Positions 1 through 64,000 of a DNA stretch of 64,000 bases are shown here, piece by piece. Each line of letters opens with the position of its first letter. The stretch's first letter is position 1. The position numbers and the translations under genes are program-made. Source of the DNA: Actinomycetota bacterium (GTDB lineage: Bacteria; Actinomycetota; Actinomycetes; Mycobacteriales; Mycobacteriaceae). The notes under the pieces were generated by a model, which saw only the letters and a list, made by a program, of their open reading frames with translations, had not been told where the DNA came from and ran no database searches. Location of the stretch: contig JAFDWN010000026.1 in NCBI GenBank assembly GCA_018268465.1, forward strand, positions 1 to 64,000. Reading direction: 5' to 3'.

Positions 1-21
1 CTCCGGCAGAACCAGAGCGTG

Positions 22-360
22 TCACAAACCAGGAAAACACGCGGACCGGCGACCGCTGAGGCCGCCGTGTCCGCCGACGCCGTCCGACGACAACTTCTCC
101 GCCGGGCGGTACACACTGCTGAACTCGAACGTGCTGTCGTTGCGCATCAACTCCTCAACCCAGCGGCGCCGGTCGGCGCCGCACACGACATCCAGACACC
201 GAACACGCCCACTGCCAGCAAACAGAACTCCACCCACCTGAACACCAGGATGAGCGGCGGTTCCGTACACAATCACGCGACTTCCTTCATCCTCGACGCC
301 ACGACGACGACCCTCAGGCCTAAGACGACCTTCGGCCGGTCGATGTCGTTGTCCGGTCAT
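22..360 (-). CDS. Small hypothetical protein (112 aa), second gene of a coupled pair
   Basis: I do not recognise the family. The ATG at 360 overlaps the TGA of the upstream gene (ATGA), which favours this start over the GTG at 366 and suggests translational coupling. The frame reads like a folded small protein from about residue 25 to 95, with a beta-rich central part followed by an Arg/Glu-rich segment; the last 20 residues are Gly/Ser-rich. No signal peptide, membrane segment or catalytic motif is visible. Because it lies beside toxin-antitoxin and defence-like genes it could be an immunity or antitoxin-type protein, but that is a guess from context only. Confidence 0.5.
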   Translation of the reverse strand: MTGQRHRPAEGRLRPEGRRRGVEDEGSRVIVYGTAAHPGVQVGGVLFAGSGRVRCLDVVCGADRRRWVEELMRNDSTFEFSSVYRPAEKLSSDGVGGHGGLSGRRSACFPGL

Positions 361-665
361 AACCACTCCGCGGCGATATACCGCTCGAACGCCTTCATAC
401 CTCGCACCCGCATGAGTTCCTCGTGCAACGGCGACGACTCAATGACCGCCACGAACCCGGCGGCCTCACGGCGAGCAGGATCGCTCACCACGGTGCGCAC
501 CTTCCACCCCAACGATCGGCCAGCGCGCCGACCCAAGGCCCGCACCTTCGCGATCTCCTCACGATCGGCCTCACGACAATCGCAGCCATACTGACCGGTC
601 GACCGCAACGCGGCGACGATCCGATCAAACACCAAGCGATCCAGGCCAGTCGGTTCCGTACCCAT
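357..665 (-). CDS. Small hypothetical protein (102 aa), first gene of a coupled pair
   Basis: An unrecognised protein of 102 residues rich in Arg, Glu and Asp, probably helical and cytoplasmic. ATG at 665 is preceded by a purine-rich AAGGGAAAG about 6 bases upstream, an acceptable ribosome binding site. It contains a short Cys-x-Cys (residues 28-30) and a pattern typical of small actinobacterial proteins of unknown role. It overlaps the next gene by four bases (ATGA). The codon use, with GC in the third position, matches the neighbours, which supports a real gene. Confidence 0.55.
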   Translation of the reverse strand: MGTEPTGLDRLVFDRIVAALRSTGQYGCDCREADREEIAKVRALGRRAGRSLGWKVRTVVSDPARREAAGFVAVIESSPLHEELMRVRGMKAFERYIAAEWL

Positions 666-677
666 CCGCGCTTTCCC

Positions 678-890
678 TTACGCATCCCCAGCGCGGCCGC
701 CGAGGCAACGCGAGTCCAGGACACCGACACCGACACCGACAGCGACGGCGTCGATCTCCACGGTCCACCACTTCCTCGCCCGCCGATGCCGATGAACGGT
801 TCCAGGGTTATCGGCATCCGTGAACGGCCGGTCGAGCACGTTGGCGCCTGCGATCGTCAACCGGATCGGAAGGTCCAGGTATCCAGGCAC
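678..890 (-). CDS. Possible small hypothetical protein (70 aa)
   Basis: A possible third gene of the same small-gene run. GTG at 890 opens a frame ending in TAA 12 bases before the next start. The first 50 residues look protein-like (alternating hydrophobic and charged residues), whereas residues 50-57 come from a GTCGGT short repeat and read as Val-Gly repeats. No convincing ribosome binding site is seen before the GTG. It may be a remnant rather than an intact gene. Confidence 0.3.
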   Translation of the reverse strand: MPGYLDLPIRLTIAGANVLDRPFTDADNPGTVHRHRRARKWWTVEIDAVAVGVGVGVLDSRCLGGRAGDA

Positions 891-1273
891 GCTCGAAGGG
901 GGTAATTCAGGTTCTGTCGTTACGCATCACCACTTCTCGCCGTTGCGGCGCCACTTCGGCGCGGCAGGACATCGGTTCACCGAGCGCGCCCGCCACCCGC
1001 ACCCCGGAACCGACGCCCACTCAAGCAGCAGAATGGACGCAAGTTCCGGACCGCGGTCACGTGGCTTTCCTTCCTCGACGCAACAACGGCCCTTACCTCG
1101 TCGAAGCATCCAATCGGGACGTGCCCGGTACACCGATTGTCACCACTACCGCGACGCCCGAGCCATACCCGTAGCGAGATGTTTGGTCGGATGACGCCGA
1201 CACCGGTGTCGGTGTCGGGGCCATCCCCGTGACACGCCGACCATCGGTTCGACGCATGGGTGGCCGCGGCGTT
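891..1273. other. Stretch without a convincing gene
   Basis: About 380 bases in which no reading frame has good start signals. The minus-strand frame near 927-1133 and a short frame ending near 907 could be decayed gene pieces. Short GGTGTC/GACACC repeats occur at both ends (about 718-745 and 1199-1217). I see no promoter or terminator that I can support. Confidence 0.4.
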
Positions 1274-2068
1274 TCAGTAGATGCGCATTCCGCGCAGCTT
1301 GGCGGCCTCGACGAAGGGCTTGGTGTGCCGGCCGATATCGGAGGTCTCGATCAACGCGACCGGGTCGACGCCGGTTCCGTCGTCGGCGCGGCGCAGCCAC
1401 ATCGCCCAATTGTCCAATGTGCTGCCCCATTTCGAGGGATACACGATCCCATGCGGACGGTCACCATCCTCGAGGACCGAGTTGCGAACCCAGGTCGCGA
1501 TCCCCGTGGTCAGCTCCTTGAACTCCTCCGAGGAACTGGTCAGTTCACTGAGCGTCAGCTGCCCAATACCGCACTGCGCCAACAGCGTCGGGCCCAATTC
1601 CCGGGATATCACCGACACCGACTCCGCACCGGTGACGTCCACGAACCAGCCATCCTCCGGCATCGCCAACTCATACAGCGAGCGGGTTTGGCGCCAGTCC
1701 TGCGGGATGGAGCGATACAACATGCCGCCGTGGGCGGGCAGCTCCCGGGCGACCTGTTCGGCGAACGTCGCCGCGTCCTCGGGGCCGACATCGTCGAACA
1801 ACTCCGACAGCGGTATGGCGGGAGGGTCGGCCCGGATGTACTCCAGGACCTCGACGAACGCGCCGGCCGCCGACGAGGCGCCGTAGATCGTCCGGCCGAG
1901 GGTGTCCCACCGCGACCAGTCCTGCACCGGGGTGCCGCCGGGCACCCGCGGCGGCGGATTCAGCGCACCGAACGTGGTTTTGGCCACCCGGAAGATGCGC
2001 TGCCCCGAACTGGGCACCAGGTTCAACCCCGTCGATGAACAGATGGTCGCACCGGAAGAGAAGCGCAC
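1274..2068 (-). CDS. RES-domain toxin (NAD+-consuming type)
   Basis: RES-family protein of 264 aa. Characterised members (for example MbcT of M. tuberculosis) consume NAD+ as toxins. The hallmark residues are visible: Arg27 in FRVAK, a second Arg in GRTIY (residues 58-62), Glu in FVEVLEY (71-77), and Ser212 in VYPSKWG followed by a conserved NWAMW. GTG at 2068 gives the standard RES N-terminus. At 264 aa it is longer than MbcT, with an extra segment around residues 83-170, so it belongs to another RES subfamily. It lies 57 bases downstream of the Xre/MbcA/ParS-like antitoxin gene on the same strand, the usual antitoxin-first order. The catalytic activity is inferred from family, not shown here. 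Confidence 0.85.
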   Translation of the reverse strand: MRFSSGATICSSTGLNLVPSSGQRIFRVAKTTFGALNPPPRVPGGTPVQDWSRWDTLGRTIYGASSAAGAFVEVLEYIRADPPAIPLSELFDDVGPEDAATFAEQVARELPAHGGMLYRSIPQDWRQTRSLYELAMPEDGWFVDVTGAESVSVISRELGPTLLAQCGIGQLTLSELTSSSEEFKELTTGIATWVRNSVLEDGDRPHGIVYPSKWGSTLDNWAMWLRRADDGTGVDPVALIETSDIGRHTKPFVEAAKLRGMRIY

Positions 2069-2125
2069 CTACACCTGCCCCCTCATCCGCAGCGGTCGCG
2101 GCCGAGTATAGGGACGGGCCCCGAC

Positions 2126-2515
2126 TCAGGCGTGATAGGTGTCGGTCAGGAACGCCTCGACCGCACTGTAAACGGCCGGGAACTTGTCCTCACGCACCAA
2201 CTCGGCCGGCGTCACCCCGCCCAGCCGGGGGTTCGCCGAGATCAGCCAGCTGCGGGCGACCTGATCGTTCTCCGCATCCTCGATCGACCGGAACACCGCG
2301 TGCGCGGCCCGAAGCCGCCCGGCCTTGTCATCCGACGGCACGGCATGCGCGGGATCCGACGGGGGTGCCGCCCAGCGTGCCGGCATCGCCCGGCTCTTCG
2401 ACCCCGCGATATAGGCGGTCAACGTTCGCCCCAACCGACTCAACAGAAAGGCGGCGACCTCATGGGTGTCCATCCGCGCGGTGCCATCCGCCGCCCTCAC
2501 CAGCACATCAGACAT
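2126..2515 (-). CDS. Antitoxin with Xre/MbcA/ParS toxin-binding domain
   Basis: Predicted partner of the RES toxin, 129 aa. The C-terminus carries the DUF2384-type toxin-binding pattern: SWLISANPRLGG (residues 89-100) followed by TPAELV and a hydrophobic helix ending the protein. The N-terminal half holds a helical segment (about 18-50) that could be the Xre-like DNA-binding part. ATG at 2515 is preceded by AGGAGG nine bases upstream, so I prefer it to the TTG at 2554. Antitoxins of this family neutralise the RES enzyme and repress their own promoter; the AT-rich region upstream fits such an operator. Confidence 0.82.
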   Translation of the reverse strand: MSDVLVRAADGTARMDTHEVAAFLLSRLGRTLTAYIAGSKSRAMPARWAAPPSDPAHAVPSDDKAGRLRAAHAVFRSIEDAENDQVARSWLISANPRLGGVTPAELVREDKFPAVYSAVEAFLTDTYHA

Positions 2516-2823
2516 CCGAAACCACCTCCTCACCCGATCCTGCACTCCAGACAACGATATAAGAGGCCGTAATAGTTCGCAAAGTATCGCAGTAGTGCTC
2601 TAATAATATCCCTTTAATGTGGCTAAAAGAAACGGAACCAACGGCCAGGGGCTGACATTAGCCGAGGTCGACGTGCCGAGGTTCCCCGGCAAGTACTGCC
2701 GGAGCGATGGCAAACCAACTGCTACCCGCTGGCCAGACTGCGCTTGCGGAGTGTCCGGCCAGGTGTGTCGGTGCCGGACCGTAACCTGAACACCGACGAG
2801 CTACCCTTTCTGGAGGATTAATC
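2516..2823. promoter_or_regulatory. Divergent intergenic region, AT-rich promoter of the TA pair
   Basis: About 300 bases between the antitoxin gene (minus) and the Pro-rich gene (plus). Positions 2560-2635 are strikingly AT-rich for this genome, with TATATC and TATTAC-type elements on the minus strand and an imperfect palindrome GCAGTAGTGC near 2590, as expected for a toxin-antitoxin promoter/operator. A GGAGG at about 2812 serves the plus-strand gene. No gene is seen inside. Confidence 0.5.
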
Positions 2824-3021
2824 GTGGCCGATCAGGATTCCCCGCCGGCTCAGCCGCCAGCACCAGCGCCATCGAGTCCGCCGCCGGCGCCGAAACCCCC
2901 GCCGCCTCCGATTCACTGGGAAACCGAAACAAGTACCCGCAGTCAGGAACCGTCCTCTCTGGGCACTGCCGCGCTCGAGGTTGTCCGGACGGTGATCCAC
3001 GGCGACGCCAGCGATGGATGA
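2824..3021 (+). CDS. Proline-rich small protein (65 aa)
   Basis: GTG at 2824 follows a good GGAGG eight bases upstream. Residues 8-31 are dominated by Pro, Ala and Ser; the remainder is polar with a short hydrophobic helix near the end. No domain is recognised. It overlaps the start of the next gene by eight bases, so the two are likely co-translated, and the low-complexity tail could be a linker or docking peptide for the membrane partner. An alternative is that it is a spurious frame, but the ribosome binding site and overlap argue for translation. Confidence 0.5.
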   Translation: MADQDSPPAQPPAPAPSSPPPAPKPPPPPIHWETETSTRSQEPSSLGTAALEVVRTVIHGDASDG

Positions 3022-3514
3022 CGATCAAGGCCTGGAGTGGGTCAGCTTCATTGGTAAGGAACTCGACCGAGAGTACGACCGTCGCGATGTCCTCAACGCC
3101 CGTTCGTCCACGGCGATCACGAGCGCTACCGCCGTGGTGACCGTGTCGTTGGCGGTGATGGCCGTCGCCAAGGGCGAGCATTTCACGGTCCACGGCATTG
3201 GGCCCGTTCTGCTGCTCGTTGCATTTCTGGTTTTACTCCTGCTGGCTGCCGTCTTGAGCATCTTGGCCGGCGCGAGCGGTGGACGATTCACCGTGGCTGC
3301 ACCGCAAGACATGCGCCGCATGCTCGGCAACGAACTCTGGGGAACCGATACCGTCGACGCGCGTAACCACACCGCCGAACTCAACATACGGGCGATTCAG
3401 ACTTTGCGACACGGCAATTCCATCAAGTACCGATTCCTCGTACTGGCACTGTCTGTTCAGGCCGTCGGCGTTTTTGTCCTCGGCACCTTCGCAGTCTGGG
3501 TCATGGCCATATAG
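3014..3514 (+). CDS. Three-helix membrane protein, Pycsar-effector/SLATT-like architecture
   Basis: A 166 aa protein with a charged N-terminal helix (residues 7-30, EL-DREYDRRD pattern), then hydrophobic segments at about 33-52, 62-86 and 141-165, separated by a cytosolic-type polar stretch. The N-terminal EYxRR-x-x-LxxR helix leading straight into the first membrane segment resembles the transmembrane effectors of Pycsar (PycTM) and SLATT families that are proposed to damage the membrane after phage sensing. The resemblance is by eye. No nucleotide cyclase lies next to it, only the Pro-rich partner, so a lone Pycsar assignment is uncertain. Confidence 0.5.
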   Translation: MDDDQGLEWVSFIGKELDREYDRRDVLNARSSTAITSATAVVTVSLAVMAVAKGEHFTVHGIGPVLLLVAFLVLLLLAAVLSILAGASGGRFTVAAPQDMRRMLGNELWGTDTVDARNHTAELNIRAIQTLRHGNSIKYRFLVLALSVQAVGVFVLGTFAVWVMAI

Positions 3515-3607
3515 CCCTTGAACTCCAGACTCTTCCCAGCCCTAACAATGCGTTCTGGACAGCGCCCTAGGTTGAGACGTACGCGTGCGGAGAGGTAACG
3601 AGACACG

Positions 3608-4102
3608 GTGGCAGAGGATTTCCCACTCGAGCGCAACACCACGCTGGGGCAGTTCTGGCTTCCTGGTGCAGAAGAGAAGGTTGTCACCGGGCTGCTGCGA
3701 ATTGTCGAATCTGACATACACGTCGAAGTCAGCCCGGGCTTGGTTCCGATGCACACGTTCGAGCAGATGGGGCCCGGCCAATGGAGTATAAGGGCGACCG
3801 ACGATCCGCCCGACATGGTTGTGCTGGGCTCCATTCCGGTCAGTCCCGGCCGCGTCACGATATGGGACGTCGCCGCGGCCACAACGCAGGCGAATATGGG
3901 TGTTCCCGCTTCGGCCCGTTTTCCGCTCGGCCCGTCATGGTGTCCTCCTGCCAAGGACTGCCGAAGGCGTTTGCCTGAGAGACGGCATGGCGTCGGCGGC
4001 CGGCATAACGGGTCTGCGGTTGTCGAAAGTAACCATGGCGCGAGGGAATTCGCCGTGGCCCCGCAGTTGACACTGGCCACTTCTGGCGGCGGGTTTCGGT
4101 AG
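3608..4102 (+). pseudogene. Truncated ApeA-like N-terminal domain (broken gene)
   Basis: The first about 98 residues resemble the N-terminal beta domain of ApeA-type HEPN defence proteins: a GxFWLPG motif at residues 14-20, then VxGxL and a beta-rich run to WDVAAATTQ. At about nucleotide 3900 the protein-like character stops and the frame continues as Pro/Arg-rich nonsense to a stop at 4102. Intact ApeA proteins are several hundred residues with a C-terminal HEPN RNase, which is missing. The GTG at 3608 has only a weak ribosome site. I interpret it as the 5-prime remnant of a defence gene cut by a deletion or recombination; the family call is by motif only. Confidence 0.5.
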
Positions 4103-4162
4103 TCGTCGAGGATCCACGAGATGACGCTCTGTGCGGCAGAACGCGCAAGTGCTCCGCCGGTC

Positions 4163-5074
4163 TCAGGAATCGCCCTCCTCGGAGGCACTGATCACCGTTG
4201 ATGGTGCGGTGGCGGTCCAACTGCCGAGCATGCGTAGCTGGTCGATGGCGGCGCTGCCCGGCAACGAATAGTAGAAGGTGACGACGTGTCCGGCGTCGGC
4301 GTCGAACGGGAATGTTTCGTAGCCGAGTTCGATGTCGCCGATGAGGTCGTGGTGCATGACCTTGACGCCGTGGTCGTGCAGCACGACGTCGTGGTCGGCC
4401 CACAGCTGAGCGAAAAGTGTGCTGCGCATAGTGAGTTCGCCGATGAGTGCGTTGAGCTGTCCGTCGTGCGGGGTGCGGCCGGCCTCGGCGCGCAGCATCC
4501 CCACACACGTCGCGGCGATGGAGTGCAGATCGAGATAGAAGTGCTCGGCGGCCGGGTCGAGGAACACGTAGCGGGCCAGATTGACCGGCGCCGGCGGAAC
4601 CGATCGCGTCGGACTGGTCAGTGCCGAGGTGAACAGTGCCCGCGCCAATGGGTTGACGGCCAGGATGTCCAGCCGGCGGGTGTGCGCCATAACGGGAACG
4701 TCGCCGACCGCGTTCACCAGATGCTCGGCGCCGGCCCGCAGCCGCGGCACGGATCGGCTTCTGCGCGGTGCCCGGCGACGCTCGCTGGGCGTGGCGGCGC
4801 GGGCCAGGTCGAAGAGATAGGCACGCTCGGCGGCGTCGAGCTTCAGCGCGTGGGCGATGGCGTCCAGAACAGTGTCGGACACCCCGGCCAGGTTCCCCTT
4901 CTCCAGCCGCGTGTAGTAGTCGACGGACACCCCGGCCAGGATGGCGACTTCTTCGCGCCGCAGCCCGGGCACTCGCCGCGGTCCGCCGAAGCTCGGCAGG
5001 CCAACGTCGGCGGGTTCCAGTCGGGCGCGCCGACTGCGCAGGAAGTCACCCACCTCGGGGCTCTTGGGACTCAT
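4163..5074 (-). CDS. XRE-family regulator with MmyB-like ligand-binding domain
   Basis: A 303 aa transcriptional regulator. Residues about 35-60 form an XRE helix-turn-helix (LRREEVAILAGVSVDYYTRL), and residues about 110-290 match the MmyB/MLTR ligand-binding fold common in actinobacterial regulators of this length, with LAVNPLARAL and a YVFLDP-type motif. It is transcribed divergently from the hydrolase operon starting at 5176, with only about 100 bases between, so it probably controls that operon and itself in response to a small hydrophobic ligand. ATG at 5074 is the natural start. Confidence 0.88.
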   Translation of the reverse strand: MSPKSPEVGDFLRSRRARLEPADVGLPSFGGPRRVPGLRREEVAILAGVSVDYYTRLEKGNLAGVSDTVLDAIAHALKLDAAERAYLFDLARAATPSERRRAPRRSRSVPRLRAGAEHLVNAVGDVPVMAHTRRLDILAVNPLARALFTSALTSPTRSVPPAPVNLARYVFLDPAAEHFYLDLHSIAATCVGMLRAEAGRTPHDGQLNALIGELTMRSTLFAQLWADHDVVLHDHGVKVMHHDLIGDIELGYETFPFDADAGHVVTFYYSLPGSAAIDQLRMLGSWTATAPSTVISASEEGDS

Positions 5075-5175
5075 GCCGCCTCACGCTACCCATGCCCACA
5101 GGGTCCAGCCGGGTTCTGCGAGAACCCCCTTGGCAGGGCCTTGTCGGGCTCGGGCGGCCGGTTGAACATGGTGGC

Positions 5176-6093
5176 ATGAGCAACAACATCGATATTCAGA
5201 CCCGCAACGGCTATGGCACCACGCTGTCGGCGGTGATCAATTTCCCGCCCGGGTTCGACGAGTCCGAGCACTACCCGGCGGTGGTGGTGTCGCACCCCGG
5301 CGGTGGCGTCAAGGAGCAGACCGCGGGCCTGTACGCCGCCAAGGTCGCCGAAGCCGGATTCGTCACCATCGCCTACGACGCGTCGTTCCAGGGTGCCAGC
5401 ACCGGCACGCCCCGCCAGTTGGAGAACCCCGCCATTCGGACCGAGGACGTCAGCGCCGTCATCGACTACTTCACGACGCTGCCCTACGTCGATGACGATC
5501 GGATCGGTGCCATGGGCATCTGTGCCGGTGCCGGTTACACCGTCAACGCCGCGATCGACGATCCGCGGATCAAGGCGGTCGGGACGGTCAGCATGGTCAA
5601 CATCGGCCAGATGTTCCGCAACGGCTGGGACGGCTCGGTCGCCGACGCCGACGCCTCCCCTCTGTTGGAGCAGGCCGCCAAAGCGCGGACCGCCGGCGCC
5701 GACGGTTCGGCCGGCGACCAGTTCCCGCTGGCGCCGCTGCACAAGGAGGACGCGCCGAACCCCGAGCTGGAAGAGGCCTGGGAGTACTACCACACGCCAC
5801 GCTGCGAGCACCCCAACGCGCCGGGCTGGATGACCACCCGCAGTCTGAGCCAGATCATCACCTACGACGCATTCCACAAGGCCGAGGCATTCCTCACCCA
5901 ACCCCTGCTCGTCATCGCCGGCAGCGAGGCCGGCTCGAAGTGGATGAGCGACGACGCGTATGCGCGGGCCGCCAGCGGCGACAAGACATTTCACGTCGTG
6001 CAGGGCGCCAACCACATGTCGCTCTACGACGGTGAGAAGGAAGTCGACGAAGCGGTCAGCCAACTGGGTTCGTTCTTCACCAAGAAGCTCTGA
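5176..6093 (+). CDS. Alpha/beta hydrolase, DLH/YcjY-like, Cys nucleophile (305 aa)
   Basis: Dienelactone-hydrolase-like alpha/beta hydrolase. The nucleophile elbow is GICAGAG with Cys116 in place of the usual Ser, and a late His lies in GANHMSLYD near residue 280. An SHPGGGVKEQT segment at 39-49 is typical of this subgroup, where it forms the oxyanion region. ATG at 5176 follows a short in-frame-stop remnant; the gene ends in an ATGA overlap with the next gene. A close paralogue is at 7428. The likely substrate is an ester, lactone or peroxide-like compound, unknown. Confidence 0.85.
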   Translation: MSNNIDIQTRNGYGTTLSAVINFPPGFDESEHYPAVVVSHPGGGVKEQTAGLYAAKVAEAGFVTIAYDASFQGASTGTPRQLENPAIRTEDVSAVIDYFTTLPYVDDDRIGAMGICAGAGYTVNAAIDDPRIKAVGTVSMVNIGQMFRNGWDGSVADADASPLLEQAAKARTAGADGSAGDQFPLAPLHKEDAPNPELEEAWEYYHTPRCEHPNAPGWMTTRSLSQIITYDAFHKAEAFLTQPLLVIAGSEAGSKWMSDDAYARAASGDKTFHVVQGANHMSLYDGEKEVDEAVSQLGSFFTKKL

Positions 6094-7007
6094 TGACCGA
6101 GCTTCTCGAAGCCGACGCGTTAAGCGCCTTCGTTGACGGGATGGCGGACTTCTTCGCCACCAGTACCCGAACCCCGATCTTGCGCCGGCCCGACGAATAC
6201 GGCCTTGCTTACGAGGACGTGTTCTTCCCGTCCATGGACGGGGTGACCCTCGACGGCTGGGTCATTCCCGCTGAATCCGACAAGTTGGTGATCTGCAATC
6301 ACTTCATGCCCGGCAACCGCTACGGCTACCCCGGGCATCTCGAGCCGTGGACCAATGCGGGCGGGTTCGAGGTGAACTTCCTGCCGCAATACCAGGCTCT
6401 GCACGACGCCGGCTACAACGTGCTCACCTACGATCTGCGCAACCACGGACTGAGCAACACCGGTAACGGCGGCGTGGTGGGGATCGGCAATCTGGAATAC
6501 CGCGACGTGATCGGTTCGCTGCGGTACGCCGGGGCCCGGTGGCCGGACTTCCAGATCGGTTTGCTCAGTGTGTGTTTGGGCGCCAACTCCACAATGGTCG
6601 CCATGGATCGCCACCCCAAGGAGTTCACGCGCGTGCAGACGATGATCGCTCTTCAGCCGACCTCGACATGGCCGATCATCGAACGGGCCGCTGAGGGTCT
6701 GGGGCTGGACCCCGGGGCCGCCGCTTCGGCCTTCGACGATGCGATCCGGCGGCGGACCGGCTTCCGTCTCGACGGATTGCCGCCTCTAGAGCACGCCACG
6801 GCGGTGACGATTCCGACGCTGCTCGCTCAGGTTCATCAGGACTCCACCACCAAAGTCGCTGCGGTGCAGGAGATGTTCGACAACATCGCCGCGGCGGTCA
6901 AGCACCTGCACTGGATCGAGGGCACCACCGAACGGTTCCAGGGTTACAACTACTTCAGCCGCAACCCCCAAGTCATGATCGACTGGTTCGACAGCCACAT
7001 CCACTGA
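6093..7007 (+). CDS. Alpha/beta hydrolase (304 aa), Cys at the nucleophile elbow
   Basis: A second alpha/beta hydrolase of a different subgroup from its neighbours. The elbow reads LSVCLGANS with Cys161; the oxyanion side is CNHFMPGNR at 68-76, and a candidate acid/base pair lies towards the C-terminus. Its start overlaps the upstream stop (ATGA), so it is translationally coupled to the first hydrolase. Length fits the fold. Function is unassigned; co-expression with two DLH-like enzymes suggests consecutive steps on one substrate class. Confidence 0.8.
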   Translation: MTELLEADALSAFVDGMADFFATSTRTPILRRPDEYGLAYEDVFFPSMDGVTLDGWVIPAESDKLVICNHFMPGNRYGYPGHLEPWTNAGGFEVNFLPQYQALHDAGYNVLTYDLRNHGLSNTGNGGVVGIGNLEYRDVIGSLRYAGARWPDFQIGLLSVCLGANSTMVAMDRHPKEFTRVQTMIALQPTSTWPIIERAAEGLGLDPGAAASAFDDAIRRRTGFRLDGLPPLEHATAVTIPTLLAQVHQDSTTKVAAVQEMFDNIAAAVKHLHWIEGTTERFQGYNYFSRNPQVMIDWFDSHIH

Positions 7008-7042
7008 CGACGCAGTCGTCCCAACACCGAGCGGCCACTGAA

Positions 7043-7408
7043 ATGACCCTAACCACAACAGTCCTCGACGCGATCGGCAGCGCCGAGGAACTGCACATCA
7101 GCGCCTACCGCGCCGACGGCTCCCGCCGCAAAGCGATCCCGATTTGGTCGGTCCGCGTCGGTGACGACCTCTACGTCCGCTCGGCCCTCGGACCCGATGC
7201 GGCGTGGTACCGCAATGCCACCGAGGCCAATCGGCTGTACGTCGAGGCCGGCTCCGTCGCCACGGATGTGGCACTGGATCCGGTTTCGGATGTCAGCGTC
7301 AACGCCGCGGTCGACGACGCCTACCGCGCCAAGTATCCGCACGGCGGCAGCGCGACCATCACCATGGTGACCGCGCCCGCCACCACGACTACCGTCAAAC
7401 TCGCCTAA
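7043..7408 (+). CDS. DUF2255 family protein (121 aa)
   Basis: A small beta-barrel protein of the DUF2255 family, which is related to the FMN/F420-binding split-barrel group. Typical segments are seen: an early charged-aromatic helix (EELHISAYRADG), then PIWSVRVGDDLYVRS and a GPDAAWYRNA motif near residues 50-60. It sits between hydrolases of the same operon, 35 bases after the second and 19 before the third. In other actinobacteria this family also accompanies hydrolase or reductase genes. Cofactor binding is possible but not established. Confidence 0.85.
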   Translation: MTLTTTVLDAIGSAEELHISAYRADGSRRKAIPIWSVRVGDDLYVRSALGPDAAWYRNATEANRLYVEAGSVATDVALDPVSDVSVNAAVDDAYRAKYPHGGSATITMVTAPATTTTVKLA

Positions 7409-7427
7409 CCCGAAAGGAATTCGAACA

Positions 7428-8363
7428 ATGGCTCCGGACAACCACGAACCGGCCACCGTCAAGACTCCGTACTGGGAGATCGCCGCCGACATCTACTTCC
7501 CGCCCGACTTCGACAAGACCAAGCGCTACCCCGCCGTCGTCAGCGTGCACCCCATCGGCAGCTGCAAGGAACAGACGTCGGGCAACATCTACGGAACCGC
7601 GCTGGCCGACGAGGGATTCGTCGTCGTCGCATTCGACGCCAGCTTCCAGGGCGCTAGCGGCGGCGAGCCCCGCTACATCGAAGACCCGACACAGCGGGTC
7701 AAGGACGTCAGCCACGTGATCGACCACCTGGTCACGCTGCCGTATGTCGATGCTGACCGGATCGGGATCATCGGCGTCTGCGGCGGCGGCGCCTACTCCA
7801 TCAACGCCGCCACCACCGAACGCCGCATCAAGGCCGTCGCCTCCATCACCGGGGTGAACTTCGGCCGACTGATGCACGAGGCGTTCTCCAACTACGACCC
7901 CATCGGCACCCTGGAAGCCATCGCCGCCCAGCGCACCGCTGAGGCCCAGGGCCATGGTTTGAAGGTCAACAATCTGTTGCCCGCCAACCCGGAGGATGCG
8001 GCCAAGCAGGGCATCACCGAGATCGACGTCGTCGAGGCCACCGACTACTACCGCACCCCGCGCGGGGAGAAGCCCGGCGGTGCCACCAGTTCGCTGTTCT
8101 CCCACCAGGGCACCGCCGTGGGCTGGGACGCGTTCAATCGGCTCGAAGTTCTGCTCACCCAGCCCGTCATCCTCGTCGTCGGCGACAAGCCCGGCGCGTT
8201 CGGCGCCTACCGCGACGGCCTGGAGGCCTACCGCCGCGCCGCCTCCAAAGACAAGCAACTCGTCGTCGCCGAAGGCTTCTCGCACTACGACCTCTACGAC
8301 AAGCCCGAGCCCGTGGGGATCGCGTTGTCGAACGTGATTCCGTTTTTCAAGAAGCACCTCTGA
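7428..8363 (+). CDS. Alpha/beta hydrolase, DLH/YcjY-like, Cys nucleophile (311 aa)
   Basis: Paralogue of the hydrolase at 5176, sharing the SHP/HPIGSCKEQT oxyanion segment, YDASFQGAS-like strand and an elbow of GVCGGGAY with Cys118. A C-terminal His lies in EGFSHYDLYD. An AAAGGAATT ribosome site precedes ATG at 7428. It is the last gene of the four-gene run and is followed by repeats and a terminator shared with the tRNA on the other strand. The two paralogues may act on related substrates or form a hetero-oligomer; both are speculation. Confidence 0.85.
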   Translation: MAPDNHEPATVKTPYWEIAADIYFPPDFDKTKRYPAVVSVHPIGSCKEQTSGNIYGTALADEGFVVVAFDASFQGASGGEPRYIEDPTQRVKDVSHVIDHLVTLPYVDADRIGIIGVCGGGAYSINAATTERRIKAVASITGVNFGRLMHEAFSNYDPIGTLEAIAAQRTAEAQGHGLKVNNLLPANPEDAAKQGITEIDVVEATDYYRTPRGEKPGGATSSLFSHQGTAVGWDAFNRLEVLLTQPVILVVGDKPGAFGAYRDGLEAYRRAASKDKQLVVAEGFSHYDLYDKPEPVGIALSNVIPFFKKHL

Positions 8364-8381
8364 CGGATGCACAAATCGTTC

Positions 8382-8425
8382 GTTAGCGTCGTTAGCGTCG
8401 CGAACGTTCCTGTCGCGAACGTTCC
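8382..8425. repeat. Short direct repeats with GAACGTTC palindromes
   Basis: A 9-bp tandem duplication (GTTAGCGTC at 8382 and 8391) runs into two 13-bp direct repeats (TCGCGAACGTTCC at 8398 and 8413, 15 bp apart), each containing the palindrome GAACGTTC. They lie between the end of the hydrolase operon and the terminator. The arrangement could be an operator pair, but its position downstream of both flanking transcripts makes that unlikely; it may be simple slippage repeats. Confidence 0.6.
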
Positions 8426-8447
8426 CAAAAGTGTTCCCAACCCCACG

Positions 8448-8483
8448 AAAACGGCCCCCGGACTGATGTCCGAGGGCCGTTTT
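8448..8483 (-). terminator. Bidirectional intrinsic terminator
   Basis: Inverted repeat AAAACGGCCCCCGGAC / GTCCGAGGGCCGTTTT with a four-base loop and one mismatch. A-tracts and T-tracts flank both arms, so it can end the tRNA transcript on the minus strand and the hydrolase operon on the plus strand. Confidence 0.88.
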
Positions 8484-8486
8484 ACC

Positions 8487-8563
8487 TGGTAGCGGGGACA
8501 GGATTCGAACCTGCGACCTCTGGGTTATGAGCCCAGCGAGCTACCGAGCTGCTCCACCCCGCG
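8487..8563 (-). tRNA. Initiator tRNA-fMet (anticodon CAT)
   Basis: Complete cloverleaf read on the minus strand: acceptor CGCGGGG, D-arm GAGC/GCTC, anticodon stem CTGGG with loop CTCATAA, T-arm GCAGG with TTCGAAT, and an encoded 3-prime CCA. Two initiator features are present: no Watson-Crick pair at position 1:72 (C opposite U) and three consecutive G-C pairs in the anticodon stem (GGG/CCC). It is therefore the initiator, not elongator, methionine tRNA. A terminator follows directly. Confidence 0.95.
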
Positions 8564-8637
8564 TCGGGTGAACGCAACGTTACAGAAGGCGCCGCCGCAG
8601 CTCCAAATCGCCTGGTCAGCGCGCTAAACGGGGCCGC

Positions 8638-10029
8638 TCACCGGGCAAACCGCACCACCTGGCCGGTCCGGAAAACGCCTGCCGGGTCGTAGCGTTCGGC
8701 CAGTGCGCCCAGCCAATACCGGGTGTCCTCGGTGTACACCCGCGCCGGGCGCCCAGGATCTGCCGACGGCGCGAAGTTCGGGAACTGGCCACCCGTCGAC
8801 CAGGGACCCACCGCCGCCACCACCGCGGCGGCGTGGCCTGGCACCAGATCGGCCACCGGGGGCACCAGCGCCCCGATCAGGGTCAGCGCGAACGCGGCGT
8901 CACGATGGCAGAACGCGCTGCGGTGGCGCGGCTCCCGGGCCAGGGCACCGCCCAGCATCCGCAACTCGACAAGCGCCTGCACCGAACCCGATCCCGGTCC
9001 CGCAGCCGCCAGCAGCGCCTCCACCGTCTCGGGGGTGAGTTCCCGCAGCAGCGCCTGCTCCTCGAAGCACGGCATCGGGTCCACCGGATCGGCGTGCACC
9101 GCACCGATCGCGGCATAGGGCAGCACCCCGACCGTGTCCATGATCGGCGTGGCCACCGCCCGCAACGGCTCCACCAAACGGCTCGCCTCCGCCAGATCCC
9201 CCACCGCGGTGTACCGGACCGCCACCGTCAGCCGGCCCGCCAGCACCTCGGGCACCCCGGGCAGCGGCGGCAGTTGCTGCAATGCCACCGACGTGTTGAC
9301 GGTCTCGGGCAGCCCGCCGCACCACCCGGCCCAGGCGCGCAGCACCGACGCGGAGTCAGTTCCGTCGAAAAACAATGCACCGCCGAAGAATTCGGCGATC
9401 GGCAACAACTCGACGACGACCGCGGTGACGATGCCCAGCGTCGCCTTTCCGCCGCGCAGGCCCCAGAACAGATCGGCGTTCTCGTCGGGTGTCACCCACA
9501 GCACCTGCCCGGCGCCGGTCACCACCTCGAATGCGCGGACATGGTCGGCCGACAAGCCCACCGTGCGCACCAGCGGACCGATGCCCCCACCGGTCAGATA
9601 ACCGACGACTCCCACTCCGGGTGACGACCCGCACAGCGGGGCCAGCCCGTGCGGGGTGGCTGCGTCGAGCACATGCTGCCACCGCGCCCCGGCACCGACC
9701 CGGGCCGTCCTGGTGAAGGTGTCCACCGTGACCGCCGACATACCCGCGGTCACCACCAGAATCGTGTCCGACCCCACCCCGATCGCACCGTGCCCGGTCG
9801 CCTGCACCGACACCCGCAGCCCGTGTTCGGCGGCGAACCGGACCGTGCCTGCGACGTCGGCCGCCGACGTGGCCAGCACCACGGCGCAGGGCGTCACCGC
9901 CGCGGCGACATTCCACGGCCGGGCGCGCTCGTAGCCGGGCTCGCCGGGCAGCGCCACCGGTGCGTCGATCCGTCCGCGCAGCGCGGCCAGTGCGCCGTCG
10001 AGGTCATCGCGGACATCGGAGAGTGTCAT
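8638..10029 (-). CDS. FAD-binding (BBE-like) oxidoreductase
   Basis: A 463 aa flavoprotein of the berberine-bridge/6-hydroxy-nicotine oxidase type. The N-terminal FAD_binding_4 domain (about 30-200) shows a VSVQATGHGA motif, where the His is the position that carries bicovalent or monocovalent FAD in relatives, and GYLTGGGIGPL; the C-terminal BBE segment ends with YDPAGVFRTGQVV. ATG at 10029 with AGGA upstream is preferred to the longer frame. No second Cys for bicovalent flavin is obvious at the usual place (LCGSSPGVGVVGY). The next gene upstream on the same strand is the large SARP regulator, which may control it. Confidence 0.85.
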   Translation of the reverse strand: MTLSDVRDDLDGALAALRGRIDAPVALPGEPGYERARPWNVAAAVTPCAVVLATSAADVAGTVRFAAEHGLRVSVQATGHGAIGVGSDTILVVTAGMSAVTVDTFTRTARVGAGARWQHVLDAATPHGLAPLCGSSPGVGVVGYLTGGGIGPLVRTVGLSADHVRAFEVVTGAGQVLWVTPDENADLFWGLRGGKATLGIVTAVVVELLPIAEFFGGALFFDGTDSASVLRAWAGWCGGLPETVNTSVALQQLPPLPGVPEVLAGRLTVAVRYTAVGDLAEASRLVEPLRAVATPIMDTVGVLPYAAIGAVHADPVDPMPCFEEQALLRELTPETVEALLAAAGPGSGSVQALVELRMLGGALAREPRHRSAFCHRDAAFALTLIGALVPPVADLVPGHAAAVVAAVGPWSTGGQFPNFAPSADPGRPARVYTEDTRYWLGALAERYDPAGVFRTGQVVRFAR

Positions 10030-10135
10030 CAGGGTCCTTTCAGCAGGTCGATTCGCGATGACACGATGCCCCGCGCCGCTTGGCGGCGGCTTGGCGTGCA
10101 GGTACGCGGGCCGCCAAGAATGCTCCAAGTCGCGG

Positions 10136-13100
10136 TCAGGCCAGGGCCCGGGCGGCGTCAGCCACCCCGCACATCCCGATGCGGTCGGCGTCGGCGGCGA
10201 CGCCGACGGCCAGCGCCCTGCGCTCCCCCGCCGGCTCGGTCAGTTCGCACGCCAGCAGACGGCACCGCAACAGCGTGGGTTCGCCGCCCGTGCGGCGTGC
10301 CAGGGCAGCGGCCCGCTCCAGTGCCGCCAATGCGCGTGCGCGGTCCCCGCACAATGCGTGCAGTCGGGCCGTCGCCAGTGCCACCGGGCCCGCCACGCCG
10401 ACCTGACCGATCACCGCGATGCGGTCCTCGAACGGTTCGAGCGCGGCGAGCAGCGCCGGGGCGAACTCGGACAACCCGTGCTCACAGGCCAGATGCGCCA
10501 GCAGCGCGGCGTGGCCGAGCGTGGTCCACGCGTGCGCGCGTCCGGCGCCGCGGCGCCACTCGAGCAGCCGCGCCGTCGCTTCGGCCGGCGCGCCCGGGTC
10601 ACGGTCCACGGTGAGCAGCGCGGTGTGCGCCAGCGCCACCATGTCGTTGCCGCCCGTCTCCCCGATGACCCGCCCGCCGGGGCGCTCCAGGCGCGGCGGT
10701 CCACCCCTCTCCCACTGCAGACTCGCGGTGGCGACCATGCCGCTGCCCGCCTCGTAGAGCTCGGTCTGCTCATGGACGTGCGCGGCGAGTTCGTGATGGT
10801 GCTGCGCCTCGGCGAAGTCCCCCCGCCAAACCGCCAACACCGCTTCCATCCAGCGGAACTGAGCACGCAGCACGGGAAGCTGAAGTTCCTCGCTGCCGGC
10901 GATCCCCGTCCGCAGGTGACGCTGCGCCGACTCCACCTCACCCAGATTCATCGCGGCCATCGTCGCTACCGAGTGGGCGATCACCCGGTCCTCACGAGAT
11001 CTGTTGTGCTCCAACGCATCGATCCGATCGACCCACTCCAGGGTCTGCCGGCTGAACGTGGCCACACCCGAGTAGGTGATGAGCCGGCCCATCAGCGCGT
11101 CGGCGATCACGTCGGGATCCCCGGTGGACGCGGCCAATCGCTCCGCCCGGTCGAGGTAGTCCGCCGCCACCGACGCATCGGGGTGGTAGCAGTGCCCGAC
11201 CGCAAGCGCCGCCAGCACCCGGGCGCCAGCCTCCGGTGCGGTCTCCGCCACGGCAACGGCCCGCTCCAGCGCCGCCACCAACGGCCCCGGATCCCCTCCG
11301 GGCGCCAGCCAAGGCCACCCGCCACTGGTCCGCAGCAGCGCGCTGGCCATCCGGCCCACGGTCGCCGGCCGGGAGGCGCGCAGCGCCTCCCGCAGGTAGC
11401 GCTCGACGGTGTCGAGCACCAGCCGCCCGCGCCCGGCACGCGAATGCGCCTCCAGCATTGCGCCCGCCAGCGCGTCGCGTTCGCTGTCGCTCTGCGCCGA
11501 CGCGGGCAGCCGGTCGTAGGCTTCCAGCGCGGCCTGCCACCAGTCCGCGGCGATATCGGAACTCCAGCGCCGGGTGGCCTGTTCGGCGGCCAGCCGGCAC
11601 GCCGCCACCACGACGTCGGGCTCCACCAGCGGCTGCGCGGCCACCAGATGCTGCGCCCGTCGCGTCAGCGCATCCTCCGCGCCGGCAGTGGCCAGCACCT
11701 CGGCGACCTTGGCGTGCAGGCGTTGTCGACGCAATGCCGGCATCCCCGCGATCAGATGCTCACGCAGCAGACCGTGGGCGAAGGCGTAACCGTCGCCGGT
11801 GCGCGCGGGCACCACGATCCGTTCGTCGGCCGCCTCGTCGAGATAGTCGGCGAGGGTGTCGATGTCGAGTCGGGTGGCCTGCGCGAGCACCGGCACCGCG
11901 CCGCGGTCCATCGCGTCACCGACGATCGCCGCCGTCCGGAGCACCTGCAGCACAGCCGGATCCAGGCCCGCCAGCCGCCGATCCAACACCGATTTCACCG
12001 CCCGCGGGATCTCGGCGCCGACCCGCTCGGAGCGGGGCAGCCGCGCGTACTCCGAGACGAAGAACGGGTTACCGCCGGTGCGGTCGGCCAGCGTCGCGGC
12101 CTCGGCATCGGTCACCGCGTCGTCTGCAACCTGATTGGCCAGTGTCGCGACGTCCTCGCGGGACAACGCGGGAACGTCGATGTGCCGGTTGCGATCACCG
12201 CGGGCCACGGTGGCCAGCAGCCGGGCCAGCTCGGGTGACCATTCGCCGTCACGAACGGTCAGGATCACGGCCATCGGCCGCTCCCGCAGGGCACCAGCGA
12301 GATACGCCAGACAACTCACCGACGCCGTGTCGGCCCACTGCACGTCGTCGATCACCACCGCAACCGGCTGTGACAACGACTCGAGGAGCTCCTGAACACG
12401 TTCGTACACGCGGAATCTCGCGGTGTCCGGATCGGCGTGCGGCGGCACCTCCAGCACCGTGTCGGGGTCAGCGCCCAGTGCCCGGACCAGCTGCCGCATC
12501 GGCCACCACGGCGGGGTGGCCTGTTCGTCGGGGCAGTTCACCCACACGACGCCCCCGCCGTCGGACCCGAAGCGCGTGACCGCCTCCTGCGCCAGGCGGG
12601 TCTTGCCGATCCCCGGCGGCCCCGACACCACCAGCCAGCGGGTCGCACCTGCCGTCACGTCGGCGAGAATGTCCGAGGCCATGGCCAATTCGCGCCGTCG
12701 ACCGACCAACGCGCCCTTCGGCGCGGAGCCCACCGCCGCCGGTTCGGCCACCGGCGGCACGCTCGGCGCGGGGATCTCACCCGCCCCGGTCCACTCCGGC
12801 GTACGCGGCCAGGCCGTCAGTTCCGGCGCCTGCCGCAAGATCGCGGTCTGCAGCTCCCGCAACTCCGGGGCCGGCTCCAGACCCAGTTCGGCGTCCAGCA
12901 CCCGCGCGTGGCGGGTGTAGACCTCCAACGCCTCGGCCGTCCTGCCCGCCCGGTGCAGGGTGAGCATCTGCAGCCAGCAGCCCCGGTCGGCCAGCGGGTC
13001 GGCCGCGCGCAACCGGGTCACCTCGGCCAGCGCCTGCGCCACCCGCCCCAGTGCCAGCAGCGCCGTGGCCCGGTGATCGAGGCAGTCGGTGTGCAGCTCG

Positions 13101-13576
13101 CGCACCCGCGCCGCGTCCTGGGCCACCCAGGGTTCGTCGCCCAGATCCTCCAGCAACGTCCCCCGCCACAAGGCCAGCGCCGCACCCGTTTCCGCCAGCG
13201 CCTCCGCCCAGTCACCCGCCTCCACCGCGGCGGCGGCACGCACACACGCCGCCTCGAACACCACCAGGTCGACGTCGTCGGGGTCGAGATCGAGGTAGTA
13301 CCCCGGGGGTTGCCGAATGATGGGCGAGGCGAGGCGGGATTCTCGCGAGCCGTCGCGCAGCGCGCGGCGCAGGTTGGAGATGTAGGCCTGCAGGCTGGCC
13401 GTCGCACTGGCCGGCGCGTCCTCACCCCACACCGCGTCGATCAGCCGGTCGACCGAAACCACCCGGCCCTGGGCGAGCAGGAGCACCCCCAGCACGGCGC
13501 GCTGCTTGGGCGGGCCGATGTCGAGCGGGCACTCCCCCTGCGCCACCTGCAGCGGCCCCAGCAAGCGATAGCGCAC
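10136..13576 (-). CDS. Large SARP/BTAD-AAA transcriptional regulator (1146 aa)
   Basis: AfsR-like regulator. Residues 1-95 are an OmpR-like winged helix (start MRYRLLGPLQV, then PPKQRAVLGVLLL), about 100-250 a bacterial transcriptional activation domain, and about 290-600 an AAA/STAND ATPase with Walker A GPPGIGKTRLA and Walker B VAVVIDDVQWAD. The remaining 500 residues are Ala/Arg-rich helical repeats of TPR type. Such proteins integrate ATP binding with DNA binding to switch on metabolic genes. The likely target is the adjacent oxidase gene or its own unit; no operator could be recognised. Confidence 0.9.
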   Translation of the reverse strand: MRYRLLGPLQVAQGECPLDIGPPKQRAVLGVLLLAQGRVVSVDRLIDAVWGEDAPASATASLQAYISNLRRALRDGSRESRLASPIIRQPPGYYLDLDPDDVDLVVFEAACVRAAAAVEAGDWAEALAETGAALALWRGTLLEDLGDEPWVAQDAARVRELHTDCLDHRATALLALGRVAQALAEVTRLRAADPLADRGCWLQMLTLHRAGRTAEALEVYTRHARVLDAELGLEPAPELRELQTAILRQAPELTAWPRTPEWTGAGEIPAPSVPPVAEPAAVGSAPKGALVGRRRELAMASDILADVTAGATRWLVVSGPPGIGKTRLAQEAVTRFGSDGGGVVWVNCPDEQATPPWWPMRQLVRALGADPDTVLEVPPHADPDTARFRVYERVQELLESLSQPVAVVIDDVQWADTASVSCLAYLAGALRERPMAVILTVRDGEWSPELARLLATVARGDRNRHIDVPALSREDVATLANQVADDAVTDAEAATLADRTGGNPFFVSEYARLPRSERVGAEIPRAVKSVLDRRLAGLDPAVLQVLRTAAIVGDAMDRGAVPVLAQATRLDIDTLADYLDEAADERIVVPARTGDGYAFAHGLLREHLIAGMPALRRQRLHAKVAEVLATAGAEDALTRRAQHLVAAQPLVEPDVVVAACRLAAEQATRRWSSDIAADWWQAALEAYDRLPASAQSDSERDALAGAMLEAHSRAGRGRLVLDTVERYLREALRASRPATVGRMASALLRTSGGWPWLAPGGDPGPLVAALERAVAVAETAPEAGARVLAALAVGHCYHPDASVAADYLDRAERLAASTGDPDVIADALMGRLITYSGVATFSRQTLEWVDRIDALEHNRSREDRVIAHSVATMAAMNLGEVESAQRHLRTGIAGSEELQLPVLRAQFRWMEAVLAVWRGDFAEAQHHHELAAHVHEQTELYEAGSGMVATASLQWERGGPPRLERPGGRVIGETGGNDMVALAHTALLTVDRDPGAPAEATARLLEWRRGAGRAHAWTTLGHAALLAHLACEHGLSEFAPALLAALEPFEDRIAVIGQVGVAGPVALATARLHALCGDRARALAALERAAALARRTGGEPTLLRCRLLACELTEPAGERRALAVGVAADADRIGMCGVADAARALA

Positions 13577-13658
13577 CGGCTGAGTCTAAGGACGGCCGCG
13601 ACCCCACGCGAGCGTGCGCGAACTACGGCAGAGCAACGGTGTGTCGGCCGCAGACACG

Positions 13659-13717
13659 CACGCTCGCGAAAATGGGGGCACGCTCGCGAAATGGGGGCAC
13701 GCTCGCGAAATGGGGGG
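13659..13717. repeat. Three tandem 19-20 bp repeats
   Basis: Three head-to-tail copies of CACGCTCGCGAAATGGGGG (the first has one extra A) at 13659, 13679 and 13698, between the 3-prime end of the UPF0182 gene and the start of the SARP gene. An inverted partial copy (GCGAGCGTGCGCGAA) lies at about 13608-13624. The block is immediately upstream of the SARP start on its template, so it might be a regulatory array or replication slippage. Confidence 0.75.
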
Positions 13718-13730
13718 GACGTGGGGAGGG

Positions 13731-16700
13731 CTAGTTGGTGGAGTTGTACTTCTTCATGGCGTCGTCGAGGCGCTGCAGCGCCTCACCGTACTGAGCGAAG
13801 TCACCATCCCGCTGCGCCTGACTCACCCCGTCCAGCGCCTGCTGAACCTCCTGCAGCGCCGCCGCTTTCGCACCGGAGAGCTGCACGTTGCCCGGCACGG
13901 CCGCCGCGGGCGGCGGAATGCTGGGTGCGCGGCCGGCCTGGTTGGCCGGCGGCACCGCCGCGGGCGGGCCACCGTCGGCCTGAGGAGCGGCCTGGGGCTG
14001 CCCACCGGGCAGCTCCGTGGGCGCGGGTCCGGTGGCGGTCGCGTCGGCCCCCGGCCCGAACAGCTCGATGAGCGCGTCACGCACCGTCGGGCCGTACCCG
14101 ACCTTGTCGTTGTACATCATCGCCACCCGGATCAGACGCGGATAGGACGACGCCGCGTCGCTGGTGCCCGGTGAGGCGTACACCGGGGCCACGTACAGCA
14201 GACCGCCCTGGCCCACCGGAAGCGTCAGCAGATTGCCCCAGCGGATCCGGTTCTGGTTGTCGCGGCCGATGACACCCAGGTCCTGGCTGACCGCGGTGTC
14301 CGTGCTGATCGCGTTGAACGCCAGCTTGGGACCGTTGACCTGGCCGGGGATGGTCAGCACCGTGATCTTGCCGTAGGTCGCCGGATCGGAACTGGCGCTG
14401 ATGTAGGCCGCGAGGAAGTCACGCCGGAACCGGTTCATCGCGCTGGTCAGCTGGAAGGACGGCGAGTTGTCGTTCTGCGCGATGTCCTTGGCGACGATGT
14501 AGTACGGCGGCTGGTAGCTGCTCGCCGTCGGGTTCGGATCCAGCGGGACGTCCCAGAAATCCGAGGTCGAGAAGAACGTCACCGGATCGTCGACGTGGTA
14601 TCGGGCCAGCAGCTGACGCTGCACCTTGAACAGGTCCTCGGGGTAGCGCAGATGCTCCTGCAGCTCCGGGGAGATATCGCTCTTGGGCTTGACGGTGCCG
14701 GGGAACACCTTCGTCCACGCCTGCAGCACCGGGTCGCTCTCGTCCTGCGCGTAGAGCGTCACCGTGCCGTCGTAGGCGTCGACGGTGGCCTTCACCGAGT
14801 TGCGGATGTAGGACACCTGCTTGTCGGGCAGCAGCCGGTTGGCCGCCACCTCATTGGAATCCGCGGTGGCCGACGACAGCGTCGTCAGCTCCGAGTAGGG
14901 GTAGTTGTCCAGGGTGGTGTAGCCGTCGACGATCCACACCATCCGCTTGTTGACGATCGCCGGGTACACGCTGGTGTCGGTGGTCAGCCACGGCGCCACC
15001 GCCTCCACCCGCTCGGCGGGATCGCGGTTGAACAGGATCTTGCTGTTCTCGCCGATCACGTTGGAGAACAGGAAGTTGCGCTCGGCGAATTTGGCGGCGA
15101 ACACGCTGCGGGTGAACCAGTTGCCGATGGGCACACCACCGCTGCCGGTGTAGGTGTAGTTCTTCGTCTCGACGTTGGTCTCGACGTCGTACTCACGCGG
15201 GGCGCCGTTGGGTCCCACGATCGCGTAGTCGGACGGCGCGCTGGCGATCACCGGGCCGTAGTACACGCGCGGCTGGTCCAGCGGTGCGGGGCCGGGCGAG
15301 ATGACGTCGCCGTTGGGGCCCACGACGCTGGCCAGGAACTCCGGGTAGCCGCCGTTCTGGTTCGGGTCGTTGGCGACCCCGCGCACGGTGTTGGCCGGGG
15401 AGGCGATGAAACCGTTGCCGTGGGTGTAGACCGTGTGCCGGTTGATCCAGTCCCGCTGGTTGTCGATCAGCCGTTCGGGGTTGAGCTCACGCGCGGCCAC
15501 GACATAGTCGCGCAGGTTGCCGTCGGGCCCGGTGTAGCGGTCCATCGCCAGCTGCTCGGGGAAGCTGTAGAAGTTCTTGCCCTGCTGGAACTGCGTGAAA
15601 GCGGGGCTCACGATCGTCGGGTCGAGCACCCTGATGTTCGACGTCGTCGCGCGGTCGGCCGCCACCTGCTGCGCGGTGGTCGGGACGTTGCCGCTGTAGT
15701 CGCGGTAGGTCACCACGTCGTCGTTGAGCCCGTACGCCGATCGGGTCGCGGTGATGCTTCGGCTGATGTACTCGCTTTCTTTCTGCGCCGCATTGGGTTT
15801 GACGCTGAACTGCTCGACGATAAGTGGCCAGCCCGCGCCGACGATCAGCGAGCTCAGCAGCAGCAGGACCACACCGATCGCCGGGATCCGCAGGTCCCGC
15901 AGCACCAGCGCAGAGAACACCGCCACCGCGCAGATCACCGCGATCGCCATCAGGATGAGTTTGGCGGGCAGCACGGCGTTGATATCGGTGTAGCCGGCGC
16001 CGGTGAACGGCTTACCGCCACGGGTGTTGCTGAGCAGTTCGTAGCGGTCGAACCAGTAGGCGACGGCCTTGAGCAGCACGAGGGTGCCGATCAGCGTGAT
16101 CAGCTGGATCCGTGCCGCGCGGCTCAGCGCACCGGCGCGGCCAGCCAGCCGGATACCACCGAACAGGTAGTGACCGAGCAGGTTGGCGATGAACGCCAGG
16201 AACACCGCGACGAACAGGAACGACAGCACCATCCGGTAGAACGGCAGATCGAAGGCGTAGAAACCGAGATCGATGCCGAACTGCGGGTCGGTAATGCCGA
16301 ATGTCCCGCCGTGCAGGAACAACTGGACGCGCACCCAGTAGCTCTGCGCGACGATCCCCGCCAGGATGCCGATGGCCGCGGGAATGCCGAGCCCGAACAG
16401 TCGCAGCTTGCTCATCACCGTCGTGCGGTACCGCGCGACCGGGTCGTTGGGGCCTGCCGTCGGCACGAACACCGGCCGGGTGCGGTAGGCCAACGCGAGA
16501 CCGGCGAAGACGATGGCCCCGATCGAGACGCTGACCACCAGGAACACCGCGATGCGGGTGAGCACGACGGTGGAGAACACCGAGCGGTAACCCAGCTCGC
16601 CGAACCACAACCAGTTGACGTATCCGTCGACCAGGCGCGGACCGATCAGCAGCAGCACGACGGCTGCCAGTCCCGCCCCGATCAGAATCCGGCTACGTCG

Positions 16701-16739
16701 CGTCAGCTTCGGCATCCTCGCCGCGGGCCGCATACCCAA
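13731..16739 (-). CDS. UPF0182 family membrane protein
   Basis: About 1002 aa, homologous to the mycobacterial Rv3193c/Rv0064 family. The N-terminal third has seven hydrophobic segments (first at about residues 15-35), followed by a long extracytoplasmic region and a Pro/Ala/Gln-rich C-terminus with a short coiled tail. I chose TTG at 16739 (MGMRP-type start shared by family members, GGAG eight bases upstream); ATG at 16733 is equally possible. Function is unknown; the gene marks the left end of the conserved mycobacterial block. Confidence 0.92.
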
Positions 16740-16850
16740 CTCGTCAACTCCAGTCTCGGTCCGTGACGGACATGCTGTCGCCGTGTTCACACGACAGCGG
16801 TACCGATCGATGTGGACACAACTCTACGCATCTGGGCTCGCAGGAACCTC

Positions 16851-17873
16851 TCAGCATCGGGGAGGTTCGCCACCGGCGGAAATCGTGTGCAATGCGTCGA
16901 CCGCCTCGGTGAGGGTGCCGACCCGGACCAGCTCCAGCCCGTCCTGAGGGGCGGTCATGGCCTCGGCGCAGTTGTCACTGGGTACGAGGAACACCGTGGC
17001 GCCGGCCTCCCTGGCGGCCAGCATCTTGTGGGTGATCCCGCCGATCGAGCCGACCTCACCGTCCCCGGTGATGGTGCCGGTGCCGGCGATGAACTTCGCC
17101 CCGTTGAGATCTCCGGTGGTCAGCTTGTCGATCACCGCGAGGCTGAACATCAGTCCGGCCGACGGTCCCCCGATGTTGGCCAGATTGAAGTCGATGGTGA
17201 ACGGCGCCCACGGCGCCTCGACCACGGCGACCCCCAGGTATCCGTGCTCCCGATCGGGATTGGCGCCCAAGGTGACGGTGGCCACGCCCGGCGGGGCGTT
17301 CTTGCGGCGGAAGTCCAGCACGAGTTCGTCGCCCGGTTTGGTGTTCTTCAGCAGCGCCTGGAACTCGTCGAGGTTGGCCACCGGTTTGCCGTTGACCGCG
17401 TCGATCGCGTCACCGGCCTCCAGCTTGCCTGCCGACGGGCCGGGGTCGGACACGCTCTCCACGGTGACCGCCGGGGCGTACTTCAGAAACGACAGCGCCG
17501 CGTACTCGGCGTTGTCCTCGGAGCGCCGGAAGTCGGAGGTGTTGGCCTCGTCGATCTCATCCTTGGATTTGTCGGGCGGATAGACCAGATCGCGGGGAAT
17601 CAGCTGCTCGCGGCCCGACACCCACAGTGCCAGCGCCTGCCCCAGCGTCAGCCCGTCACGCTGCGAGACCGTCGTCATGTTCAGGTGCCCGGCGGTCGGA
17701 TGCACCTCGGTGCCCTCGATGTCGACGACCTCCTTGCCGTCGACCTCCCCGAGCGTGTTGAACGTCGGGCCGGGGCCCAGCGATACGTACGGCACCGTCA
17801 CCACCGACAGCAGCACGCCGAAGACCACGATCGGCACGAGCGCGACCAGCAGCGTCAAAATCCGCCTGTTCAC
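16851..17873 (-). CDS. PDZ-domain Lon-like (S16) serine protease
   Basis: A 340 aa membrane-anchored protease of the YlbL/Rv3194c family. An N-terminal membrane segment (residues 6-27) places the rest outside the membrane. A PDZ domain covers about 125-205, and an S16 catalytic domain about 215-335 with Ser238 in GGPSAG and Lys283 in GITHK, the Ser-Lys dyad of Lon. GTG at 17873 gives the family N-terminus; the longer frame to 17996 adds non-conserved residues. It is divergent from the DUF2342 gene. Confidence 0.92.
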   Translation of the reverse strand: MNRRILTLLVALVPIVVFGVLLSVVTVPYVSLGPGPTFNTLGEVDGKEVVDIEGTEVHPTAGHLNMTTVSQRDGLTLGQALALWVSGREQLIPRDLVYPPDKSKDEIDEANTSDFRRSEDNAEYAALSFLKYAPAVTVESVSDPGPSAGKLEAGDAIDAVNGKPVANLDEFQALLKNTKPGDELVLDFRRKNAPPGVATVTLGANPDREHGYLGVAVVEAPWAPFTIDFNLANIGGPSAGLMFSLAVIDKLTTGDLNGAKFIAGTGTITGDGEVGSIGGITHKMLAAREAGATVFLVPSDNCAEAMTAPQDGLELVRVGTLTEAVDALHTISAGGEPPRC

Positions 17874-18052
17874 GCCGCCAACAGTAGATGTTCCCCGGCG
17901 CTGACCCGCACCGACGACGGACGCCGCCGGGGCTGTGAAAAGCCTGTACGCCACCGCCGCAGAGCCCGCGGGCGGCCACGGGACGGTCCGATTCACTCAG
18001 AGCGTGACCCGGGTGCCCGCGCGGAGGCGCTGTGGTGAGTACCGTTGACGAC

Positions 18053-19429
18053 ATGGCTGACCTGCCTTTCGGCTTCTCCTCGGGCGACGACCCGGAGCGC
18101 GACAAACGCAAGAAGGACCCCGACGGGGGCGCCGGTTCCGGCGAGAATCCCGCCGATCCGTTCGGCCAGATGTTCGGCCCCGGCGGCGCGGGCTTCGACA
18201 TGGGCGACCTCGGGCAGATCTTCACCAAACTGGGCGAGATGTTCAGCGGTGCCGGCGGCGCGATGGCCGGCGGAACCCAGTCCGGCCCGGTCAACTACGA
18301 CCTGGCCCGTCAGCTGGCGTCGAATTCGATCGGGTTCGTGGCGCCCATCCCAGAGAAGACCGGAACCGCCGTCGCCGACGCGGTGCGGCTGGCCGAGACC
18401 TGGCTGGACGGCGTGACCGCGCTGCCCGCGGGCACCACCAAGTCGGTGGCGTGGACGGCCTCCGATTGGTTGGACAACACCCTGGACACCTGGAAGCGGC
18501 TGTGCGATCCGGTGGCCCAGCAGATTTCGACGGTCTGGGCCTCCGCGCTGCCCGAGGAGGCCAAGGGTATGGCCGGCCCGCTGCTGGCGATGATGTCGCA
18601 GATGGGTGGGATGGCGTTCGGATCCCAGCTCGGGCAGGCGCTGGGCAAGCTGTCCCGGGAGGTGCTGACCTCCACCGACATCGGTCTGCCGCTGGGTCCC
18701 AAAGCCGTGGCCGCGCTCATGCCGGAGAACATCGAGTCCTTCGCCGAAGGTCTGGAACAGCCGCGCAGCGAGATCCTGACGTTCCTCGCCGCGCGCGAGG
18801 CCGCCCACCACCGGCTGTTCTCCCACGTCCCCTGGTTGTCCAGCCAGCTGCTCAACGCCGTCGAGGCTTTCGCCAAGGGCATGAAGATCGATATGAGCGG
18901 CATCGAGGATCTCGCCCGCGGGTTCAACCCGGCGTCGTTGTCGGATCCCTCGGAGATGGAGCAGCTGCTCAACCAGGGCATCTTCGAACCCAAGGCGACG
19001 CCCGAGCAGCAGGCCGCGCTCGAACGCCTGGAGACGCTGCTGGCACTGATCGAGGGCTGGGTGCAGACGGTGGTCACCGCCGCGCTCGGTGACCGCATTC
19101 CGGGGACGTCGGCGCTTTCGGAAACCCTGCGGCGGCGCCGCGCCAGCGGCGGCCCCGCCGAGCAGACGTTCGCCACGCTGGTCGGGTTGGAACTGCGGCC
19201 CCGCAAGCTGCGCGAGGCGGCAGTGTTGTGGGAGCGGCTGACCCAGGCGGTGGGCGCCGACGCCCGCGACAGCGTCTGGCAGCATCCCGACCTGCTGCCC
19301 AGCTCCGAGGATCTCGACGAACCCGCAGCCTTCATCGACCGCATGGTCGGCGGCGACACCAGCGGCTTCGACGCCGCGATCGACCAGGCCATCGCCGACC
19401 TGGAGCAGCGTCCCGACGACAAGGACTGA
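18053..19429 (+). CDS. DUF2342 zincin-like metalloprotease (Rv3195 homologue)
   Basis: A 458 aa protein. The first 80 residues are Gly/Pro/Asp-rich and likely disordered; the rest is helical. The family signature EAAHHRLF (residues 249-256, Glu and two His) is the proposed metal site in this coenzyme-F420-biosynthesis-associated/zincin-like family. ATG at 18053 is preferred to an upstream GTG. It begins the plus-strand run with the TOMM-like protein and ABC1 kinase, as in other mycobacteria. Proteolytic activity is inferred. Confidence 0.88.
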   Translation: MADLPFGFSSGDDPERDKRKKDPDGGAGSGENPADPFGQMFGPGGAGFDMGDLGQIFTKLGEMFSGAGGAMAGGTQSGPVNYDLARQLASNSIGFVAPIPEKTGTAVADAVRLAETWLDGVTALPAGTTKSVAWTASDWLDNTLDTWKRLCDPVAQQISTVWASALPEEAKGMAGPLLAMMSQMGGMAFGSQLGQALGKLSREVLTSTDIGLPLGPKAVAALMPENIESFAEGLEQPRSEILTFLAAREAAHHRLFSHVPWLSSQLLNAVEAFAKGMKIDMSGIEDLARGFNPASLSDPSEMEQLLNQGIFEPKATPEQQAALERLETLLALIEGWVQTVVTAALGDRIPGTSALSETLRRRRASGGPAEQTFATLVGLELRPRKLREAAVLWERLTQAVGADARDSVWQHPDLLPSSEDLDEPAAFIDRMVGGDTSGFDAAIDQAIADLEQRPDDKD

Positions 19430-19488
19430 CCCCCGGGGCCTGTGGATAACCCGGCCGCGGTCACGCGCGTCCGTGGCAGAGTCGGTTC

Positions 19489-20355
19489 ATGGGGGCAGCG
19501 CGGTACGTGCTCAACCCGGCGATGCCGGTGTTGTTGCGACCCGACGGGTCGGTTCAGGTGGGATGGCATCCGAGGCGCGCGGTCCAGGTCCGTCCGCCGT
19601 CCGGGCTGACCACGGGTGTGCTGGCGGATCTGCTGCGCACGTTGCAGTCCGGCGCGACGCCGGACGAACTGCGGGCCGAGGCGGTGCGGCGCGGCGGTGC
19701 CGCCGCCGTCGACACCGACGGCATCGACGCCCTGCTCACGTCATTGCGCGACGCCGGCGTCGTGACACGCGCCCCGGTCGGCCGGCGGGCGCACGCCGCG
19801 CGCATCCGCATCCACGGCCGCGGCCCGCTGTCGGACCTGCTGGCCTCGGGCCTGCGCTGTTCGGGGTCGCGGGTTACGCAGAGTCTGCGCCCGCACGCGG
19901 CAGCCACGCCGGAGACGACCGATCTGGTGGTGCTGTCCGACCTGCTGGTGGCCGACCCGCATGTGGTGCGCGACCTGCACGCGGCCGGGGTGGCGCATCT
20001 GGCGGTGCGTATCCGCGACGGCACCGGGCTGGTGGGCCCACTGGTGATCCCCGGCGCCAGCAGCTGCCTGGCGTGCGCTGACCTTCATCGCAGCGATCGT
20101 GACGCCGCCTGGCCGGCGGTGGCCGCCCAGCTGCGCGGCGCCGTCGGCAGCGCCGACCGGGCCACCGTACTCGCCACGGCGGCGCTGGCGCTCAACCAGA
20201 TCGACCGCGTCGTACGGGCCATGCGCGACAACCACGATGGCGACCCGCGCCGCCCGCCGCCACTGCCGGTGCTGGACACCACGCTGGAATTCGACGCCGA
20301 TTCCAGCTCGATCGTGGCACGCCGATGGTCACGGCACCCGCGCTGCTCGTGTTGA
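19489..20355 (+). CDS. TOMM cyclodehydratase-like / leader-binding protein (Rv3196 homologue)
   Basis: A 288 aa protein related to the N-terminal, leader-peptide-binding ThiF-like half of azole cyclodehydratases. Cys193 and Cys196 (SSCLACADLH) and the terminal CxC (Cys286, Cys288) look like a structural zinc tetrad. It lacks a YcaO partner and no precursor peptide is found next to it. It is conserved in mycobacteria at this spot between the zincin and the kinase, so a housekeeping role unrelated to bacteriocins is more likely. Confidence 0.8.
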   Translation: MGAARYVLNPAMPVLLRPDGSVQVGWHPRRAVQVRPPSGLTTGVLADLLRTLQSGATPDELRAEAVRRGGAAAVDTDGIDALLTSLRDAGVVTRAPVGRRAHAARIRIHGRGPLSDLLASGLRCSGSRVTQSLRPHAAATPETTDLVVLSDLLVADPHVVRDLHAAGVAHLAVRIRDGTGLVGPLVIPGASSCLACADLHRSDRDAAWPAVAAQLRGAVGSADRATVLATAALALNQIDRVVRAMRDNHDGDPRRPPPLPVLDTTLEFDADSSSIVARRWSRHPRCSC

Positions 20356-20408
20356 CCGTGACATCGCCGAATGAGTGCTCGTCGGGACCGTCGTGGATGA
20401 TTGGATCC

Positions 20409-21725
20409 GTGGCGGACATCAAACGCGGGCGGGCCGCCCGCAACGCGAAGCTGGCGACCCTTCCGGTCGGCATGGCGGGGCGCGCGGCGCTGGGGTTCGG
20501 CAAGCGCCTGACCGGCAAGTCGAAGGACGAGGTCACCGCCGAGCTGATGGACAAGGCCGCGCAACAACTTTTCACCGTTCTGGGCGAACTCAAGGGCGGC
20601 GCGATGAAGGTCGGCCAGGCCCTTTCGGTGATGGAGGCGGCCATCCCCGAGCAGTACGGCAAGCCCTACCGGGAGGCGCTCACCAAACTGCAGAAGGACG
20701 CACCGCCGCTGCCCGCCGCCAAGGTGCATCGCGTCCTGGATGCGCAGCTGGGCACCAAATGGCGCGACCGTTTCGCCTCGTTCGACGACACACCCGTCGC
20801 CTCGGCCAGCATCGGCCAGGTACACAAGGCGGTGTGGTCGGACGGCCGGGAAGTCGCCGTGAAGATCCAGTACCCCGGCGCCGACGAGGCGCTGCGCGCC
20901 GACCTCAAGACCATGCAGCGCATGATCAGTGTGCTCAAGCAGCTCTCCCCCGGCGCCGACGTCCAGGGTGTGGTCGACGAGCTGATCGCGCGCACCGAGA
21001 TGGAACTGGACTACCGGTTGGAGGCCGACAATCAGCGCGCCTTCGCCAAGGCCTACCGCCACGACCCGCATTTCCTGGTCCCCGCGGTGATCGCCAGTGC
21101 CCCCAAGGTGGTGATCGCGGAGTGGATCGACGGTGTGCCGATGTCCCACATCATCCGCGACGGCTCCACCGCGCAGCGGGACCTGATGGCCACCCGGCTG
21201 GCCGAACTGACCTACGACGCGCCGCGGCGGCTGGAGATGATGCACGGCGACGCGCATCCGGGCAACTTCATGCTGCTGCCCGACGGCCGGATGGGCGTCA
21301 TCGACTTCGGCGCCGTCGCACCGCTTCCCGGCGGGTTCCCCGTCGAGCTGGGGCTGACACTGCGTTACGCGCTGGAGAAGAATTACGACCTGCTGCTGCC
21401 GACCATGGAGCGGGTCGGCTTCATCCAGCGCGGCGAACAGGTCTCGGTGCGCGAAATCGACGACATGCTGCGCCAATACGTGGAGCCCGTCGAGGTCGAG
21501 GTCTTCCACTTCACCCGTAAGTGGCTGCAGAAGATGACCGCCGTCAACATGGACCGCTCCGTCGCGCAGATCCGCACCGCACGCCAGATGGACCTGCCGC
21601 CCAAACTGGCGATCCCCATGCGGGTGATCGCCTCCACGGTGGCGATCTCCTGCCAGCTCGACGCCCACGTCCCCGTCAAAGCCCTTGCCACGGAGCTGAT
21701 TCCGGGCTTTGCCGCCGCAGCCTGA
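20409..21725 (+). CDS. ABC1/UbiB-family atypical kinase (Rv3197 homologue)
   Basis: A 438 aa AarF/UbiB-type kinase-like protein. Signature elements are visible: the KxGQ motif as GGAMKVGQALS (about residues 56-66), the Ala-rich nucleotide loop ASASIGQVHKA, catalytic-loop HGDAHPGNFML and the metal-binding DFG in GVIDFGAVAP. GTG at 20409 gives the mycobacterial N-terminus; ATG at 20397 is an alternative. The M. tuberculosis relative is a WhiB7-linked gene implicated in antibiotic tolerance. In most mycobacteria whiB7 follows directly; here a 15 kb insert intervenes. Confidence 0.92.
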   Translation: MADIKRGRAARNAKLATLPVGMAGRAALGFGKRLTGKSKDEVTAELMDKAAQQLFTVLGELKGGAMKVGQALSVMEAAIPEQYGKPYREALTKLQKDAPPLPAAKVHRVLDAQLGTKWRDRFASFDDTPVASASIGQVHKAVWSDGREVAVKIQYPGADEALRADLKTMQRMISVLKQLSPGADVQGVVDELIARTEMELDYRLEADNQRAFAKAYRHDPHFLVPAVIASAPKVVIAEWIDGVPMSHIIRDGSTAQRDLMATRLAELTYDAPRRLEMMHGDAHPGNFMLLPDGRMGVIDFGAVAPLPGGFPVELGLTLRYALEKNYDLLLPTMERVGFIQRGEQVSVREIDDMLRQYVEPVEVEVFHFTRKWLQKMTAVNMDRSVAQIRTARQMDLPPKLAIPMRVIASTVAISCQLDAHVPVKALATELIPGFAAAA

Positions 21726-21744
21726 CGTTTCCGCGCCGCCTCGG

Positions 21745-24108
21745 TCAGGCGCGGGGAATGGTGACGTCGAGGCGGTAGGTCCGGCCCGCCACGATGTCAC
21801 CGACCACCGGTTCCGGCAGCCGACGGCCGTCGAGCAGGACCGTCACCTCGGCGACGTCCGCCCTGCGGATCTCGGCGGTGAACGTCGCCCCGCGGAATCC
21901 GCGCGTCACCGTGATTCCGTCCCACTGCTCGGGTAGCTGCGGATCGATACGCAATCCGGCGGCGCCGCCGCGCAACCCGCACAGCCCTTCGATGAGGCAT
22001 CGGTAGAGCCATGCCGCGGTGCCGGTGTGAAACAGCTGGCTGGACCGCCCCGCGGTGCGCGGGTACTGGTGATAGGCGCCGCGGTAATAGTTCGGCACGA
22101 ACACCGGCAGCTGGCCGCGCTGCAGATAGTCCGCGTCGTCGGGGCCCGGGATCATCTGGCGCAGATGCCGATACGCGCGGTCCTTCTCACCGATCGTGTA
22201 CAGGCTGTAGATGTAGTACGCGGCGGCGTGGTTGTACACCGCGCCGTTCTCGGCCGAACCGGGGTGCTTCTGCGTCACCCGGCCGACGTCCTCGCGCATT
22301 GCGCTGTAGGGCGGGGCGAACATCGCGACGCCGTACGGGGTCGCGAGCTGCTCGTCGACTTGCGCCAGCATCGACTTGAGCGCTACGGCGTCGGCGGTGC
22401 CGGCTAGGATGCTCCACGCCTGCGGGTTGAGCCAGATCCGGCCTTCGACGTCCTCTTTGACGCCGAAGACGACGTCGTCGTCGGTGATCCCCCTGGCGAA
22501 CCACTCACCGTCCCAGAGGTATTCGTTGGCAGCATCGTTGGCCGACACGGCGCCGGCGCGGAAGTGGCCGGCCGGCTCCGGCTGCTGGCGATGCTCGCAC
22601 ACGTCGGCCCAGATGTTCAGCGCGTAGGCGGTGGCGACCGTCAGCCACCCCGAGACGCCGCGGCCCTTGTAGCCGACCATGTTCATCGGGTCGCACCAGT
22701 CGCCTTGGGCGATGTAGCTCAGGCCACGGTGGTCCCGGGCCTCGATGAGCCAGTCCATCGCACGGCTGATGCGTTCGAAAACGGTGAGGGCGGGTCCGCC
22801 GTCGGCGCCCGGCACCACCTCGTCGAGGAAGTCGTAGTCGCCGGTTTCGTCGAGGTAGGTCTTGAGGCAGACCGGCAGCCACACACAGTGGTCGGTGTGC
22901 GGGACCTGGTTGATGTACTTGAGCTCGGACTCCTCGGTGAGAAGGATGCCGTCGGGCATGGCGCCGCTGGGCTCCTGCTGCGACAACGCGCGCACGAACG
23001 CGGCCTTCGTGGTGGCCGGCCTGAGGAACGCCATGCCCATCGCGTCCTGCAGGTAGTTGCGCGTCTGCGGATCGGTGGTGAGCCGGTTGACGTCGCCGTG
23101 GTAGAAGACCTGCCTGGGCAGCCAGTTGTTGACGAAGTTGTCCAGGTCCCGATCCGGAGTCTCGATCCGCAGGCTGCCCGCACCCCGCTCGAGGTAGCGG
23201 GCGTACTGCCGCTGCGCGTCGGCGAAACCCGCCTCCGACATGAATTTCTCACGCATGCAGCGTATTTCGGCATCATCGAGAGCCGGCCCGAAAAGGAACC
23301 GGTACGCGCGTTCCTCCCCCGGTTCCAGCGCGAGGCGATATTGCACGACGGCGGTTGGTGTTTCGTAGCGGGCATCGCCGTTGCTCAGCGTGTCAGCCTG
23401 GACGGCAGACGGATGGTGCAGGCCGCCCTCGCCCTCGAACCGATCCTGCGCGACCTCCCACGAGTCGGGTGTGTGGCTGCACAGGAAGTAGGTCTTGTCC
23501 TTGAGGTCCTTGTTCTTGAAGTAGTCCTCGACCTTCTGGTACGGCGTGACGCTGCTGGCGACGATCCCGCCGAGATCCGCGCGGAACTCGGCGGACTGGT
23601 TCATCCACGACATGTAACCGATCGGAAAATACGGGTAGACGCTGATCGAGCGGCGGCGCCCGGAGACGTTGACCACGTTGAGCGACCACAGCTCGACCAC
23701 ATCGTCGGTGGGCAGGCGCAGCGTCAGCTCGACGCGGATGCCCAGATGTTCGATCTCCCAGGAGAGATCACCCTTACCGACCGAGAATCGGAAGCTGTCC
23801 ACGGATGCCCGCACGGGCTCGTACGGCGCGGAGAACAGCTGCGCGGTCTCCTCGTCCTTGACGTAGACGAACCGGCCGGGATGGTGGGCATAGTAGTTCT
23901 GCTCCGGCTGCATGAATGTCTTGGCTTCGAGGTTGGGAGCATGGGCGTACTTCGCGGGCTCGGGCTGCATGAACTGGGCGGTAGCGTAGCCGCGGCAGGT
24001 CATCTGGAGCATCATCCTGCTGTTCCACAGGAATCCGCCCGCTCGAGGCATCGCGGTGGGGCTGGTGAGTTCGCAGCGTTCGCCGCCGTCGACGGCTTGC
24101 AACATCAT
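21745..24108 (-). CDS. GH94-like glycoside phosphorylase/hydrolase (787 aa)
   Basis: A large carbohydrate-active enzyme of the cellobiose-phosphorylase (GH94/GH36-like) type: N-terminal beta-sandwich (about 1-270) with [17 protein letters not shown], then an (alpha/alpha)6 barrel with the GDWCDPMNM segment that corresponds to the DWND catalytic region of GH94, and a C-terminal jelly-roll. ATG at 24108 overlaps the stop of the transporter gene (ATGATG/TGA), so import and breakdown are co-translated. No signal peptide, so it acts in the cytoplasm on an imported oligosaccharide. The exact substrate and whether it uses phosphate are unknown. Confidence 0.75.
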
Positions 24109-25472
24109 CGGGTCTCCGCTCCTGCCATGTCGACCTCTTTGCGTTCGGCCAGTTCGGCCTGGATCGTCGTCAGTGTGCGCGCGTCGAGGGAGTAGAAGAA
24201 CATCACCACCGCGGCGGCGATCGCGAATAGCGCCGGTATCACCGACATCAGCCAGACGATTCCGGTCAGCGACCCGGTCGTCTGCTCGGCGTTCGGCACA
24301 TAGCCCAGCGCGGTGAAGATGGCGCCGATGACCGCCACTGCCAGCGCTGTCCCGAGCTTCTGGGAGAACGTCGCCGCCGCGAACGTCATTGCGGTGGCGC
24401 GGCGCCCGGTCCGCCATTCGTTGTAGTCGGCCGTGTCGGCGTACATCGAGAACGCGAGCGGGGACTTGGGACCCAGCGCCAGACCGAGGCCCGCCTGCAG
24501 CACATACATGAGCCAGATCTGGTCGCTCGGCACGAACAGGAACGCCGACGACAGCACCGCGGTGACGCCCATCAGGCCGATCAGCAGGGTGCGCTTGTCG
24601 AAGTAGCGTGTCAGGACCGGCGTGAGCGAGGCCCCCGCCGCCGCGGCCACCATGTAGGTGGGCACGAAACTGGAGATCAGCTCGGGACGTTCGACCACAT
24701 ATTTGAAGTAATAGACGGCGGTCGTGGTGCGCAGCGTGATCGTCACCATGATCACCAATGCCAGGACGAACAGGACCACCCAGGGGCGGTTGTGCGCAAG
24801 GTCTTTCACGTCCTGCCAGACGTTGGTCTTCTGGTTAGGCGGCGGTGCGATGCGCTCGCGGGTGTTGAAGAACGTGATCAGGAACATCGTGCTGGCGAGG
24901 ATTCCCCACACCACCATGGTCAGCTGCCAGCCCCTCTTGTCGTCCCCGGCGCCGAGAATCTCGACCAGCTTGGGGGTGGCCGCGGTGACGAGCATGCTGC
25001 CGGCGAACGCGAAGATGAAGCGAAGGCCGTTGATGGTGGACCGCTCCTGAGGATCGGAGCTCATCACGCCCGACAGCGCACCGTAGGGAGTGTTGATGCA
25101 GGTGTAGCACACCATCATCAGTAGATAGGTGCCGTAAGCCCAGATCAGCTTGCCGCCTTCGCTGAGGTCAGGGGTGGTGTAGGTCAAGACCCCGGCCGCG
25201 GCCAGCGGCAGCGCCATCCACAGCATGTATGGGCGGAACTTCCCGAATCGGGAGTTGGTGCGGTCGGCGGCGGCACCGATCAGTGGATCGGTGAAGGCGT
25301 TGACCAGCTTGATGATGAACAACATCGACGCGGCCGCGGCAGCGGACAGGCCGAACGTATCGGTGTAGAAGATCAGCAGGAAGGTGGCGATATTGGCCCA
25401 ATAGAAGTTGAAGCCCATATCCGCTACCCCGTAGCTGATCTTCTCCCGCCAGGACAGCTGCTCAGAGGGCAT
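24105..25472 (-). CDS. GPH-family sugar:cation symporter (MFS)
   Basis: A 455 aa membrane protein with 12 hydrophobic segments and the glycoside-pentoside-hexuronide signature: [18 protein letters not shown] at the start, [21 protein letters not shown] after segment 2. ATG at 25472 follows an upstream AG-rich site. It probably imports the glycoside handled by the GH94-like enzyme downstream. The upstream 25473-25756 region is the likely promoter. Confidence 0.9.
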
Positions 25473-25756
25473 TGTGTTTCTCCCGGTCTGTACGAGGAGA
25501 CCCTCCGCGCGGAGGACTCGGGTTACCTCGCGATCCACAGTTGGGGCTGGATGTGCCCCAGGACACAGATTTTTATCCCATCTTTAAGTCTGCGTCAAGC
25601 TATTGATCTGATCTTTCATGGATACCGAGTCAACTGAGCTACTTTTCCTGCGTCTTTCGTGAAACTGAACCGGTCAATACCGCGCAATCGACCACTCAAC
25701 GACCACGCGTCGTAGGCGAACCGCGTACGGGGCCAGGCGCGTGGCGGCCGGCTCGC
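25473..25756. promoter_or_regulatory. Intergenic region upstream of the GPH/GH94 operon
   Basis: A relatively AT-rich stretch (25550-25680) between the GPH gene start and the 3-prime end of the NTF2 gene. It must hold the promoter of the sugar operon. I see no clear palindrome and no RNA element. No local regulator gene belongs obviously to this operon. Confidence 0.4.
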
Positions 25757-26197
25757 TCACCGCGGCGAGAGGTGCTCATGAACCGCCAGCCACCGATCGC
25801 CGACCCGCGCGAAAACGATCGTCTCGCGTTCGGCGGTGATCGTGACCGTCGCGTCGGCCACCGTGGCACCGCCGCGTTGGGTAGTGGCGACGTCGTGGGT
25901 GAAGACGGCGACGTCACCGTAGACATCGATACGTCGCTCACTCGACTCGCAGTCCAAGACCGTGAACCCGTTGTCGCGCTCCCACCGTCGCCAGAGCGCG
26001 CGGTACTGCCCGAGCGACTCCAGCCGCCGGTGATGGTTGTGGAAGACGAACGTCGCGTCCTCGCGGAACGCCGAGAAATACCGCTCGGTGTCGTGGCGGG
26101 CGAAGGCGGCGATCAACGCCAGCGCGGCGTCGAGCACCTCGATGTGTGACGACCCGCCCACCGGTCCGGTGACGTCCACACCATGGTCGAAGGTCAT
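25757..26197 (-). CDS. NTF2/SnoaL-like protein (146 aa)
   Basis: SnoaL/NTF2-like cone-fold protein: an N-terminal helix (LDAALALIAAFARHDTERYF), FREDATFVFHNH, and beta strands ending with RWLAVHEHLSPR. It starts in an ATGA overlap with the end of the RibAB gene and is the last gene of the catabolic operon. Family members are small isomerases, hydrolases or accessory subunits. The conserved His/Asp pocket residues suggest an enzyme acting on the pathway intermediate. Confidence 0.85.
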   Translation of the reverse strand: MTFDHGVDVTGPVGGSSHIEVLDAALALIAAFARHDTERYFSAFREDATFVFHNHHRRLESLGQYRALWRRWERDNGFTVLDCESSERRIDVYGDVAVFTHDVATTQRGGATVADATVTITAERETIVFARVGDRWLAVHEHLSPR

Positions 26198-27471
26198 GAT
26201 CGTCCCGGCGCATGCGAGGTGCGAGCGCCATCACTATCGGCCAACACCGTTGCATTGCAGGGTATTTCGATGCAATGTCCGAGCAGGTCCCGTTTCGCAC
26301 GCAGGTAGGCGAGATTGTCGGGGCCGACCACGGGGTGGGATGCGACGCGGCCCGCGATGTGTAGTCCATGGTCCGCCAAACCCGCGCACTTTCGGGGATT
26401 GTTCGTGATCAAGCGGATTCGGGTGATCCCCAGGTCGCCGAGGATCGCGGCAGCGATCCCGTATTCGCGCGCGTCGACGGGAAGCCCGAGGTGCACGTTG
26501 GCCTGCACGGTGTCCAGGCCCGCATCCTGGAGCCGGTAAGCCTGCAGCTTGGCACCCAGACCGATACCACGGCCCTCGTGGCCGCGGACATACACCAGTG
26601 CCCCACTTCCCTCGGCCGCGATCGCCTCCATCGCCTCGCTCAGCTGGGGCCCGCAATCGCAGCGGCGGGAACCGAACAGGTCGCCCGTGGCGCATTCACT
26701 GTGGACACGCACCAAGGCGCCTTCTGCGGTGGTACTCGCCGCGGCGGGGTCACCCATCGTCAGCACCGTATGTTCCAGCCCGTCGGCACGGCATCGGTAG
26801 CTGTGGGCGACGAAGACCCCGGACGGTGTCGGGATGGCGGCCTCGCCGACCCTGAGCACCATCGGATCGTGCCGGCGCCGGTATTCGACCAGATCGGCGA
26901 TCTGGAGGAACGGCAAGTCGTGCTGACGCGCGAACGCCGCCGATTGCTCACCGTTCAGCGGCGTTCCGGCCGGCGTGACGAGTTCGGTGATGACCCCGAC
27001 CCCGCCCAATGCGGCCAGCTTCACCAGATCCGAAGCCGCCTCGGTATGCCCGCGACGCTGCAACACACCACCGGCTTTCGACCGCAGCGGAAACACATGT
27101 CCGGGTCGCCGTAAGGCCTGCGGCGTCGTATCCGGATGGCCGAGCGCCCGCACGGTCGTCGCCCTGTCCCGCGGCGAGATGCCGGTGCCGGTGTCGATAT
27201 GGTCGACAGTGACGGTGAATGCCGTTCGCTGCGCGTCGGTATTGCGGTCGACCATCGGCGGCAGGTCGAGACGCTCCGCCCATTCGTCAGCCATCGGCGT
27301 GCAGACGATCCCACTGCCGTGCCGCAAGTAGAACTCCATTCGATCGACCGTGATGTATTCGGCAGCGCACACCAAGTCACCCTCGTTTTCCCGACTGGAT
27401 TCGTCTGCGACCACGACCATTCCGCCGCAGGCCAGTCTCTCCAACGCCGATGCCACCACCCGGTCACTCAT
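26194..27471 (-). CDS. ribBA: Bifunctional RibAB: DHBP synthase / GTP cyclohydrolase II
   Basis: A 425 aa fusion of 3,4-dihydroxy-2-butanone-4-phosphate synthase (about 1-205; DESSRENEGDL acidic motif, HTEAASDL) and GTP cyclohydrolase II (about 210-400; zinc ligands in HSECATGDLFGSRRCDCG). Both supply riboflavin synthesis. It overlaps the VOC gene by eight bases. It lies within a flavin-dependent catabolic operon with no other rib genes, so it is probably an extra copy that boosts FMN supply for the luciferase-like monooxygenase. ATG at 27471 chosen; the longer frame lacks homology. Confidence 0.92.
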   Translation of the reverse strand: MSDRVVASALERLACGGMVVVADESSRENEGDLVCAAEYITVDRMEFYLRHGSGIVCTPMADEWAERLDLPPMVDRNTDAQRTAFTVTVDHIDTGTGISPRDRATTVRALGHPDTTPQALRRPGHVFPLRSKAGGVLQRRGHTEAASDLVKLAALGGVGVITELVTPAGTPLNGEQSAAFARQHDLPFLQIADLVEYRRRHDPMVLRVGEAAIPTPSGVFVAHSYRCRADGLEHTVLTMGDPAAASTTAEGALVRVHSECATGDLFGSRRCDCGPQLSEAMEAIAAEGSGALVYVRGHEGRGIGLGAKLQAYRLQDAGLDTVQANVHLGLPVDAREYGIAAAILGDLGITRIRLITNNPRKCAGLADHGLHIAGRVASHPVVGPDNLAYLRAKRDLLGHCIEIPCNATVLADSDGARTSHAPGRS

Positions 27472-28462
27472 GATCCGACCCACCCGCCGGTGTCCCGCCG
27501 CCGCCCGGGCGCAACACCTCCCAGAGTTCGAAGCGCACACACCCGCCGGGGGACGTCGCGGTGACCACGCGTTGCGGACCCCGGCCGGCGTCGGCGACGA
27601 GGGGGATGCCGAAGTGTGCACTGGGCAGCGCCGCCATCGTGGCGTCGAGATCGGCGACATCGAAGGTGACGCAATGCAACCCGCCGCGCAGCGGCCAGTG
27701 CGCACGGGCGCCAACCCGTTCGGCCGGATAAGCCATCAGCTCGATCTTGTGGTTCCCGGCCGCGCCGGTGACATGTACACACCGCAGGGGTGAGTTACCG
27801 GGGGTGGACATGAGCGTCTGCATCTCGTCGAGGTCGGGAACCTCGTCGAGCACACATATCCATCCGACCTCCTCGAGCCAGAAGGCCCGCTCGGCGTCCA
27901 TGTCGTCGACCACCCAACACATTTGGAGCAGCTCGGAGTGCACGCGGTCGGGGTCGACGTCCAGCAGCGTGGGCCATGGCCGGGAGGTGGCGGTGACATC
28001 CGTCAGGAACACCGCGAGCTCATCAGGCCCGCGCAGCATCAGCTCGTGCGTGATATGACCCGTGATCTGTGGACCCGCGGCGTTCGGGACACCGGTGTAT
28101 CCGACCAGTGGTGAGAACTCGCGGCCGCCGACCGCCCGCAACATCCCCTGGGATAGCTCAAGATCGCGGGTGTAGTAGTCGATCCCGTAGGGTCCGGCGA
28201 CCAGCGGGGTGAACGTCGGAGCGGGGTGCGGCGTGCCGACGATGCGGATGGTCGCGCCGGATCGTGGTTCGGTGACGACGACCTGGTCCAGTTCCGCCTC
28301 GATCCCGTAGAGCGACGACGAGGTGACCACGGACAGCGGTGGGACACGGCGGGGCTGGCCACCGAACACGGCGAGAAAGGCTGCCATCGCAGCGGGGTCC
28401 GTGGCTCCCAGCACCGTGGAGGACGGCGCCGGCGGCAAGTGTTGGGGCATGGTGAATCTCAT
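27464..28462 (-). CDS. VOC-family protein with intact metal ligands (332 aa)
   Basis: Two-module vicinal-oxygen-chelate protein, like extradiol or HPPD-type dioxygenases. Candidate metal ligands are present: His in GHITHELM (about residue 136), His in GGLHCVTF and Glu in RFELWEV. Its paralogue at 29750 lacks the two histidines at the aligned places. ATG at 28462 overlaps the MFS stop (ATGA). It is likely an iron- or manganese-dependent ring-cleavage or lyase enzyme for the pathway substrate; the reaction is unknown. Confidence 0.8.
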   Translation of the reverse strand: MRFTMPQHLPPAPSSTVLGATDPAAMAAFLAVFGGQPRRVPPLSVVTSSSLYGIEAELDQVVVTEPRSGATIRIVGTPHPAPTFTPLVAGPYGIDYYTRDLELSQGMLRAVGGREFSPLVGYTGVPNAAGPQITGHITHELMLRGPDELAVFLTDVTATSRPWPTLLDVDPDRVHSELLQMCWVVDDMDAERAFWLEEVGWICVLDEVPDLDEMQTLMSTPGNSPLRCVHVTGAAGNHKIELMAYPAERVGARAHWPLRGGLHCVTFDVADLDATMAALPSAHFGIPLVADAGRGPQRVVTATSPGGCVRFELWEVLRPGGGGTPAGGSDHE

Positions 28463-29709
28463 TTCTCCGTGGAGGTTGCGGTGGTGGACAGGCGGGGCGT
28501 CGGGTCAGATCGGATCTGGTCCTCGATCCACGCCGGCGTCGCCACCCGTAGGCACAGGACACCCAGCGCGACCGCCATCGCCATGAGCGACACCATTGGC
28601 GCCGACCAGGATCCGGTGAGACCGTGCAGGATTCCGATGAGCACCGGACCCGGCGCCGCGATCAGATACCCGACGGACTGCGCAAATCCGGACAGCGCGG
28701 CGGTGCCCGCCGCGGTATGCGCGCGCAGCGCGATGAGGGTCAGGATCAGTGGGAACGTACCCTGGCCGATGCCGACCGCGATCGCCCACACCCAGGCCCC
28801 GCCGAGCGGCGCACACGCCAACCCGACGAACCCGATCAGGTAACTGCCGACCAGCGCGACCGCGAGCGGCCCGTATCCACCCAGCCGGGTGGCCAGCCAG
28901 GGCAGTGCGAACGACACCGGAATACCCACCGCCGTTGCCGCACCGACCAGGAAACCGGCCGCCGTCGCCGAAAGGCCGGCATCCTGGTACACCTGCGGGA
29001 ACCAGCCGAACACCGTGTAGGCCACCATGGACTGCACCCCGAACGCCGCCGCCATCGTCCACGCGAGGCGCGTGCGCGCCAGCATCCGCAGCGTGATCGT
29101 GCCACCCGCACCGCACGGTGCGGGAGCCCGCTCGTGTCGCGCCAACAGCAACCACGGCGCAGTGGCCAGCACGGCCACCGCCGCCCAGATCCCCACGCCC
29201 CACCGCCAGGATCCGAACGCGGATGCGATCGGCACCGTGACCGCTGTCGCCAGCGTGAGCCCGATCGCCAGCGCGGTGGTGTAGGCGGCCGTGACGAGCC
29301 CGACCCGATCGGGAAAGTATGCCTTCACCAGGGACGGCAGGACCACGTTGACGACGGCGATGCCGGCCAGTGCCACACAACTCAATGCGAGGAATACCGC
29401 TGCGCCGGGCGATACGGCCCGCCCCGCCAACCCGAGGGCTGTGGCCAGTAGGCCGAGCAGGGTGATGCGGCGCGCCCCGCAACGTTGGACCAACCACGGT
29501 GTGGCGGCTCCGAACACGGCGAAGGTAACGACCGGGACACTCGTGAGCAGACCCGCACCGGCGTCGCCCAGGCGCAGATCGGCGCGGATCTCCCCGAGCA
29601 CGGGGCCCACCGACGCGACCGCCAGGCGAAGGTTCACGGCGACGAGCACGATGCCCGACAGGCCGAGGGCTGCCGTGGCCCACCGCCCGTTCGGTGCCCG
29701 GGTGTTCAT
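28459..29709 (-). CDS. MFS transporter, CynX/NimT type
   Basis: A 416 aa, 12-segment transporter of the cyanate/2-nitroimidazole-like MFS group (NLRLAVASVGPVLGEIRADL at the first loop is typical). It lies between the two VOC genes and is coupled to the downstream one by ATGA. It could import the aromatic substrate or export a toxic product. ATG at 29709. Confidence 0.88.
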   Translation of the reverse strand: MNTRAPNGRWATAALGLSGIVLVAVNLRLAVASVGPVLGEIRADLRLGDAGAGLLTSVPVVTFAVFGAATPWLVQRCGARRITLLGLLATALGLAGRAVSPGAAVFLALSCVALAGIAVVNVVLPSLVKAYFPDRVGLVTAAYTTALAIGLTLATAVTVPIASAFGSWRWGVGIWAAVAVLATAPWLLLARHERAPAPCGAGGTITLRMLARTRLAWTMAAAFGVQSMVAYTVFGWFPQVYQDAGLSATAAGFLVGAATAVGIPVSFALPWLATRLGGYGPLAVALVGSYLIGFVGLACAPLGGAWVWAIAVGIGQGTFPLILTLIALRAHTAAGTAALSGFAQSVGYLIAAPGPVLIGILHGLTGSWSAPMVSLMAMAVALGVLCLRVATPAWIEDQIRSDPTPRLSTTATSTEK

Positions 29710-29749
29710 ATGCCGGACCTCTCGATCGGAGCCGCTGCGGTGCAAGACA

Positions 29750-30700
29750 TCACGCAGCGGCCACACGCTTACTGCGGATTTCGAACCGGACACCGGACGG
29801 TGAGACCGCCGATACCGCCTCGACAGGTCCGTCGTGGGGATCGTCGAATCGGGCCACGTCGCCGAATGACGCGCTCGGAAGTTCCCGCATGGCCGCCGGC
29901 AGATCCTCGACCCAGAACAGCGATGCGAACAGGCCACCTCGCAGCGGCCAGTTGGGCGGGGTGCTGATGGTTTCGTCCGGGTACGACATGAATTCGATCT
30001 TGGTATTGCGGTCCCGATCGGTGATGTTGATGCACCGCAGAAGCGTCGGATGGGGGTGGTGCATGAGTTTGACCATGCCGTCGTTCTCCGCATAGCAGTG
30101 GAACACCACATCCACCCCGACCTCCTTCTCCCAGAACTTCTGTTCGAGATCCAGATCATCTACGATCCAACAGATTTCGATCAGCTCCGAGTTGATCCGC
30201 GCAGGCTCGCGGTCCAGCAGGCTGTGGTAGTGCGACACGGTGCGGACCACGTCGGTGACGTAGACCGTCACCTCGTCGGGCCCCTGGAACAGATTCTCGT
30301 AGCTCTTGGGAGTGGTGTCGGCGTCCGGGTGTCTGGAGGGCTCCAGACCGAATTCGATGAACTCGGTGGCGTTGTGCCCGCCCGCGGCGTTGACGAGCGC
30401 CATCGTGGTGTCGACGTCGTTGGAGAAGAAGTCCAGACCGTACGGACCCCCCGTCATCGGCTGGAAGGGTAAAGCCTCGTGTGGTGTTTCGACGATCCGC
30501 ACAGTGCGGTCCGAACCCGGCGTGACCATCTCGATCTGGCGGGTCGCCCCCGCCAGACCGTAGAGCGCTGCGCTCGCCTGCGCGTCGAGGCGGCCGATCG
30601 GGCGCGGCTGCATACCGAACGCGCTGAAGAACACCGCCAGCTTCGCGATGTCGGTGCTACCCAGTACTGCCGAGGTCGGGTAGGTCAATACAGGTGTCAT
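29750..30700 (-). CDS. VOC-family paralogue lacking the aligned metal histidines (316 aa)
   Basis: Homologous along its length to the VOC protein at 27464 (shared GPDE-VxV-V-TDV, SEL-E-CW-VDD and WPLRGGL blocks). Where that protein has HITHEL and GGLHCVTF this one has SYENLF and GGLFASLF, so both histidine ligands are absent, while the C-terminal Glu (VRFEIRS) remains. It may be a non-catalytic partner, a binding protein, or an enzyme with rearranged ligands. AAAGGAC precedes ATG at 30700. Confidence 0.8.
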   Translation of the reverse strand: MTPVLTYPTSAVLGSTDIAKLAVFFSAFGMQPRPIGRLDAQASAALYGLAGATRQIEMVTPGSDRTVRIVETPHEALPFQPMTGGPYGLDFFSNDVDTTMALVNAAGGHNATEFIEFGLEPSRHPDADTTPKSYENLFQGPDEVTVYVTDVVRTVSHYHSLLDREPARINSELIEICWIVDDLDLEQKFWEKEVGVDVVFHCYAENDGMVKLMHHPHPTLLRCINITDRDRNTKIEFMSYPDETISTPPNWPLRGGLFASLFWVEDLPAAMRELPSASFGDVARFDDPHDGPVEAVSAVSPSGVRFEIRSKRVAAA

Positions 30701-30767
30701 GGGTGTGTTGTCCTTTGGGAATCGTCGGTGGAATTCGGGCGGTGTCGCCGTCGCACGCACTGGCAGC

Positions 30768-31811
30768 TCAGCCGGGCCGGCCGGCGGCGACCGCTTCCGT
30801 GTGCGGTTCGGGCAGCCGCGGGGCGACCTCGGCGGCGAACAGCGTGAGGGACTCACGCACCTCGGCCACCGACAGCTCGGGCATGTGGACCATCAGGTCG
30901 AGCCGGTCGACGGCGACGCTGTCCTGGTAGGCGGACAGCTGAGCGGCGACGCTGTCTGGGCTGCCGATGACATAGCTGCGCCGATACAGCGCATCGGTGA
31001 AGCTACTGGGGTCCTCGGTCTCGAACAGGCCGTTCTGTACCGCCTCGAAGTAGTAGCGGTCTTCGCCTTCGGAGTACACGGCGTAGCTGCGCGCGGCGCG
31101 GGCGACCGCTTCCTCGTTGGTGGCGGCGATGATGACGATGCGGACGGCCCGAGTCTCACCGCGCCCGCCCGCCTGGCGATAGGTGTTGATGTAGGGGCCC
31201 TGCGCCCCGGGAACTTCGGCCTGACCCATAACGAAGTGCAGGCTGTTTTCGGCGGCAAAACGGATGGTCTCCTCGTCCCGCGCGGCCACCCACAGCCGGG
31301 TCAGCAGCGATCGCGAATCGATGTCGGTGGGTCCTAGCGGCTCCTCGAAATAGGACGTGCCCTGGGTCTGCAGGAGTCCGATGAGTTCGGTCATCGCTGC
31401 GCGGAAACGGGCACGCCGCTGTTCGGACGTGTAGACATCAGGCAGGAAGATCGCCGGTTCGTCGCCGCCCGCGCCCAACCCGAAGAACGCTCGGCCCTCG
31501 GCCAGGAGATCCAGCGTCAACATGGATTCGACGATGCGCCAGGCCTTGTCGACGGCGATCACCTTCACACCGGTCCCGAGTTTGATCGTGCCGGTCCGCG
31601 CCGCGGCGAACGCCAGCACATGTTCGGGGAATGCGATGCGGCCCGGGAACTTTCCCTTCGGAAAGTGATGCTCGCCCAGCATGAACGAGTCGTACCCCAA
31701 GCGGTCGGCCAACTCGATGTCGGCGATGGTTTGCGCCATGGATTCGGCATCGGACATCGACGCCGACGCCCACTGCTGGTGCATGACGCCGAAGGAACTG
31801 ATGTTGGCCAT
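30768..31811 (-). CDS. Luciferase-like flavin-dependent monooxygenase (347 aa)
   Basis: Bacterial-luciferase-family (LLM) protein. Typical elements: GYDSFMLGEHHF near the N-terminus, TGTIKLGTGVKVI, and GSPDSVAAQLSAYQ near the C-terminus. A flavin reductase gene (35862) lies in the divergent operon, so reduced FMN from that enzyme, rather than F420, is likely. It is the first gene of the minus-strand catabolic operon and starts at ATG 31811, with the GntR-type palindromes 43-91 bases upstream. Confidence 0.88.
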   Translation of the reverse strand: MANISSFGVMHQQWASASMSDAESMAQTIADIELADRLGYDSFMLGEHHFPKGKFPGRIAFPEHVLAFAAARTGTIKLGTGVKVIAVDKAWRIVESMLTLDLLAEGRAFFGLGAGGDEPAIFLPDVYTSEQRRARFRAAMTELIGLLQTQGTSYFEEPLGPTDIDSRSLLTRLWVAARDEETIRFAAENSLHFVMGQAEVPGAQGPYINTYRQAGGRGETRAVRIVIIAATNEEAVARAARSYAVYSEGEDRYYFEAVQNGLFETEDPSSFTDALYRRSYVIGSPDSVAAQLSAYQDSVAVDRLDLMVHMPELSVAEVRESLTLFAAEVAPRLPEPHTEAVAAGRPG

Positions 31812-31853
31812 ACTGCTCTCCCTTGTCGTGGAAACCACCTCATGTCGACAACT

Positions 31854-31862
31854 TGTCAGACA
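31854..31862. promoter_or_regulatory. Operator TGTCAGACA (site 1, GntR candidate)
   Basis: A perfect 4-1-4 palindrome, the same core as in front of the GntR gene at 37196. It lies 43 bases upstream of the monooxygenase start. Confidence 0.7.
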
Positions 31863-31893
31863 GGTGATGTCAGGTGACACTAGCGCTCCAACT

Positions 31894-31902
31894 TGTCTGA
31901 CA
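31894..31902. promoter_or_regulatory. Operator TGTCTGACA (site 2, GntR candidate)
   Basis: A second palindrome, within a longer inverted repeat CTTGTCTGACACAAG (31892-31906). Centres of sites 1 and 2 are 40 bp apart, about four helical turns, which would allow cooperative binding. Confidence 0.7.
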
Positions 31903-32128
31903 CAAGATCCGAATTACCGACGGCCCAGGCGACGCATCCCACCGCGCCGTTGAGCACCGTCGAGCCCATGCCATGCCGACATCACCGGAGTTCTCCATCG
32001 GCACTTTTCCGCACTTCATCGCCTATTTCCCGGCCCATCGACGAACCCGCACCACCCCGGGAGTTCAGCGGGAAAGGCATCGCAACCCACCGCCTCCGAC
32101 AGCCCACCAGCTGCTACGGAGAGACCAA

Positions 32129-32164
32129 ATGAACACTTGGGGTTGCCACATGTCTGATAAGTAA
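32129..32164 (+). CDS. Possible 11-codon leader peptide
   Basis: ATG at 32129 with GGAG seven bases upstream opens an 11-codon frame (MNTWGCHMSDK). It overlaps the weak GntR-like site. It could be a translated leader of the ABC-transporter transcript or chance. Confidence 0.2.
   Translation: MNTWGCHMSDK
32151..32159. promoter_or_regulatory. Operator-like TGTCTGATA (site 3, weaker)
   Basis: Eight of nine bases fit the TGTCNGACA core, and the extended form ACATGTCTGATAAGT resembles ACATGTCAGACATGT at the GntR promoter. It lies on the transporter side of the intergenic region. Confidence 0.45.
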
Positions 32165-32357
32165 TTAAGCTAACGCTCGTGGCTGGCTCCGGAGGCGGCC
32201 ACCAATTCCCGGATCCGACCGGGGTGCTGAGCCGGCACACCTGGCACCACCCCTGCCCAGAGCAACCCGGTATTGACGCGCGACCATCGGAAGTAGTTGC
32301 CAAACAACGGCGTTCAGCCGACATCGCTGCCACAACCAACGAGACGAAGGAGTTCCC

Positions 32358-33374
32358 GTGCGTATCCGAAACCGCATGCGGCAGGCCGGCGCGATCCTGA
32401 CCGCCGTCGCGACGGTCGCACTGGCCGCGTGCTCACCCGCCGACGACACACCCACACAACCCTCACTCACGGTGGGGCTGGGTTACATCGGCACCGTCGA
32501 GAACTACGGGCCGTACTACGCCCTGCACGAAGGCCTCTACCGCGACGCCGGCCTGGCCGTCGACGTGCAGCCCGGCGGCAACACCCCACCGTCGACCCTG
32601 TTGGTGGCCGGCCAGATCGACATCGGGGTGATGGACGCACCCGACATGCTGCACGCCGTCGAGCAGGGCGCCGATCTTGTCGCCATCGCGACGCAGTTCC
32701 AGACCGCGCCCACCGCGATGACCTGTCGCCGCGCCTCGAACATCTCGACCGTCGCCGACCTCAAGGGGCACGTCCTCGGACTCAAAGGACAGGAACAGTC
32801 CTACCTCAACATGATCATGCAGACGGGCGGACTGCAGCCCTCGGACTTCACCGTCGTGCCGGTCGGCAACTCCGACATCTCACCGATCGTCGCCGGGCAG
32901 GTCGACTGCCTGTTCGCGACCTACGCGATCAACGACGGCCGCGCAATCGAGGCGGCCGGGGTCCCCGTCACCAATATCTCGCTGGCCGAATTGGGGCTGC
33001 CCGCCCAGGGCGACGTGTACGTCACGACGGCGGACACCTTCAACAACCGGCGCGACGACCTGACCCGCTGGGTCAAAGCCACCGGGCTGGCCTGGGAGAA
33101 GTTCCTCGCCGACCCGACGGCGGCCGCACACTACATGGTGGACAACGCCTTTGCGCCGGGCCTGGACCTCGACCAGCAGATCTACCAGGCCAACAAACAA
33201 GTCCCGTTCCTGAGCACCGAGTGGACCAGAACCCGCGGGCTGCTCGCGCTCGATCCCGGGGTGTGGGCGTCCACCAGCGACCAGATGGCCCGCTTCGGGA
33301 TGACCGGATCGGTGGTCGACGTCCATCCGCTGCTGCACGATCTCGCCGGCGAAGCCGGCACCGCCCGGATCTGA
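32358..33374 (+). CDS. ABC importer substrate-binding lipoprotein, NMT1/THI5 type
   Basis: A 338 aa lipoprotein: signal peptide with lipobox LAAC (Cys25), then a periplasmic-binding fold of the NMT1/SsuA-like type, with VGLGYIGTVENYGPYYALHEG and QPGGNTPPSTLLVAGQIDIGV. GTG at 32358 has GAAGGAG upstream. It starts a five-gene run and should deliver an aromatic, pyrimidine-like or sulfonate-type small molecule to the permeases. The true ligand is unknown; co-regulation with the monooxygenase suggests it is that enzyme's substrate. Confidence 0.9.
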   Translation: MRIRNRMRQAGAILTAVATVALAACSPADDTPTQPSLTVGLGYIGTVENYGPYYALHEGLYRDAGLAVDVQPGGNTPPSTLLVAGQIDIGVMDAPDMLHAVEQGADLVAIATQFQTAPTAMTCRRASNISTVADLKGHVLGLKGQEQSYLNMIMQTGGLQPSDFTVVPVGNSDISPIVAGQVDCLFATYAINDGRAIEAAGVPVTNISLAELGLPAQGDVYVTTADTFNNRRDDLTRWVKATGLAWEKFLADPTAAAHYMVDNAFAPGLDLDQQIYQANKQVPFLSTEWTRTRGLLALDPGVWASTSDQMARFGMTGSVVDVHPLLHDLAGEAGTARI

Positions 33375-33414
33375 GCGCCCGGAACCACCGACCCACCCCA
33401 CCGAGGAGGCCAGC

Positions 33415-34200
33415 ATGACACCCGAGACCGATGCGGGGATCACCGTCGAGGACGTATCCGTCGTATACCGGCGCCGCGGGCAGACCACCGTCGCCGTGCA
33501 GAACTGCGGATTCCACCTGCCCGCAGGCTCCTGGATGTCACTGCTGGGTCCTTCCGGATGCGGCAAGTCGACGCTGCTCCGGGTGCTCGCCGACATCGTC
33601 AGCCCGACCAGCGGCCATGCGCGGATCGGTGGACGCACCCCGGCACAGGCGCGCGGCGACAGGGTGTTCGCGCTGGTCTCGCAGCATGCGGCCATGCTGC
33701 CGTGGCGGCGGCTGCGGGAGAACGTCGGGCTCGGGCTGGAGATCGCCGGCGTCGATCGGGCCGACCGGCAGGCGCGCGTCGACGAAGTGATCGACCTCGT
33801 CGGGCTGCGCGGGTTCGAGCGTGCCTACCCCCACGAGTTGTCCGGGGGGATGAAACAACGCGCGGCGATCGCCCGCGCGCTGACGCTGCGGCCGCAACTG
33901 CTGCTCATGGACGAGCCCTTCGGGGCGCTCGATGAGTTGACGCGTGACCGGCTCAACTTCGAAGTGCTGCGCCTGCTGGAGGAAACCGGCGCCAGCCTGG
34001 TCCTCGTCACGCACTCCATCGCCGAGGCGATCATCCTGTCCGACAGCGTGGCCGTCATGTCTTCCCGGCCGGGCACGATCACCCATGTCGAGCAGATCCC
34101 GTTCGGGCGCGGACGCACCTCGGCGATTCGCGACGAACTGCAGTTCGCCAAGATAGAAACGCTGCTGAGGCATCGGCTCATCGACGGGATGGCCCGGTGA
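33415..34200 (+). CDS. ABC importer ATPase (SsuB/TauB-like)
   Basis: A 261 aa ATPase with Walker A GPSGCGKST, Q-loop SQHAAMLPWR, signature LSGGMKQR, Walker B LLLMDEPFGALDE and the switch His in LVTHSIAEA. GAGGAGGCC precedes the ATG. It overlaps the first permease by four bases. Confidence 0.95.
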   Translation: MTPETDAGITVEDVSVVYRRRGQTTVAVQNCGFHLPAGSWMSLLGPSGCGKSTLLRVLADIVSPTSGHARIGGRTPAQARGDRVFALVSQHAAMLPWRRLRENVGLGLEIAGVDRADRQARVDEVIDLVGLRGFERAYPHELSGGMKQRAAIARALTLRPQLLLMDEPFGALDELTRDRLNFEVLRLLEETGASLVLVTHSIAEAIILSDSVAVMSSRPGTITHVEQIPFGRGRTSAIRDELQFAKIETLLRHRLIDGMAR

Positions 34201-35033
34201 GCGCCGCACAGCCGGCATCCGGGACCGTCTCGGGACGTCCCAGCCGGACACCCGCCGCATCCGTGCTGGCACCGATTGCGCGGCGAACTGCGCAATTCGG
34301 TCTCGGAATCGCCGTCGTGGGCACGGTATGGCAAGTCGTCACGGCGGCGGACCTGCTGCCCGCCTACATCCTGCCCGCGCCCCGCGCCGTGCTGGCAGCC
34401 CTGCACAAGAACGCCGCATTGATCACCACCGAGGCGTTCGCCACCCTGTCGGCGTCGCTGATCGGACTGTTTCTCGGCACTGTCATCGGTGTCGTCCTGG
34501 CCATCCTGCTCGCCTATCTGCCGCCGCTCAACCGGGCGCTGATGCCGCTGGTGATCGTGCTGAGCACCGCCCCGCTCATCGCGGTCATTCCCGTCCTCGT
34601 CGTCGCGCTGGGTAACGGCCCCGCGCCGCGCATCATCATCGCGGCCATGGCCGCGACCCTGCTGACCGCCATCTACGTCAGGCGGGGCCTCGACGACACC
34701 GACACCGAAGGCGAGGAGCTGCTCGCCACGCTCGACGCGTCACCGTGGCAACGCCTGCGGATCCTGCAGTTCTACGCCATGCTGCCGTACCTGTTCGCCG
34801 CGCTGCGAGTGTCGGTGTCCACCTGCGTCATCCAGACGATCGTCGCCGAGTGGATTACCGGCACCAGCGGCCTGGGCTACCTGGTGCAGATCGCGGGTGC
34901 CAGCAACAGACCCGAATTGATGTGGGCCGCAGTCATCGTCGCCATCTTCCTTACGCTGGCGCTGCTGGCGATCCTCTCGGTCGTCGAAGCCGTCGTCATG
35001 CCGTGGTCGGCCTCGATCAAGGAGGCGATGTGA
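34197..35033 (+). CDS. ABC importer permease 1
   Basis: A 278 aa permease with six hydrophobic segments and the EAA-type loop EGEELLATLDASPWQRLRIL. GTG at 34197 overlaps the ATPase stop, and the gene ends in an overlap with permease 2. With the second permease it should form a heterodimeric channel. Confidence 0.92.
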   Translation: MSAAQPASGTVSGRPSRTPAASVLAPIARRTAQFGLGIAVVGTVWQVVTAADLLPAYILPAPRAVLAALHKNAALITTEAFATLSASLIGLFLGTVIGVVLAILLAYLPPLNRALMPLVIVLSTAPLIAVIPVLVVALGNGPAPRIIIAAMAATLLTAIYVRRGLDDTDTEGEELLATLDASPWQRLRILQFYAMLPYLFAALRVSVSTCVIQTIVAEWITGTSGLGYLVQIAGASNRPELMWAAVIVAIFLTLALLAILSVVEAVVMPWSASIKEAM

Positions 35034-35824
35034 GCCACTCCCCCCGCGGCACCGCACGCCGCTGGTTCTCCGCCGTGTGGCCGCCGAAGCTTGCGCTGCT
35101 GGCCGTCGTTGCGATCTGGCACCTGGCGGTGCGCGGTCTGTCGCTCAACCCGTTCGTGGTACCGGCCCCGCTGGATGTCGTGCGAGCGGTCGCCGAGAAC
35201 CCGTCCACAATCGTGTCCAACACCGCGACCACACTGGCCGAAGCCGGCCTGGGACTGCTGCTCGGCACGGCGCTCGCCGTCGTCGGCTCGGTCGGGTTCC
35301 TGTACTCCAAGCGCCTCGAGCAGATCTCGTATCCGATTCTGCTCGCCGCCCAGGCGGTGCCGCTGATCGCGATCGCCCCGATATTCACCCTGTGGCTCGG
35401 GTTCGGCCTGGCCCCGAAGGTCCTGCTCGCGGCGTTCCTGACCTACCCGTTGACACTGGTGAGCCTCATGAAAGGGTTCGACTCCTGCCCGCGTGAGGTG
35501 CTCGAACTGCTGTATTCGCTCAAAGCGACCAAACGCCAGCAGATCGTCACCGCGCTGATCCCTTCGGCGATACCGATGTTCATGACGTCGCTGAAGCTCG
35601 GTGCCGCCACGGCGATCGTCGGCGCCATCGCCACCGAGTACGTCGGCTCGATCAGCGGGTTGGGATTCCTCCTACAGCACACCCAAGCCCAGCTGCAGGT
35701 GGCCTTGATGTGGGGAGTCTGCGTCATCGCCGTCGCCATCGGCAGCGCGATGTATGCGGTGTTTGCGGGGCTGGAGCGCCTGATCCCGGTCGAGACCACC
35801 ACTCAAGCCGGCAAAACGTTATAG
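35030..35824 (+). CDS. ABC importer permease 2
   Basis: A 264 aa permease with the EAA loop PREVLELLYSLKATKRQQIV and GSISGLGFLL near the C-terminus. GTG at 35030 overlaps the TGA of permease 1 and has GGAGG just upstream; longer frames reach into permease 1 and are not real. Confidence 0.92.
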   Translation: MSHSPRGTARRWFSAVWPPKLALLAVVAIWHLAVRGLSLNPFVVPAPLDVVRAVAENPSTIVSNTATTLAEAGLGLLLGTALAVVGSVGFLYSKRLEQISYPILLAAQAVPLIAIAPIFTLWLGFGLAPKVLLAAFLTYPLTLVSLMKGFDSCPREVLELLYSLKATKRQQIVTALIPSAIPMFMTSLKLGAATAIVGAIATEYVGSISGLGFLLQHTQAQLQVALMWGVCVIAVAIGSAMYAVFAGLERLIPVETTTQAGKTL

Positions 35825-35861
35825 CCGTCGCCATCCGCGACCCGAACCGAGGAGACAAATT

Positions 35862-36356
35862 ATGAGCCTGACCGTCGACAAACTCGACAATCGGCTGCTG
35901 CGTGATGTTTTCGGCCACTTTCCGAGTGCCGTCGTGGCCGTCTGCGCCATGGTGGATGGCGAACGAACCGGCGTCGCCATGAGCACCTTCGTGCCGGTGT
36001 CCCTGCAACCGCCCATCGTCGCGGTGTGCGTGAGCTCGACGTCGAGCACGTGGCCCCGACTGCGCACCGCGCCCCGGCTGGGGATCAGTGTGCTCGGCGA
36101 AGGTCACGCTGACACCGCCCGTGCACTGGCCGCCAAGACCGGAGATCGGTTCGCCCGGCTGCACACCGTCGACACTCCGGAAGGCGCTGTGTTCATTGCG
36201 AATACATCCGTATGGCTGGACACCACGCTGATGGGTGAGACATCGGCAGGCGACCACCTGATGGTGACCCTCGCGATCGACGCTGTCACCCTGCGAGGAG
36301 AACAGGACCCGTTGATCTTTCACCGCAGTGCGTTCACCCGGCTGCACCGCGACTGA
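35862..36356 (+). CDS. Flavin reductase, HpaC-like (164 aa)
   Basis: Split-barrel flavin reductase: N-terminal LRDVFGHFPSAVVAV, GVAMSTFVPVSLQPP (flavin-binding block) and a C-terminal GDHLMVTLAIDAV strand with a His in FHRSAF. It would supply reduced FMN to the luciferase-like oxygenase in the divergent operon. GAGGAGAC precedes ATG at 35862. It is the last gene of the plus-strand operon and faces the GntR gene. Confidence 0.9.
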   Translation: MSLTVDKLDNRLLRDVFGHFPSAVVAVCAMVDGERTGVAMSTFVPVSLQPPIVAVCVSSTSSTWPRLRTAPRLGISVLGEGHADTARALAAKTGDRFARLHTVDTPEGAVFIANTSVWLDTTLMGETSAGDHLMVTLAIDAVTLRGEQDPLIFHRSAFTRLHRD

Positions 36357-36391
36357 GCACCGCCCGGCACGCCGCGGCCGGACTCAGTCCG

Positions 36392-37147
36392 TCACCGCTC
36401 GCTCAGCGAGCGCACCATCGCATACCGGAACCCCACCGTGCGGTGCCGCTCGGTGGCCCAGTAGGCCGCCGCGCCCTCACGTGCCACACCCGTCACATCG
36501 AGCTCCAGAATCGACTCCTGCGGAGTGCCACCCATCAGCACCGCGTCATCGCCTAGGTGGACCGCCGACAGCCAGACCGTCTCCCATTCGGCGGGACGGT
36601 TGCCCAACTGCTCGGACAACTCGAACACGGACGCGCGAGCATCCACATCACCGCGCGAAATCCCTTCCGAGCGAACAGGTATCACGTCACGCGCTTTGAT
36701 CACCGGACTCTCGTCGGCGTACCACACCTTCGTCGTGCGCAACACACCGAAACATTGCGCGGCGTCGAACCGGGCGATCTCCTCGGCGGTGGCCTCCCCC
36801 CACTCCATCGCGATCAACTCGATGCGCGAGACCTTGCCCATCGCATCGATAATCCTTGCGTTCTCGACTTTTTCATCGATGCGCACCGGAATGTCCAGCA
36901 CCGCACGATTAATCGCCGTTCCCATGCCCTGCCGCCGGTTGATGTAGCCACGCTCCTCGAGACGTACGAGGGCTTCCCGCAATGCCGCACGGCTCGCGGC
37001 CAGCGCCGACGCCAGCGCGGGCTCTCCGGGGAAGGCGTCTCCACCCTTGGCGGCAAGTTCCCACAACTGTTCCAATCTGGCCAGCAGTGACGCGTCGTCG
37101 CCCGCGTCCGCCCTCAATGAGTCCGACACCGACCTCTTCTCGGTCAC
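36392..37147 (-). CDS. GntR-family regulator with UTRA domain
   Basis: A 251 aa regulator: winged helix at about 20-80 (FPGEPALASALAASRAALREALVRLE) and a UTRA-like effector domain in the C-terminal two thirds. GTG at 37147 has AGGAGG ten bases upstream; longer frames run into whiB7. A perfect 15-bp palindrome lies 46 bases upstream, and its core recurs at the divergent promoter of the catabolic island. I infer autoregulation and control of both operons by a pathway metabolite. Confidence 0.88.
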   Translation of the reverse strand: MTEKRSVSDSLRADAGDDASLLARLEQLWELAAKGGDAFPGEPALASALAASRAALREALVRLEERGYINRRQGMGTAINRAVLDIPVRIDEKVENARIIDAMGKVSRIELIAMEWGEATAEEIARFDAAQCFGVLRTTKVWYADESPVIKARDVIPVRSEGISRGDVDARASVFELSEQLGNRPAEWETVWLSAVHLGDDAVLMGGTPQESILELDVTGVAREGAAAYWATERHRTVGFRYAMVRSLSER

Positions 37148-37192
37148 CGGCGCGTCCCTCCTCGCTCCTCGAACGGCTACATATCCGATCCT

Positions 37193-37207
37193 ACATGTCA
37201 GACATGT
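37193..37207. promoter_or_regulatory. Perfect palindrome ACATGTCAGACATGT, GntR autoregulatory site
   Basis: A 7-1-7 perfect inverted repeat in the GntR promoter between the GntR start and the end of whiB7. It shares TGTCAGACA with sites at 31854 and, with one change, 31894. Confidence 0.75.
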
Positions 37208-37254
37208 TGCCGCCACGATGCGAGGTACCGCGAACGTGGCCGAAGCCCGGCGGC

Positions 37255-37563
37255 CTACGCGGCCGCCGGGTTCGGTTCGGTGTTCTTGCGCGGGCGACCC
37301 CTCGGACGCTTGCGGGCGACGACAGCACCCCGTTCCAGGATCTCGCCACCCCAGACCCCCCACGGCTCTTGCCGTTCCAGCGCAGCAGCCAGGCACTGAC
37401 GCCGGATCGGGCAATCCGCGCACAGCGCCTTGGCACGTTCGAGGTCGACCGGGTTCTCGGCGAACCACAGATCGGGGTCGCCGATATGACACGGCACCGC
37501 CTGCAACGTCGCACGGCATGTCACCGACGGGACGCTCTCCCAAGCGCTCATCGCAATTGACAT
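37255..37563 (-). CDS. whiB7: WhiB7 redox-sensitive transcription factor
   Basis: A 102 aa WhiB-family iron-sulfur protein that activates intrinsic antibiotic-resistance genes with the primary sigma factor. Iron-sulfur ligands Cys25, Cys48, Cys51 and Cys57, the EPWGVWGG turn (66-73) and the C-terminal AT-hook RGRPRK (88-93), specific to WhiB7, are all present. ATG at 37563 or the Met five codons in are possible starts. The about 415-base leader holds a uORF and hairpins, as known for whiB7, which is controlled by attenuation in response to translation stress. Confidence 0.95.
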   Translation of the reverse strand: MSIAMSAWESVPSVTCRATLQAVPCHIGDPDLWFAENPVDLERAKALCADCPIRRQCLAAALERQEPWGVWGGEILERGAVVARKRPRGRPRKNTEPNPAAA

Positions 37564-37634
37564 GTGCTCTATCCCTGCTTCCTGGTCGTTTGGTTGTGAT
37601 CGGCCAACTCTGTCTTGGCGGATCTACGACCAGG

Positions 37635-37694
37635 GTTTTCGGTGTCGTCCGAAAACTATGGCCACGGATCCGGTGATTGCGGGTCCGTGGCCAT
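37635..37694 (-). promoter_or_regulatory. whiB7 leader hairpins, candidate attenuator
   Basis: On the transcript, ATGGCCACGGACCC pairs with GGATCCGTGGCCAT (37658-37694, about 9-base loop), followed at once by AGTTTTC, as in an intrinsic terminator. A second inverted repeat GTTTTCGG/CCGAAAAC (37635-37656) starts within the T tract. The first can terminate and the second lies between it and whiB7. Positioned after the uORF stop, this fits transcription attenuation. Confidence 0.65.
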
Positions 37695-37713
37695 TCGGCA
37701 AAGTCGGGGTGTT

Positions 37714-37923
37714 CTAGGTGGTACCCCGATCCACGGACACGCCAGTCGCGGCGGCGCGGCGCAGGCGCTGCACAGCAGCGGCTGCCGCCGGCGCATGCTG
37801 CGCCGCGGCGGCTCGAAACGCCCAGGGCCCCGCGGCGACGGGGGGCTCGGTGACGTGGAGAGTCCGCGGCATGCCGGCAACGCGCGCACTTTCAACGCGT
37901 GTCAGCACAGTGATGATCGCCAT
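37714..37923 (-). CDS. Putative whiB7 upstream ORF (leader peptide, 69 aa)
   Basis: ATG at 37923 is preceded by a strong AAGGGAGGG site. The peptide is Ala/Arg/Val-rich, begins MAIITVLTRVES, and ends in TAG 20 bases before the attenuator hairpin. Ribosome stalling here would alter hairpin folding and induce whiB7; the mechanism is known for other mycobacteria and inferred here. The peptide sequence itself shows no enzyme features. Confidence 0.6.
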   Translation of the reverse strand: MAIITVLTRVESARVAGMPRTLHVTEPPVAAGPWAFRAAAAQHAPAAAAAVQRLRRAAATGVSVDRGTT

Positions 37924-38042
37924 GATCGGAACCCTCCCTTCGACCGTTTCAGTAGGTGCTCTTGAGGCTAGACCTTAACAGCTAGAACCCACAACACATT
38001 TTCTACCTGCGGTTTTGGCGCGATTTTTGCGCAGGTTGGCAT
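37924..38042 (-). promoter_or_regulatory. whiB7 promoter region
   Basis: Short AT-rich runs (AAAAATCGC, AGAAAATGTG) upstream of a possible TTGTGG/TTAAGG promoter. WhiB7 itself is known to bind AT-rich DNA next to the -35 box. The exact promoter is not resolved. Confidence 0.4.
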
Positions 38043-40178
38043 TTACTGCCGACTCCTGACCAAGGCCAGCACATCCGGCCCGTACTGTTCGAGCTTGCGC
38101 GCGCCGATGCCCGGGATGGCGACCAGCGCGGCGTCATCGGTGGGCAGCGTCTCGGCGATCGCGATCAGCGTGTTGTCGGTGAACACGACATACGCGGGGA
38201 CGTTCGAATCCTTGGCGGTGCGCAACCGCCACTCCTTGAGCTGTCCGAGCAGCTCCTCGTCGAGGTTGCCGGGACACGATTCGCAGCGGCGCAGCATGAT
38301 CGACGCCGGGGTGGTCAGCCCGGCGTTGCAGACCCGGCAGCGGGGTGGGGCGCCACGTGGCCGGCGCGGCTTGCCCGGCGCGGATTCCGACGGCGACTGT
38401 GGCGCGATGCCACTGAGGAAGCGGGACGGGCGCCTGCTCTGCCTGCCGCCCGGTGCCCGGGCCAGCGCCCAGCTGAGCGCGAGATGCTTGCGCGCCCGGG
38501 TCACGCCGACGTAGAGCAGCCGGCGTTCCTCCTCGACCGGCTCGCTGTCGGGCCCGTGGGTGAGCGCATGCGAGATCGGCAGGGTGCCGTCGGCCAGCCC
38601 CACCAGGAAGACCGCATCCCACTCCAGACCCTTGGCAGCGTGCAGCGATGCCAGCGTTACCCCCTGCACGGTGGGTGGATGGCGGGCGTCGGCACGCTGC
38701 CGCAGTTCGACCAGCAATGCACGCAGGTCCAGCGTGGGCCGCTGGGCCACTTCTTCGTCGACGAGTTCGGCCAGCGCGGTCAGCGCCTCCCAGCGCTCCC
38801 GCGCCCTGGTGCCGGCGGGCGGGTCGGCCGTCAGCCCCAGCGGTTCGAGCACGGCGCGCACCACCTGTGGCAGCTCGCCGTCGCTGTCGCGCTCGGCCGC
38901 CCGCTGCAGCGCCAGCAGGGCCTGGCGGATCTCCTGACGGCTGAAGAAACCCTCACCGCCGCGGACCTGGAACGCGATACCGGCTTCGGTGAGCGCCTCC
39001 TCGTACACCTCCGACTGCGCGTTGATGCGGTAAAGCACCGCGATCTCCGACGGCGGTGTGCCCGCAGCGACGAGCTTGGCAATGTTCTTGGCCACCGCCA
39101 GGGCTTCGGCCGCTTCGTCGGGGTGCTCACGGAAGCTGGGCGTCGGACCCGGATCCCGCTGGCCGACCAGATGCAGCCGGCTGCCGGCCATCCGCCCGCG
39201 CGCGGCGGCGATCACCCGGTTGGCCAGCGACACCACCTGCGGCGTGGAGCGGTAGTCCCGTTCCAGACGCACCACGGTGGCCTCGGGGAAGCGCCGCGAG
39301 AAGTCGAGCAGATAGCGCGGCGTCGCACCGGTGAACGAGTAGATCGTCTGATTGGCGTCCCCGACAACGGTGAGGTCGTCGCGCTCCCCCAGCCAGGCGT
39401 TGAGTACGCGCTGTTGCAGCGGCGTGACGTCCTGGTACTCGTCGACGACGAAGCACCGGTAGCGGTCGCGGAACTCCTGGGCCACGGCGGCGTCGTTCTC
39501 GATCGCGGCGGCGGTGTGCAGCAGCAGGTCGTCGAAGTCGAGCAGTGTCTCACCGTCGCGGCGAACCTTGAGGGCCTCGTAGCCGTCGTAGACCGCTGCC
39601 ACCTTGGCGGCGTCGAACGGAATGTCACGGCCGGTATCGGCGACGGCGCCGGGGTAGTCCTGCGGGCTGATCAGCGACGCCTTGGCCCATTCGATCTCGC
39701 CGGCGAGATCGCGCACGTCGTCGGTGCTGGTCGACACCCCGGCCCGGTTGGCGGCCTGGGCGACCACCGCGAACTTGCTGTCCATCAGTTGCCAGCGGGT
39801 GTCGCCGACCACCCGCGGCCAGAAGTACTGCAACTGCCGGCGCGCCGCGGCGTGGAAGGTCATCGCCTGCACCGCGCCGGTGTTGACCTCCGCGCCGGAC
39901 TGCTGGGCCAGGGCGCGCAGCCGGCCGCGCATCTCACCGGCCGCGCGCTGGGTGAAGGTCACCGCGAGCACCTGCCCCGCGGCCACATGCCCGTCAGCCA
40001 CCAGGTGGGCGATGCGCCGCGTGATGGTGCGGGTCTTGCCGGTGCCCGCGCCGGCCAGCACACATACCGGCCCCCGGGGTGCCAGTACGGCCGCGCGCTG
40101 TTCGTCGTCGAGGTCGGATCCGATCGGGTGCTCGGGACCGCTGCGCTGCCGCGACTCGGCCCTGGCATCTCCCGGCAT
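38043..40178 (-). CDS. uvrD2: UvrD2 superfamily I helicase
   Basis: A 711 aa 3-prime to 5-prime DNA helicase, essential in M. tuberculosis. Motif [10 protein letters not shown], motif [14 protein letters not shown], motif [13 protein letters not shown], motif [13 protein letters not shown]. After the helicase domains come a tetracysteine zinc motif (CRVC...CESC) and an HRDC domain at the C-terminus, the UvrD2-specific arrangement. ATG at 40178 is used since upstream codons lack family similarity. It is divergent from mrx1. Confidence 0.95.
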
Positions 40179-40270
40179 GGCGTCTATCTTGGCAGCGGCG
40201 ACCGACAGATGCCCGCCCGGCCGGGGTATCTCGGGGGCATTGACGTGCCGTCGATTATGTTTATCCCGAT

Positions 40271-40513
40271 ATGAGCACCGAGCTGACCATGTACACCACC
40301 TCGTGGTGCGGTTTTTGTGCACGCCTGAAGAAGGCACTGAAGGTCGAGGGTATCGCCTTCACCGAAGTGGACATCGAGTTCGAGCCGGCCGCGGCGACGT
40401 TCGTGATGTCGGTCAACGGCGGGAACCAGACGGTCCCCACGGTCAAGTTCGCCGACGGTTCGACCATGACCAATCCGAGTGTGCGACAGGTGAAAGCCAA
40501 GCTCGGCGGCTGA
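40271..40513 (+). CDS. mrx1: Mycoredoxin Mrx1
   Basis: An 80 aa glutaredoxin-like protein that removes mycothiol from mixed disulfides. Active-site CGFC at Cys13-Cys16 in [19 protein letters not shown] cis-Pro loop. It is divergent from uvrD2 as in other mycobacteria. In the conserved order nudC follows; here a 22 kb insert starts immediately after it. Confidence 0.95.
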
Positions 40514-40522
40514 GCAGCCGGG

Positions 40523-41578
40523 TCAACCCACCGTCCACGCATCCCCGCCTTCCAGCAGGTCCGCCAGTTCGGACTCCGGTGCCGCGGCGCCGTCGCGCAC
40601 AGAGGCCACCTGTGCGCGCACAAGATCGTCGTGAGCAGGCTTGACCACCTGGCGGAAGATCCCGATCGGCGCGCGCTCCAGCCGGCCCGCCGAGGTCAGC
40701 CGGGAGATGGCGAACGCCATCGTCGGGTCTTCGGCGTGCGCATCGTGCACCAGCAGCGCCGACTCGCCGACGTCGTTCACCTCCGCGACGCGCACCCGAC
40801 CCGCTCCCGGATCCCACACGAGCCCCTTGGTGCCGAACCGGATCGGCGTGCCGTGGCGCAGCGGGATGACCGCGTCCGATCCGCCCTTGAGCCCCGAGAA
40901 CGCACCGTCGTTGAAGATCGGGCAGTTCTGGTAGATCTCGACGAGGGCGGATCCACGGTGACCCGCGGCGGCCGCGAGGACCTCGGTGAGGTGCTGGCGA
41001 TCGGAGTCGACGGTGCGGGCCACGAAAGTCGCCTCGGCGCCGAGAGCGAGCGACACCGGGTTGAACGGCGCATCCACCGATCCCATCGGCGTCGATTTGG
41101 TGAGTTTGCCCGCTTCGCTGGTCGGCGACGACTGGCCTTTGGTGAGACCGTAGATCCTGTTGTTGAACAACAGGATGGTCAGGTTGACGTTTCGCCGCAT
41201 CGCATGGATCAGGTGGTTGCCGCCGATGGACAGCGCGTCTCCGTCCCCGGTGACCACCCACACCGACAGGTCCTCGCGCATGGTGGCGAGCCCGGTCGCG
41301 ATCGCCGGCGCACGGCCGTGAATACTGTGCAGGCCATAGGTGTTCAGGTAGTAGGGGAAGCGGCTGGAACACCCGATGCCCGAAACGAAGACGGTGTTCT
41401 CACGCCTGAGTCCGAGTTCGGACAGCAGGCCCTGCACCGCTGAGAGGATGGCGTAGTCGCCGCACCCCGGACACCAGCGGACCTCCTGATTCGACGCGAA
41501 ATCCTTGCGGGACAACGGGATAACAGTACGCGGCACATCCTCGAGGCCGCCGCGGGCCGGCTGGGATACACCGGTCAC
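40523..41578 (-). CDS. 2-oxoacid:ferredoxin oxidoreductase beta subunit (KorB-like)
   Basis: A 351 aa TPP-binding subunit. CPGCGDYAIL, SGIGCSSRFPYYL, and the TPP/Mg motif GDGDALSIGGNH with NNRIYGLTKGQ are as in KorB of M. tuberculosis. GTG at 41578 overlaps the alpha-subunit stop (GTGA). It would decarboxylate a 2-oxoacid to acyl-CoA with reduction of ferredoxin. As a second, island-borne copy it may use pyruvate or sulfopyruvate rather than 2-oxoglutarate; that is inference. Confidence 0.9.
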   Translation of the reverse strand: MTGVSQPARGGLEDVPRTVIPLSRKDFASNQEVRWCPGCGDYAILSAVQGLLSELGLRRENTVFVSGIGCSSRFPYYLNTYGLHSIHGRAPAIATGLATMREDLSVWVVTGDGDALSIGGNHLIHAMRRNVNLTILLFNNRIYGLTKGQSSPTSEAGKLTKSTPMGSVDAPFNPVSLALGAEATFVARTVDSDRQHLTEVLAAAAGHRGSALVEIYQNCPIFNDGAFSGLKGGSDAVIPLRHGTPIRFGTKGLVWDPGAGRVRVAEVNDVGESALLVHDAHAEDPTMAFAISRLTSAGRLERAPIGIFRQVVKPAHDDLVRAQVASVRDGAAAPESELADLLEGGDAWTVG

Positions 41579-43470
41579 ACCGCGGTCCGTTCCAGCCGGG
41601 CATCGGTGCCCACATCCGCAGCCTCGATGTGCGTCCACAGGATCGATGCGAGTTCTTCCGCCGCGAACGGGGTTCCGCGCACCCGCGCACAGGACTGGAC
41701 GTCGACGAGATACTCCGCACGCAGCAACCGGGCGAGCTGCCCGAGGTTCATCTCGGGAACCACCACTCGGTCGTAGGACCGCAACACCGGCCCGAGGTCG
41801 GCGGGTAGCGGATTGAGGTGGCGCAGGTGCAGCTGCGCGATCGCCCCGCCCGCGGACCGGATCCGGCGTGCCGCGGCGCCGATCGACCCGTAGGTCGAAC
41901 CCCAGCCGACCACGAGCACCCGGGCCGCCCCGGTCGGATCGTCGACCTGCAGCGGCGCCAGTTCGGCCGCCACCCGGTCCACCTTGGCCTGGCGGGTGCG
42001 AACCATGTGCTCGTGGTTGTCGGGATCGTAGGAGATCTCCCCGGTACGGTCGGCCTTCTCGATCCCCCCGATCCGGTGTTCCAGTCCCGCCACACCGGGC
42101 GGGGCCCACGGCCGGGCCAGGGTGTCCGGGTCCCGCAGGTAGGGCAGGAAGTCCCCGCCCGCTGCGGCGACCCGGGCGAAATCCGGTTCGATCCGCGGCA
42201 GCTGCGCAATCTCGGGTATCCGCCAGGGCTCCGACCCGTTGGCCAGGTATCCGTCGGAGAGCACCATCACCGGGGTCCGCCACCTCACCGCGATACGCGC
42301 GGCCTCGAGCACGGTGTCGAAGCAATCCGCCGGCGAGCGCGCGGCGACCACCGGCAGCGGAGCCTCGCCGTTGCGGCCGTAGAGCGCCTGCATCAGGTCG
42401 CTCTGTTCGGTCTTCGTCGGCAACCCGGTCGACGGGCCGCCACGCTGGACGTCGATGATCAGCAGGGGCAATTCGAGCATCACCGCCAGCCCGATCGTCT
42501 CCGACTTCAGTGCGATCCCCGGTCCCGACGAGGTCGTGACACCGAGGGCGCCACCATAGGCGGCCCCGAGTGCCGCGCCGACGGCGGCGATCTCGTCCTC
42601 GGCCTGATGGCTGACCACGCCGAACCGTTTGAGTCTGCTCAACTCGTGCAGCACATCGGAGGCCGGGGTGATCGGGTAGGCGCCCAGGAATACCGGCAAC
42701 CCGGCCCGCACCCCCGCGGCGACGATCCCGTACGCAAGCGCCTTGTTCCCGGTGATGTTGCGGTACCTGCCCGCCGGGACAGGGGCCGGTTTGACCACAT
42801 AGGTCACCGCGAGCGCCTCGGTGGTCTCACCGTAGTTCCAGCCGCTGCTCAGTGCCGCCACATTGGCGTCGCGGACACCGGGAGTGGCCGCGAACCTGCG
42901 CTGCAGGAACTCGATCGTGGCGGCGATGGGCCGGCCGTACATCCACGACACGAGGCCCAGTGCGAACATGTTCTTGGCCCGCGCCGCGTCTTTGCGCGAC
43001 AACGCGAACCGCTCGACAGCACGCGTGGTGATATCGGTCATGTCGACGGCGTGGACGTCGAATTCGGCCAGCGAGTCGTCACCCAGCGGGTCGGCGTCAT
43101 AGCCCGCCTTTGCGAGATTGCGGGCGGTGAAGTCGTGGGTGTCCACGACGATGCGGGCACCGGGCCGCAGGTCGCCGATGTTGGCGCGCAACGCGGCGGG
43201 GTTCATCGCGACCAGTACATCGGGCCGGTCGCCGGGGGTCAGGATGTCCCGGCCGGCGAAATGCACCTGGAACGACGACACTCCCGGCAGAGTCCCTGCG
43301 GGAGCACGGATCTCGGCGGGAAAGCTGGGCAATGTCGAGAAATCGTTGCCGAACGCGGCGGTCTGGTGGGTGAAACGGTCGCCGGCGAGCTGAATGCCGT
43401 CGCCGGAGTCGCCGGCGAATCTGATGACGACACGGTCCAGTTCCTCGACCGTCCGCTGCGCGTGGCTCAT
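41575..43470 (-). CDS. 2-oxoacid:ferredoxin oxidoreductase alpha/gamma fusion (KorA-like)
   Basis: A 631 aa fusion: gamma domain first (about 10-190, VIRFAGDSGDGIQLAG), then the alpha domain with GAYPITPASDVLHEL, SSGPGIALKSE and QRGGPSTGLPTKTEQ. Length and order match KorA. ATG at 43470 overlaps the ferredoxin stop (ATGA). It pairs with the KorB-like subunit and the adjacent ferredoxins. Confidence 0.92.
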   Translation of the reverse strand: MSHAQRTVEELDRVVIRFAGDSGDGIQLAGDRFTHQTAAFGNDFSTLPSFPAEIRAPAGTLPGVSSFQVHFAGRDILTPGDRPDVLVAMNPAALRANIGDLRPGARIVVDTHDFTARNLAKAGYDADPLGDDSLAEFDVHAVDMTDITTRAVERFALSRKDAARAKNMFALGLVSWMYGRPIAATIEFLQRRFAATPGVRDANVAALSSGWNYGETTEALAVTYVVKPAPVPAGRYRNITGNKALAYGIVAAGVRAGLPVFLGAYPITPASDVLHELSRLKRFGVVSHQAEDEIAAVGAALGAAYGGALGVTTSSGPGIALKSETIGLAVMLELPLLIIDVQRGGPSTGLPTKTEQSDLMQALYGRNGEAPLPVVAARSPADCFDTVLEAARIAVRWRTPVMVLSDGYLANGSEPWRIPEIAQLPRIEPDFARVAAAGGDFLPYLRDPDTLARPWAPPGVAGLEHRIGGIEKADRTGEISYDPDNHEHMVRTRQAKVDRVAAELAPLQVDDPTGAARVLVVGWGSTYGSIGAAARRIRSAGGAIAQLHLRHLNPLPADLGPVLRSYDRVVVPEMNLGQLARLLRAEYLVDVQSCARVRGTPFAAEELASILWTHIEAADVGTDARLERTAV

Positions 43471-43796
43471 TCGGCATTGGCCTCGGTCGCGGCCGTCGCG
43501 GCCACCAGCGGGGCGTCGTGTTCGGACGCCCCGACGGCCGCGGCGCCGCCGGGCGATCCGAGACCGGCGAAGAAGTCCCGGTTCGCCGACAGATACGGCC
43601 GCCAGCTCTCGGGCACATCCTCCTCGTAGTAAATCGCCTCCACCGGGCAAACCGGTTCGCACGCGCCACAATCGACGCATTCGTCGGGGTGGATGTAGAG
43701 CATCCGGGCGCCCTCGTAGATGCAGTCGACGGGGCATTCGTCGATACAGGCGCGGTCCTTGACGTCCACGCATGGTTGGGCGATCAGATAGGTCAC
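43467..43796 (-). CDS. 7Fe ferredoxin (FdxA/FdxC-like) with extended tail
   Basis: A 109 aa ferredoxin. Cys9, 17, 21, 25, 40, 43, 46 and 50 match the [3Fe-4S]/[4Fe-4S] pattern of actinobacterial seven-iron ferredoxins. After residue 75 a non-conserved Ala/Gly-rich tail follows. It probably accepts electrons from KorAB and passes them to the flavoprotein block. Confidence 0.92.
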   Translation of the reverse strand: MTYLIAQPCVDVKDRACIDECPVDCIYEGARMLYIHPDECVDCGACEPVCPVEAIYYEEDVPESWRPYLSANRDFFAGLGSPGGAAAVGASEHDAPLVAATAATEANAE

Positions 43797-43830
43797 CTCG
43801 GCCTCTTCCTCAATTCGTCGGTCCGGCGTC

Positions 43831-44127
43831 TCACTCGGGATCGCGACCGAGCAGGTCCTTCATCGGTGTGTGCGGATTGAGCATGTTGTCGGGGAACACC
43901 ACGGTGATCGCCTTGGCGGGACACGCCTGCTCGCACAGACCGCAGTACCAGCATTCGTCGGGGTAGGCGATGACCGGCAACTCCTTGGACCGGGGCGTCT
44001 TGTGGATGATGTCGCCCGGGCATACGTAGTCGCAGATCATGCAGCGGATACAGGTGTCGGGGTCGATCAGGATCGGATTGTGCGGCGCGGGCCGGCCGGC
44101 CCCGTCGGCGATCGTCTCGGCAGTCAT
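43831..44127 (-). CDS. 2[4Fe-4S] protein, AprB-like electron-transfer subunit
   Basis: A 98 aa protein with two Cys-x2-Cys-x2-Cys-x3-Cys sets (26/29/32/36 and 59/62/65/69) separated by a 22-residue insert, as in adenylylsulfate reductase beta subunits, but lacking their long C-terminal tail. ATG at 44127 overlaps the flavoprotein stop (ATGA), so it is the flavoprotein partner. Confidence 0.8.
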   Translation of the reverse strand: MTAETIADGAGRPAPHNPILIDPDTCIRCMICDYVCPGDIIHKTPRSKELPVIAYPDECWYCGLCEQACPAKAITVVFPDNMLNPHTPMKDLLGRDPE

Positions 44128-45857
44128 CGAGATGCGCTCCTTGCCGTCTGGTCGGTGTCGTGTTCGATGAGGTAGTCCATCCGGACCCCCTCGGTTGCGT
44201 CGCGACTGAGCACGATCGCCTTTTTCCAGACACTGTCGTCGGTGTCGGGGTAGTCCAGGCGCCGATGCGCGGCTCCGGAGCGGCTTTCGGTGCGGTGCAA
44301 CGCCGCCCGCGTCATGATCTCCGCCGCCTGGCGGATGTTCTTGGCTTCGAGGGTGCGCATCAACGTGTGGAACGAGTCGGCACTCAGGTCGCCCTCGCGT
44401 GCGGCGATGTCCTGCAGCAACGCCAGCCCGTGGCGCATTCCCCGGTCGGTGCGGCGCATTCCGACGAAATCGGTCACGATGTGGCGAACGTCCTCCTCGA
44501 AGGCCTTCCAGCTTTCGCCCGCCTCGGTGCGCAGTGGTTCTTCCATCCGGGCCACCGCTTCGGTGACCGAGGCCGGATCGACGGCCACGTCGTCGGTCAC
44601 CGCGGCCCGTTCGACGGCCCCGCGGCCCGCGATGGCCCCCATTGCCGCCGCCGCGGAGATACCGCCGCTGACCATCGAGCAGTCACCGCCGGCGAAGAGC
44701 CCGGTGATGCTCGTCTCACCCGACGTGTCGACCACCAGGCCGCTGCCGCGGAAGTACGAACCGCCACGGCGGATGGACATCTCGGACAGACCGATGGGCA
44801 GCAGTTCCTTGCGGATGTCCAGGTTGCGCTGACGGAAGTACCCGGGCAGCGTGTAGCGGTCGACGCCGAGCGTGCGGACGAAGTCGTCCAGCGTGTGCGC
44901 CGGCAGATGGCGGATGTCGACGTAGATCGGCTCGTTGCCCGCCAGCACCTCTTCGATGACACCGTTGACCAGGATCGTGCGGCGGGCCTTCTCCCCCTTG
45001 GGGTCGTATTTGAACATGAAGCGTTCACCATGCCGGTTGATGAAGTATGCGCCCTGGCCGGCATACGAATTCGTGCCCTGAGTGGAGAATCCCAACGGTG
45101 TGAGGGTGGCCTCCACCAACTCCATGTTGACCAGCTGCGCCCCACTGCGGAAAGCCATGGCATGCCCGTCGCCCGTGTTGTACGGGAAATGCCAACTGTC
45201 GAAAGGCATTCCGGAGATGTTGCGGGAGATCCGGTTGATGTCGCCGGTGGCGACCACGACGGACTTCGCGCGGATCAGGAAGCGTTCGCCGGTGCGGCAG
45301 CTGAAACCGACCGCACCGGCCACCCGGTTACCGGTGACGTCCATGACGAGATCGGTGATCATGGTGCGGGGCAGGAACTTTGCGCCGTGACCGACGGTAT
45401 AGCGGCCGAGCCGGTATTTGAACCTGCTGCCGTCGAAGTTGAGGTGATACTCGCCGGGCAGCCCGAAGGCGCGGGTACGGAAGTAGTCGCCGGTGGCAGG
45501 ATCGGTGAAGTCGATGCCGATGTCGACCAGCCGCTGGAACACCCGGGGAAGTTCGTGGACGGCGCGTTCGGCGACGTCGAGGTCGCTCAGTCCGTCGGTG
45601 AGCCCGGGGACGAACATCATCAGATGTTCTGGGGTGTCCCACTCCTCACCGCCGTTGAGCGGGGTCATGAACTGATCGACACCGCCCGCGACACTGCCCG
45701 CCCGTTCCAGGAATCTCGCCTTGTCGGCGACGAGGACGCCGGCACCCGCATCCCGCGCCTGGATCGCGGCCAGGCAGCCGGCGACTCCGCCGCCGACGAT
45801 CAAGACGTCGGTCTCCACCTGTGTCAGCACATCCTGGGGCCATCTCAAGGGGTCCAT
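44124..45857 (-). CDS. AprA/fumarate-reductase-type flavoprotein (577 aa)
   Basis: FAD-binding protein of the succinate dehydrogenase/fumarate reductase/AprA superfamily: dinucleotide motif VLIVGGGVAGCLAA at residues 17-30, capping domain, and a GGDCSMVSGGISAAAAMGAIAG FAD segment (broken here as GGDCSMVSGG then a helix). The C-terminal helical domain has MRRTDRGMRHGL. ATG at 45857 has GGAGG upstream. The AprB-like partner suggests an AprBA-type reaction (sulfite with AMP) or another two-electron oxidation. The assignment to sulfite is inferred from cluster context; fumarate- or acyl-oxidation is an alternative. Confidence 0.7.
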   Translation of the reverse strand: MDPLRWPQDVLTQVETDVLIVGGGVAGCLAAIQARDAGAGVLVADKARFLERAGSVAGGVDQFMTPLNGGEEWDTPEHLMMFVPGLTDGLSDLDVAERAVHELPRVFQRLVDIGIDFTDPATGDYFRTRAFGLPGEYHLNFDGSRFKYRLGRYTVGHGAKFLPRTMITDLVMDVTGNRVAGAVGFSCRTGERFLIRAKSVVVATGDINRISRNISGMPFDSWHFPYNTGDGHAMAFRSGAQLVNMELVEATLTPLGFSTQGTNSYAGQGAYFINRHGERFMFKYDPKGEKARRTILVNGVIEEVLAGNEPIYVDIRHLPAHTLDDFVRTLGVDRYTLPGYFRQRNLDIRKELLPIGLSEMSIRRGGSYFRGSGLVVDTSGETSITGLFAGGDCSMVSGGISAAAAMGAIAGRGAVERAAVTDDVAVDPASVTEAVARMEEPLRTEAGESWKAFEEDVRHIVTDFVGMRRTDRGMRHGLALLQDIAAREGDLSADSFHTLMRTLEAKNIRQAAEIMTRAALHRTESRSGAAHRRLDYPDTDDSVWKKAIVLSRDATEGVRMDYLIEHDTDQTARSASR

Positions 45858-45894
45858 CCGGCCTCCGCACTCGTCCGTCGTGTCCGAACAATAA

Positions 45895-45908
45895 TGCAAA
45901 CGTATGCA
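45895..45908. promoter_or_regulatory. LacI-type operator TGCAAACGTATGCA (site A)
   Basis: Near-perfect palindrome 37 bases upstream of the flavoprotein start. One of five CAAACGTNTG-type sites in this insert. Confidence 0.75.
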
Positions 45909-45986
45909 CGAATAGTAGGTAGCAAGCTCACATCGTGTCAAGACATAGCTGTGCAAACGACCGGAGCGGGACCGGTCCGGTGACCC

Positions 45987-47021
45987 TCAGATGGCCCGCG
46001 TCGAGGCGCGGACCTGCAACTTCGTCGGAAGCAGCAGACTCGCCGGCCGCGCATCGGGATCGTCGAGCAGATCGAGCATCAAACGTGCTGTCTGCCTGCC
46101 GATGTCGTACTTGGGCACGTGGATACTCGTGAGTGGCGGATTGAACTCGTCGCACCAGCGTGACCCGTTGTAGCCGACGACGGACACATCGTCGGGCACG
46201 TGCAGCCCCCGCGCACGCAAGGCGCGGTAGCAACCGAGTGCGATCATGTCGCTGGCGGCGACGATCGCGGTGAAATCCGTTCCCCGAGCTAGTAGTTCGG
46301 CGGTCGCCTCGGCGCCGTACTCCTTGGTGAACCACGGCGCGAAGACCAACAGGTCCTGATCGACCGTCAGCCCGAGGCTCTGCATCCACGCCAGGAAGTA
46401 CTGATAGCGGTTGAACCCCGTCGACGCCGCCATCGCGGCCCCGACGAAGGCGATCCGCCGATGACCCAACTCGACGAGGTGTTTGACGGCCAGCCCCACG
46501 CCCTGGTGATCGTCACCGGCCACGGTCGGCATCGGGGAATCGTCGACGGTCCGGTTCACCAGGACCACCGGCAGGCGCGAATTCACCAGCGTGTCGATGA
46601 ACTGATAGCTGCGCCGGGCGGTCGCCAACACCAGCCCGTCGACCCTGCGCTGCATGAACACGTCGATCAGGTGCTGCTCGCGATCGAGGTCCTGGTCGGT
46701 GTTGCCCAGGATCATCACGTACCCACGGTCCTGCAGGCCGTCCTCGATGCCGCGCACGATCGGCGGGAACAGCGGGTTGCCCAGATCGGGGACGAGCATG
46801 CCCACCGTCATCGACTTCTGGTCCTTCAGACCACGCGCGAAGGGATTCGCCCGGTACCCGAGCGCCTCGGCCGTGGCCAGCACCCGTTTGAGCGTCTCGG
46901 GCTTGACCTTGCCGCGGGTCTCGGGCCGAAGCGCCCGCGAGACCGTGGAGATGTCGAGTTGGGCGGCGCTGGCCACCTCGCGGATCGTGGGTGGGCGCGG
47001 TCGTCCATCAGAGCTCGCCAC
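45987..47021 (-). CDS. LacI-family regulator of the second insert
   Basis: A 344 aa LacI/GalR regulator: helix-turn-helix at about 12-35 (TIREVASAAQLDISTVSRAL), hinge, then periplasmic-binding-like effector domain (VGMLVPDLGNPLFPPIVRGIE). I chose GTG at 47021, which has AGGGAGGG seven bases upstream, over the GTG at 47051. LacI proteins with SRAL-type recognition helices bind palindromes with a central CG; CAAACGTNTG at five promoters around this gene fits. The effector is likely a pathway intermediate. Confidence 0.9.
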   Translation of the reverse strand: MASSDGRPRPPTIREVASAAQLDISTVSRALRPETRGKVKPETLKRVLATAEALGYRANPFARGLKDQKSMTVGMLVPDLGNPLFPPIVRGIEDGLQDRGYVMILGNTDQDLDREQHLIDVFMQRRVDGLVLATARRSYQFIDTLVNSRLPVVLVNRTVDDSPMPTVAGDDHQGVGLAVKHLVELGHRRIAFVGAAMAASTGFNRYQYFLAWMQSLGLTVDQDLLVFAPWFTKEYGAEATAELLARGTDFTAIVAASDMIALGCYRALRARGLHVPDDVSVVGYNGSRWCDEFNPPLTSIHVPKYDIGRQTARLMLDLLDDPDARPASLLLPTKLQVRASTRAI

Positions 47022-47092
47022 GGCGCCGCCCTCCCTCCCGTCAACTGCCACCCCGCCCGGAGTCTAGGGCACGGTCTGATGCAATCGCTTGG

Positions 47093-48283
47093 TTAGCCAT
47101 GGTCCATCGGAACCGACCGCGCGGTGACCGCCGCGCTCAGCAGCGCACCCGCGGTCAGCCAGAGCACGCCGGCCGCGCCGAGTCCGGTCGCCACCGACCC
47201 GACGCCGGCCGGGATGAGCACCTGCCCGAACCTGTTGACGACCAGCCGCAGTGACATCACCCGCCCACGCAGCCCCGGAGGCGCGATCTCGGCCAGCCAC
47301 GAGAGGGTCAGCGGCTGGCACACGCCGAGGCCGAAACCCATCACCACCATCGCGGCGAACAACACGCCGACCGGCACCGGGAACGGCACGACGGCCGTCG
47401 CGAGGGCCGACGCGGCGATGGCGGCGACGAGAAACACCCGCCGCCCCAGCAACGCCGACAACCGGCCGAGGAACAGCCGCGATGCCATCGACGCCAGCGC
47501 CCGTACCGTCAGGAGTCCCCCGACCACGCCGACGGTCAGGCCGTGCTCGGCGCCGAGCGCGGGCAGATATACCAGGGTGATGTCCATCGAGGACAGCACG
47601 ACGGCGCTGACCAGCAACGCCTTGCGCAGGCCGGGGGTGCGCAGGAGCGAGGCGACGCGGTGCTCGCGCGCCTTGACCACCCGCCCCGGCGCGGAGGTGG
47701 CGCGGGCGAACAATGTCACCGCCACCAGCGCCGCGGCCAAACCCAGCCCCGCCAGGAACGCCGCCCCGGCGTCGGGCAGCGCCCCGGTCGGCCCGAACAG
47801 GGTGAGCAGCCCGGGTCCAGCCGCCTGCCCCAGCGCACCGATGAACGTGTAATACCCGTAGGCGCCGTCGAGTCGCGCGTTGGGTATCAGGTTCGCCACC
47901 ATCGCGTGCTGGGCCACGGTGCACAGCAGGTGCCCGGCGCCGAGCACGATCATGGCGACCACGATTCCGGCGAAACTGTCCGCCAGCACGACGAAAAGTA
48001 CTGCCGACCCGCATACGATCGCCGCGCCGGCGATGAGCACCCGGTGCTCGCCGTAGCGGTCGGCGGCGTCACCCGCCGGCAGCGCGACCACCAGCGGGAC
48101 GAGGGCGAAACTTGCCGCGAGCACACCCAGCCAGGCCGACGAGGTGTGCAGCTCGATCGCCCGGTACGACGCGGTGGGCCGCAGCAGGAACGTCACGGCC
48201 TGGAACAACAGCGTGTGCACGCACAGGATGACGAACTGGGGGCCGCCGGGAACACGGTGCAGCCAGGACAACCGGTTGGTCAC
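47093..48283 (-). CDS. MFS transporter (396 aa)
   Basis: Twelve-segment major facilitator protein with GDAADRYGEHRVL between segments 2 and 3 and GRLSALLGRRVFL in the central loop. GTG at 48283 overlaps the amidohydrolase stop. It may import the substrate or export sulfite/other product; substrate specificity cannot be read. Confidence 0.88.
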   Translation of the reverse strand: MTNRLSWLHRVPGGPQFVILCVHTLLFQAVTFLLRPTASYRAIELHTSSAWLGVLAASFALVPLVVALPAGDAADRYGEHRVLIAGAAIVCGSAVLFVVLADSFAGIVVAMIVLGAGHLLCTVAQHAMVANLIPNARLDGAYGYYTFIGALGQAAGPGLLTLFGPTGALPDAGAAFLAGLGLAAALVAVTLFARATSAPGRVVKAREHRVASLLRTPGLRKALLVSAVVLSSMDITLVYLPALGAEHGLTVGVVGGLLTVRALASMASRLFLGRLSALLGRRVFLVAAIAASALATAVVPFPVPVGVLFAAMVVMGFGLGVCQPLTLSWLAEIAPPGLRGRVMSLRLVVNRFGQVLIPAGVGSVATGLGAAGVLWLTAGALLSAAVTARSVPMDHG

Positions 48284-49302
48284 AGCCCTGCTTCGGAGCG
48301 CCCGCGAAGGCTCGAACCGAGGAGTTCCGCGGCGTTGCCGGCGATGATCTTGTCCACCGTGTCCGCGTCCAGTCCGGGTGTTGCGCGCACCGTTGCCACG
48401 GGCGCGGGCTCACCCATCTCGAACGGATAGTCGCTGCCCAGCACCACCCGGTCGGCCCCGACGATGCGGACCAGGAATTCGCGGGCGGGGTCCGAGTGGA
48501 CCACGGTGTCGAAGTACATGGTGCGCAACCACTCGCTCGGTGCGACGGTGAGGTTGGTGGCGGCACCGCGAACGTCGTTGCGGAACGCGTGGTCCCAGCG
48601 GCCCACCTGGTACGGCGCGAAACCGCCGCCGTGCACGACGCACAGCCGCAGCAGACGGTGGCGCTCGAGCACTCCCCCGAAGATCAGATTCCCTATTGCC
48701 ACGGTGGATTCCGCCGGATTGCCCACCACGTTGCCGAGAAAGTGCCGGTTGACGTCACGGCCGGCGAGTGAGTCCAGGGGGTGCACCAACAGCACGCAGC
48801 CCAGCTCCTCGGCGGCGTGCCACAGCGGCGCGAACGCCGGATCGTCGAGGTCGTGCCCGGCGGGTCGCGTCGCGACCTCCGCGCCCACCATGCCCAGCGT
48901 GCCCACGCAGTACCGGAGTTCGATGGCCGCGGCCACCGGGTCGCAGGCCGGCAGGTTGGCCAGGGCCAGGAACCGGTCAGGGTGGTCGGCCACGACGGCC
49001 GCGGCGGCTTCGTTGTAGACCCGGGCAAACGTCGGGGCGGCGGCTACCGACAACCGGCACGCCGACAGACTCATCCACGGCGAGAGCACCTGCACGTCGA
49101 CACCGTCGCGGTCCATGGCCTGCAACCGGGAATCGAGATCGATGAGATTGCCGGACAAGGCTATCGGCGCGCGGGAACCCACCGCGACGCGATACCGGTC
49201 ACCGTCGGTGGCGATGGTGACACCCAGGCGCGCGCCATGTTGGGCGAGCTCGCCCAGCAACGTTCGCGGAACGCAGTGGGCGTGGAGGTCGATGGTCCGC
49301 AT
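48280..49302 (-). CDS. Amidohydrolase family 2 (ACMSD-like) protein
   Basis: A 340 aa metal-dependent hydrolase/decarboxylase: HxH in DLHAHCVP (residues 5-12), a mid His in LLVHPLDS, VVHGGGFAPYQ and a late Asp in VLGSDYPFEMG. The set fits the ACMSD-type amidohydrolase superfamily. ATG at 49302 is divergent from the dehydrogenase operon, with operator site B between. It may hydrolyse or decarboxylate an upstream substrate. Confidence 0.88.
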   Translation of the reverse strand: MRTIDLHAHCVPRTLLGELAQHGARLGVTIATDGDRYRVAVGSRAPIALSGNLIDLDSRLQAMDRDGVDVQVLSPWMSLSACRLSVAAAPTFARVYNEAAAAVVADHPDRFLALANLPACDPVAAAIELRYCVGTLGMVGAEVATRPAGHDLDDPAFAPLWHAAEELGCVLLVHPLDSLAGRDVNRHFLGNVVGNPAESTVAIGNLIFGGVLERHRLLRLCVVHGGGFAPYQVGRWDHAFRNDVRGAATNLTVAPSEWLRTMYFDTVVHSDPAREFLVRIVGADRVVLGSDYPFEMGEPAPVATVRATPGLDADTVDKIIAGNAAELLGSSLRGRSEAGL

Positions 49303-49354
49303 GGGTGCCTCCTGACTGGAAACTCTCATCAAAGTACTCGACACCCTTGACCCA

Positions 49355-49368
49355 TACAAACGTTTGGC
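49355..49368. promoter_or_regulatory. LacI-type operator TACAAACGTTTGGC (site B)
   Basis: Contains the perfect palindrome CAAACGTTTG (49357-49366), between the amidohydrolase and the dehydrogenase operon, placed to control both. Confidence 0.8.
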
Positions 49369-49406
49369 GTTAGTTTTTGAACCACATTCACGAAGGAGGC
49401 GCACGC

Positions 49407-50384
49407 GTGAGCGGACCGCTCGTTGCGATCCTGGGTACCCGCTACCGGGACTTCACGATCGAGGAGGAGATCCTGGCCCCGCTTGGCGCGGTTCTCGTGA
49501 GCGACCCGGGCGCGACCCCGGAAGCGATCGTCGCCGTTGCCAAGTCGGCGGATGTCATCCTGGCCGGATCGGCGCCCAAGTTCACCGATCCCGTCCTGCA
49601 CCGCCTGGACTGCGTCGGTGTCGTCCGGTACGGGGTCGGCACCGACTCGATCGACCTCGACGCCGCGCGCCGGCACGGTATCGCGGTGGCAAGGGTGTCC
49701 GATTACGGCACCGAGGCCGTCGCGTTCCACGCCGTCGCCACCGCGATGGCGCTGGTGCGGCGGCTGCCCGAAGCGGACCGCAGCATCCGCCGCGGCCAGT
49801 GGGGTTTCGCCGACCTGCGTCCGCTTCATGTCCCCAGCGAGATGACGGCCGGTGTCGTCGGCTACGGCAGGATCGGCAGGCAGGCCGCCGGGTACCTCAC
49901 GGGTTTGGGGTTCGCGGTATGCGCCCATGACGAATACGTCGACATCCCCGCCGGATCGGCGGTCCGGCAGGTCGGGCTCGACCAGCTGCTCACCGAGAGT
50001 GATGTGGTGCTGTTGCACGCACCGGGAAATCAGGACGGCACACCGCTTCTGGACCGCGCCGCACTCGCCCTGATGCGCCCCGGGAGCATCCTGGTGAACA
50101 CCGCCAGGGGGTCGCTGGTCGACCTGGACGCCCTCGTCGATGCGCTGCGCGAAGGCCGTCCCGCACACGCCGCACTGGATGTGTACCCGCACGAACCCGT
50201 CGACGTGGCGGTGTTCGCCGGCGTGCAGGACCGGCTCCTGCTGACACCGCACATGGCCTGGTACACCGAGGAATCCGAAGCCGACATGCGCCGCAAGGCC
50301 GCGGCGGAGGCGGCCAGGCTGCTCACCGGGGAGCCCCTGCGGGATCCCGTCGTCGAACCCACACCACGGAGGGCCACGTCGTGA
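49407..50384 (+). CDS. D-2-hydroxyacid dehydrogenase (candidate sulfolactate dehydrogenase, SlcC-like role)
   Basis: A 325 aa NAD-dependent dehydrogenase: Rossmann motif VVGYGRIGRQAAG, catalytic Arg in NTARGSLVD, Glu in VYPHEP and His in LTPHMAW. GTG at 49407 follows GAAGGAGG. SlcC, the (S)-sulfolactate dehydrogenase of Chromohalobacter, belongs to this family, and SuyAB- and ComC-like genes occur in the same regulon. A phosphoglycerate- or lactate-dehydrogenase role remains possible. Confidence 0.8.
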   Translation: MSGPLVAILGTRYRDFTIEEEILAPLGAVLVSDPGATPEAIVAVAKSADVILAGSAPKFTDPVLHRLDCVGVVRYGVGTDSIDLDAARRHGIAVARVSDYGTEAVAFHAVATAMALVRRLPEADRSIRRGQWGFADLRPLHVPSEMTAGVVGYGRIGRQAAGYLTGLGFAVCAHDEYVDIPAGSAVRQVGLDQLLTESDVVLLHAPGNQDGTPLLDRAALALMRPGSILVNTARGSLVDLDALVDALREGRPAHAALDVYPHEPVDVAVFAGVQDRLLLTPHMAWYTEESEADMRRKAAAEAARLLTGEPLRDPVVEPTPRRATS

Positions 50385-51163
50385 CCAACAACCTCGCAAG
50401 GATGACCAGCCCCGAAGCGGCGGCGGCCATGGCCCGATCACGGACCGTCGTGTTGCCGATCGGCAGCATCGAACAGCACGGACCCCATCTTCCCAACGGG
50501 ACGGACACGATGGCGGCCGAATTGGTCGCCGAGGAGGTCGCCGCCCGCCTCGACGCGATCTACACACCGTTCTGCCCGTACGGTGTGACGCCGATCCACG
50601 CCGGCCATCCCGGTTCGGTGACGCTGCGCCGCGAAACCTTCGAGGCCGTACTCCAGGACGTGTGCACCGAGCTCATCCGGGCCGGCGCCCAGACCGTAAT
50701 CCTCGTGAACTGGCACGAAGGCAACATCGCGTCGATGAACGCGGTCGCCACCGATCTGCAGGACCGCTACGACGTCACATTCGTTGCGGCTCAGGCGTGT
50801 TACACCGCGCAGCGGCTCTACCGCCCAGAGGGTGGGGAGCTCACTCACGGCGGCGGCATCGAGACCCTTGCCGTACTCGCCTACGACGAGACGCTGGTGC
50901 AGATCGACCGTGTCGGTGAGCCGACCCGGCCCGCAGGCGCTTTCGAGATGGACGAGATGCGACGGTCCCCGGAGGTGTACGGCTACATCACCGATGTCAC
51001 CGAGCTGGCCGACGACGGCTGGTACGGCAACCCGCACTGGGCGGACATCGATCGTTCCAAGGATTTCACGCACGTGGTCGCGAGCGGTGTGCTCGCCGGC
51101 ATCGAAGTAGTGATGAACGCGCGTCGCATCCGCGCCGCCAACCTAGCGAAGGAGACGAAATGA
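50381..51163 (+). CDS. Creatininase-family amidohydrolase
   Basis: A 260 aa member of the creatininase (PF02633) family: metal ligands in GSIEQHGPHLP (Glu, His), an Asp in NGTDTM, NWHEGN (His) and a later Glu in GGGIETL. Family members open lactams or cleave 3-keto-inosose-like rings. GTG overlaps the upstream stop. With the adjacent Gfo/Idh enzyme it suggests oxidation followed by ring opening of a cyclic substrate. Confidence 0.85.
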   Translation: MTNNLARMTSPEAAAAMARSRTVVLPIGSIEQHGPHLPNGTDTMAAELVAEEVAARLDAIYTPFCPYGVTPIHAGHPGSVTLRRETFEAVLQDVCTELIRAGAQTVILVNWHEGNIASMNAVATDLQDRYDVTFVAAQACYTAQRLYRPEGGELTHGGGIETLAVLAYDETLVQIDRVGEPTRPAGAFEMDEMRRSPEVYGYITDVTELADDGWYGNPHWADIDRSKDFTHVVASGVLAGIEVVMNARRIRAANLAKETK

Positions 51164-52230
51164 CCGACGACAAGGTGAGGTTGGCCTCTGTTGGCCTCGG
51201 CAGGTGGGCACGGGTCCTCGCCAGGGGCGCGCAGCGCGGCGACACCGTGGAACTCTACAGCTGCTTCAGCCGTGACGCCGCCAAACGTGAAGCATTCCAA
51301 CAGGAATTCGGGATACCCAACACCGCAGCCAGCTACGCGGAGCTGCTTGCCGACCCGGCGGTGGAGGGGGTCATCGTCACCACCCCGAACGACACCCACA
51401 TGGATGTGATCATCCAGGCGCTGGAAGCCGGCAAGGCCGTCTACACCGACAAGCCGATCGCCCACACCCTCGAGGACGCCAACCGGATCCGGGCGTCGGT
51501 CCGCGACACCGGGGCCGTCTTCGCAGTCGGCCACAGCTCCCGGCGGTTGTCCGGGCACCGCGAGATGAAGCGCTGGATCGACGACGGGCGGCTCGGCGAC
51601 GTCTCGCTGGCCGAGGCCAACTTCTCCAACGAACGCGGCCTGGAGCTCACCCCGCAGACCTGGCGCTTCTATGCCGACAAGAGCCCGGGTGGGGCGTTCA
51701 TCCAGCTCGGCGTCCATCACGCCGACACGCTGCAGTTCCTGCTCGGACCGGTCAAGAAGGTAAGTGCCCACGCGCGCAAACTGTTCACCAAGGCGGAGGT
51801 CCCCGACGCCATCATGGCGATTCTCGAATTCGAGAACGGCGCGCTCGGCTACATCGGCACCGGTTGGGCCTCACCCGGCGTGTACTCGATGAACCTCCTT
51901 GGCACCAAAGCGAATCTGATGTACGACCTCGACTTCACACACTGGGACGAGTCTCATCTGGCCGATGATTGGTCGACATTGAAGTCTCAGTTCTACGGTG
52001 AATCGGTGCGCCAGGCGGTCGAACTTCCGCGCACCGACATGTTCCGTGAACAGCTCGAGGAGTTCGGCCTCGCCGCGCGTGGCCAGGCCACCGTCGAGGT
52101 CGGACCCGACGAGGCGGTCCGCGCGCTCGCCGTCGTCCGCGCCGTCATCGAATCGTCGAAACGCGACGGCGAAGCCGTCTCGGTCGACGAGGTCATCGCC
52201 GATGCGCAAGTGACGCCGGCAGTTTCGTGA
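51160..52230 (+). CDS. Gfo/Idh/MocA-family oxidoreductase
   Basis: A 356 aa NAD(P)-dependent enzyme: VGLGRWARVL near the N-terminus, the EKP-type motif as YTDKPIAH (Lys in place), HxxD-like GVHHADTLQF. It acts on sugars, inositols or similar polyols. ATGA overlap with the creatininase gene. Confidence 0.88.
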   Translation: MTDDKVRLASVGLGRWARVLARGAQRGDTVELYSCFSRDAAKREAFQQEFGIPNTAASYAELLADPAVEGVIVTTPNDTHMDVIIQALEAGKAVYTDKPIAHTLEDANRIRASVRDTGAVFAVGHSSRRLSGHREMKRWIDDGRLGDVSLAEANFSNERGLELTPQTWRFYADKSPGGAFIQLGVHHADTLQFLLGPVKKVSAHARKLFTKAEVPDAIMAILEFENGALGYIGTGWASPGVYSMNLLGTKANLMYDLDFTHWDESHLADDWSTLKSQFYGESVRQAVELPRTDMFREQLEEFGLAARGQATVEVGPDEAVRALAVVRAVIESSKRDGEAVSVDEVIADAQVTPAVS

Positions 52231-52328
52231 CACCCCTGATCTAACTGTCACCCGCCACAGCCTGGCCGTCCGCCGCTCGAAACCCGGCGGACGGCCAGGC
52301 TCCCGCCGTTTCGGAAGGGACCGCCGCA

Positions 52329-52694
52329 ATGCCCGTCATCCGCTACGACCAGCTGGGATTTCGCGACCTGCCCGGACGGCGGTCGGCCGACCCGGTGCCG
52401 CCGGAGTACGGGGCGAACTACAGCGTGCGGGTGGTCAGCGTCCCCCCGGGGCCGCGCAATCCCCACCGCCATCCCGCCAGCGACGAGGTGACCTATGTGG
52501 CATCCGGATTCGGCACGGCGTGGGAGGGCGAACAGGGAAGCCCGGTGGGACCGGGCGACCTTCTGGTGATCCCGCGCGGCGTGCCGCACGCCACCGTCGC
52601 CTACGGGGACACCGACCTCGTCCTGGTGTGCTTCTTCCCCGACGCAGAGCTGGCCGACAATCTCGAAGAACTCGCAGGACCCCTGCGCCGTTGA
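52329..52694 (+). CDS. Small cupin protein (121 aa)
   Basis: Single cupin: NPHRHPASDEVTYV (His-x-His and Glu metal motif) and a second motif GVPHATVAYGD. GAAGGGA precedes ATG at 52329. It ends the plus-strand operon. It might be an isomerase, lyase or dioxygenase for the intermediate. Confidence 0.88.
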   Translation: MPVIRYDQLGFRDLPGRRSADPVPPEYGANYSVRVVSVPPGPRNPHRHPASDEVTYVASGFGTAWEGEQGSPVGPGDLLVIPRGVPHATVAYGDTDLVLVCFFPDAELADNLEELAGPLRR

Positions 52695-52717
52695 ACCCGC
52701 GGGAGCCCGGGGCATCC

Positions 52718-53521
<804 letters not shown>

Positions 53522-53576
53522 CGTTTCCTCCCAGCTCCGCGGCACCGACGCCGCGGAGCCCGAATCGAATGGCGGA

Positions 53577-54602
53577 TCAGACGTTTCCGGGGTTGGGCGC
53601 CAAACCCAGCTTCTCTTGTGCCTCGGTGAGACAGCTGAAGTCGGTGTTCGCCTTCCAATCGAATCCCGCGGGGACGTTGCCGTTGTCGATCATCGCCTGA
53701 TTCCACTCCTCGAACGCCTCGAGCGAGGAACCACCGTCGAGGGCGAGCTGGTTGCTCATCTCGGCTGTCCACTCGTCGATTTCGTCCTCGCTCGGGTCGA
53801 GTCCCCGCTCGCGTACCATCGTCACGACCTCGTCCTGATTGGCGGTGTGGTTGGCGCCCTGGGAGACGAACTGCAGGGCCTCCACGCGGCCGAGCACGTA
53901 GTTGCAGACCTCCTCGCGGTGGTTGGCCATGGTCTCCGAGCGCACCACCCACGTCTCTTGCGGAACCTCCCGATATTCCTGGACGATCATCTGTCCGCCG
54001 TTGGCCTCCAGCGGGGCCAGGTGCCGGGGCTGGAGCACGGCGACGTCGATCTGCCCGGCGAGCAGCGCAGTCAGCCGGTCGTCGGATCCGCCCGAAATCG
54101 ACACGAACTCCATGTCATCGGGATTGACGCCGCGTTCTTCGAGCAGTGCCTTGGCCACCGCCACGTTGCGGTCACCGATCGGGCCGCCGCTGATCTTGAG
54201 ACCGGCGAGATTGTTCGGATCGACCCCTTCGCGCACCCCGAGCCACCACGCTTCCTTGCCCTTGATCACGCCGATGACGGTGAGCGGAACGCTGCCCTCC
54301 GCCATCGCCGCCCAGATGGCGTCGCTCTCACCCTGGGCCACCCAGACGTCACCGCCGATCAACGCGGCCATATACTCGTCGGAGGCGGTGACATCGGCCG
54401 GCTCGGTGAATCCGAGCTGCGGCCAATACTTTTCGTCGGCCACCATCCACGTCATCTGGTTCATGAAGTCGTCGTTGTCATACGACATCCTGACTTGGTC
54501 GTACTTCTCCCCGGCGCTGTCGCCACCGCCACCCCCGCAGGCCGACAGCGTCAGGCCGGCGGCCGCGAGCACCGAGATGAGTTTCATCGCATCCTTGTTC
54601 AC
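53577..54602 (-). CDS. ABC importer substrate-binding lipoprotein
   Basis: A 341 aa lipoprotein with lipobox LSAC (Cys22) and a nitrate/sulfonate/taurine-type binding fold. GTG at 54602 has GGAGGG eight bases upstream. Trp/Asp-rich segments near the start may form the ligand pocket. In this cluster it is a candidate sulfonate receptor. Confidence 0.88.
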   Translation of the reverse strand: MNKDAMKLISVLAAAGLTLSACGGGGGDSAGEKYDQVRMSYDNDDFMNQMTWMVADEKYWPQLGFTEPADVTASDEYMAALIGGDVWVAQGESDAIWAAMAEGSVPLTVIGVIKGKEAWWLGVREGVDPNNLAGLKISGGPIGDRNVAVAKALLEERGVNPDDMEFVSISGGSDDRLTALLAGQIDVAVLQPRHLAPLEANGGQMIVQEYREVPQETWVVRSETMANHREEVCNYVLGRVEALQFVSQGANHTANQDEVVTMVRERGLDPSEDEIDEWTAEMSNQLALDGGSSLEAFEEWNQAMIDNGNVPAGFDWKANTDFSCLTEAQEKLGLAPNPGNV

Positions 54603-54678
54603 TTCAAACCCTCCACGCTGAATGTTCGAATGTCCGATAAGCGACGCGCAATTCGCTCGTCGCGAAGTCCGGCGCGGC

Positions 54679-55527
54679 TCAGTCGGGCTGCCGACGCCAC
54701 TCCATCACCTTTCTCTCCATGTACTGGGTGACGCCCACCATCGCGACGCAGAACAACAAGAACACGAGCAACATCGCGTAGACCCGCCCACTGTTGAAGG
54801 TCTTCTGCGCCAGGGCGATGATGTAACCGATACCGTTGGTGCTGGTGAACAGCTCGCCGATGAACAGCCCCAGCAGACCGCGCGAGACACCCATCCGGAT
54901 CCCGGTGGCGATGAAGGGCACGGTCGAGGGCATGACGACGGACCTGAACAGCTGAAAGCGACTGGCCCCGAACGATCGGGCCGCCCTGAGCAGGCCGTTG
55001 TCGACGGTCTTGACACCCTCCATGATCACGACCAGTGTCGCGGGCACCGCCGACAGGACGATGATCGTCACCCGCGCCGCGTCGTTGATGCCCACCCACA
55101 ACAGGATCAGCGGCATGAGCACGATTCGCGGCATGGTGTACAGCGCCCACACGTACGTGCTCAACGCCCGGTCCAGGATCGGGATCCCGCCGATCGCCAG
55201 CCCGGCCGGTACGGCGATGACGATGGAGATGGCCATTCCGATGAGGTAGATGGTGAGGCTGACCCACAGATTGCTCCACAGGATGCCCTCGACACTCATC
55301 TCCCGGAGTTCCCCGAAGACCTCGGTGACCGAAGGCAGGAAGAGCGTGGGGATGTCGCTGTAGGTCGCGATCAGCTGCCAGATCGCAAAGAACGCACCCA
55401 GGTTGAGAATTCCGATGATGATCCGCTGGCGCCGCGTGAACACGCGGCGCGACCGGCGCCGCGGCAGATTCTTGCGGAAGACCCCCGGTACGAGCGTCCG
55501 GCGCGGCGATGCCGCCGTCGCGGTCAC
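54679..55527 (-). CDS. ABC importer permease (282 aa)
   Basis: Six-segment permease with a long basic N-terminus and the EAA loop NGLLRAARSFGASRFQLFRSV. GTG overlaps the preceding permease stop. Paralogue of the next gene; together they form the channel. Confidence 0.92.
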   Translation of the reverse strand: MTATAASPRRTLVPGVFRKNLPRRRSRRVFTRRQRIIIGILNLGAFFAIWQLIATYSDIPTLFLPSVTEVFGELREMSVEGILWSNLWVSLTIYLIGMAISIVIAVPAGLAIGGIPILDRALSTYVWALYTMPRIVLMPLILLWVGINDAARVTIIVLSAVPATLVVIMEGVKTVDNGLLRAARSFGASRFQLFRSVVMPSTVPFIATGIRMGVSRGLLGLFIGELFTSTNGIGYIIALAQKTFNSGRVYAMLLVFLLFCVAMVGVTQYMERKVMEWRRQPD

Positions 55528-56375
55528 AGCACGACCTCCTCACGCCAGCGGCTCGCCAGGACCTCGAGGTAGCGCGACGCCGAAACCAGCACCAGTGCGA
55601 TGGTGATCAGCAAGATGATGAAGGCGAATCCGCGGGCGGTGTCGAACGTTCGCATCGACGCGCGCACCTCACCGCCGATGCTCCCGCCGATGCCCACGAG
55701 CAGTTCGACCGACACCAGGCCGACGAATCCTCGCGAGATCGCATTTCGGACGCCACTGGCGATGAACGGCAGTGAACACGGCACAATCACCTTGAGGAAC
55801 AACGACATCCGGCTCGCGCCGAATGCCCGTGCGGCGCGTACGAGACTGGCGTCGACCGTCTGCACGCCGTCCTTGCAGCTCAGGCACAGCGGCACCGCCG
55901 CGGACAGCACAACCATCCAGATCCGGGTGGTATTGCTCAGACCGGTGATCAGGATGAGCACCGGCGCGAAGGCGATGTTGGGAAGGGCGAAGAACCCCCA
56001 CAGATAGGGCGAGGTGATGAGGTCCGCGACCGGCGACATCCCGATCGCCAGACCCACCGGGATGGCGAGCATCGCGAAAGCCATGCCGATCGCCAGCGGA
56101 CCCGCGCTGCCGCTGACCGCCTCGGCCACAGATCCGTCCTCCAGCGCCCCGAGGAAGGCGGTCCACACCTGACCCGGGCCCGGCAGCACGATGTCGGACG
56201 GACGGAACACCACGATGGCCAACTGCCAGATTCCGATGAGGGCTATCAGGCTGAGTAAGCCCGGCAGGCGTTTGCGCAGTTGGACAGCCAGCCAGGACGG
56301 GCGTTTTCGCGGCGTGCCCGCCGCTGGGGGTTCAGGTGCCGGAAGCGGTTGGGGACCGTGTTCGGTGGTCGTCAC
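55524..56375 (-). CDS. ABC importer permease (283 aa)
   Basis: Six-segment permease with EAA loop ASLVRAARAFGASRMSLFLKV. GTG at 56375 overlaps the ATPase stop (GTGA). Pro-rich cytosolic N-terminus. Confidence 0.92.
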   Translation of the reverse strand: MTTTEHGPQPLPAPEPPAAGTPRKRPSWLAVQLRKRLPGLLSLIALIGIWQLAIVVFRPSDIVLPGPGQVWTAFLGALEDGSVAEAVSGSAGPLAIGMAFAMLAIPVGLAIGMSPVADLITSPYLWGFFALPNIAFAPVLILITGLSNTTRIWMVVLSAAVPLCLSCKDGVQTVDASLVRAARAFGASRMSLFLKVIVPCSLPFIASGVRNAISRGFVGLVSVELLVGIGGSIGGEVRASMRTFDTARGFAFIILLITIALVLVSASRYLEVLASRWREEVVL

Positions 56376-57190
56376 GATCCCTGCCCACCGGCGACCGGAT
56401 GCGAGAGCAGATCCCAGATGTGGTCACGCAGCCGCTGAAACTCCGGCAGATGGCGGCTCTCACGGCCCCGCGGTCTGGGGATGTCGACGGCGATGATCTC
56501 GCGGATCTGACCGGGGCGGCTCGTCACCACGGCGATCCGGTCGGCCAGGGTGATGGCCTCGTCCACGCTGTGGGTGATGAAGAGAATGGCCTGCCCGGTC
56601 TCGGCCACGATGCGGGCCAGTTCGTCCTGCATGACCTCGCGGGTCATCGCGTCGACGGCGGCGAACGGTTCGTCCATCAGTAGCAGGCGGGGCTCGGTGG
56701 CAAGTGCACGGGCCAGCCCGACGCGCTGGCGCATACCGCCGGACAGTTCACGCGGGTAGGCCTTTTCGAAGCCGGAGAGCCCGACCATCTTGATGTAACG
56801 GGCGATCTTGGCTTTGGCATCGCCGTCGAGGCGACCCTGCATCTCCAGGCCGAAGCGCACGTTGGCCTCGGTGGTGCGCCAGGGCATCAGCGCATAGTCC
56901 TGAAAGACGATGGCGCGGTCGGTTTCCGGACCGACCACCGGCTTGCCCATCACGGTGATCTCGCCGGCGACGGGAAATGTCAACCCCGCCACCACGTTGA
57001 GAAATGTGCTCTTGCCGCATCCGCTCGGACCGACGATCGCGACGAATTCGCCTTGTCCGACATCGAGTGTGAAATCTTTGAGCGCGATCAGTGTGTCCTT
57101 CTCGCGCAATCTGTCGTAGCTCACCGAGACATTTCGTGCCTCGACTGCGGGTTGTCGCCTCGTCAACGGCTTTGTCTCCTGGGCTTGCAA
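56372..57190 (-). CDS. ABC importer ATPase (SsuB/TauB-like, 272 aa)
   Basis: Walker A GPSGCGKST, Q-loop FQDYALMPWR, signature LSGGMRQR, Walker B LLLMDEPFAAVDA and switch His in FITHSVDEA. The TTG at 57190 with AAGGACG upstream is the best start. First gene of the five-gene importer/FAH operon; operator site C lies 50 bases upstream. Confidence 0.93.
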   Translation of the reverse strand: MQAQETKPLTRRQPAVEARNVSVSYDRLREKDTLIALKDFTLDVGQGEFVAIVGPSGCGKSTFLNVVAGLTFPVAGEITVMGKPVVGPETDRAIVFQDYALMPWRTTEANVRFGLEMQGRLDGDAKAKIARYIKMVGLSGFEKAYPRELSGGMRQRVGLARALATEPRLLLMDEPFAAVDAMTREVMQDELARIVAETGQAILFITHSVDEAITLADRIAVVTSRPGQIREIIAVDIPRPRGRESRHLPEFQRLRDHIWDLLSHPVAGGQGS

Positions 57191-57239
57191 GATTGTGTCG
57201 TCCTTCCCATATGACCGTGAAGTGTGACTCGGATCTCAT

Positions 57240-57252
57240 TACAAACGTTTGC
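57240..57252. promoter_or_regulatory. LacI-type operator TACAAACGTTTGC (site C)
   Basis: Perfect palindrome CAAACGTTTG at 57242-57251 in the promoter of the ABC importer operon. Confidence 0.8.
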
Positions 57253-57299
57253 TCTATAACAGTCGGTGGTATGGTCGTTGTCAAGGAAAATCTTGGTTG

Positions 57300-58355
57300 T
57301 CAAATCACTGGTTCGACGGGCACCTCCGACAGGTGGAAATGGGCCGCCCAGCGCGACAGGGCCGCCAGAACCGTTGGCTCGACGGCCAGTTCGCCGTCGT
57401 CGTCGAGTTCGTCGGCCAGGATCCGTCCACGCCCAGGAACGCGCCCCCCGGAGGCCTCGATGTCGGCGGCCAGCCGTTCGAGCCGTTGGGCGCTCGCCGC
57501 GGCATCCGCGTCGACACCCGAGACGTCCAGCGCGGCCGGATCCAGCGTGATCAACAAATGGGCGATCCGCTGTGGCCGGCCGGCGTCGTCGGGGCTGAAC
57601 ATATCCGGCACGTCGGCCGACAGCATCGGCCCGACCAGGCCCGCGGTCAGCGCCTCCACGAGAAAGGCCAGCGCGTAGCCTTTCGGGCCGCCGAGCGGCG
57701 ACAGCATCCCCGACAATGCGACACCGGGATCGGTTGTCGGCGAACCCGAGGCGTCGTAGGCCCACCCGTCTTCGAGCGGTTCGCCGCGCTGCGCGTACTG
57801 CGCGACGGTGCCCCGCGCGACGGCGCTCAGCGCCATGTCGATAACGGCGGGACGTGGACGTAAGGGAATGCCCGCGGCGAACGGCGAGGTCGACAGGACC
57901 GCGCGCGAACCACCCCACGCGGGCATGGCTGCCGGACCGTGCGAGAAGACCAGCGAGACCAGGCCACGCCGAGTCGCCGCGCCGGTGTAGACCCCAAGGG
58001 CCCCGCAGTGTCCCGAATTCCCGACCGCGACGGCGGCCACCCCGAACTCTTCGCAGCGTTGTGCGGCGATCTCGGCGGCGTCCCACATCTGCCAGTGCCC
58101 GAGTCCACCCCCGCCGTCGAGCGCGACCACCGCACCGGAGTCCCGAACGACGGTCAACGCCGCATCCGTGGCGTACCCGCCGGCTTCCAGCCGGCTCAGG
58201 TAGTACGGGACTCGCAGCAGGCCGTGCGACCCGATACCCCACCAGTCGGCCAGGACGATCGACGTGGCGGTCACCTCCGCCTGCGGCGACGGCAGTCCCG
58301 CGCAGTGCAGCAGGCGGGCCACGAGTTCCCGCACGTAGCCGACCGTGAACGTCAT
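57300..58355 (-). CDS. Ldh2/ComC-type malate/L-sulfolactate dehydrogenase
   Basis: A 351 aa member of the malate/L-lactate dehydrogenase (Ldh2) family, which includes (R)-sulfolactate dehydrogenase ComC. Signature segments: DWWGIGSHGLLRVPYYLSRL with the catalytic His, GNSGHCGALGVYT and GGPKGYALAF. ATG at 58355. It has its own operator (site D) and sits next to suyB. With the D-2-hydroxyacid dehydrogenase at 49407, two enzymes of opposite stereospecificity would equilibrate sulfolactate through sulfopyruvate. Confidence 0.85.
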   Translation of the reverse strand: MTFTVGYVRELVARLLHCAGLPSPQAEVTATSIVLADWWGIGSHGLLRVPYYLSRLEAGGYATDAALTVVRDSGAVVALDGGGGLGHWQMWDAAEIAAQRCEEFGVAAVAVGNSGHCGALGVYTGAATRRGLVSLVFSHGPAAMPAWGGSRAVLSTSPFAAGIPLRPRPAVIDMALSAVARGTVAQYAQRGEPLEDGWAYDASGSPTTDPGVALSGMLSPLGGPKGYALAFLVEALTAGLVGPMLSADVPDMFSPDDAGRPQRIAHLLITLDPAALDVSGVDADAAASAQRLERLAADIEASGGRVPGRGRILADELDDDGELAVEPTVLAALSRWAAHFHLSEVPVEPVI

Positions 58356-58387
58356 CCGCGCCTGCCTCCATTGCGGGAGTACCAGAA

Positions 58388-58401
58388 TGCAAACGTTGGC
58401 A
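58388..58401. promoter_or_regulatory. LacI-type operator TGCAAACGTTGGCA (site D)
   Basis: Palindrome with one mismatch, 33 bases upstream of the Ldh2/ComC-type start. Confidence 0.75.
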
Positions 58402-58477
58402 TTGACCTGTCCGGGGCTCGGTCACCGAAGGGTTGGCGCGGGCCGGGCGAGCTATACGTTCGCCCGGCCCGCGGACG

Positions 58478-59638
58478 TCAGGCGCTGCGGTAGAGCTTGG
58501 TCAGCGTGAACTCGCGATGACCGAGGGATTCGGCAGCGGTCAGCCGACCGTTGATGGTTCGCTCGACCAGCTCGATCAGTGCCTCCCCCGCCTCCTCCAC
58601 CGATTGGCCCTCGGTGAGCATCGGCGAGCAGTCGACATCGATGTGGTCGGGCATCGTCGCCGCGGTCTTCGGGTTGGCGGTGATCTTGACGACGGGCTGG
58701 ATCGGATTGCCGATGACGTTGCCTTGTCCGGTGGGGAACAGATTGACCACGCCGCCACCCGCCGCCATCAGGGTGACGCATTCGGCGGCCGCCGAGGACG
58801 TGTCCATGAAATGCAGACCCGCGGTCGTCGGCGCCTCGGCCGGCGCGAGCGCGCCCACGATGGGCGCGGTGCCGGTCTTGACGATATTGCCCATCGCCTT
58901 CTCCTCGATGGTCGACAACCCGCCGGTGATGTTGCCCTGGGTGGGCTGCGAACCCAGCAGGTTGGCGCCGGTCGCCTCGATCATCTCGATGTAGCCGTCG
59001 TAGAAAGACTGGAACCTCGCCCGCACCGCGTCGTCGACGCACCGCTCGGCGATCAGGTGCTCACCTCCGGTGAGCTCGCTGGTCTCACCGAAGATCATCC
59101 TGCCGCCGCTGGCCACCCAGGCGTCGCTCAGATACGCGGTGATCCGGCATGACCCGAGGCCGGTGGTGGTGTCGGACTCGCCGTCCTTGGTCGTCAGCAC
59201 GATCTCCGAACGCTCGACCGGCTCGCGCACCACCTCGCTGGCGTCCTGCAGGAACTGCTGGGCCACCCGGCCGGCGCGCTCGATCACCTTGAGATCGCCA
59301 AGCCCTTCGATCCAGAAACCCTCGACCGGTTTGCCGGTCTTGGCGATGCCCTCGACGACACGCGAGGTCCACACCGGCTCGATGCCGATCACCACCACCG
59401 CGGCGACGTTGGGATTGGAGCCGATGCCGATCAAGGTGCGGAAGGTGAGGTCGAGATCCTCACCGAACTGCAACCGGCCGAAGGCGTGCGGAAGTGCCAG
59501 AGTGCCGGGGATGACCGCGGCGACAGCCTCGGCCGCGGCATTGGAGAGATCGTCGACAGGCAGGACCGCCACGTAGTTTCGCGTTCCGACCGCCCCATTG
59601 GCCCGGCGGTATCCGGTCAGGCGACGCTGTTGTGCCAC
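58478..59638 (-). CDS. suyB: UxaA-family large subunit, SuyB-like sulfolactate sulfo-lyase
   Basis: A 386 aa iron-sulfur lyase of the altronate dehydratase/SuyB group. GAVGTRNYVAVLP, GIGSNPNVAAVVVIGIEP, the CGESDTTTGL-type block (here DGESDTTTGLGS), SQPTQGNITGG and HFMDTSSAAAECVTLM are read. Its length, and the separate small subunit in front, match SuyAB rather than full-length UxaA. Candidate iron ligands are Cys in GLGSCRI and ECVTL. GTG at 59638 overlaps suyA by 22 bases. SuyAB cleaves (R)-sulfolactate to pyruvate and sulfite; specificity for sulfolactate over altronate or galactarate is inferred. Confidence 0.75.
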   Translation of the reverse strand: MAQQRRLTGYRRANGAVGTRNYVAVLPVDDLSNAAAEAVAAVIPGTLALPHAFGRLQFGEDLDLTFRTLIGIGSNPNVAAVVVIGIEPVWTSRVVEGIAKTGKPVEGFWIEGLGDLKVIERAGRVAQQFLQDASEVVREPVERSEIVLTTKDGESDTTTGLGSCRITAYLSDAWVASGGRMIFGETSELTGGEHLIAERCVDDAVRARFQSFYDGYIEMIEATGANLLGSQPTQGNITGGLSTIEEKAMGNIVKTGTAPIVGALAPAEAPTTAGLHFMDTSSAAAECVTLMAAGGGVVNLFPTGQGNVIGNPIQPVVKITANPKTAATMPDHIDVDCSPMLTEGQSVEEAGEALIELVERTINGRLTAAESLGHREFTLTKLYRSA

Positions 59639-59916
59639 CGTGCACTCCTCACGTTGTGGATGTGGACGTAATCGCCCTTCTCGATGTCGGCACTGGCGAT
59701 CGCGGTGCGCACGCCGTACTCGATGACGTCCTCACCCTTGGCGACATCGCGCAGCGCCACCTTGTGGCCGAGTGGGATCTCCGCCGTGGCATCGATCTCG
59801 AGTGCCCCGGAGCCGTCGAGAAACTCGACACGCCCGGGGCCCTTCGGCGCGTCCATCACGGCCACCGCGACGTAATCGCCGTCGTGGTGGGCGAGGAACG
59901 TCGGTCTGTTCGCCAT
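59617..59916 (-). CDS. suyA: SAF-domain small subunit, SuyA-like
   Basis: A 99 aa SAF-domain protein, the small subunit of UxaA/SuyAB lyases: an N-terminal FLAHHDGDYVAVAVMD strand and the C-terminal GDYVHIHNVRS motif. ATG at 59916 has GAGGAG upstream. First gene of the suyAB pair; operator site E is 60 bases upstream. Confidence 0.8.
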   Translation of the reverse strand: MANRPTFLAHHDGDYVAVAVMDAPKGPGRVEFLDGSGALEIDATAEIPLGHKVALRDVAKGEDVIEYGVRTAIASADIEKGDYVHIHNVRSARWHNSVA

Positions 59917-59975
59917 CCGCCTGTTCTCCTCTGGTAAGTGGTCTGACCTCGACTGGCCGAACAGTATCCCCAAGG

Positions 59976-59985
59976 CAAACGTATG
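59976..59985. promoter_or_regulatory. LacI-type operator CAAACGTATG (site E)
   Basis: Core palindrome with one mismatch, within GGCAAACGTATGTC, in the divergent region between suyA and the FadR-type regulator gene. Confidence 0.75.
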
Positions 59986-60159
59986 TCAACAGCCTGACCA
60001 GGCCCAAAAGCCGCTCTCTGCAGAAGTTTCCAGCCATCATTCGGACCAGTCGACCGGAGAATCGCCATCCGAAAAGACGAGTCAAGGTCAGACCACCGGC
60101 CGGCCCACGATGACGTACGCTGGGACCTCGAACGACAGCGGGCACGAAACGGGGGTGAC

Positions 60160-60912
60160 ATGGCAGTCGCGGATCCGGTCAACACATGGCAACCCCTCGG
60201 CCAGGGTGGCCTCACCGAACGCATCCGGTCGGAGATCCTGCGTTACCTCGACGCGCACGACCTGTCCCCCGGCGACCGGTTGCCCGCCGAACGGGAACTG
60301 GCCGCCGCACTCAAGGTGAGTCGGCCGTCCGTGCGCGAGGCCGTGCGTTCCCTGCAGGCCGAAGGCCGGCTGGTCGTCAAGCACGGTCAGGGGGTGTTCG
60401 TCGCCGAGCCGTCGTCGCAACGGGCGTTCCGGGAGTCGATGGCGCGCCTCGACGCGAGCCTGTCGGAGCTGTTCGCCATGCGCGAGGTGCTGGAGGTGCC
60501 CGCCGCCAGGTGGGCGGCCCAGCGTCAGGACGCTGCGGGCCTGGCCGCAGTGCAGCAGGCCTTCATCGATCTCGACGAGGCCGTGCGCGAGAAACCGCGC
60601 GACTTCCGCAAACTCCAGCATCTGGACGCCACATTCCATCTGCGCATCGTCCAAGCCGCGGGCAACCGCCTGCTCGAACAATCCCAGGGGGTGCTCAACG
60701 AGTTACTCATGACCGGGCTGAAGACCACACTCGAAATCGACGGCAGGCTCGAACAGTCCTGGCAGGAGCATCGCGCGATCCTCACCGCGCTGCTCGACGG
60801 CGACGCGGCGGCGGCCGGTCGCGCGGCCCAACTGCACGTCCGCAACGTGCGCAAGGCGGCCAACCGCCGGATTGCCGAGGCCGCAGCAGGTTTCGATCCC
60901 CCGACCGGCTAG
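60160..60912 (+). CDS. FadR-subfamily GntR regulator (FCD domain)
   Basis: A 250 aa regulator: winged helix at about 18-80 (LPAERELAAALKVSRPSVREAV) and an FCD effector domain with metal-binding His residues in LDATFHLRIVQAAGN and SWQEHRAIL. Divergent from suyAB, so a local controller of that pair is likely, possibly layered on the LacI regulon. Confidence 0.9.
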   Translation: MAVADPVNTWQPLGQGGLTERIRSEILRYLDAHDLSPGDRLPAERELAAALKVSRPSVREAVRSLQAEGRLVVKHGQGVFVAEPSSQRAFRESMARLDASLSELFAMREVLEVPAARWAAQRQDAAGLAAVQQAFIDLDEAVREKPRDFRKLQHLDATFHLRIVQAAGNRLLEQSQGVLNELLMTGLKTTLEIDGRLEQSWQEHRAILTALLDGDAAAAGRAAQLHVRNVRKAANRRIAEAAAGFDPPTG

Positions 60913-61892
60913 CCGCCGCTCGGGGACCGTGGGTCCGTGCGGCCGGCGGCCCCGCCGGCCGCCGCGATCGCGATCAGGTCGGCGGCACCGGCGGTCAGGC
61001 GTTGGTGCCGCTGCCACACCGCACGCAGCGGACGGACCAACGGGACATCGTCGACCGCCAACTCCACCAGCCTGCCGTCGCGCACCTCCGCGGCCACCGC
61101 GAGATCACTGAGAACCGCAGGTGCAGCACCAGATTCGACCGCAACCTTGATAGCAGAGTTGCTGGAGAGTTCGAGTGCGATCGCGACCCCCAGGCCCATC
61201 GATTCCATCGCATGCTCGAGGGACGTCCTGGTGCCCGATCCGCTCTCCCGCACCACCAGTGGGGTACCGGCCAACGTCGCACTGTCAATTGCCTTGGTGC
61301 GCTTGGCCCATGGATGACTCGGCGCGACGACGACCATCAGCCGGTCCGACGCGACCCGACGTGACGCCAACTGGCGTGGAGCATCGGGGCATTCGATGAA
61401 CCCCAGCTCCACCGAACCGTCCTCGACCAGCTCCTGGACCCGCGCCGAATTCGCCACCGTGAGGTTGACCTCGGCCTGACCCGACAGTGCCCGAAACTTC
61501 ATCAGCCATGTGGGAACCAGGTATTCGGCCACCGTCATACTCGCAGCCACCCGCAGCGTGGCCCAGCGATCGTGCCGAAGCGCATCCACGCCCGAGAGCA
61601 GGTCCAGGACGGATTGCAGTGCGGTGCGCGCCCAGTCGACCACGACCTGCCCCTGCGGGGTCGGCTTCGACCCCCGGGCGCTGCGCGACAGCAGGGTGAT
61701 GCCCAGTTCACGCTCGAGAGTGTCCAACCGCCTGCTCGCGGACGCCTGCGAAATACCCACCTCCGCAGCCGCTTTCCCGATGCTCCCGTGATCGGCCGCG
61801 CGCACCAGTAAATCGAGGGTGCCGAGATCCGGCCAGTGCCTTCGGGTCACGGCGCGGAACCCCGCCGGCGTGCCACCGCTGTGCGAGGTCAT
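60909..61892 (-). CDS. LysR-family regulator
   Basis: A 327 aa LTTR: HTH about 22-80 (AADHGSIGKAAAEVGISQASASRRL) and periplasmic-binding effector domain. It is divergent from the YeiH-family exporter, the same arrangement as yeiE-yeiH in Escherichia coli, and probably activates it. Its stop overlaps the FadR-type gene convergently by four bases. Confidence 0.9.
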   Translation of the reverse strand: MTSHSGGTPAGFRAVTRRHWPDLGTLDLLVRAADHGSIGKAAAEVGISQASASRRLDTLERELGITLLSRSARGSKPTPQGQVVVDWARTALQSVLDLLSGVDALRHDRWATLRVAASMTVAEYLVPTWLMKFRALSGQAEVNLTVANSARVQELVEDGSVELGFIECPDAPRQLASRRVASDRLMVVVAPSHPWAKRTKAIDSATLAGTPLVVRESGSGTRTSLEHAMESMGLGVAIALELSSNSAIKVAVESGAAPAVLSDLAVAAEVRDGRLVELAVDDVPLVRPLRAVWQRHQRLTAGAADLIAIAAAGGAAGRTDPRSPSGG

Positions 61893-61962
61893 ACGTAAAC
61901 CCTATAACCCCATTCGGATTTGACCACTAGCATCGCGCACTCGACGCGACGAGATTGTGCAC

Positions 61963-62979
61963 ATGGCGGATGTCGGGCAACGCCCCCTCAACCGATTCGC
62001 CCGTTCGCACGCACCCGGACTCACCGTGGTCGCCGCGGCGTGCCTCGTCTCACTCGGTGTCAATCTGCTTGTACCCGCGGTCAGTCCGCTGATGGTCGCG
62101 CTGGCGCTTGGCGTCGTCGTCGCCAACTCCGGAGTCGACACGCGGGCCATGCAGGGTGGCTTGTCCTTCGCGTCACGTCGACTCTTGCGGATCGGCATCG
62201 TCCTGCTGGGCCTGCAGGTCTCATTCGGTCTGGTGCTCGGACTCGGCTCGGCCATGCTCGCGGCGCTCACCCTCGTGGTCGTACTCGGCTTCCTGTTCAC
62301 CGTCGCCGTGGGCCGCCTGCTGCGGCTGTCGACATCCCGGACCCTGCTGATGGCGTGCGGGTTCTCCATCTGCGGTGCGTCGGCAGTCGTGGCCATGGAC
62401 GGTGTGGTCAAGGCCGACGACGAGGACGTGACCGCGGCCATCGCCGCGGTCACCGTCTTCGGCACCGTGTGCATCGCGGGACTTCCGCTGCTGGACACGC
62501 TGCTTCCGCTGACCGCCGAACAGTTCGCGCTGTGGGCGGGTTTGTCGGTGCACGAAGTGGCTCAAGTGGTGGCCACGACCGCGGTGGCCGCTCCCAGCGC
62601 GCTCGCGGTCGCGGTGACGGTCAAACTCGGGCGTGTGCTCATGCTCGCACCGGTGGTCGCGGGTACCGCGATCGTCCTGCGTTACCGTCGCGGAGCGGCC
62701 GCAACCCGGGACGGCGCGCGCCTCACTGTCATCCCGCTCTTTGTCGTCGGGTTTCTGGTGATGGTGACGGTGGCAAGCGCCGGGGTGCTGCCCCAGCCCT
62801 TCCTCGAGGCGGCCCGGGTGATTCAGCTGGTGCTCATGACGGCCGCGCTGTTCGCGATGGGCACAGCGGTGCGGCTGGTTCCGCTGATCCGCTCCAGCGG
62901 CCGGCTGTTGGTCCTCGGCGCCGTCTCCACCTGCTTCATGGTCACCGCGGCCCTGGCCGCGGTGCTCATCACCACATGA
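61963..62979 (+). CDS. YeiH-family putative sulfate/sulfite exporter
   Basis: A 338 aa membrane protein with about ten hydrophobic segments. Family motifs: GVVVANSG, LRIGIVLLGLQVSFG, CGFSICGASAVVAM and GLSVHEVAQVVATT. ATG at 61963 (GTG at 61957 is an alternative). The family is annotated as sulfate exporters, and in this cluster it would remove sulfite or sulfate released from sulfonates. Confidence 0.85.
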   Translation: MADVGQRPLNRFARSHAPGLTVVAAACLVSLGVNLLVPAVSPLMVALALGVVVANSGVDTRAMQGGLSFASRRLLRIGIVLLGLQVSFGLVLGLGSAMLAALTLVVVLGFLFTVAVGRLLRLSTSRTLLMACGFSICGASAVVAMDGVVKADDEDVTAAIAAVTVFGTVCIAGLPLLDTLLPLTAEQFALWAGLSVHEVAQVVATTAVAAPSALAVAVTVKLGRVLMLAPVVAGTAIVLRYRRGAAATRDGARLTVIPLFVVGFLVMVTVASAGVLPQPFLEAARVIQLVLMTAALFAMGTAVRLVPLIRSSGRLLVLGAVSTCFMVTAALAAVLITT

Positions 62980-62992
62980 GACACCCGTCCCA

Positions 62993-63955
62993 CTAATCCA
63001 GCGCGGCCCAGGACTCGATGATCTCCCTGGCGATCGAGATCGACCCGGGCAGCAACAGCCGCGACGGCGACTCGGTGTTCCAGTCCCCCACGTCCAGCGC
63101 CTCGCGGATCTCGGCGCGGGTGAACCACCCCGCCTCGGCGATTTCACCGTCGTTGAACGAGAACTCCTGGTCGGGGTCGCCAAGGGCATGGAACCCGACC
63201 ATCAGCGATCGCGGGAAGGGCCACGGCTGACTGCCCAGATAGCGGATGTCGGTGACCGTCAGGCCGATCTCCTCGGCGACCTCACGCGCCACACACGACT
63301 CGAACGACTCCCCGGCCTCGACGAACCCGGCAAGCAGCGAGAACAGCCGTTGCGGCCACACGGTCTGGCGGGCCAGCACCGCACGGTCGTGGCCGTCGTG
63401 GATCAGGCAGATGACCGCCGGGTCGATACGCGGGAACTCCTCGTGGCCGTTGTCGGGGTTCAGCCGCGACCACCCGGCCTTGATCGCCTTCGTCGGCGCC
63501 CCGTCCACCGGGCTGAACCGCGCGCTGTCGTGCCAGTTCAGCAGCGCCGTCGCGGTCGCCACCAACTGGGCGCTGACGTCGTCGAACACCGCGCCGGCGC
63601 GGCGCAGATCGAGCACCTCGGCCTCCACGGCACCCGCCGGACGATCCTGGGGCGCCTCCAGCGCGGCGCGTAACGCCCACACGTGCCGACCGTCGGTCAT
63701 CCGGCCGAGGAATACCGCATGCTCGGGCGGAGCGTCGGCCACCGCCGCCGCACCGCTCAACACCACCGAGCTGCCGGTGACCAGCACCTGATTGCGGTGA
63801 TCCACCCGCAGCAGCAGCGCGTCACCCCACCCGGCGGTGGCCGCCTCGATGTCGGTGCGCAGCGTATCGGCGCGGTCGGCCCCCACCCGGGACAACAGCG
63901 GAACCTGACGCAGCTGGAACCCCGCGAACTCCGATGATCCGGATGCCGTTGTCAC
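62993..63955 (-). CDS. nudC: NADH pyrophosphatase NudC
   Basis: A 320 aa Nudix hydrolase cleaving NAD(H), and in mycobacteria isoniazid-NAD adducts. Nudix box GFVEAGESFESCVAREVAEEIGL is present (read as GFVEAGESFE then REVAEEIGL), followed by the NADH-specific SQPWPFP. The usual zinc cysteines are absent, as in M. tuberculosis NudC. GTG at 63955 overlaps the upstream stop. It resumes the conserved block after the second insert. Confidence 0.95.
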   Translation of the reverse strand: MTTASGSSEFAGFQLRQVPLLSRVGADRADTLRTDIEAATAGWGDALLLRVDHRNQVLVTGSSVVLSGAAAVADAPPEHAVFLGRMTDGRHVWALRAALEAPQDRPAGAVEAEVLDLRRAGAVFDDVSAQLVATATALLNWHDSARFSPVDGAPTKAIKAGWSRLNPDNGHEEFPRIDPAVICLIHDGHDRAVLARQTVWPQRLFSLLAGFVEAGESFESCVAREVAEEIGLTVTDIRYLGSQPWPFPRSLMVGFHALGDPDQEFSFNDGEIAEAGWFTRAEIREALDVGDWNTESPSRLLLPGSISIAREIIESWAALD

Positions 63956-64000
63956 CGTTCGGCGTCCGCGCTGCGGATGTAAAGCAGCCGGTCGCCGAGT
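63952..64000 (-). CDS. 3-prime end of the next backbone gene (partial)
   Basis: A frame entering from the right end encodes LGDRLLYIRSADAER and stops at 63952-63954, overlapping the nudC GTG. By synteny with M. tuberculosis it should be the Rv3200c-like potassium-channel/TrkA-C protein, and GDRLL fits the end of an RCK-C domain, but only 16 codons are seen. Confidence 0.5.
   Translation of the reverse strand, partial: LGDRLLYIRSADAER

Follow-up and report, generated by a model that had tools for sequence, protein, structure and literature searches.

A candidate sulfonate catabolic island with a variant SuyB-type lyase in a mycobacterium

Known routes through sulfolactate and their nearest counterparts

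Organosulfur turnover has one of its hubs in sulfolactate, and SuyAB genes are commonly taken to indicate that this compound is used. A pathway of SlcC, ComC and SuyAB is outlined for Chromohalobacter salexigens, Paracoccus pantotrophus and P. wurundjeri Merri (PMC12421959, PMC6018796). Compared with this outline, the mycobacterial island described here likewise encodes proteins of the SuyA and SuyB clades, a ComC-like Ldh, an importer and a putative sulfite exporter; unlike it, the island has no SlcC-group protein, carries D152, R165 and N299 in its SuyB and contains many extra catabolic genes. In Cupriavidus pinatubonensis and Desulfovibrio sp. DF1, DHPS is converted to sulfolactate and then handled by SuyAB, an end step reported as reconstituted with Fe(II), with SuyB as the catalytic subunit (PMC6278857). 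The island resembles the route set out there in its predicted SuyAB end step, whereas no hpsN/hpsO-type genes are found among its family assignments.

Further counterparts are the Rhodococcus koreensis R85 and R. jostii RHA1 plasmid suyAB loci, which share FadR, SuyA, SuyB and a ComC-like protein (55–58%) with the island and, in RHA1, also LysR and YeiH. Nevertheless, both loci have a Cys-type SuyB and, linked to suyAB, a 2-hydroxyacid dehydrogenase that belongs to the SlcC group, and creatininase, Gfo and FAA hydrolase were not matched within 18 kb. The locus of Prauserella rugosa (L038) has the same D152/R165/N299 type of SuyB (81%) together with ComC-like (55%), LysR and YeiH proteins; it differs in its suyAB-linked SlcC-group dehydrogenase and in lacking, within 10 kb, any match to the creatininase, the Gfo protein, the cupin, the FAA hydrolase or the amidohydrolase. 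Gfo/Idh dehydrogenases and the creatininase-family IolN also act in the inositol route, and the island pairs the same two families. However, the scores are far below the cut-offs (IolG 128.5 against 355 bits, IolN 54.5 against 245 bits), and no other inositol or uronate gene was recognised in the island.

The insert, its site and its genes

The window (the whole stretch of DNA analysed, 64,000 nucleotides) contains an insert of about 22.5 kb, 40523..62979, between mrx1-like and nudC-like genes. The two flanks lie 9–965 bp apart in 14 of the 15 same-genus loci read, which bears out the single insert in a mycobacterium proposed in an earlier note on this DNA; the island was probably gained horizontally. 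Of 31 relatives, 30 match the nudC-like gene at E≤0.001, three same-genus ones by short, weak matches only. The left flank presumably corresponds to mrx1 of M. tuberculosis. The flanks and the 23 genes counted in the insert are as follows (scores in bits).

40271..40513, plus: mrx1-like mycoredoxin, left flank, outside the insert
40523..41485, minus: 2-oxoacid:ferredoxin oxidoreductase (OFOR) beta, approximate start; PF02775; TIGR02177 217.7 (start-truncated stretch), cut-off 261.9
41575..43470, minus: OFOR alpha, approximate start; TIGR03710 647.6, over cut-off 482.75
43467..43796, minus: actinobacterial FdxA ferredoxin; NF045480 185.4, over cut-off 125
43831..44127, minus: AprB-like dicluster 4Fe-4S protein; 80% in RBC062
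44124..45956, minus: AprA/FrdA-like flavoprotein; 84% in RBC062
45987..47051, minus: LacI-family regulator; 82% in RBC062
47093..48283, minus: MFS transporter
48280..49305, minus: ACMSD-like amidohydrolase_2 (decarboxylase/hydrolase); PF04909 127; best PDB match 4ign, ACMSD, 174
49377..50384, plus: D-2-hydroxyacid dehydrogenase of the module, outside the SlcC group; family match 152
50381..51163, plus: creatininase-family hydrolase; PF02633 185
51160..52230, plus: Gfo/Idh/MocA oxidoreductase; best NCBIfam match the inositol 2-dehydrogenase model cited above; best PDB match 3db2, 270
52329..52694, plus: small cupin; PF07883 52.8
52718..53545, minus: FAA hydrolase; PF01557 245; NF053535 250.5, cut-off 500
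53577..54602, minus: SsuA/NMT1-like substrate-binding protein; SsuA_fam TIGR01728 35.4, cut-off 163.5; NMT1 26.6, over cut-off 20.5
54679..55527, minus: ABC permease; PF00528
55524..56375, minus: ABC permease; PF00528
56372..57190, minus: ABC ATPase; PF00005
57300..58355, minus: ComC-like Ldh_2 dehydrogenase; Ldh_2 288; NF040650 176.7, equivalog cut-off 500
58478..59638, minus: SuyB-clade lyase with D152, R165 and N299; PF20629 252, PF04295 111
59617..59916, minus: SuyA-like small subunit, 99 aa; SAF model 16.8 (E 0.01), below cut-off 21; galactarate dehydratase N-terminal region 33
60160..60912, plus: GntR/FadR-family regulator; best NCBIfam match NanR 109, cut-off 260; 83% in RBC062
60909..61892, minus: LysR regulator, YeiE-like; NF040786 170.8, cut-off 250; NF040889 (YeiE) 147.9, cut-off 480
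61957..62979, plus: YeiH-family putative sulfate/sulfite exporter; PF03601 220.6, over cut-off 24.5; TIGR00698 159.1, below cut-off 232.6
62993..63955, minus: nudC-like NUDIX hydrolase, right flank, outside the insert

Nine of the 23 genes had been named in the earlier note, which omitted OFOR alpha and beta with the ferredoxin, the AprBA-like pair, the amidohydrolase, creatininase, Gfo/Idh/MocA, cupin and FAA hydrolase. A second copy of OFOR alpha is present in the same genome (62% to G000:C40). The listed NCBIfam matches of the 2-hydroxyacid dehydrogenase, creatininase, Gfo and FAA hydrolase are all below cut-off, and the amidohydrolase and cupin have no NCBIfam match; judged by these models, none of the upper-part enzymes would be assigned to a characterised function. 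The ABC importer (53577–57190, minus) is present as claimed, with a binding protein, two permeases and an ATPase, and is plausibly of the SsuABC/TauABC sulfonate type. The YeiH family was likewise recovered, and its gene is divergent from that of LysR.

The island core is shared with RBC062, another mycobacterial MAG and the only congener found with it. The core comprises the AprBA-like pair, LacI, amidohydrolase, 2-hydroxyacid dehydrogenase, creatininase, Gfo/Idh/MocA, cupin, FAA hydrolase, TauT-type importer, SuyAB and GntR/FadR. The RBC062 block is collinear with 43831–60881 at a DNA identity of 76.5–82%, and lies at another chromosomal site, between an M20 peptidase gene and genes that we take to be acpS- and FAS-I-like. 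ComC, MFS, LysR and YeiH are missing from this copy (for ComC and MFS, by an alignment gap as well as the lack of a match). Across ten genes compared with RBC062, dN/dS is 0.06–0.20.

A variant SuyB clade and a dehydrogenase outside the SlcC group

Both lyase subunits expected from the earlier note are present. The SuyA-like protein, encoded directly upstream of suyB, is 56–66% identical to the R. koreensis and Prauserella SuyA proteins, and the window SuyB is 57–81% identical to SuyBs of C. pinatubonensis, Paracoccus, Rhodococcus and Prauserella, that is, of known degraders and their kin. In the FastTree phylogeny, which carries a long-branch warning, the window protein groups with SuyB, and 20 UxaA/GarD-like rows lie across a 100% branch, so that placement with altronate/galactarate dehydratases, which would have spoken against the earlier note, was not recovered. 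Nevertheless, where 116 of the 122 family members compared keep the Cys of the KCGESD motif, the window, RBC062 and four Prauserella-type rows have Asp. In these D-variant proteins the His of VHxFPTGQG is replaced by Asn and the Pro at position 165 by Arg; among the other 96 SuyB-side rows, His is found in all and Pro in 95. C152D, P165R and H299N thus occur together in six of 122 rows, which form one clade, and the dN/dS of 0.06 for suyB against RBC062 indicates purifying selection. The placement in the SuyB clade holds, but the reading as an ordinary (R)-sulfolactate sulfo-lyase is weakened and cleavage of sulfolactate should not be assumed, because neither the Cys of the family nor the His of SuyB is kept.

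The ComC-like gene is present too, as a member of the Ldh_2 family with 43–58% identity to Ldh proteins near suyAB in other Actinomycetota: 55–58% over 88–100% of the length in six Rhodococcus/Pseudonocardiaceae loci, 43–55% in others, and 53–58% over 154–181 residues in suyAB loci that are cut. The YeiH/LysR genes of the island, too, match suyAB loci elsewhere.

The SlcC identity proposed for the 49377–50384 protein is supported neither by the trees nor by sequence identity. The SlcC group was taken as the suyAB-linked D-2-hydroxyacid dehydrogenases, with the S. mexicanum protein standing in for experimentally characterised SlcC. The island protein falls outside this group and inside a module clade (support 100/100 in one of two trees). 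Its identity to module proteins from other genera is 54–61%, and three of those proteins come from SuyB-less genomes; to suyAB-linked ones it is at most 42%. No SlcC-group member was found among six placed paralogues from the same genome, a seventh with an in-frame TGA having been left out of the placement. Since SlcC is unsupported, so are the racemase route and the complete SlcC–ComC–SuyAB set. Many other Actinomycetota loci do combine a ComC-like gene with a 2-hydroxyacid dehydrogenase of the suyAB-linked kind and thus hold full sets; at phylum level, therefore, such a set would not have been exotic.

The recurring module and possible functions of the island

The 2-hydroxyacid dehydrogenase, creatininase-family, Gfo/Idh/MocA and cupin genes form a module that is found elsewhere with or without SuyAB, and it turns up again near SuyAB in further Actinomycetota and in one Acidobacteria MAG. 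The two lie on one contig in G1139 and over two contigs each in G956 and G976; looser copies stand near suyAB in L048, L055 and L106 (gfo 41–42%, creatininase 39–43%), and in G956 a distant Gfo (34%) and creatininase (26%) pair lies directly downstream of a second suyAB. Among 395 other genomes of the phylum, Gfo is present in six (69–73% identical), SuyB in 12 and both in three (hypergeometric p 0.0004; 0.007 with two same-genus genomes merged). The other three Gfo-bearing genomes (G910, G1181 and G839, 97–98% complete, Gfo at least 69%) gave no SuyB match at E≤1e-30, and therefore the module may serve chemistry that has no sulfonate in it. The module is missing from most SuyB loci: of 80, four (L037, L048, L055 and L106) combine Gfo with creatininase, each at >33%, in the available stretch of up to 10 kb per side.

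We lean somewhat towards a horizontally acquired catabolic island in which upper steps acting on a larger, probably sulfonated substrate feed SuyAB-type desulfonation. The importer would take up a molecule of more than three carbons, probably a sulfonate, to be oxidised and cleaved by the Gfo/Idh enzyme, the amidohydrolase, the FAA hydrolase and the creatininase-family hydrolase; the SuyAB-type lyase would then split the resulting sulfolactate-like acid into pyruvate and sulfite. ComC, added in this strain, may interconvert sulfopyruvate and (R)-sulfolactate, and the LysR/YeiH pair, likewise added, may sense and export sulfite. The gene content, the site, the clade of SuyB with its replaced residues and the recurrence of the module are observed; the substrate, the order of these steps and the activity of the altered SuyB are what we infer, as are the horizontal gain and the roles of AprBA and OFOR.

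The earlier reading, a complete set of racemase and lyase enzymes acting on free (R,S)-sulfolactate, is improbable: SuyAB, the ComC-like protein, the TauT-type importer and YeiH are all in the island, but the dehydrogenase belongs to the module clade, the placed paralogues are also outside the SlcC group, and ComC is missing from RBC062. It is doubtful, too, that two unrelated cargoes share one insertion site, namely a Prauserella-like sulfonate part (SuyAB, ComC, LysR, YeiH) and a sulfur-free catabolic module. The P. rugosa locus, which has the former with no match to the latter, and the three module genomes without SuyB are consistent with this; however, RBC062 keeps the module and SuyAB without ComC, LysR and YeiH, and the two occur together in G1139, L048 and L106, with co-occurrence above chance. 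A similarly modest chance is given to a D-variant SuyAB that is no longer a sulfo-lyase and now acts as a dehydratase or lyase on another 2-hydroxy acid, as the joint replacements kept under purifying selection in one clade would allow, although in each of the three Prauserella-type loci (L118–L120), as in the island, the D-variant suyB has YeiH and LysR genes beside it, which points to sulfite.

It is very improbable that the AprBA-like pair disposes of released sulfite by oxidising it to APS. Its alpha part has 8a8o, an alpha subunit of PAPS reductase, as the best PDB match (151 bits), and the pair is kept in RBC062, whose copy is without YeiH. Nevertheless, both proteins are below the equivalog cut-offs (aprA 100.9 against 641.75 bits, aprB 26 against 135.65 bits), the AprA stretch whose arginines we take to be functional reads LVEATLTPLGFST in the 44124..45956 protein, and a search of the genome for a Sat-type ATP sulfurylase gave no match.

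Beyond the island itself, the larger-substrate reading can be extended, tentatively, to an undescribed pathway for larger sulfonates in Actinomycetota and Acidobacteriota, in which Gfo/Idh/MocA, creatininase-family, 2-hydroxyacid dehydrogenase and hydrolase enzymes would yield a C3 sulfonate as the substrate of SuyAB, and the Cys to Asp change of the Mycobacteriaceae/Prauserella SuyAB may reflect a changed metal site or substrate. The D/R/N clade of SuyB and the recurrence of the module near SuyAB are new. A natural clade without the otherwise kept Cys offers a direct test of the function of that residue, and it cautions against annotating by family membership alone. The recurring module, in turn, points to a source of sulfolactate-like acid other than sulfosugars, DHPS and cysteate.

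The insert and its SuyB protein

The window comes from a 6.9 Mb genome and contains an insert of about 22.5 kb, bounded by genes that resemble mrx1 (40271-40513) and nudC (62993-63955). When 15 same-genus loci around nudC were compared, 14 had mrx1 at a distance of 9-965 bp, and the flank of the other gave no mrx1 match. No tRNA gene was found in the insert, the sole one in the window lying at 8487. The earlier note had proposed that 40523-62979 is a sulfonate island with a complete SlcC-ComC-SuyAB sulfolactate set. A sulfonate-type island is real, with one key gene misread: the insert and its SuyB clade are confirmed, whereas the gene called SlcC proved to be misidentified in the trees described below.

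Elsewhere in the window, 30768-36356, left of uvrD2, is possibly a second sulfonate-type locus. Its ssu/tau-type NCBIfam matches fall below cut-off, and its gene content is reminiscent of ssu-like desulfonation sets:

Genes of the possible second sulfonate-type locus
30768-31880, minus strand, luciferase-like monooxygenase
32358-33374, plus strand, NMT1/SsuA-like binding protein
33415-35033, plus strand, ABC ATPase and permease
35862-36356, plus strand, flavin reductase

A large AfsR/SARP-type regulator gene occupies a high-GC stretch (73% GC) at 10136-13576.

The SuyB at 58478-59638 shares 91% identity with its counterpart in RBC062, a second mycobacterial MAG with the island core, 81% with that of Prauserella rugosa, 71-72% with those of Rhodococcus and 57-58% with those of Cupriavidus pinatubonensis and Paracoccus; after these relatives, the next-best identity among the 50 plasmid matches listed is below 40%. 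SuyB occurs in 2 of 297 genus genomes, the window's genome counted. In an order sample of 298 genomes it occurs in four, the window's genome and three that belong to a single other genus, at 80-82% identity. That genus is taken to be Prauserella because one of the three agrees in identity with the P. rugosa locus L038. Further relatives came from a scan of genome contigs (best 80 of 583 confirmed relatives). The earlier note had held that a place among UxaA and GarD proteins would speak against its reading. In a FastTree of 121 rows, which omits L118 (a near-copy of the P. rugosa locus L038), a fully supported branch splits off 20 UxaA/GarD-like rows, and the window protein falls with SuyB; the tree carries a long-branch warning, several such branches being within those 20 rows. 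The UxaA/GarD identity is therefore rejected, and the reading as SuyB is not refuted.

This SuyB is nevertheless altered. When SuyB, UxaA and GarD family members were aligned (122 rows, with 13 extra SuyBs added to the tally), Cys was found at residue 152 in 116 rows and Asp in six. The same six rows have Arg at residue 165 (Pro in 115 of 122, Lys in one row, L086) and Asn at residue 299, where the other 96 SuyB-side rows have His and the 20 UxaA/GarD-like rows have V, I, T, M or Q. They comprise the window, RBC062 and four Prauserella-type sequences, two of which (L038 and L118) resemble one species, and form a single clade in the SuyB tree. All 13 further SuyBs, drawn from the phylum sample and the module genomes, have Cys. 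The suyB dN/dS between the window and RBC062 is 0.062, indicating that the gene is maintained under constraint. In published work on Desulfovibrio DF1, Fe(II) was used to reconstitute SuyAB, whose catalytic part is SuyB (PMC6278857). The Cys shared by the other 116 rows may be an iron ligand.

Dehydrogenases and redox genes of the insert

The 2-hydroxyacid dehydrogenase at 49377-50384 had been assigned to SlcC. In a 57-row tree it groups, with support of 100/100, with proteins of a module that also encodes a creatininase-family hydrolase, a Gfo/Idh/MocA oxidoreductase and a cupin. A separate group is formed by 47 suyAB-linked 2-hydroxyacid dehydrogenases from Bacillota, Actinomycetota, Pseudomonadota and others, that is, those encoded in the same locus as suyB, within 10 kb. 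An extended tree, a quick one with long-branch warnings, included six same-genome paralogues and a Sinorhizobium mexicanum protein and omitted paralogue L193 (in-frame TGA). With midpoint rooting, the 47 and the S. mexicanum protein made one group of 48, and two of the six paralogues fell on the module side. The S. mexicanum protein serves as stand-in for purified Chromohalobacter SlcC; this species is among the strains for which homologues of SlcC, ComC and SuyAB are reported (mBio 2025, PMC12421959). Since 49377-50384 lies outside the suyAB-linked group in both trees, its identity as SlcC is rejected.

For the Ldh_2 gene, ComC would be a fair name by position. Identity to Ldh proteins encoded near suyAB is 55-58% for six Rhodococcus/Pseudonocardiaceae loci, 43-55% for other Actinomycetota loci and 53-58% over 154-181 residues for cut loci; against the L-sulfolactate dehydrogenase model the protein scores 176.7 bits (cut-off 500). 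The YeiH gene has a divergent LysR neighbour, which scores 148 bits against the YeiE model (cut-off 480), and this pair also lies near suyAB in Rhodococcus jostii RHA1 and Prauserella. In all nine loci L144-L152, from genomes of 1.4-1.8 Mb, suyB adjoins genes for a ComC-like protein and a 2-hydroxyacid dehydrogenase, and its opposite side shows a weak match to Gfo/Idh proteins. These streamlined genomes appear commonly to carry the full sulfolactate set.

A run of genes (aprA-like, aprB-like, fdxA and the alpha and beta subunits of a 2-oxoacid:ferredoxin oxidoreductase, OFOR) suggests that electrons pass via ferredoxin between a 2-oxoacid and some acceptor or donor. An APS-reductase role of the AprBA-like pair (43831-45956) is disfavoured by its failure against the AprA and AprB models, by the sequence of the stretch where AprA has its arginines and by the lack of a Sat-type ATP sulfurylase match in the window's genome. 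Among 296 sampled class genomes, only this one has an AprA-like match at E<=1e-60. The OFOR pair at 40523-43796, with its own FdxA, is an extra one, a second alpha subunit (62%) lying on contig C40 of the same genome.

The island core and its module in other genomes

RBC062 carries a block collinear with window 43831-60881 at 76.5-82% DNA identity. The block sits between an M20 peptidase gene and two genes that we take to be acpS-like and FAS-I-like, the latter very large (3093 aa). Within this island copy, as distinct from the entire RBC062 genome, no MFS or ComC gene was found, nor OFOR, LysR or YeiH at its ends. Genes were called by frame bias for RBC062 (G033), L005, L038, L048, L055, L106, L160-L165 and L171-L177, several of the ORFs being shadows.

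Relatives of the Gfo/Idh/MocA protein at 69-73% occur in 6 of 395 other phylum genomes and SuyB in 12 of 395, three of the six Gfo carriers being among them, if both samples are treated as the same 396 genomes (size and listed handles agree). The co-occurrence has a p of 0.0004, or 0.007 with a same-genus pair merged, kinship being otherwise uncorrected. One contig of G1139 holds cupin, gfo, creatininase, 2-hydroxyacid dehydrogenase, importer and suyAB. In G976, importer, FAA hydrolase, gfo, cupin, LVIVD protein, alpha/beta hydrolase and an amidohydrolase piece share one contig, and suyAB and another amidohydrolase piece a second. In G956, one contig bears importer, amidohydrolase, yeiH, suyAB and alpha/beta hydrolase and LVIVD proteins as in G976 (79 and 84%); a second bears FAA hydrolase, gfo, cupin, creatininase and 2-hydroxyacid dehydrogenase. 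The remaining carriers, G910, G1181 and G839, have the module and no SuyB at E<=1e-30. Distant module copies (gfo 41-42%, creatininase 39-43%) lie near suyAB in L048, L055 and the Acidobacteria locus L106. The association is also seen at low identity in L175, from the actinobacterial MAG G956 (C331, 8616-12986), where a second suyAB is directly followed by Gfo/Idh (34%) and creatininase-family (26%) genes. Against it counts that, within the stretch compared, only 4 of 80 SuyB loci (best 80 of 583) have both Gfo and creatininase above 33%.

SuyB-free module copies in G839 (L165, L172) and G1181 (L164, L176, L177) have LVIVD-repeat and FAD amine-oxidase-like genes nearby; in G839, genes for an FrsA-like alpha/beta hydrolase and a FAD subunit of molybdopterin-dehydrogenase type are also close.

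Possible substrate and pathway

Judged by protein family, the SsuA/NMT1-like importer type, SuyAB and YeiH would fit a sulfonate substrate. The Gfo/Idh enzyme, whose best model is inositol 2-dehydrogenase (128.5 bits, cut-off 355), could oxidise a hydroxyl group on a ring or chain, giving a product that the FAA and creatininase-family hydrolases might cleave. The amidohydrolase, whose nearest solved relatives are ACMSD decarboxylases (174 bits), could decarboxylate an intermediate, and the end product reaching SuyAB would be a sulfolactate-like acid. We infer this order of steps. The match of the FAA hydrolase to NF053535 (250.5 bits, cut-off 500) prompted the idea of a sulfo-analogue of the 2,4-diketo-3-deoxy-rhamnonate hydrolase route; it stays only an idea, because neither a dehydratase nor a dehydrogenase that would form a diketo product was identified.

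Among the matches listed in searches of open-licence papers, no title or abstract opening describes the module or a SuyB lacking the Cys, which is weak evidence of absence. Two points are worth follow-up: the natural Cys-to-Asp clade of SuyB and the recurring SuyAB-linked module.
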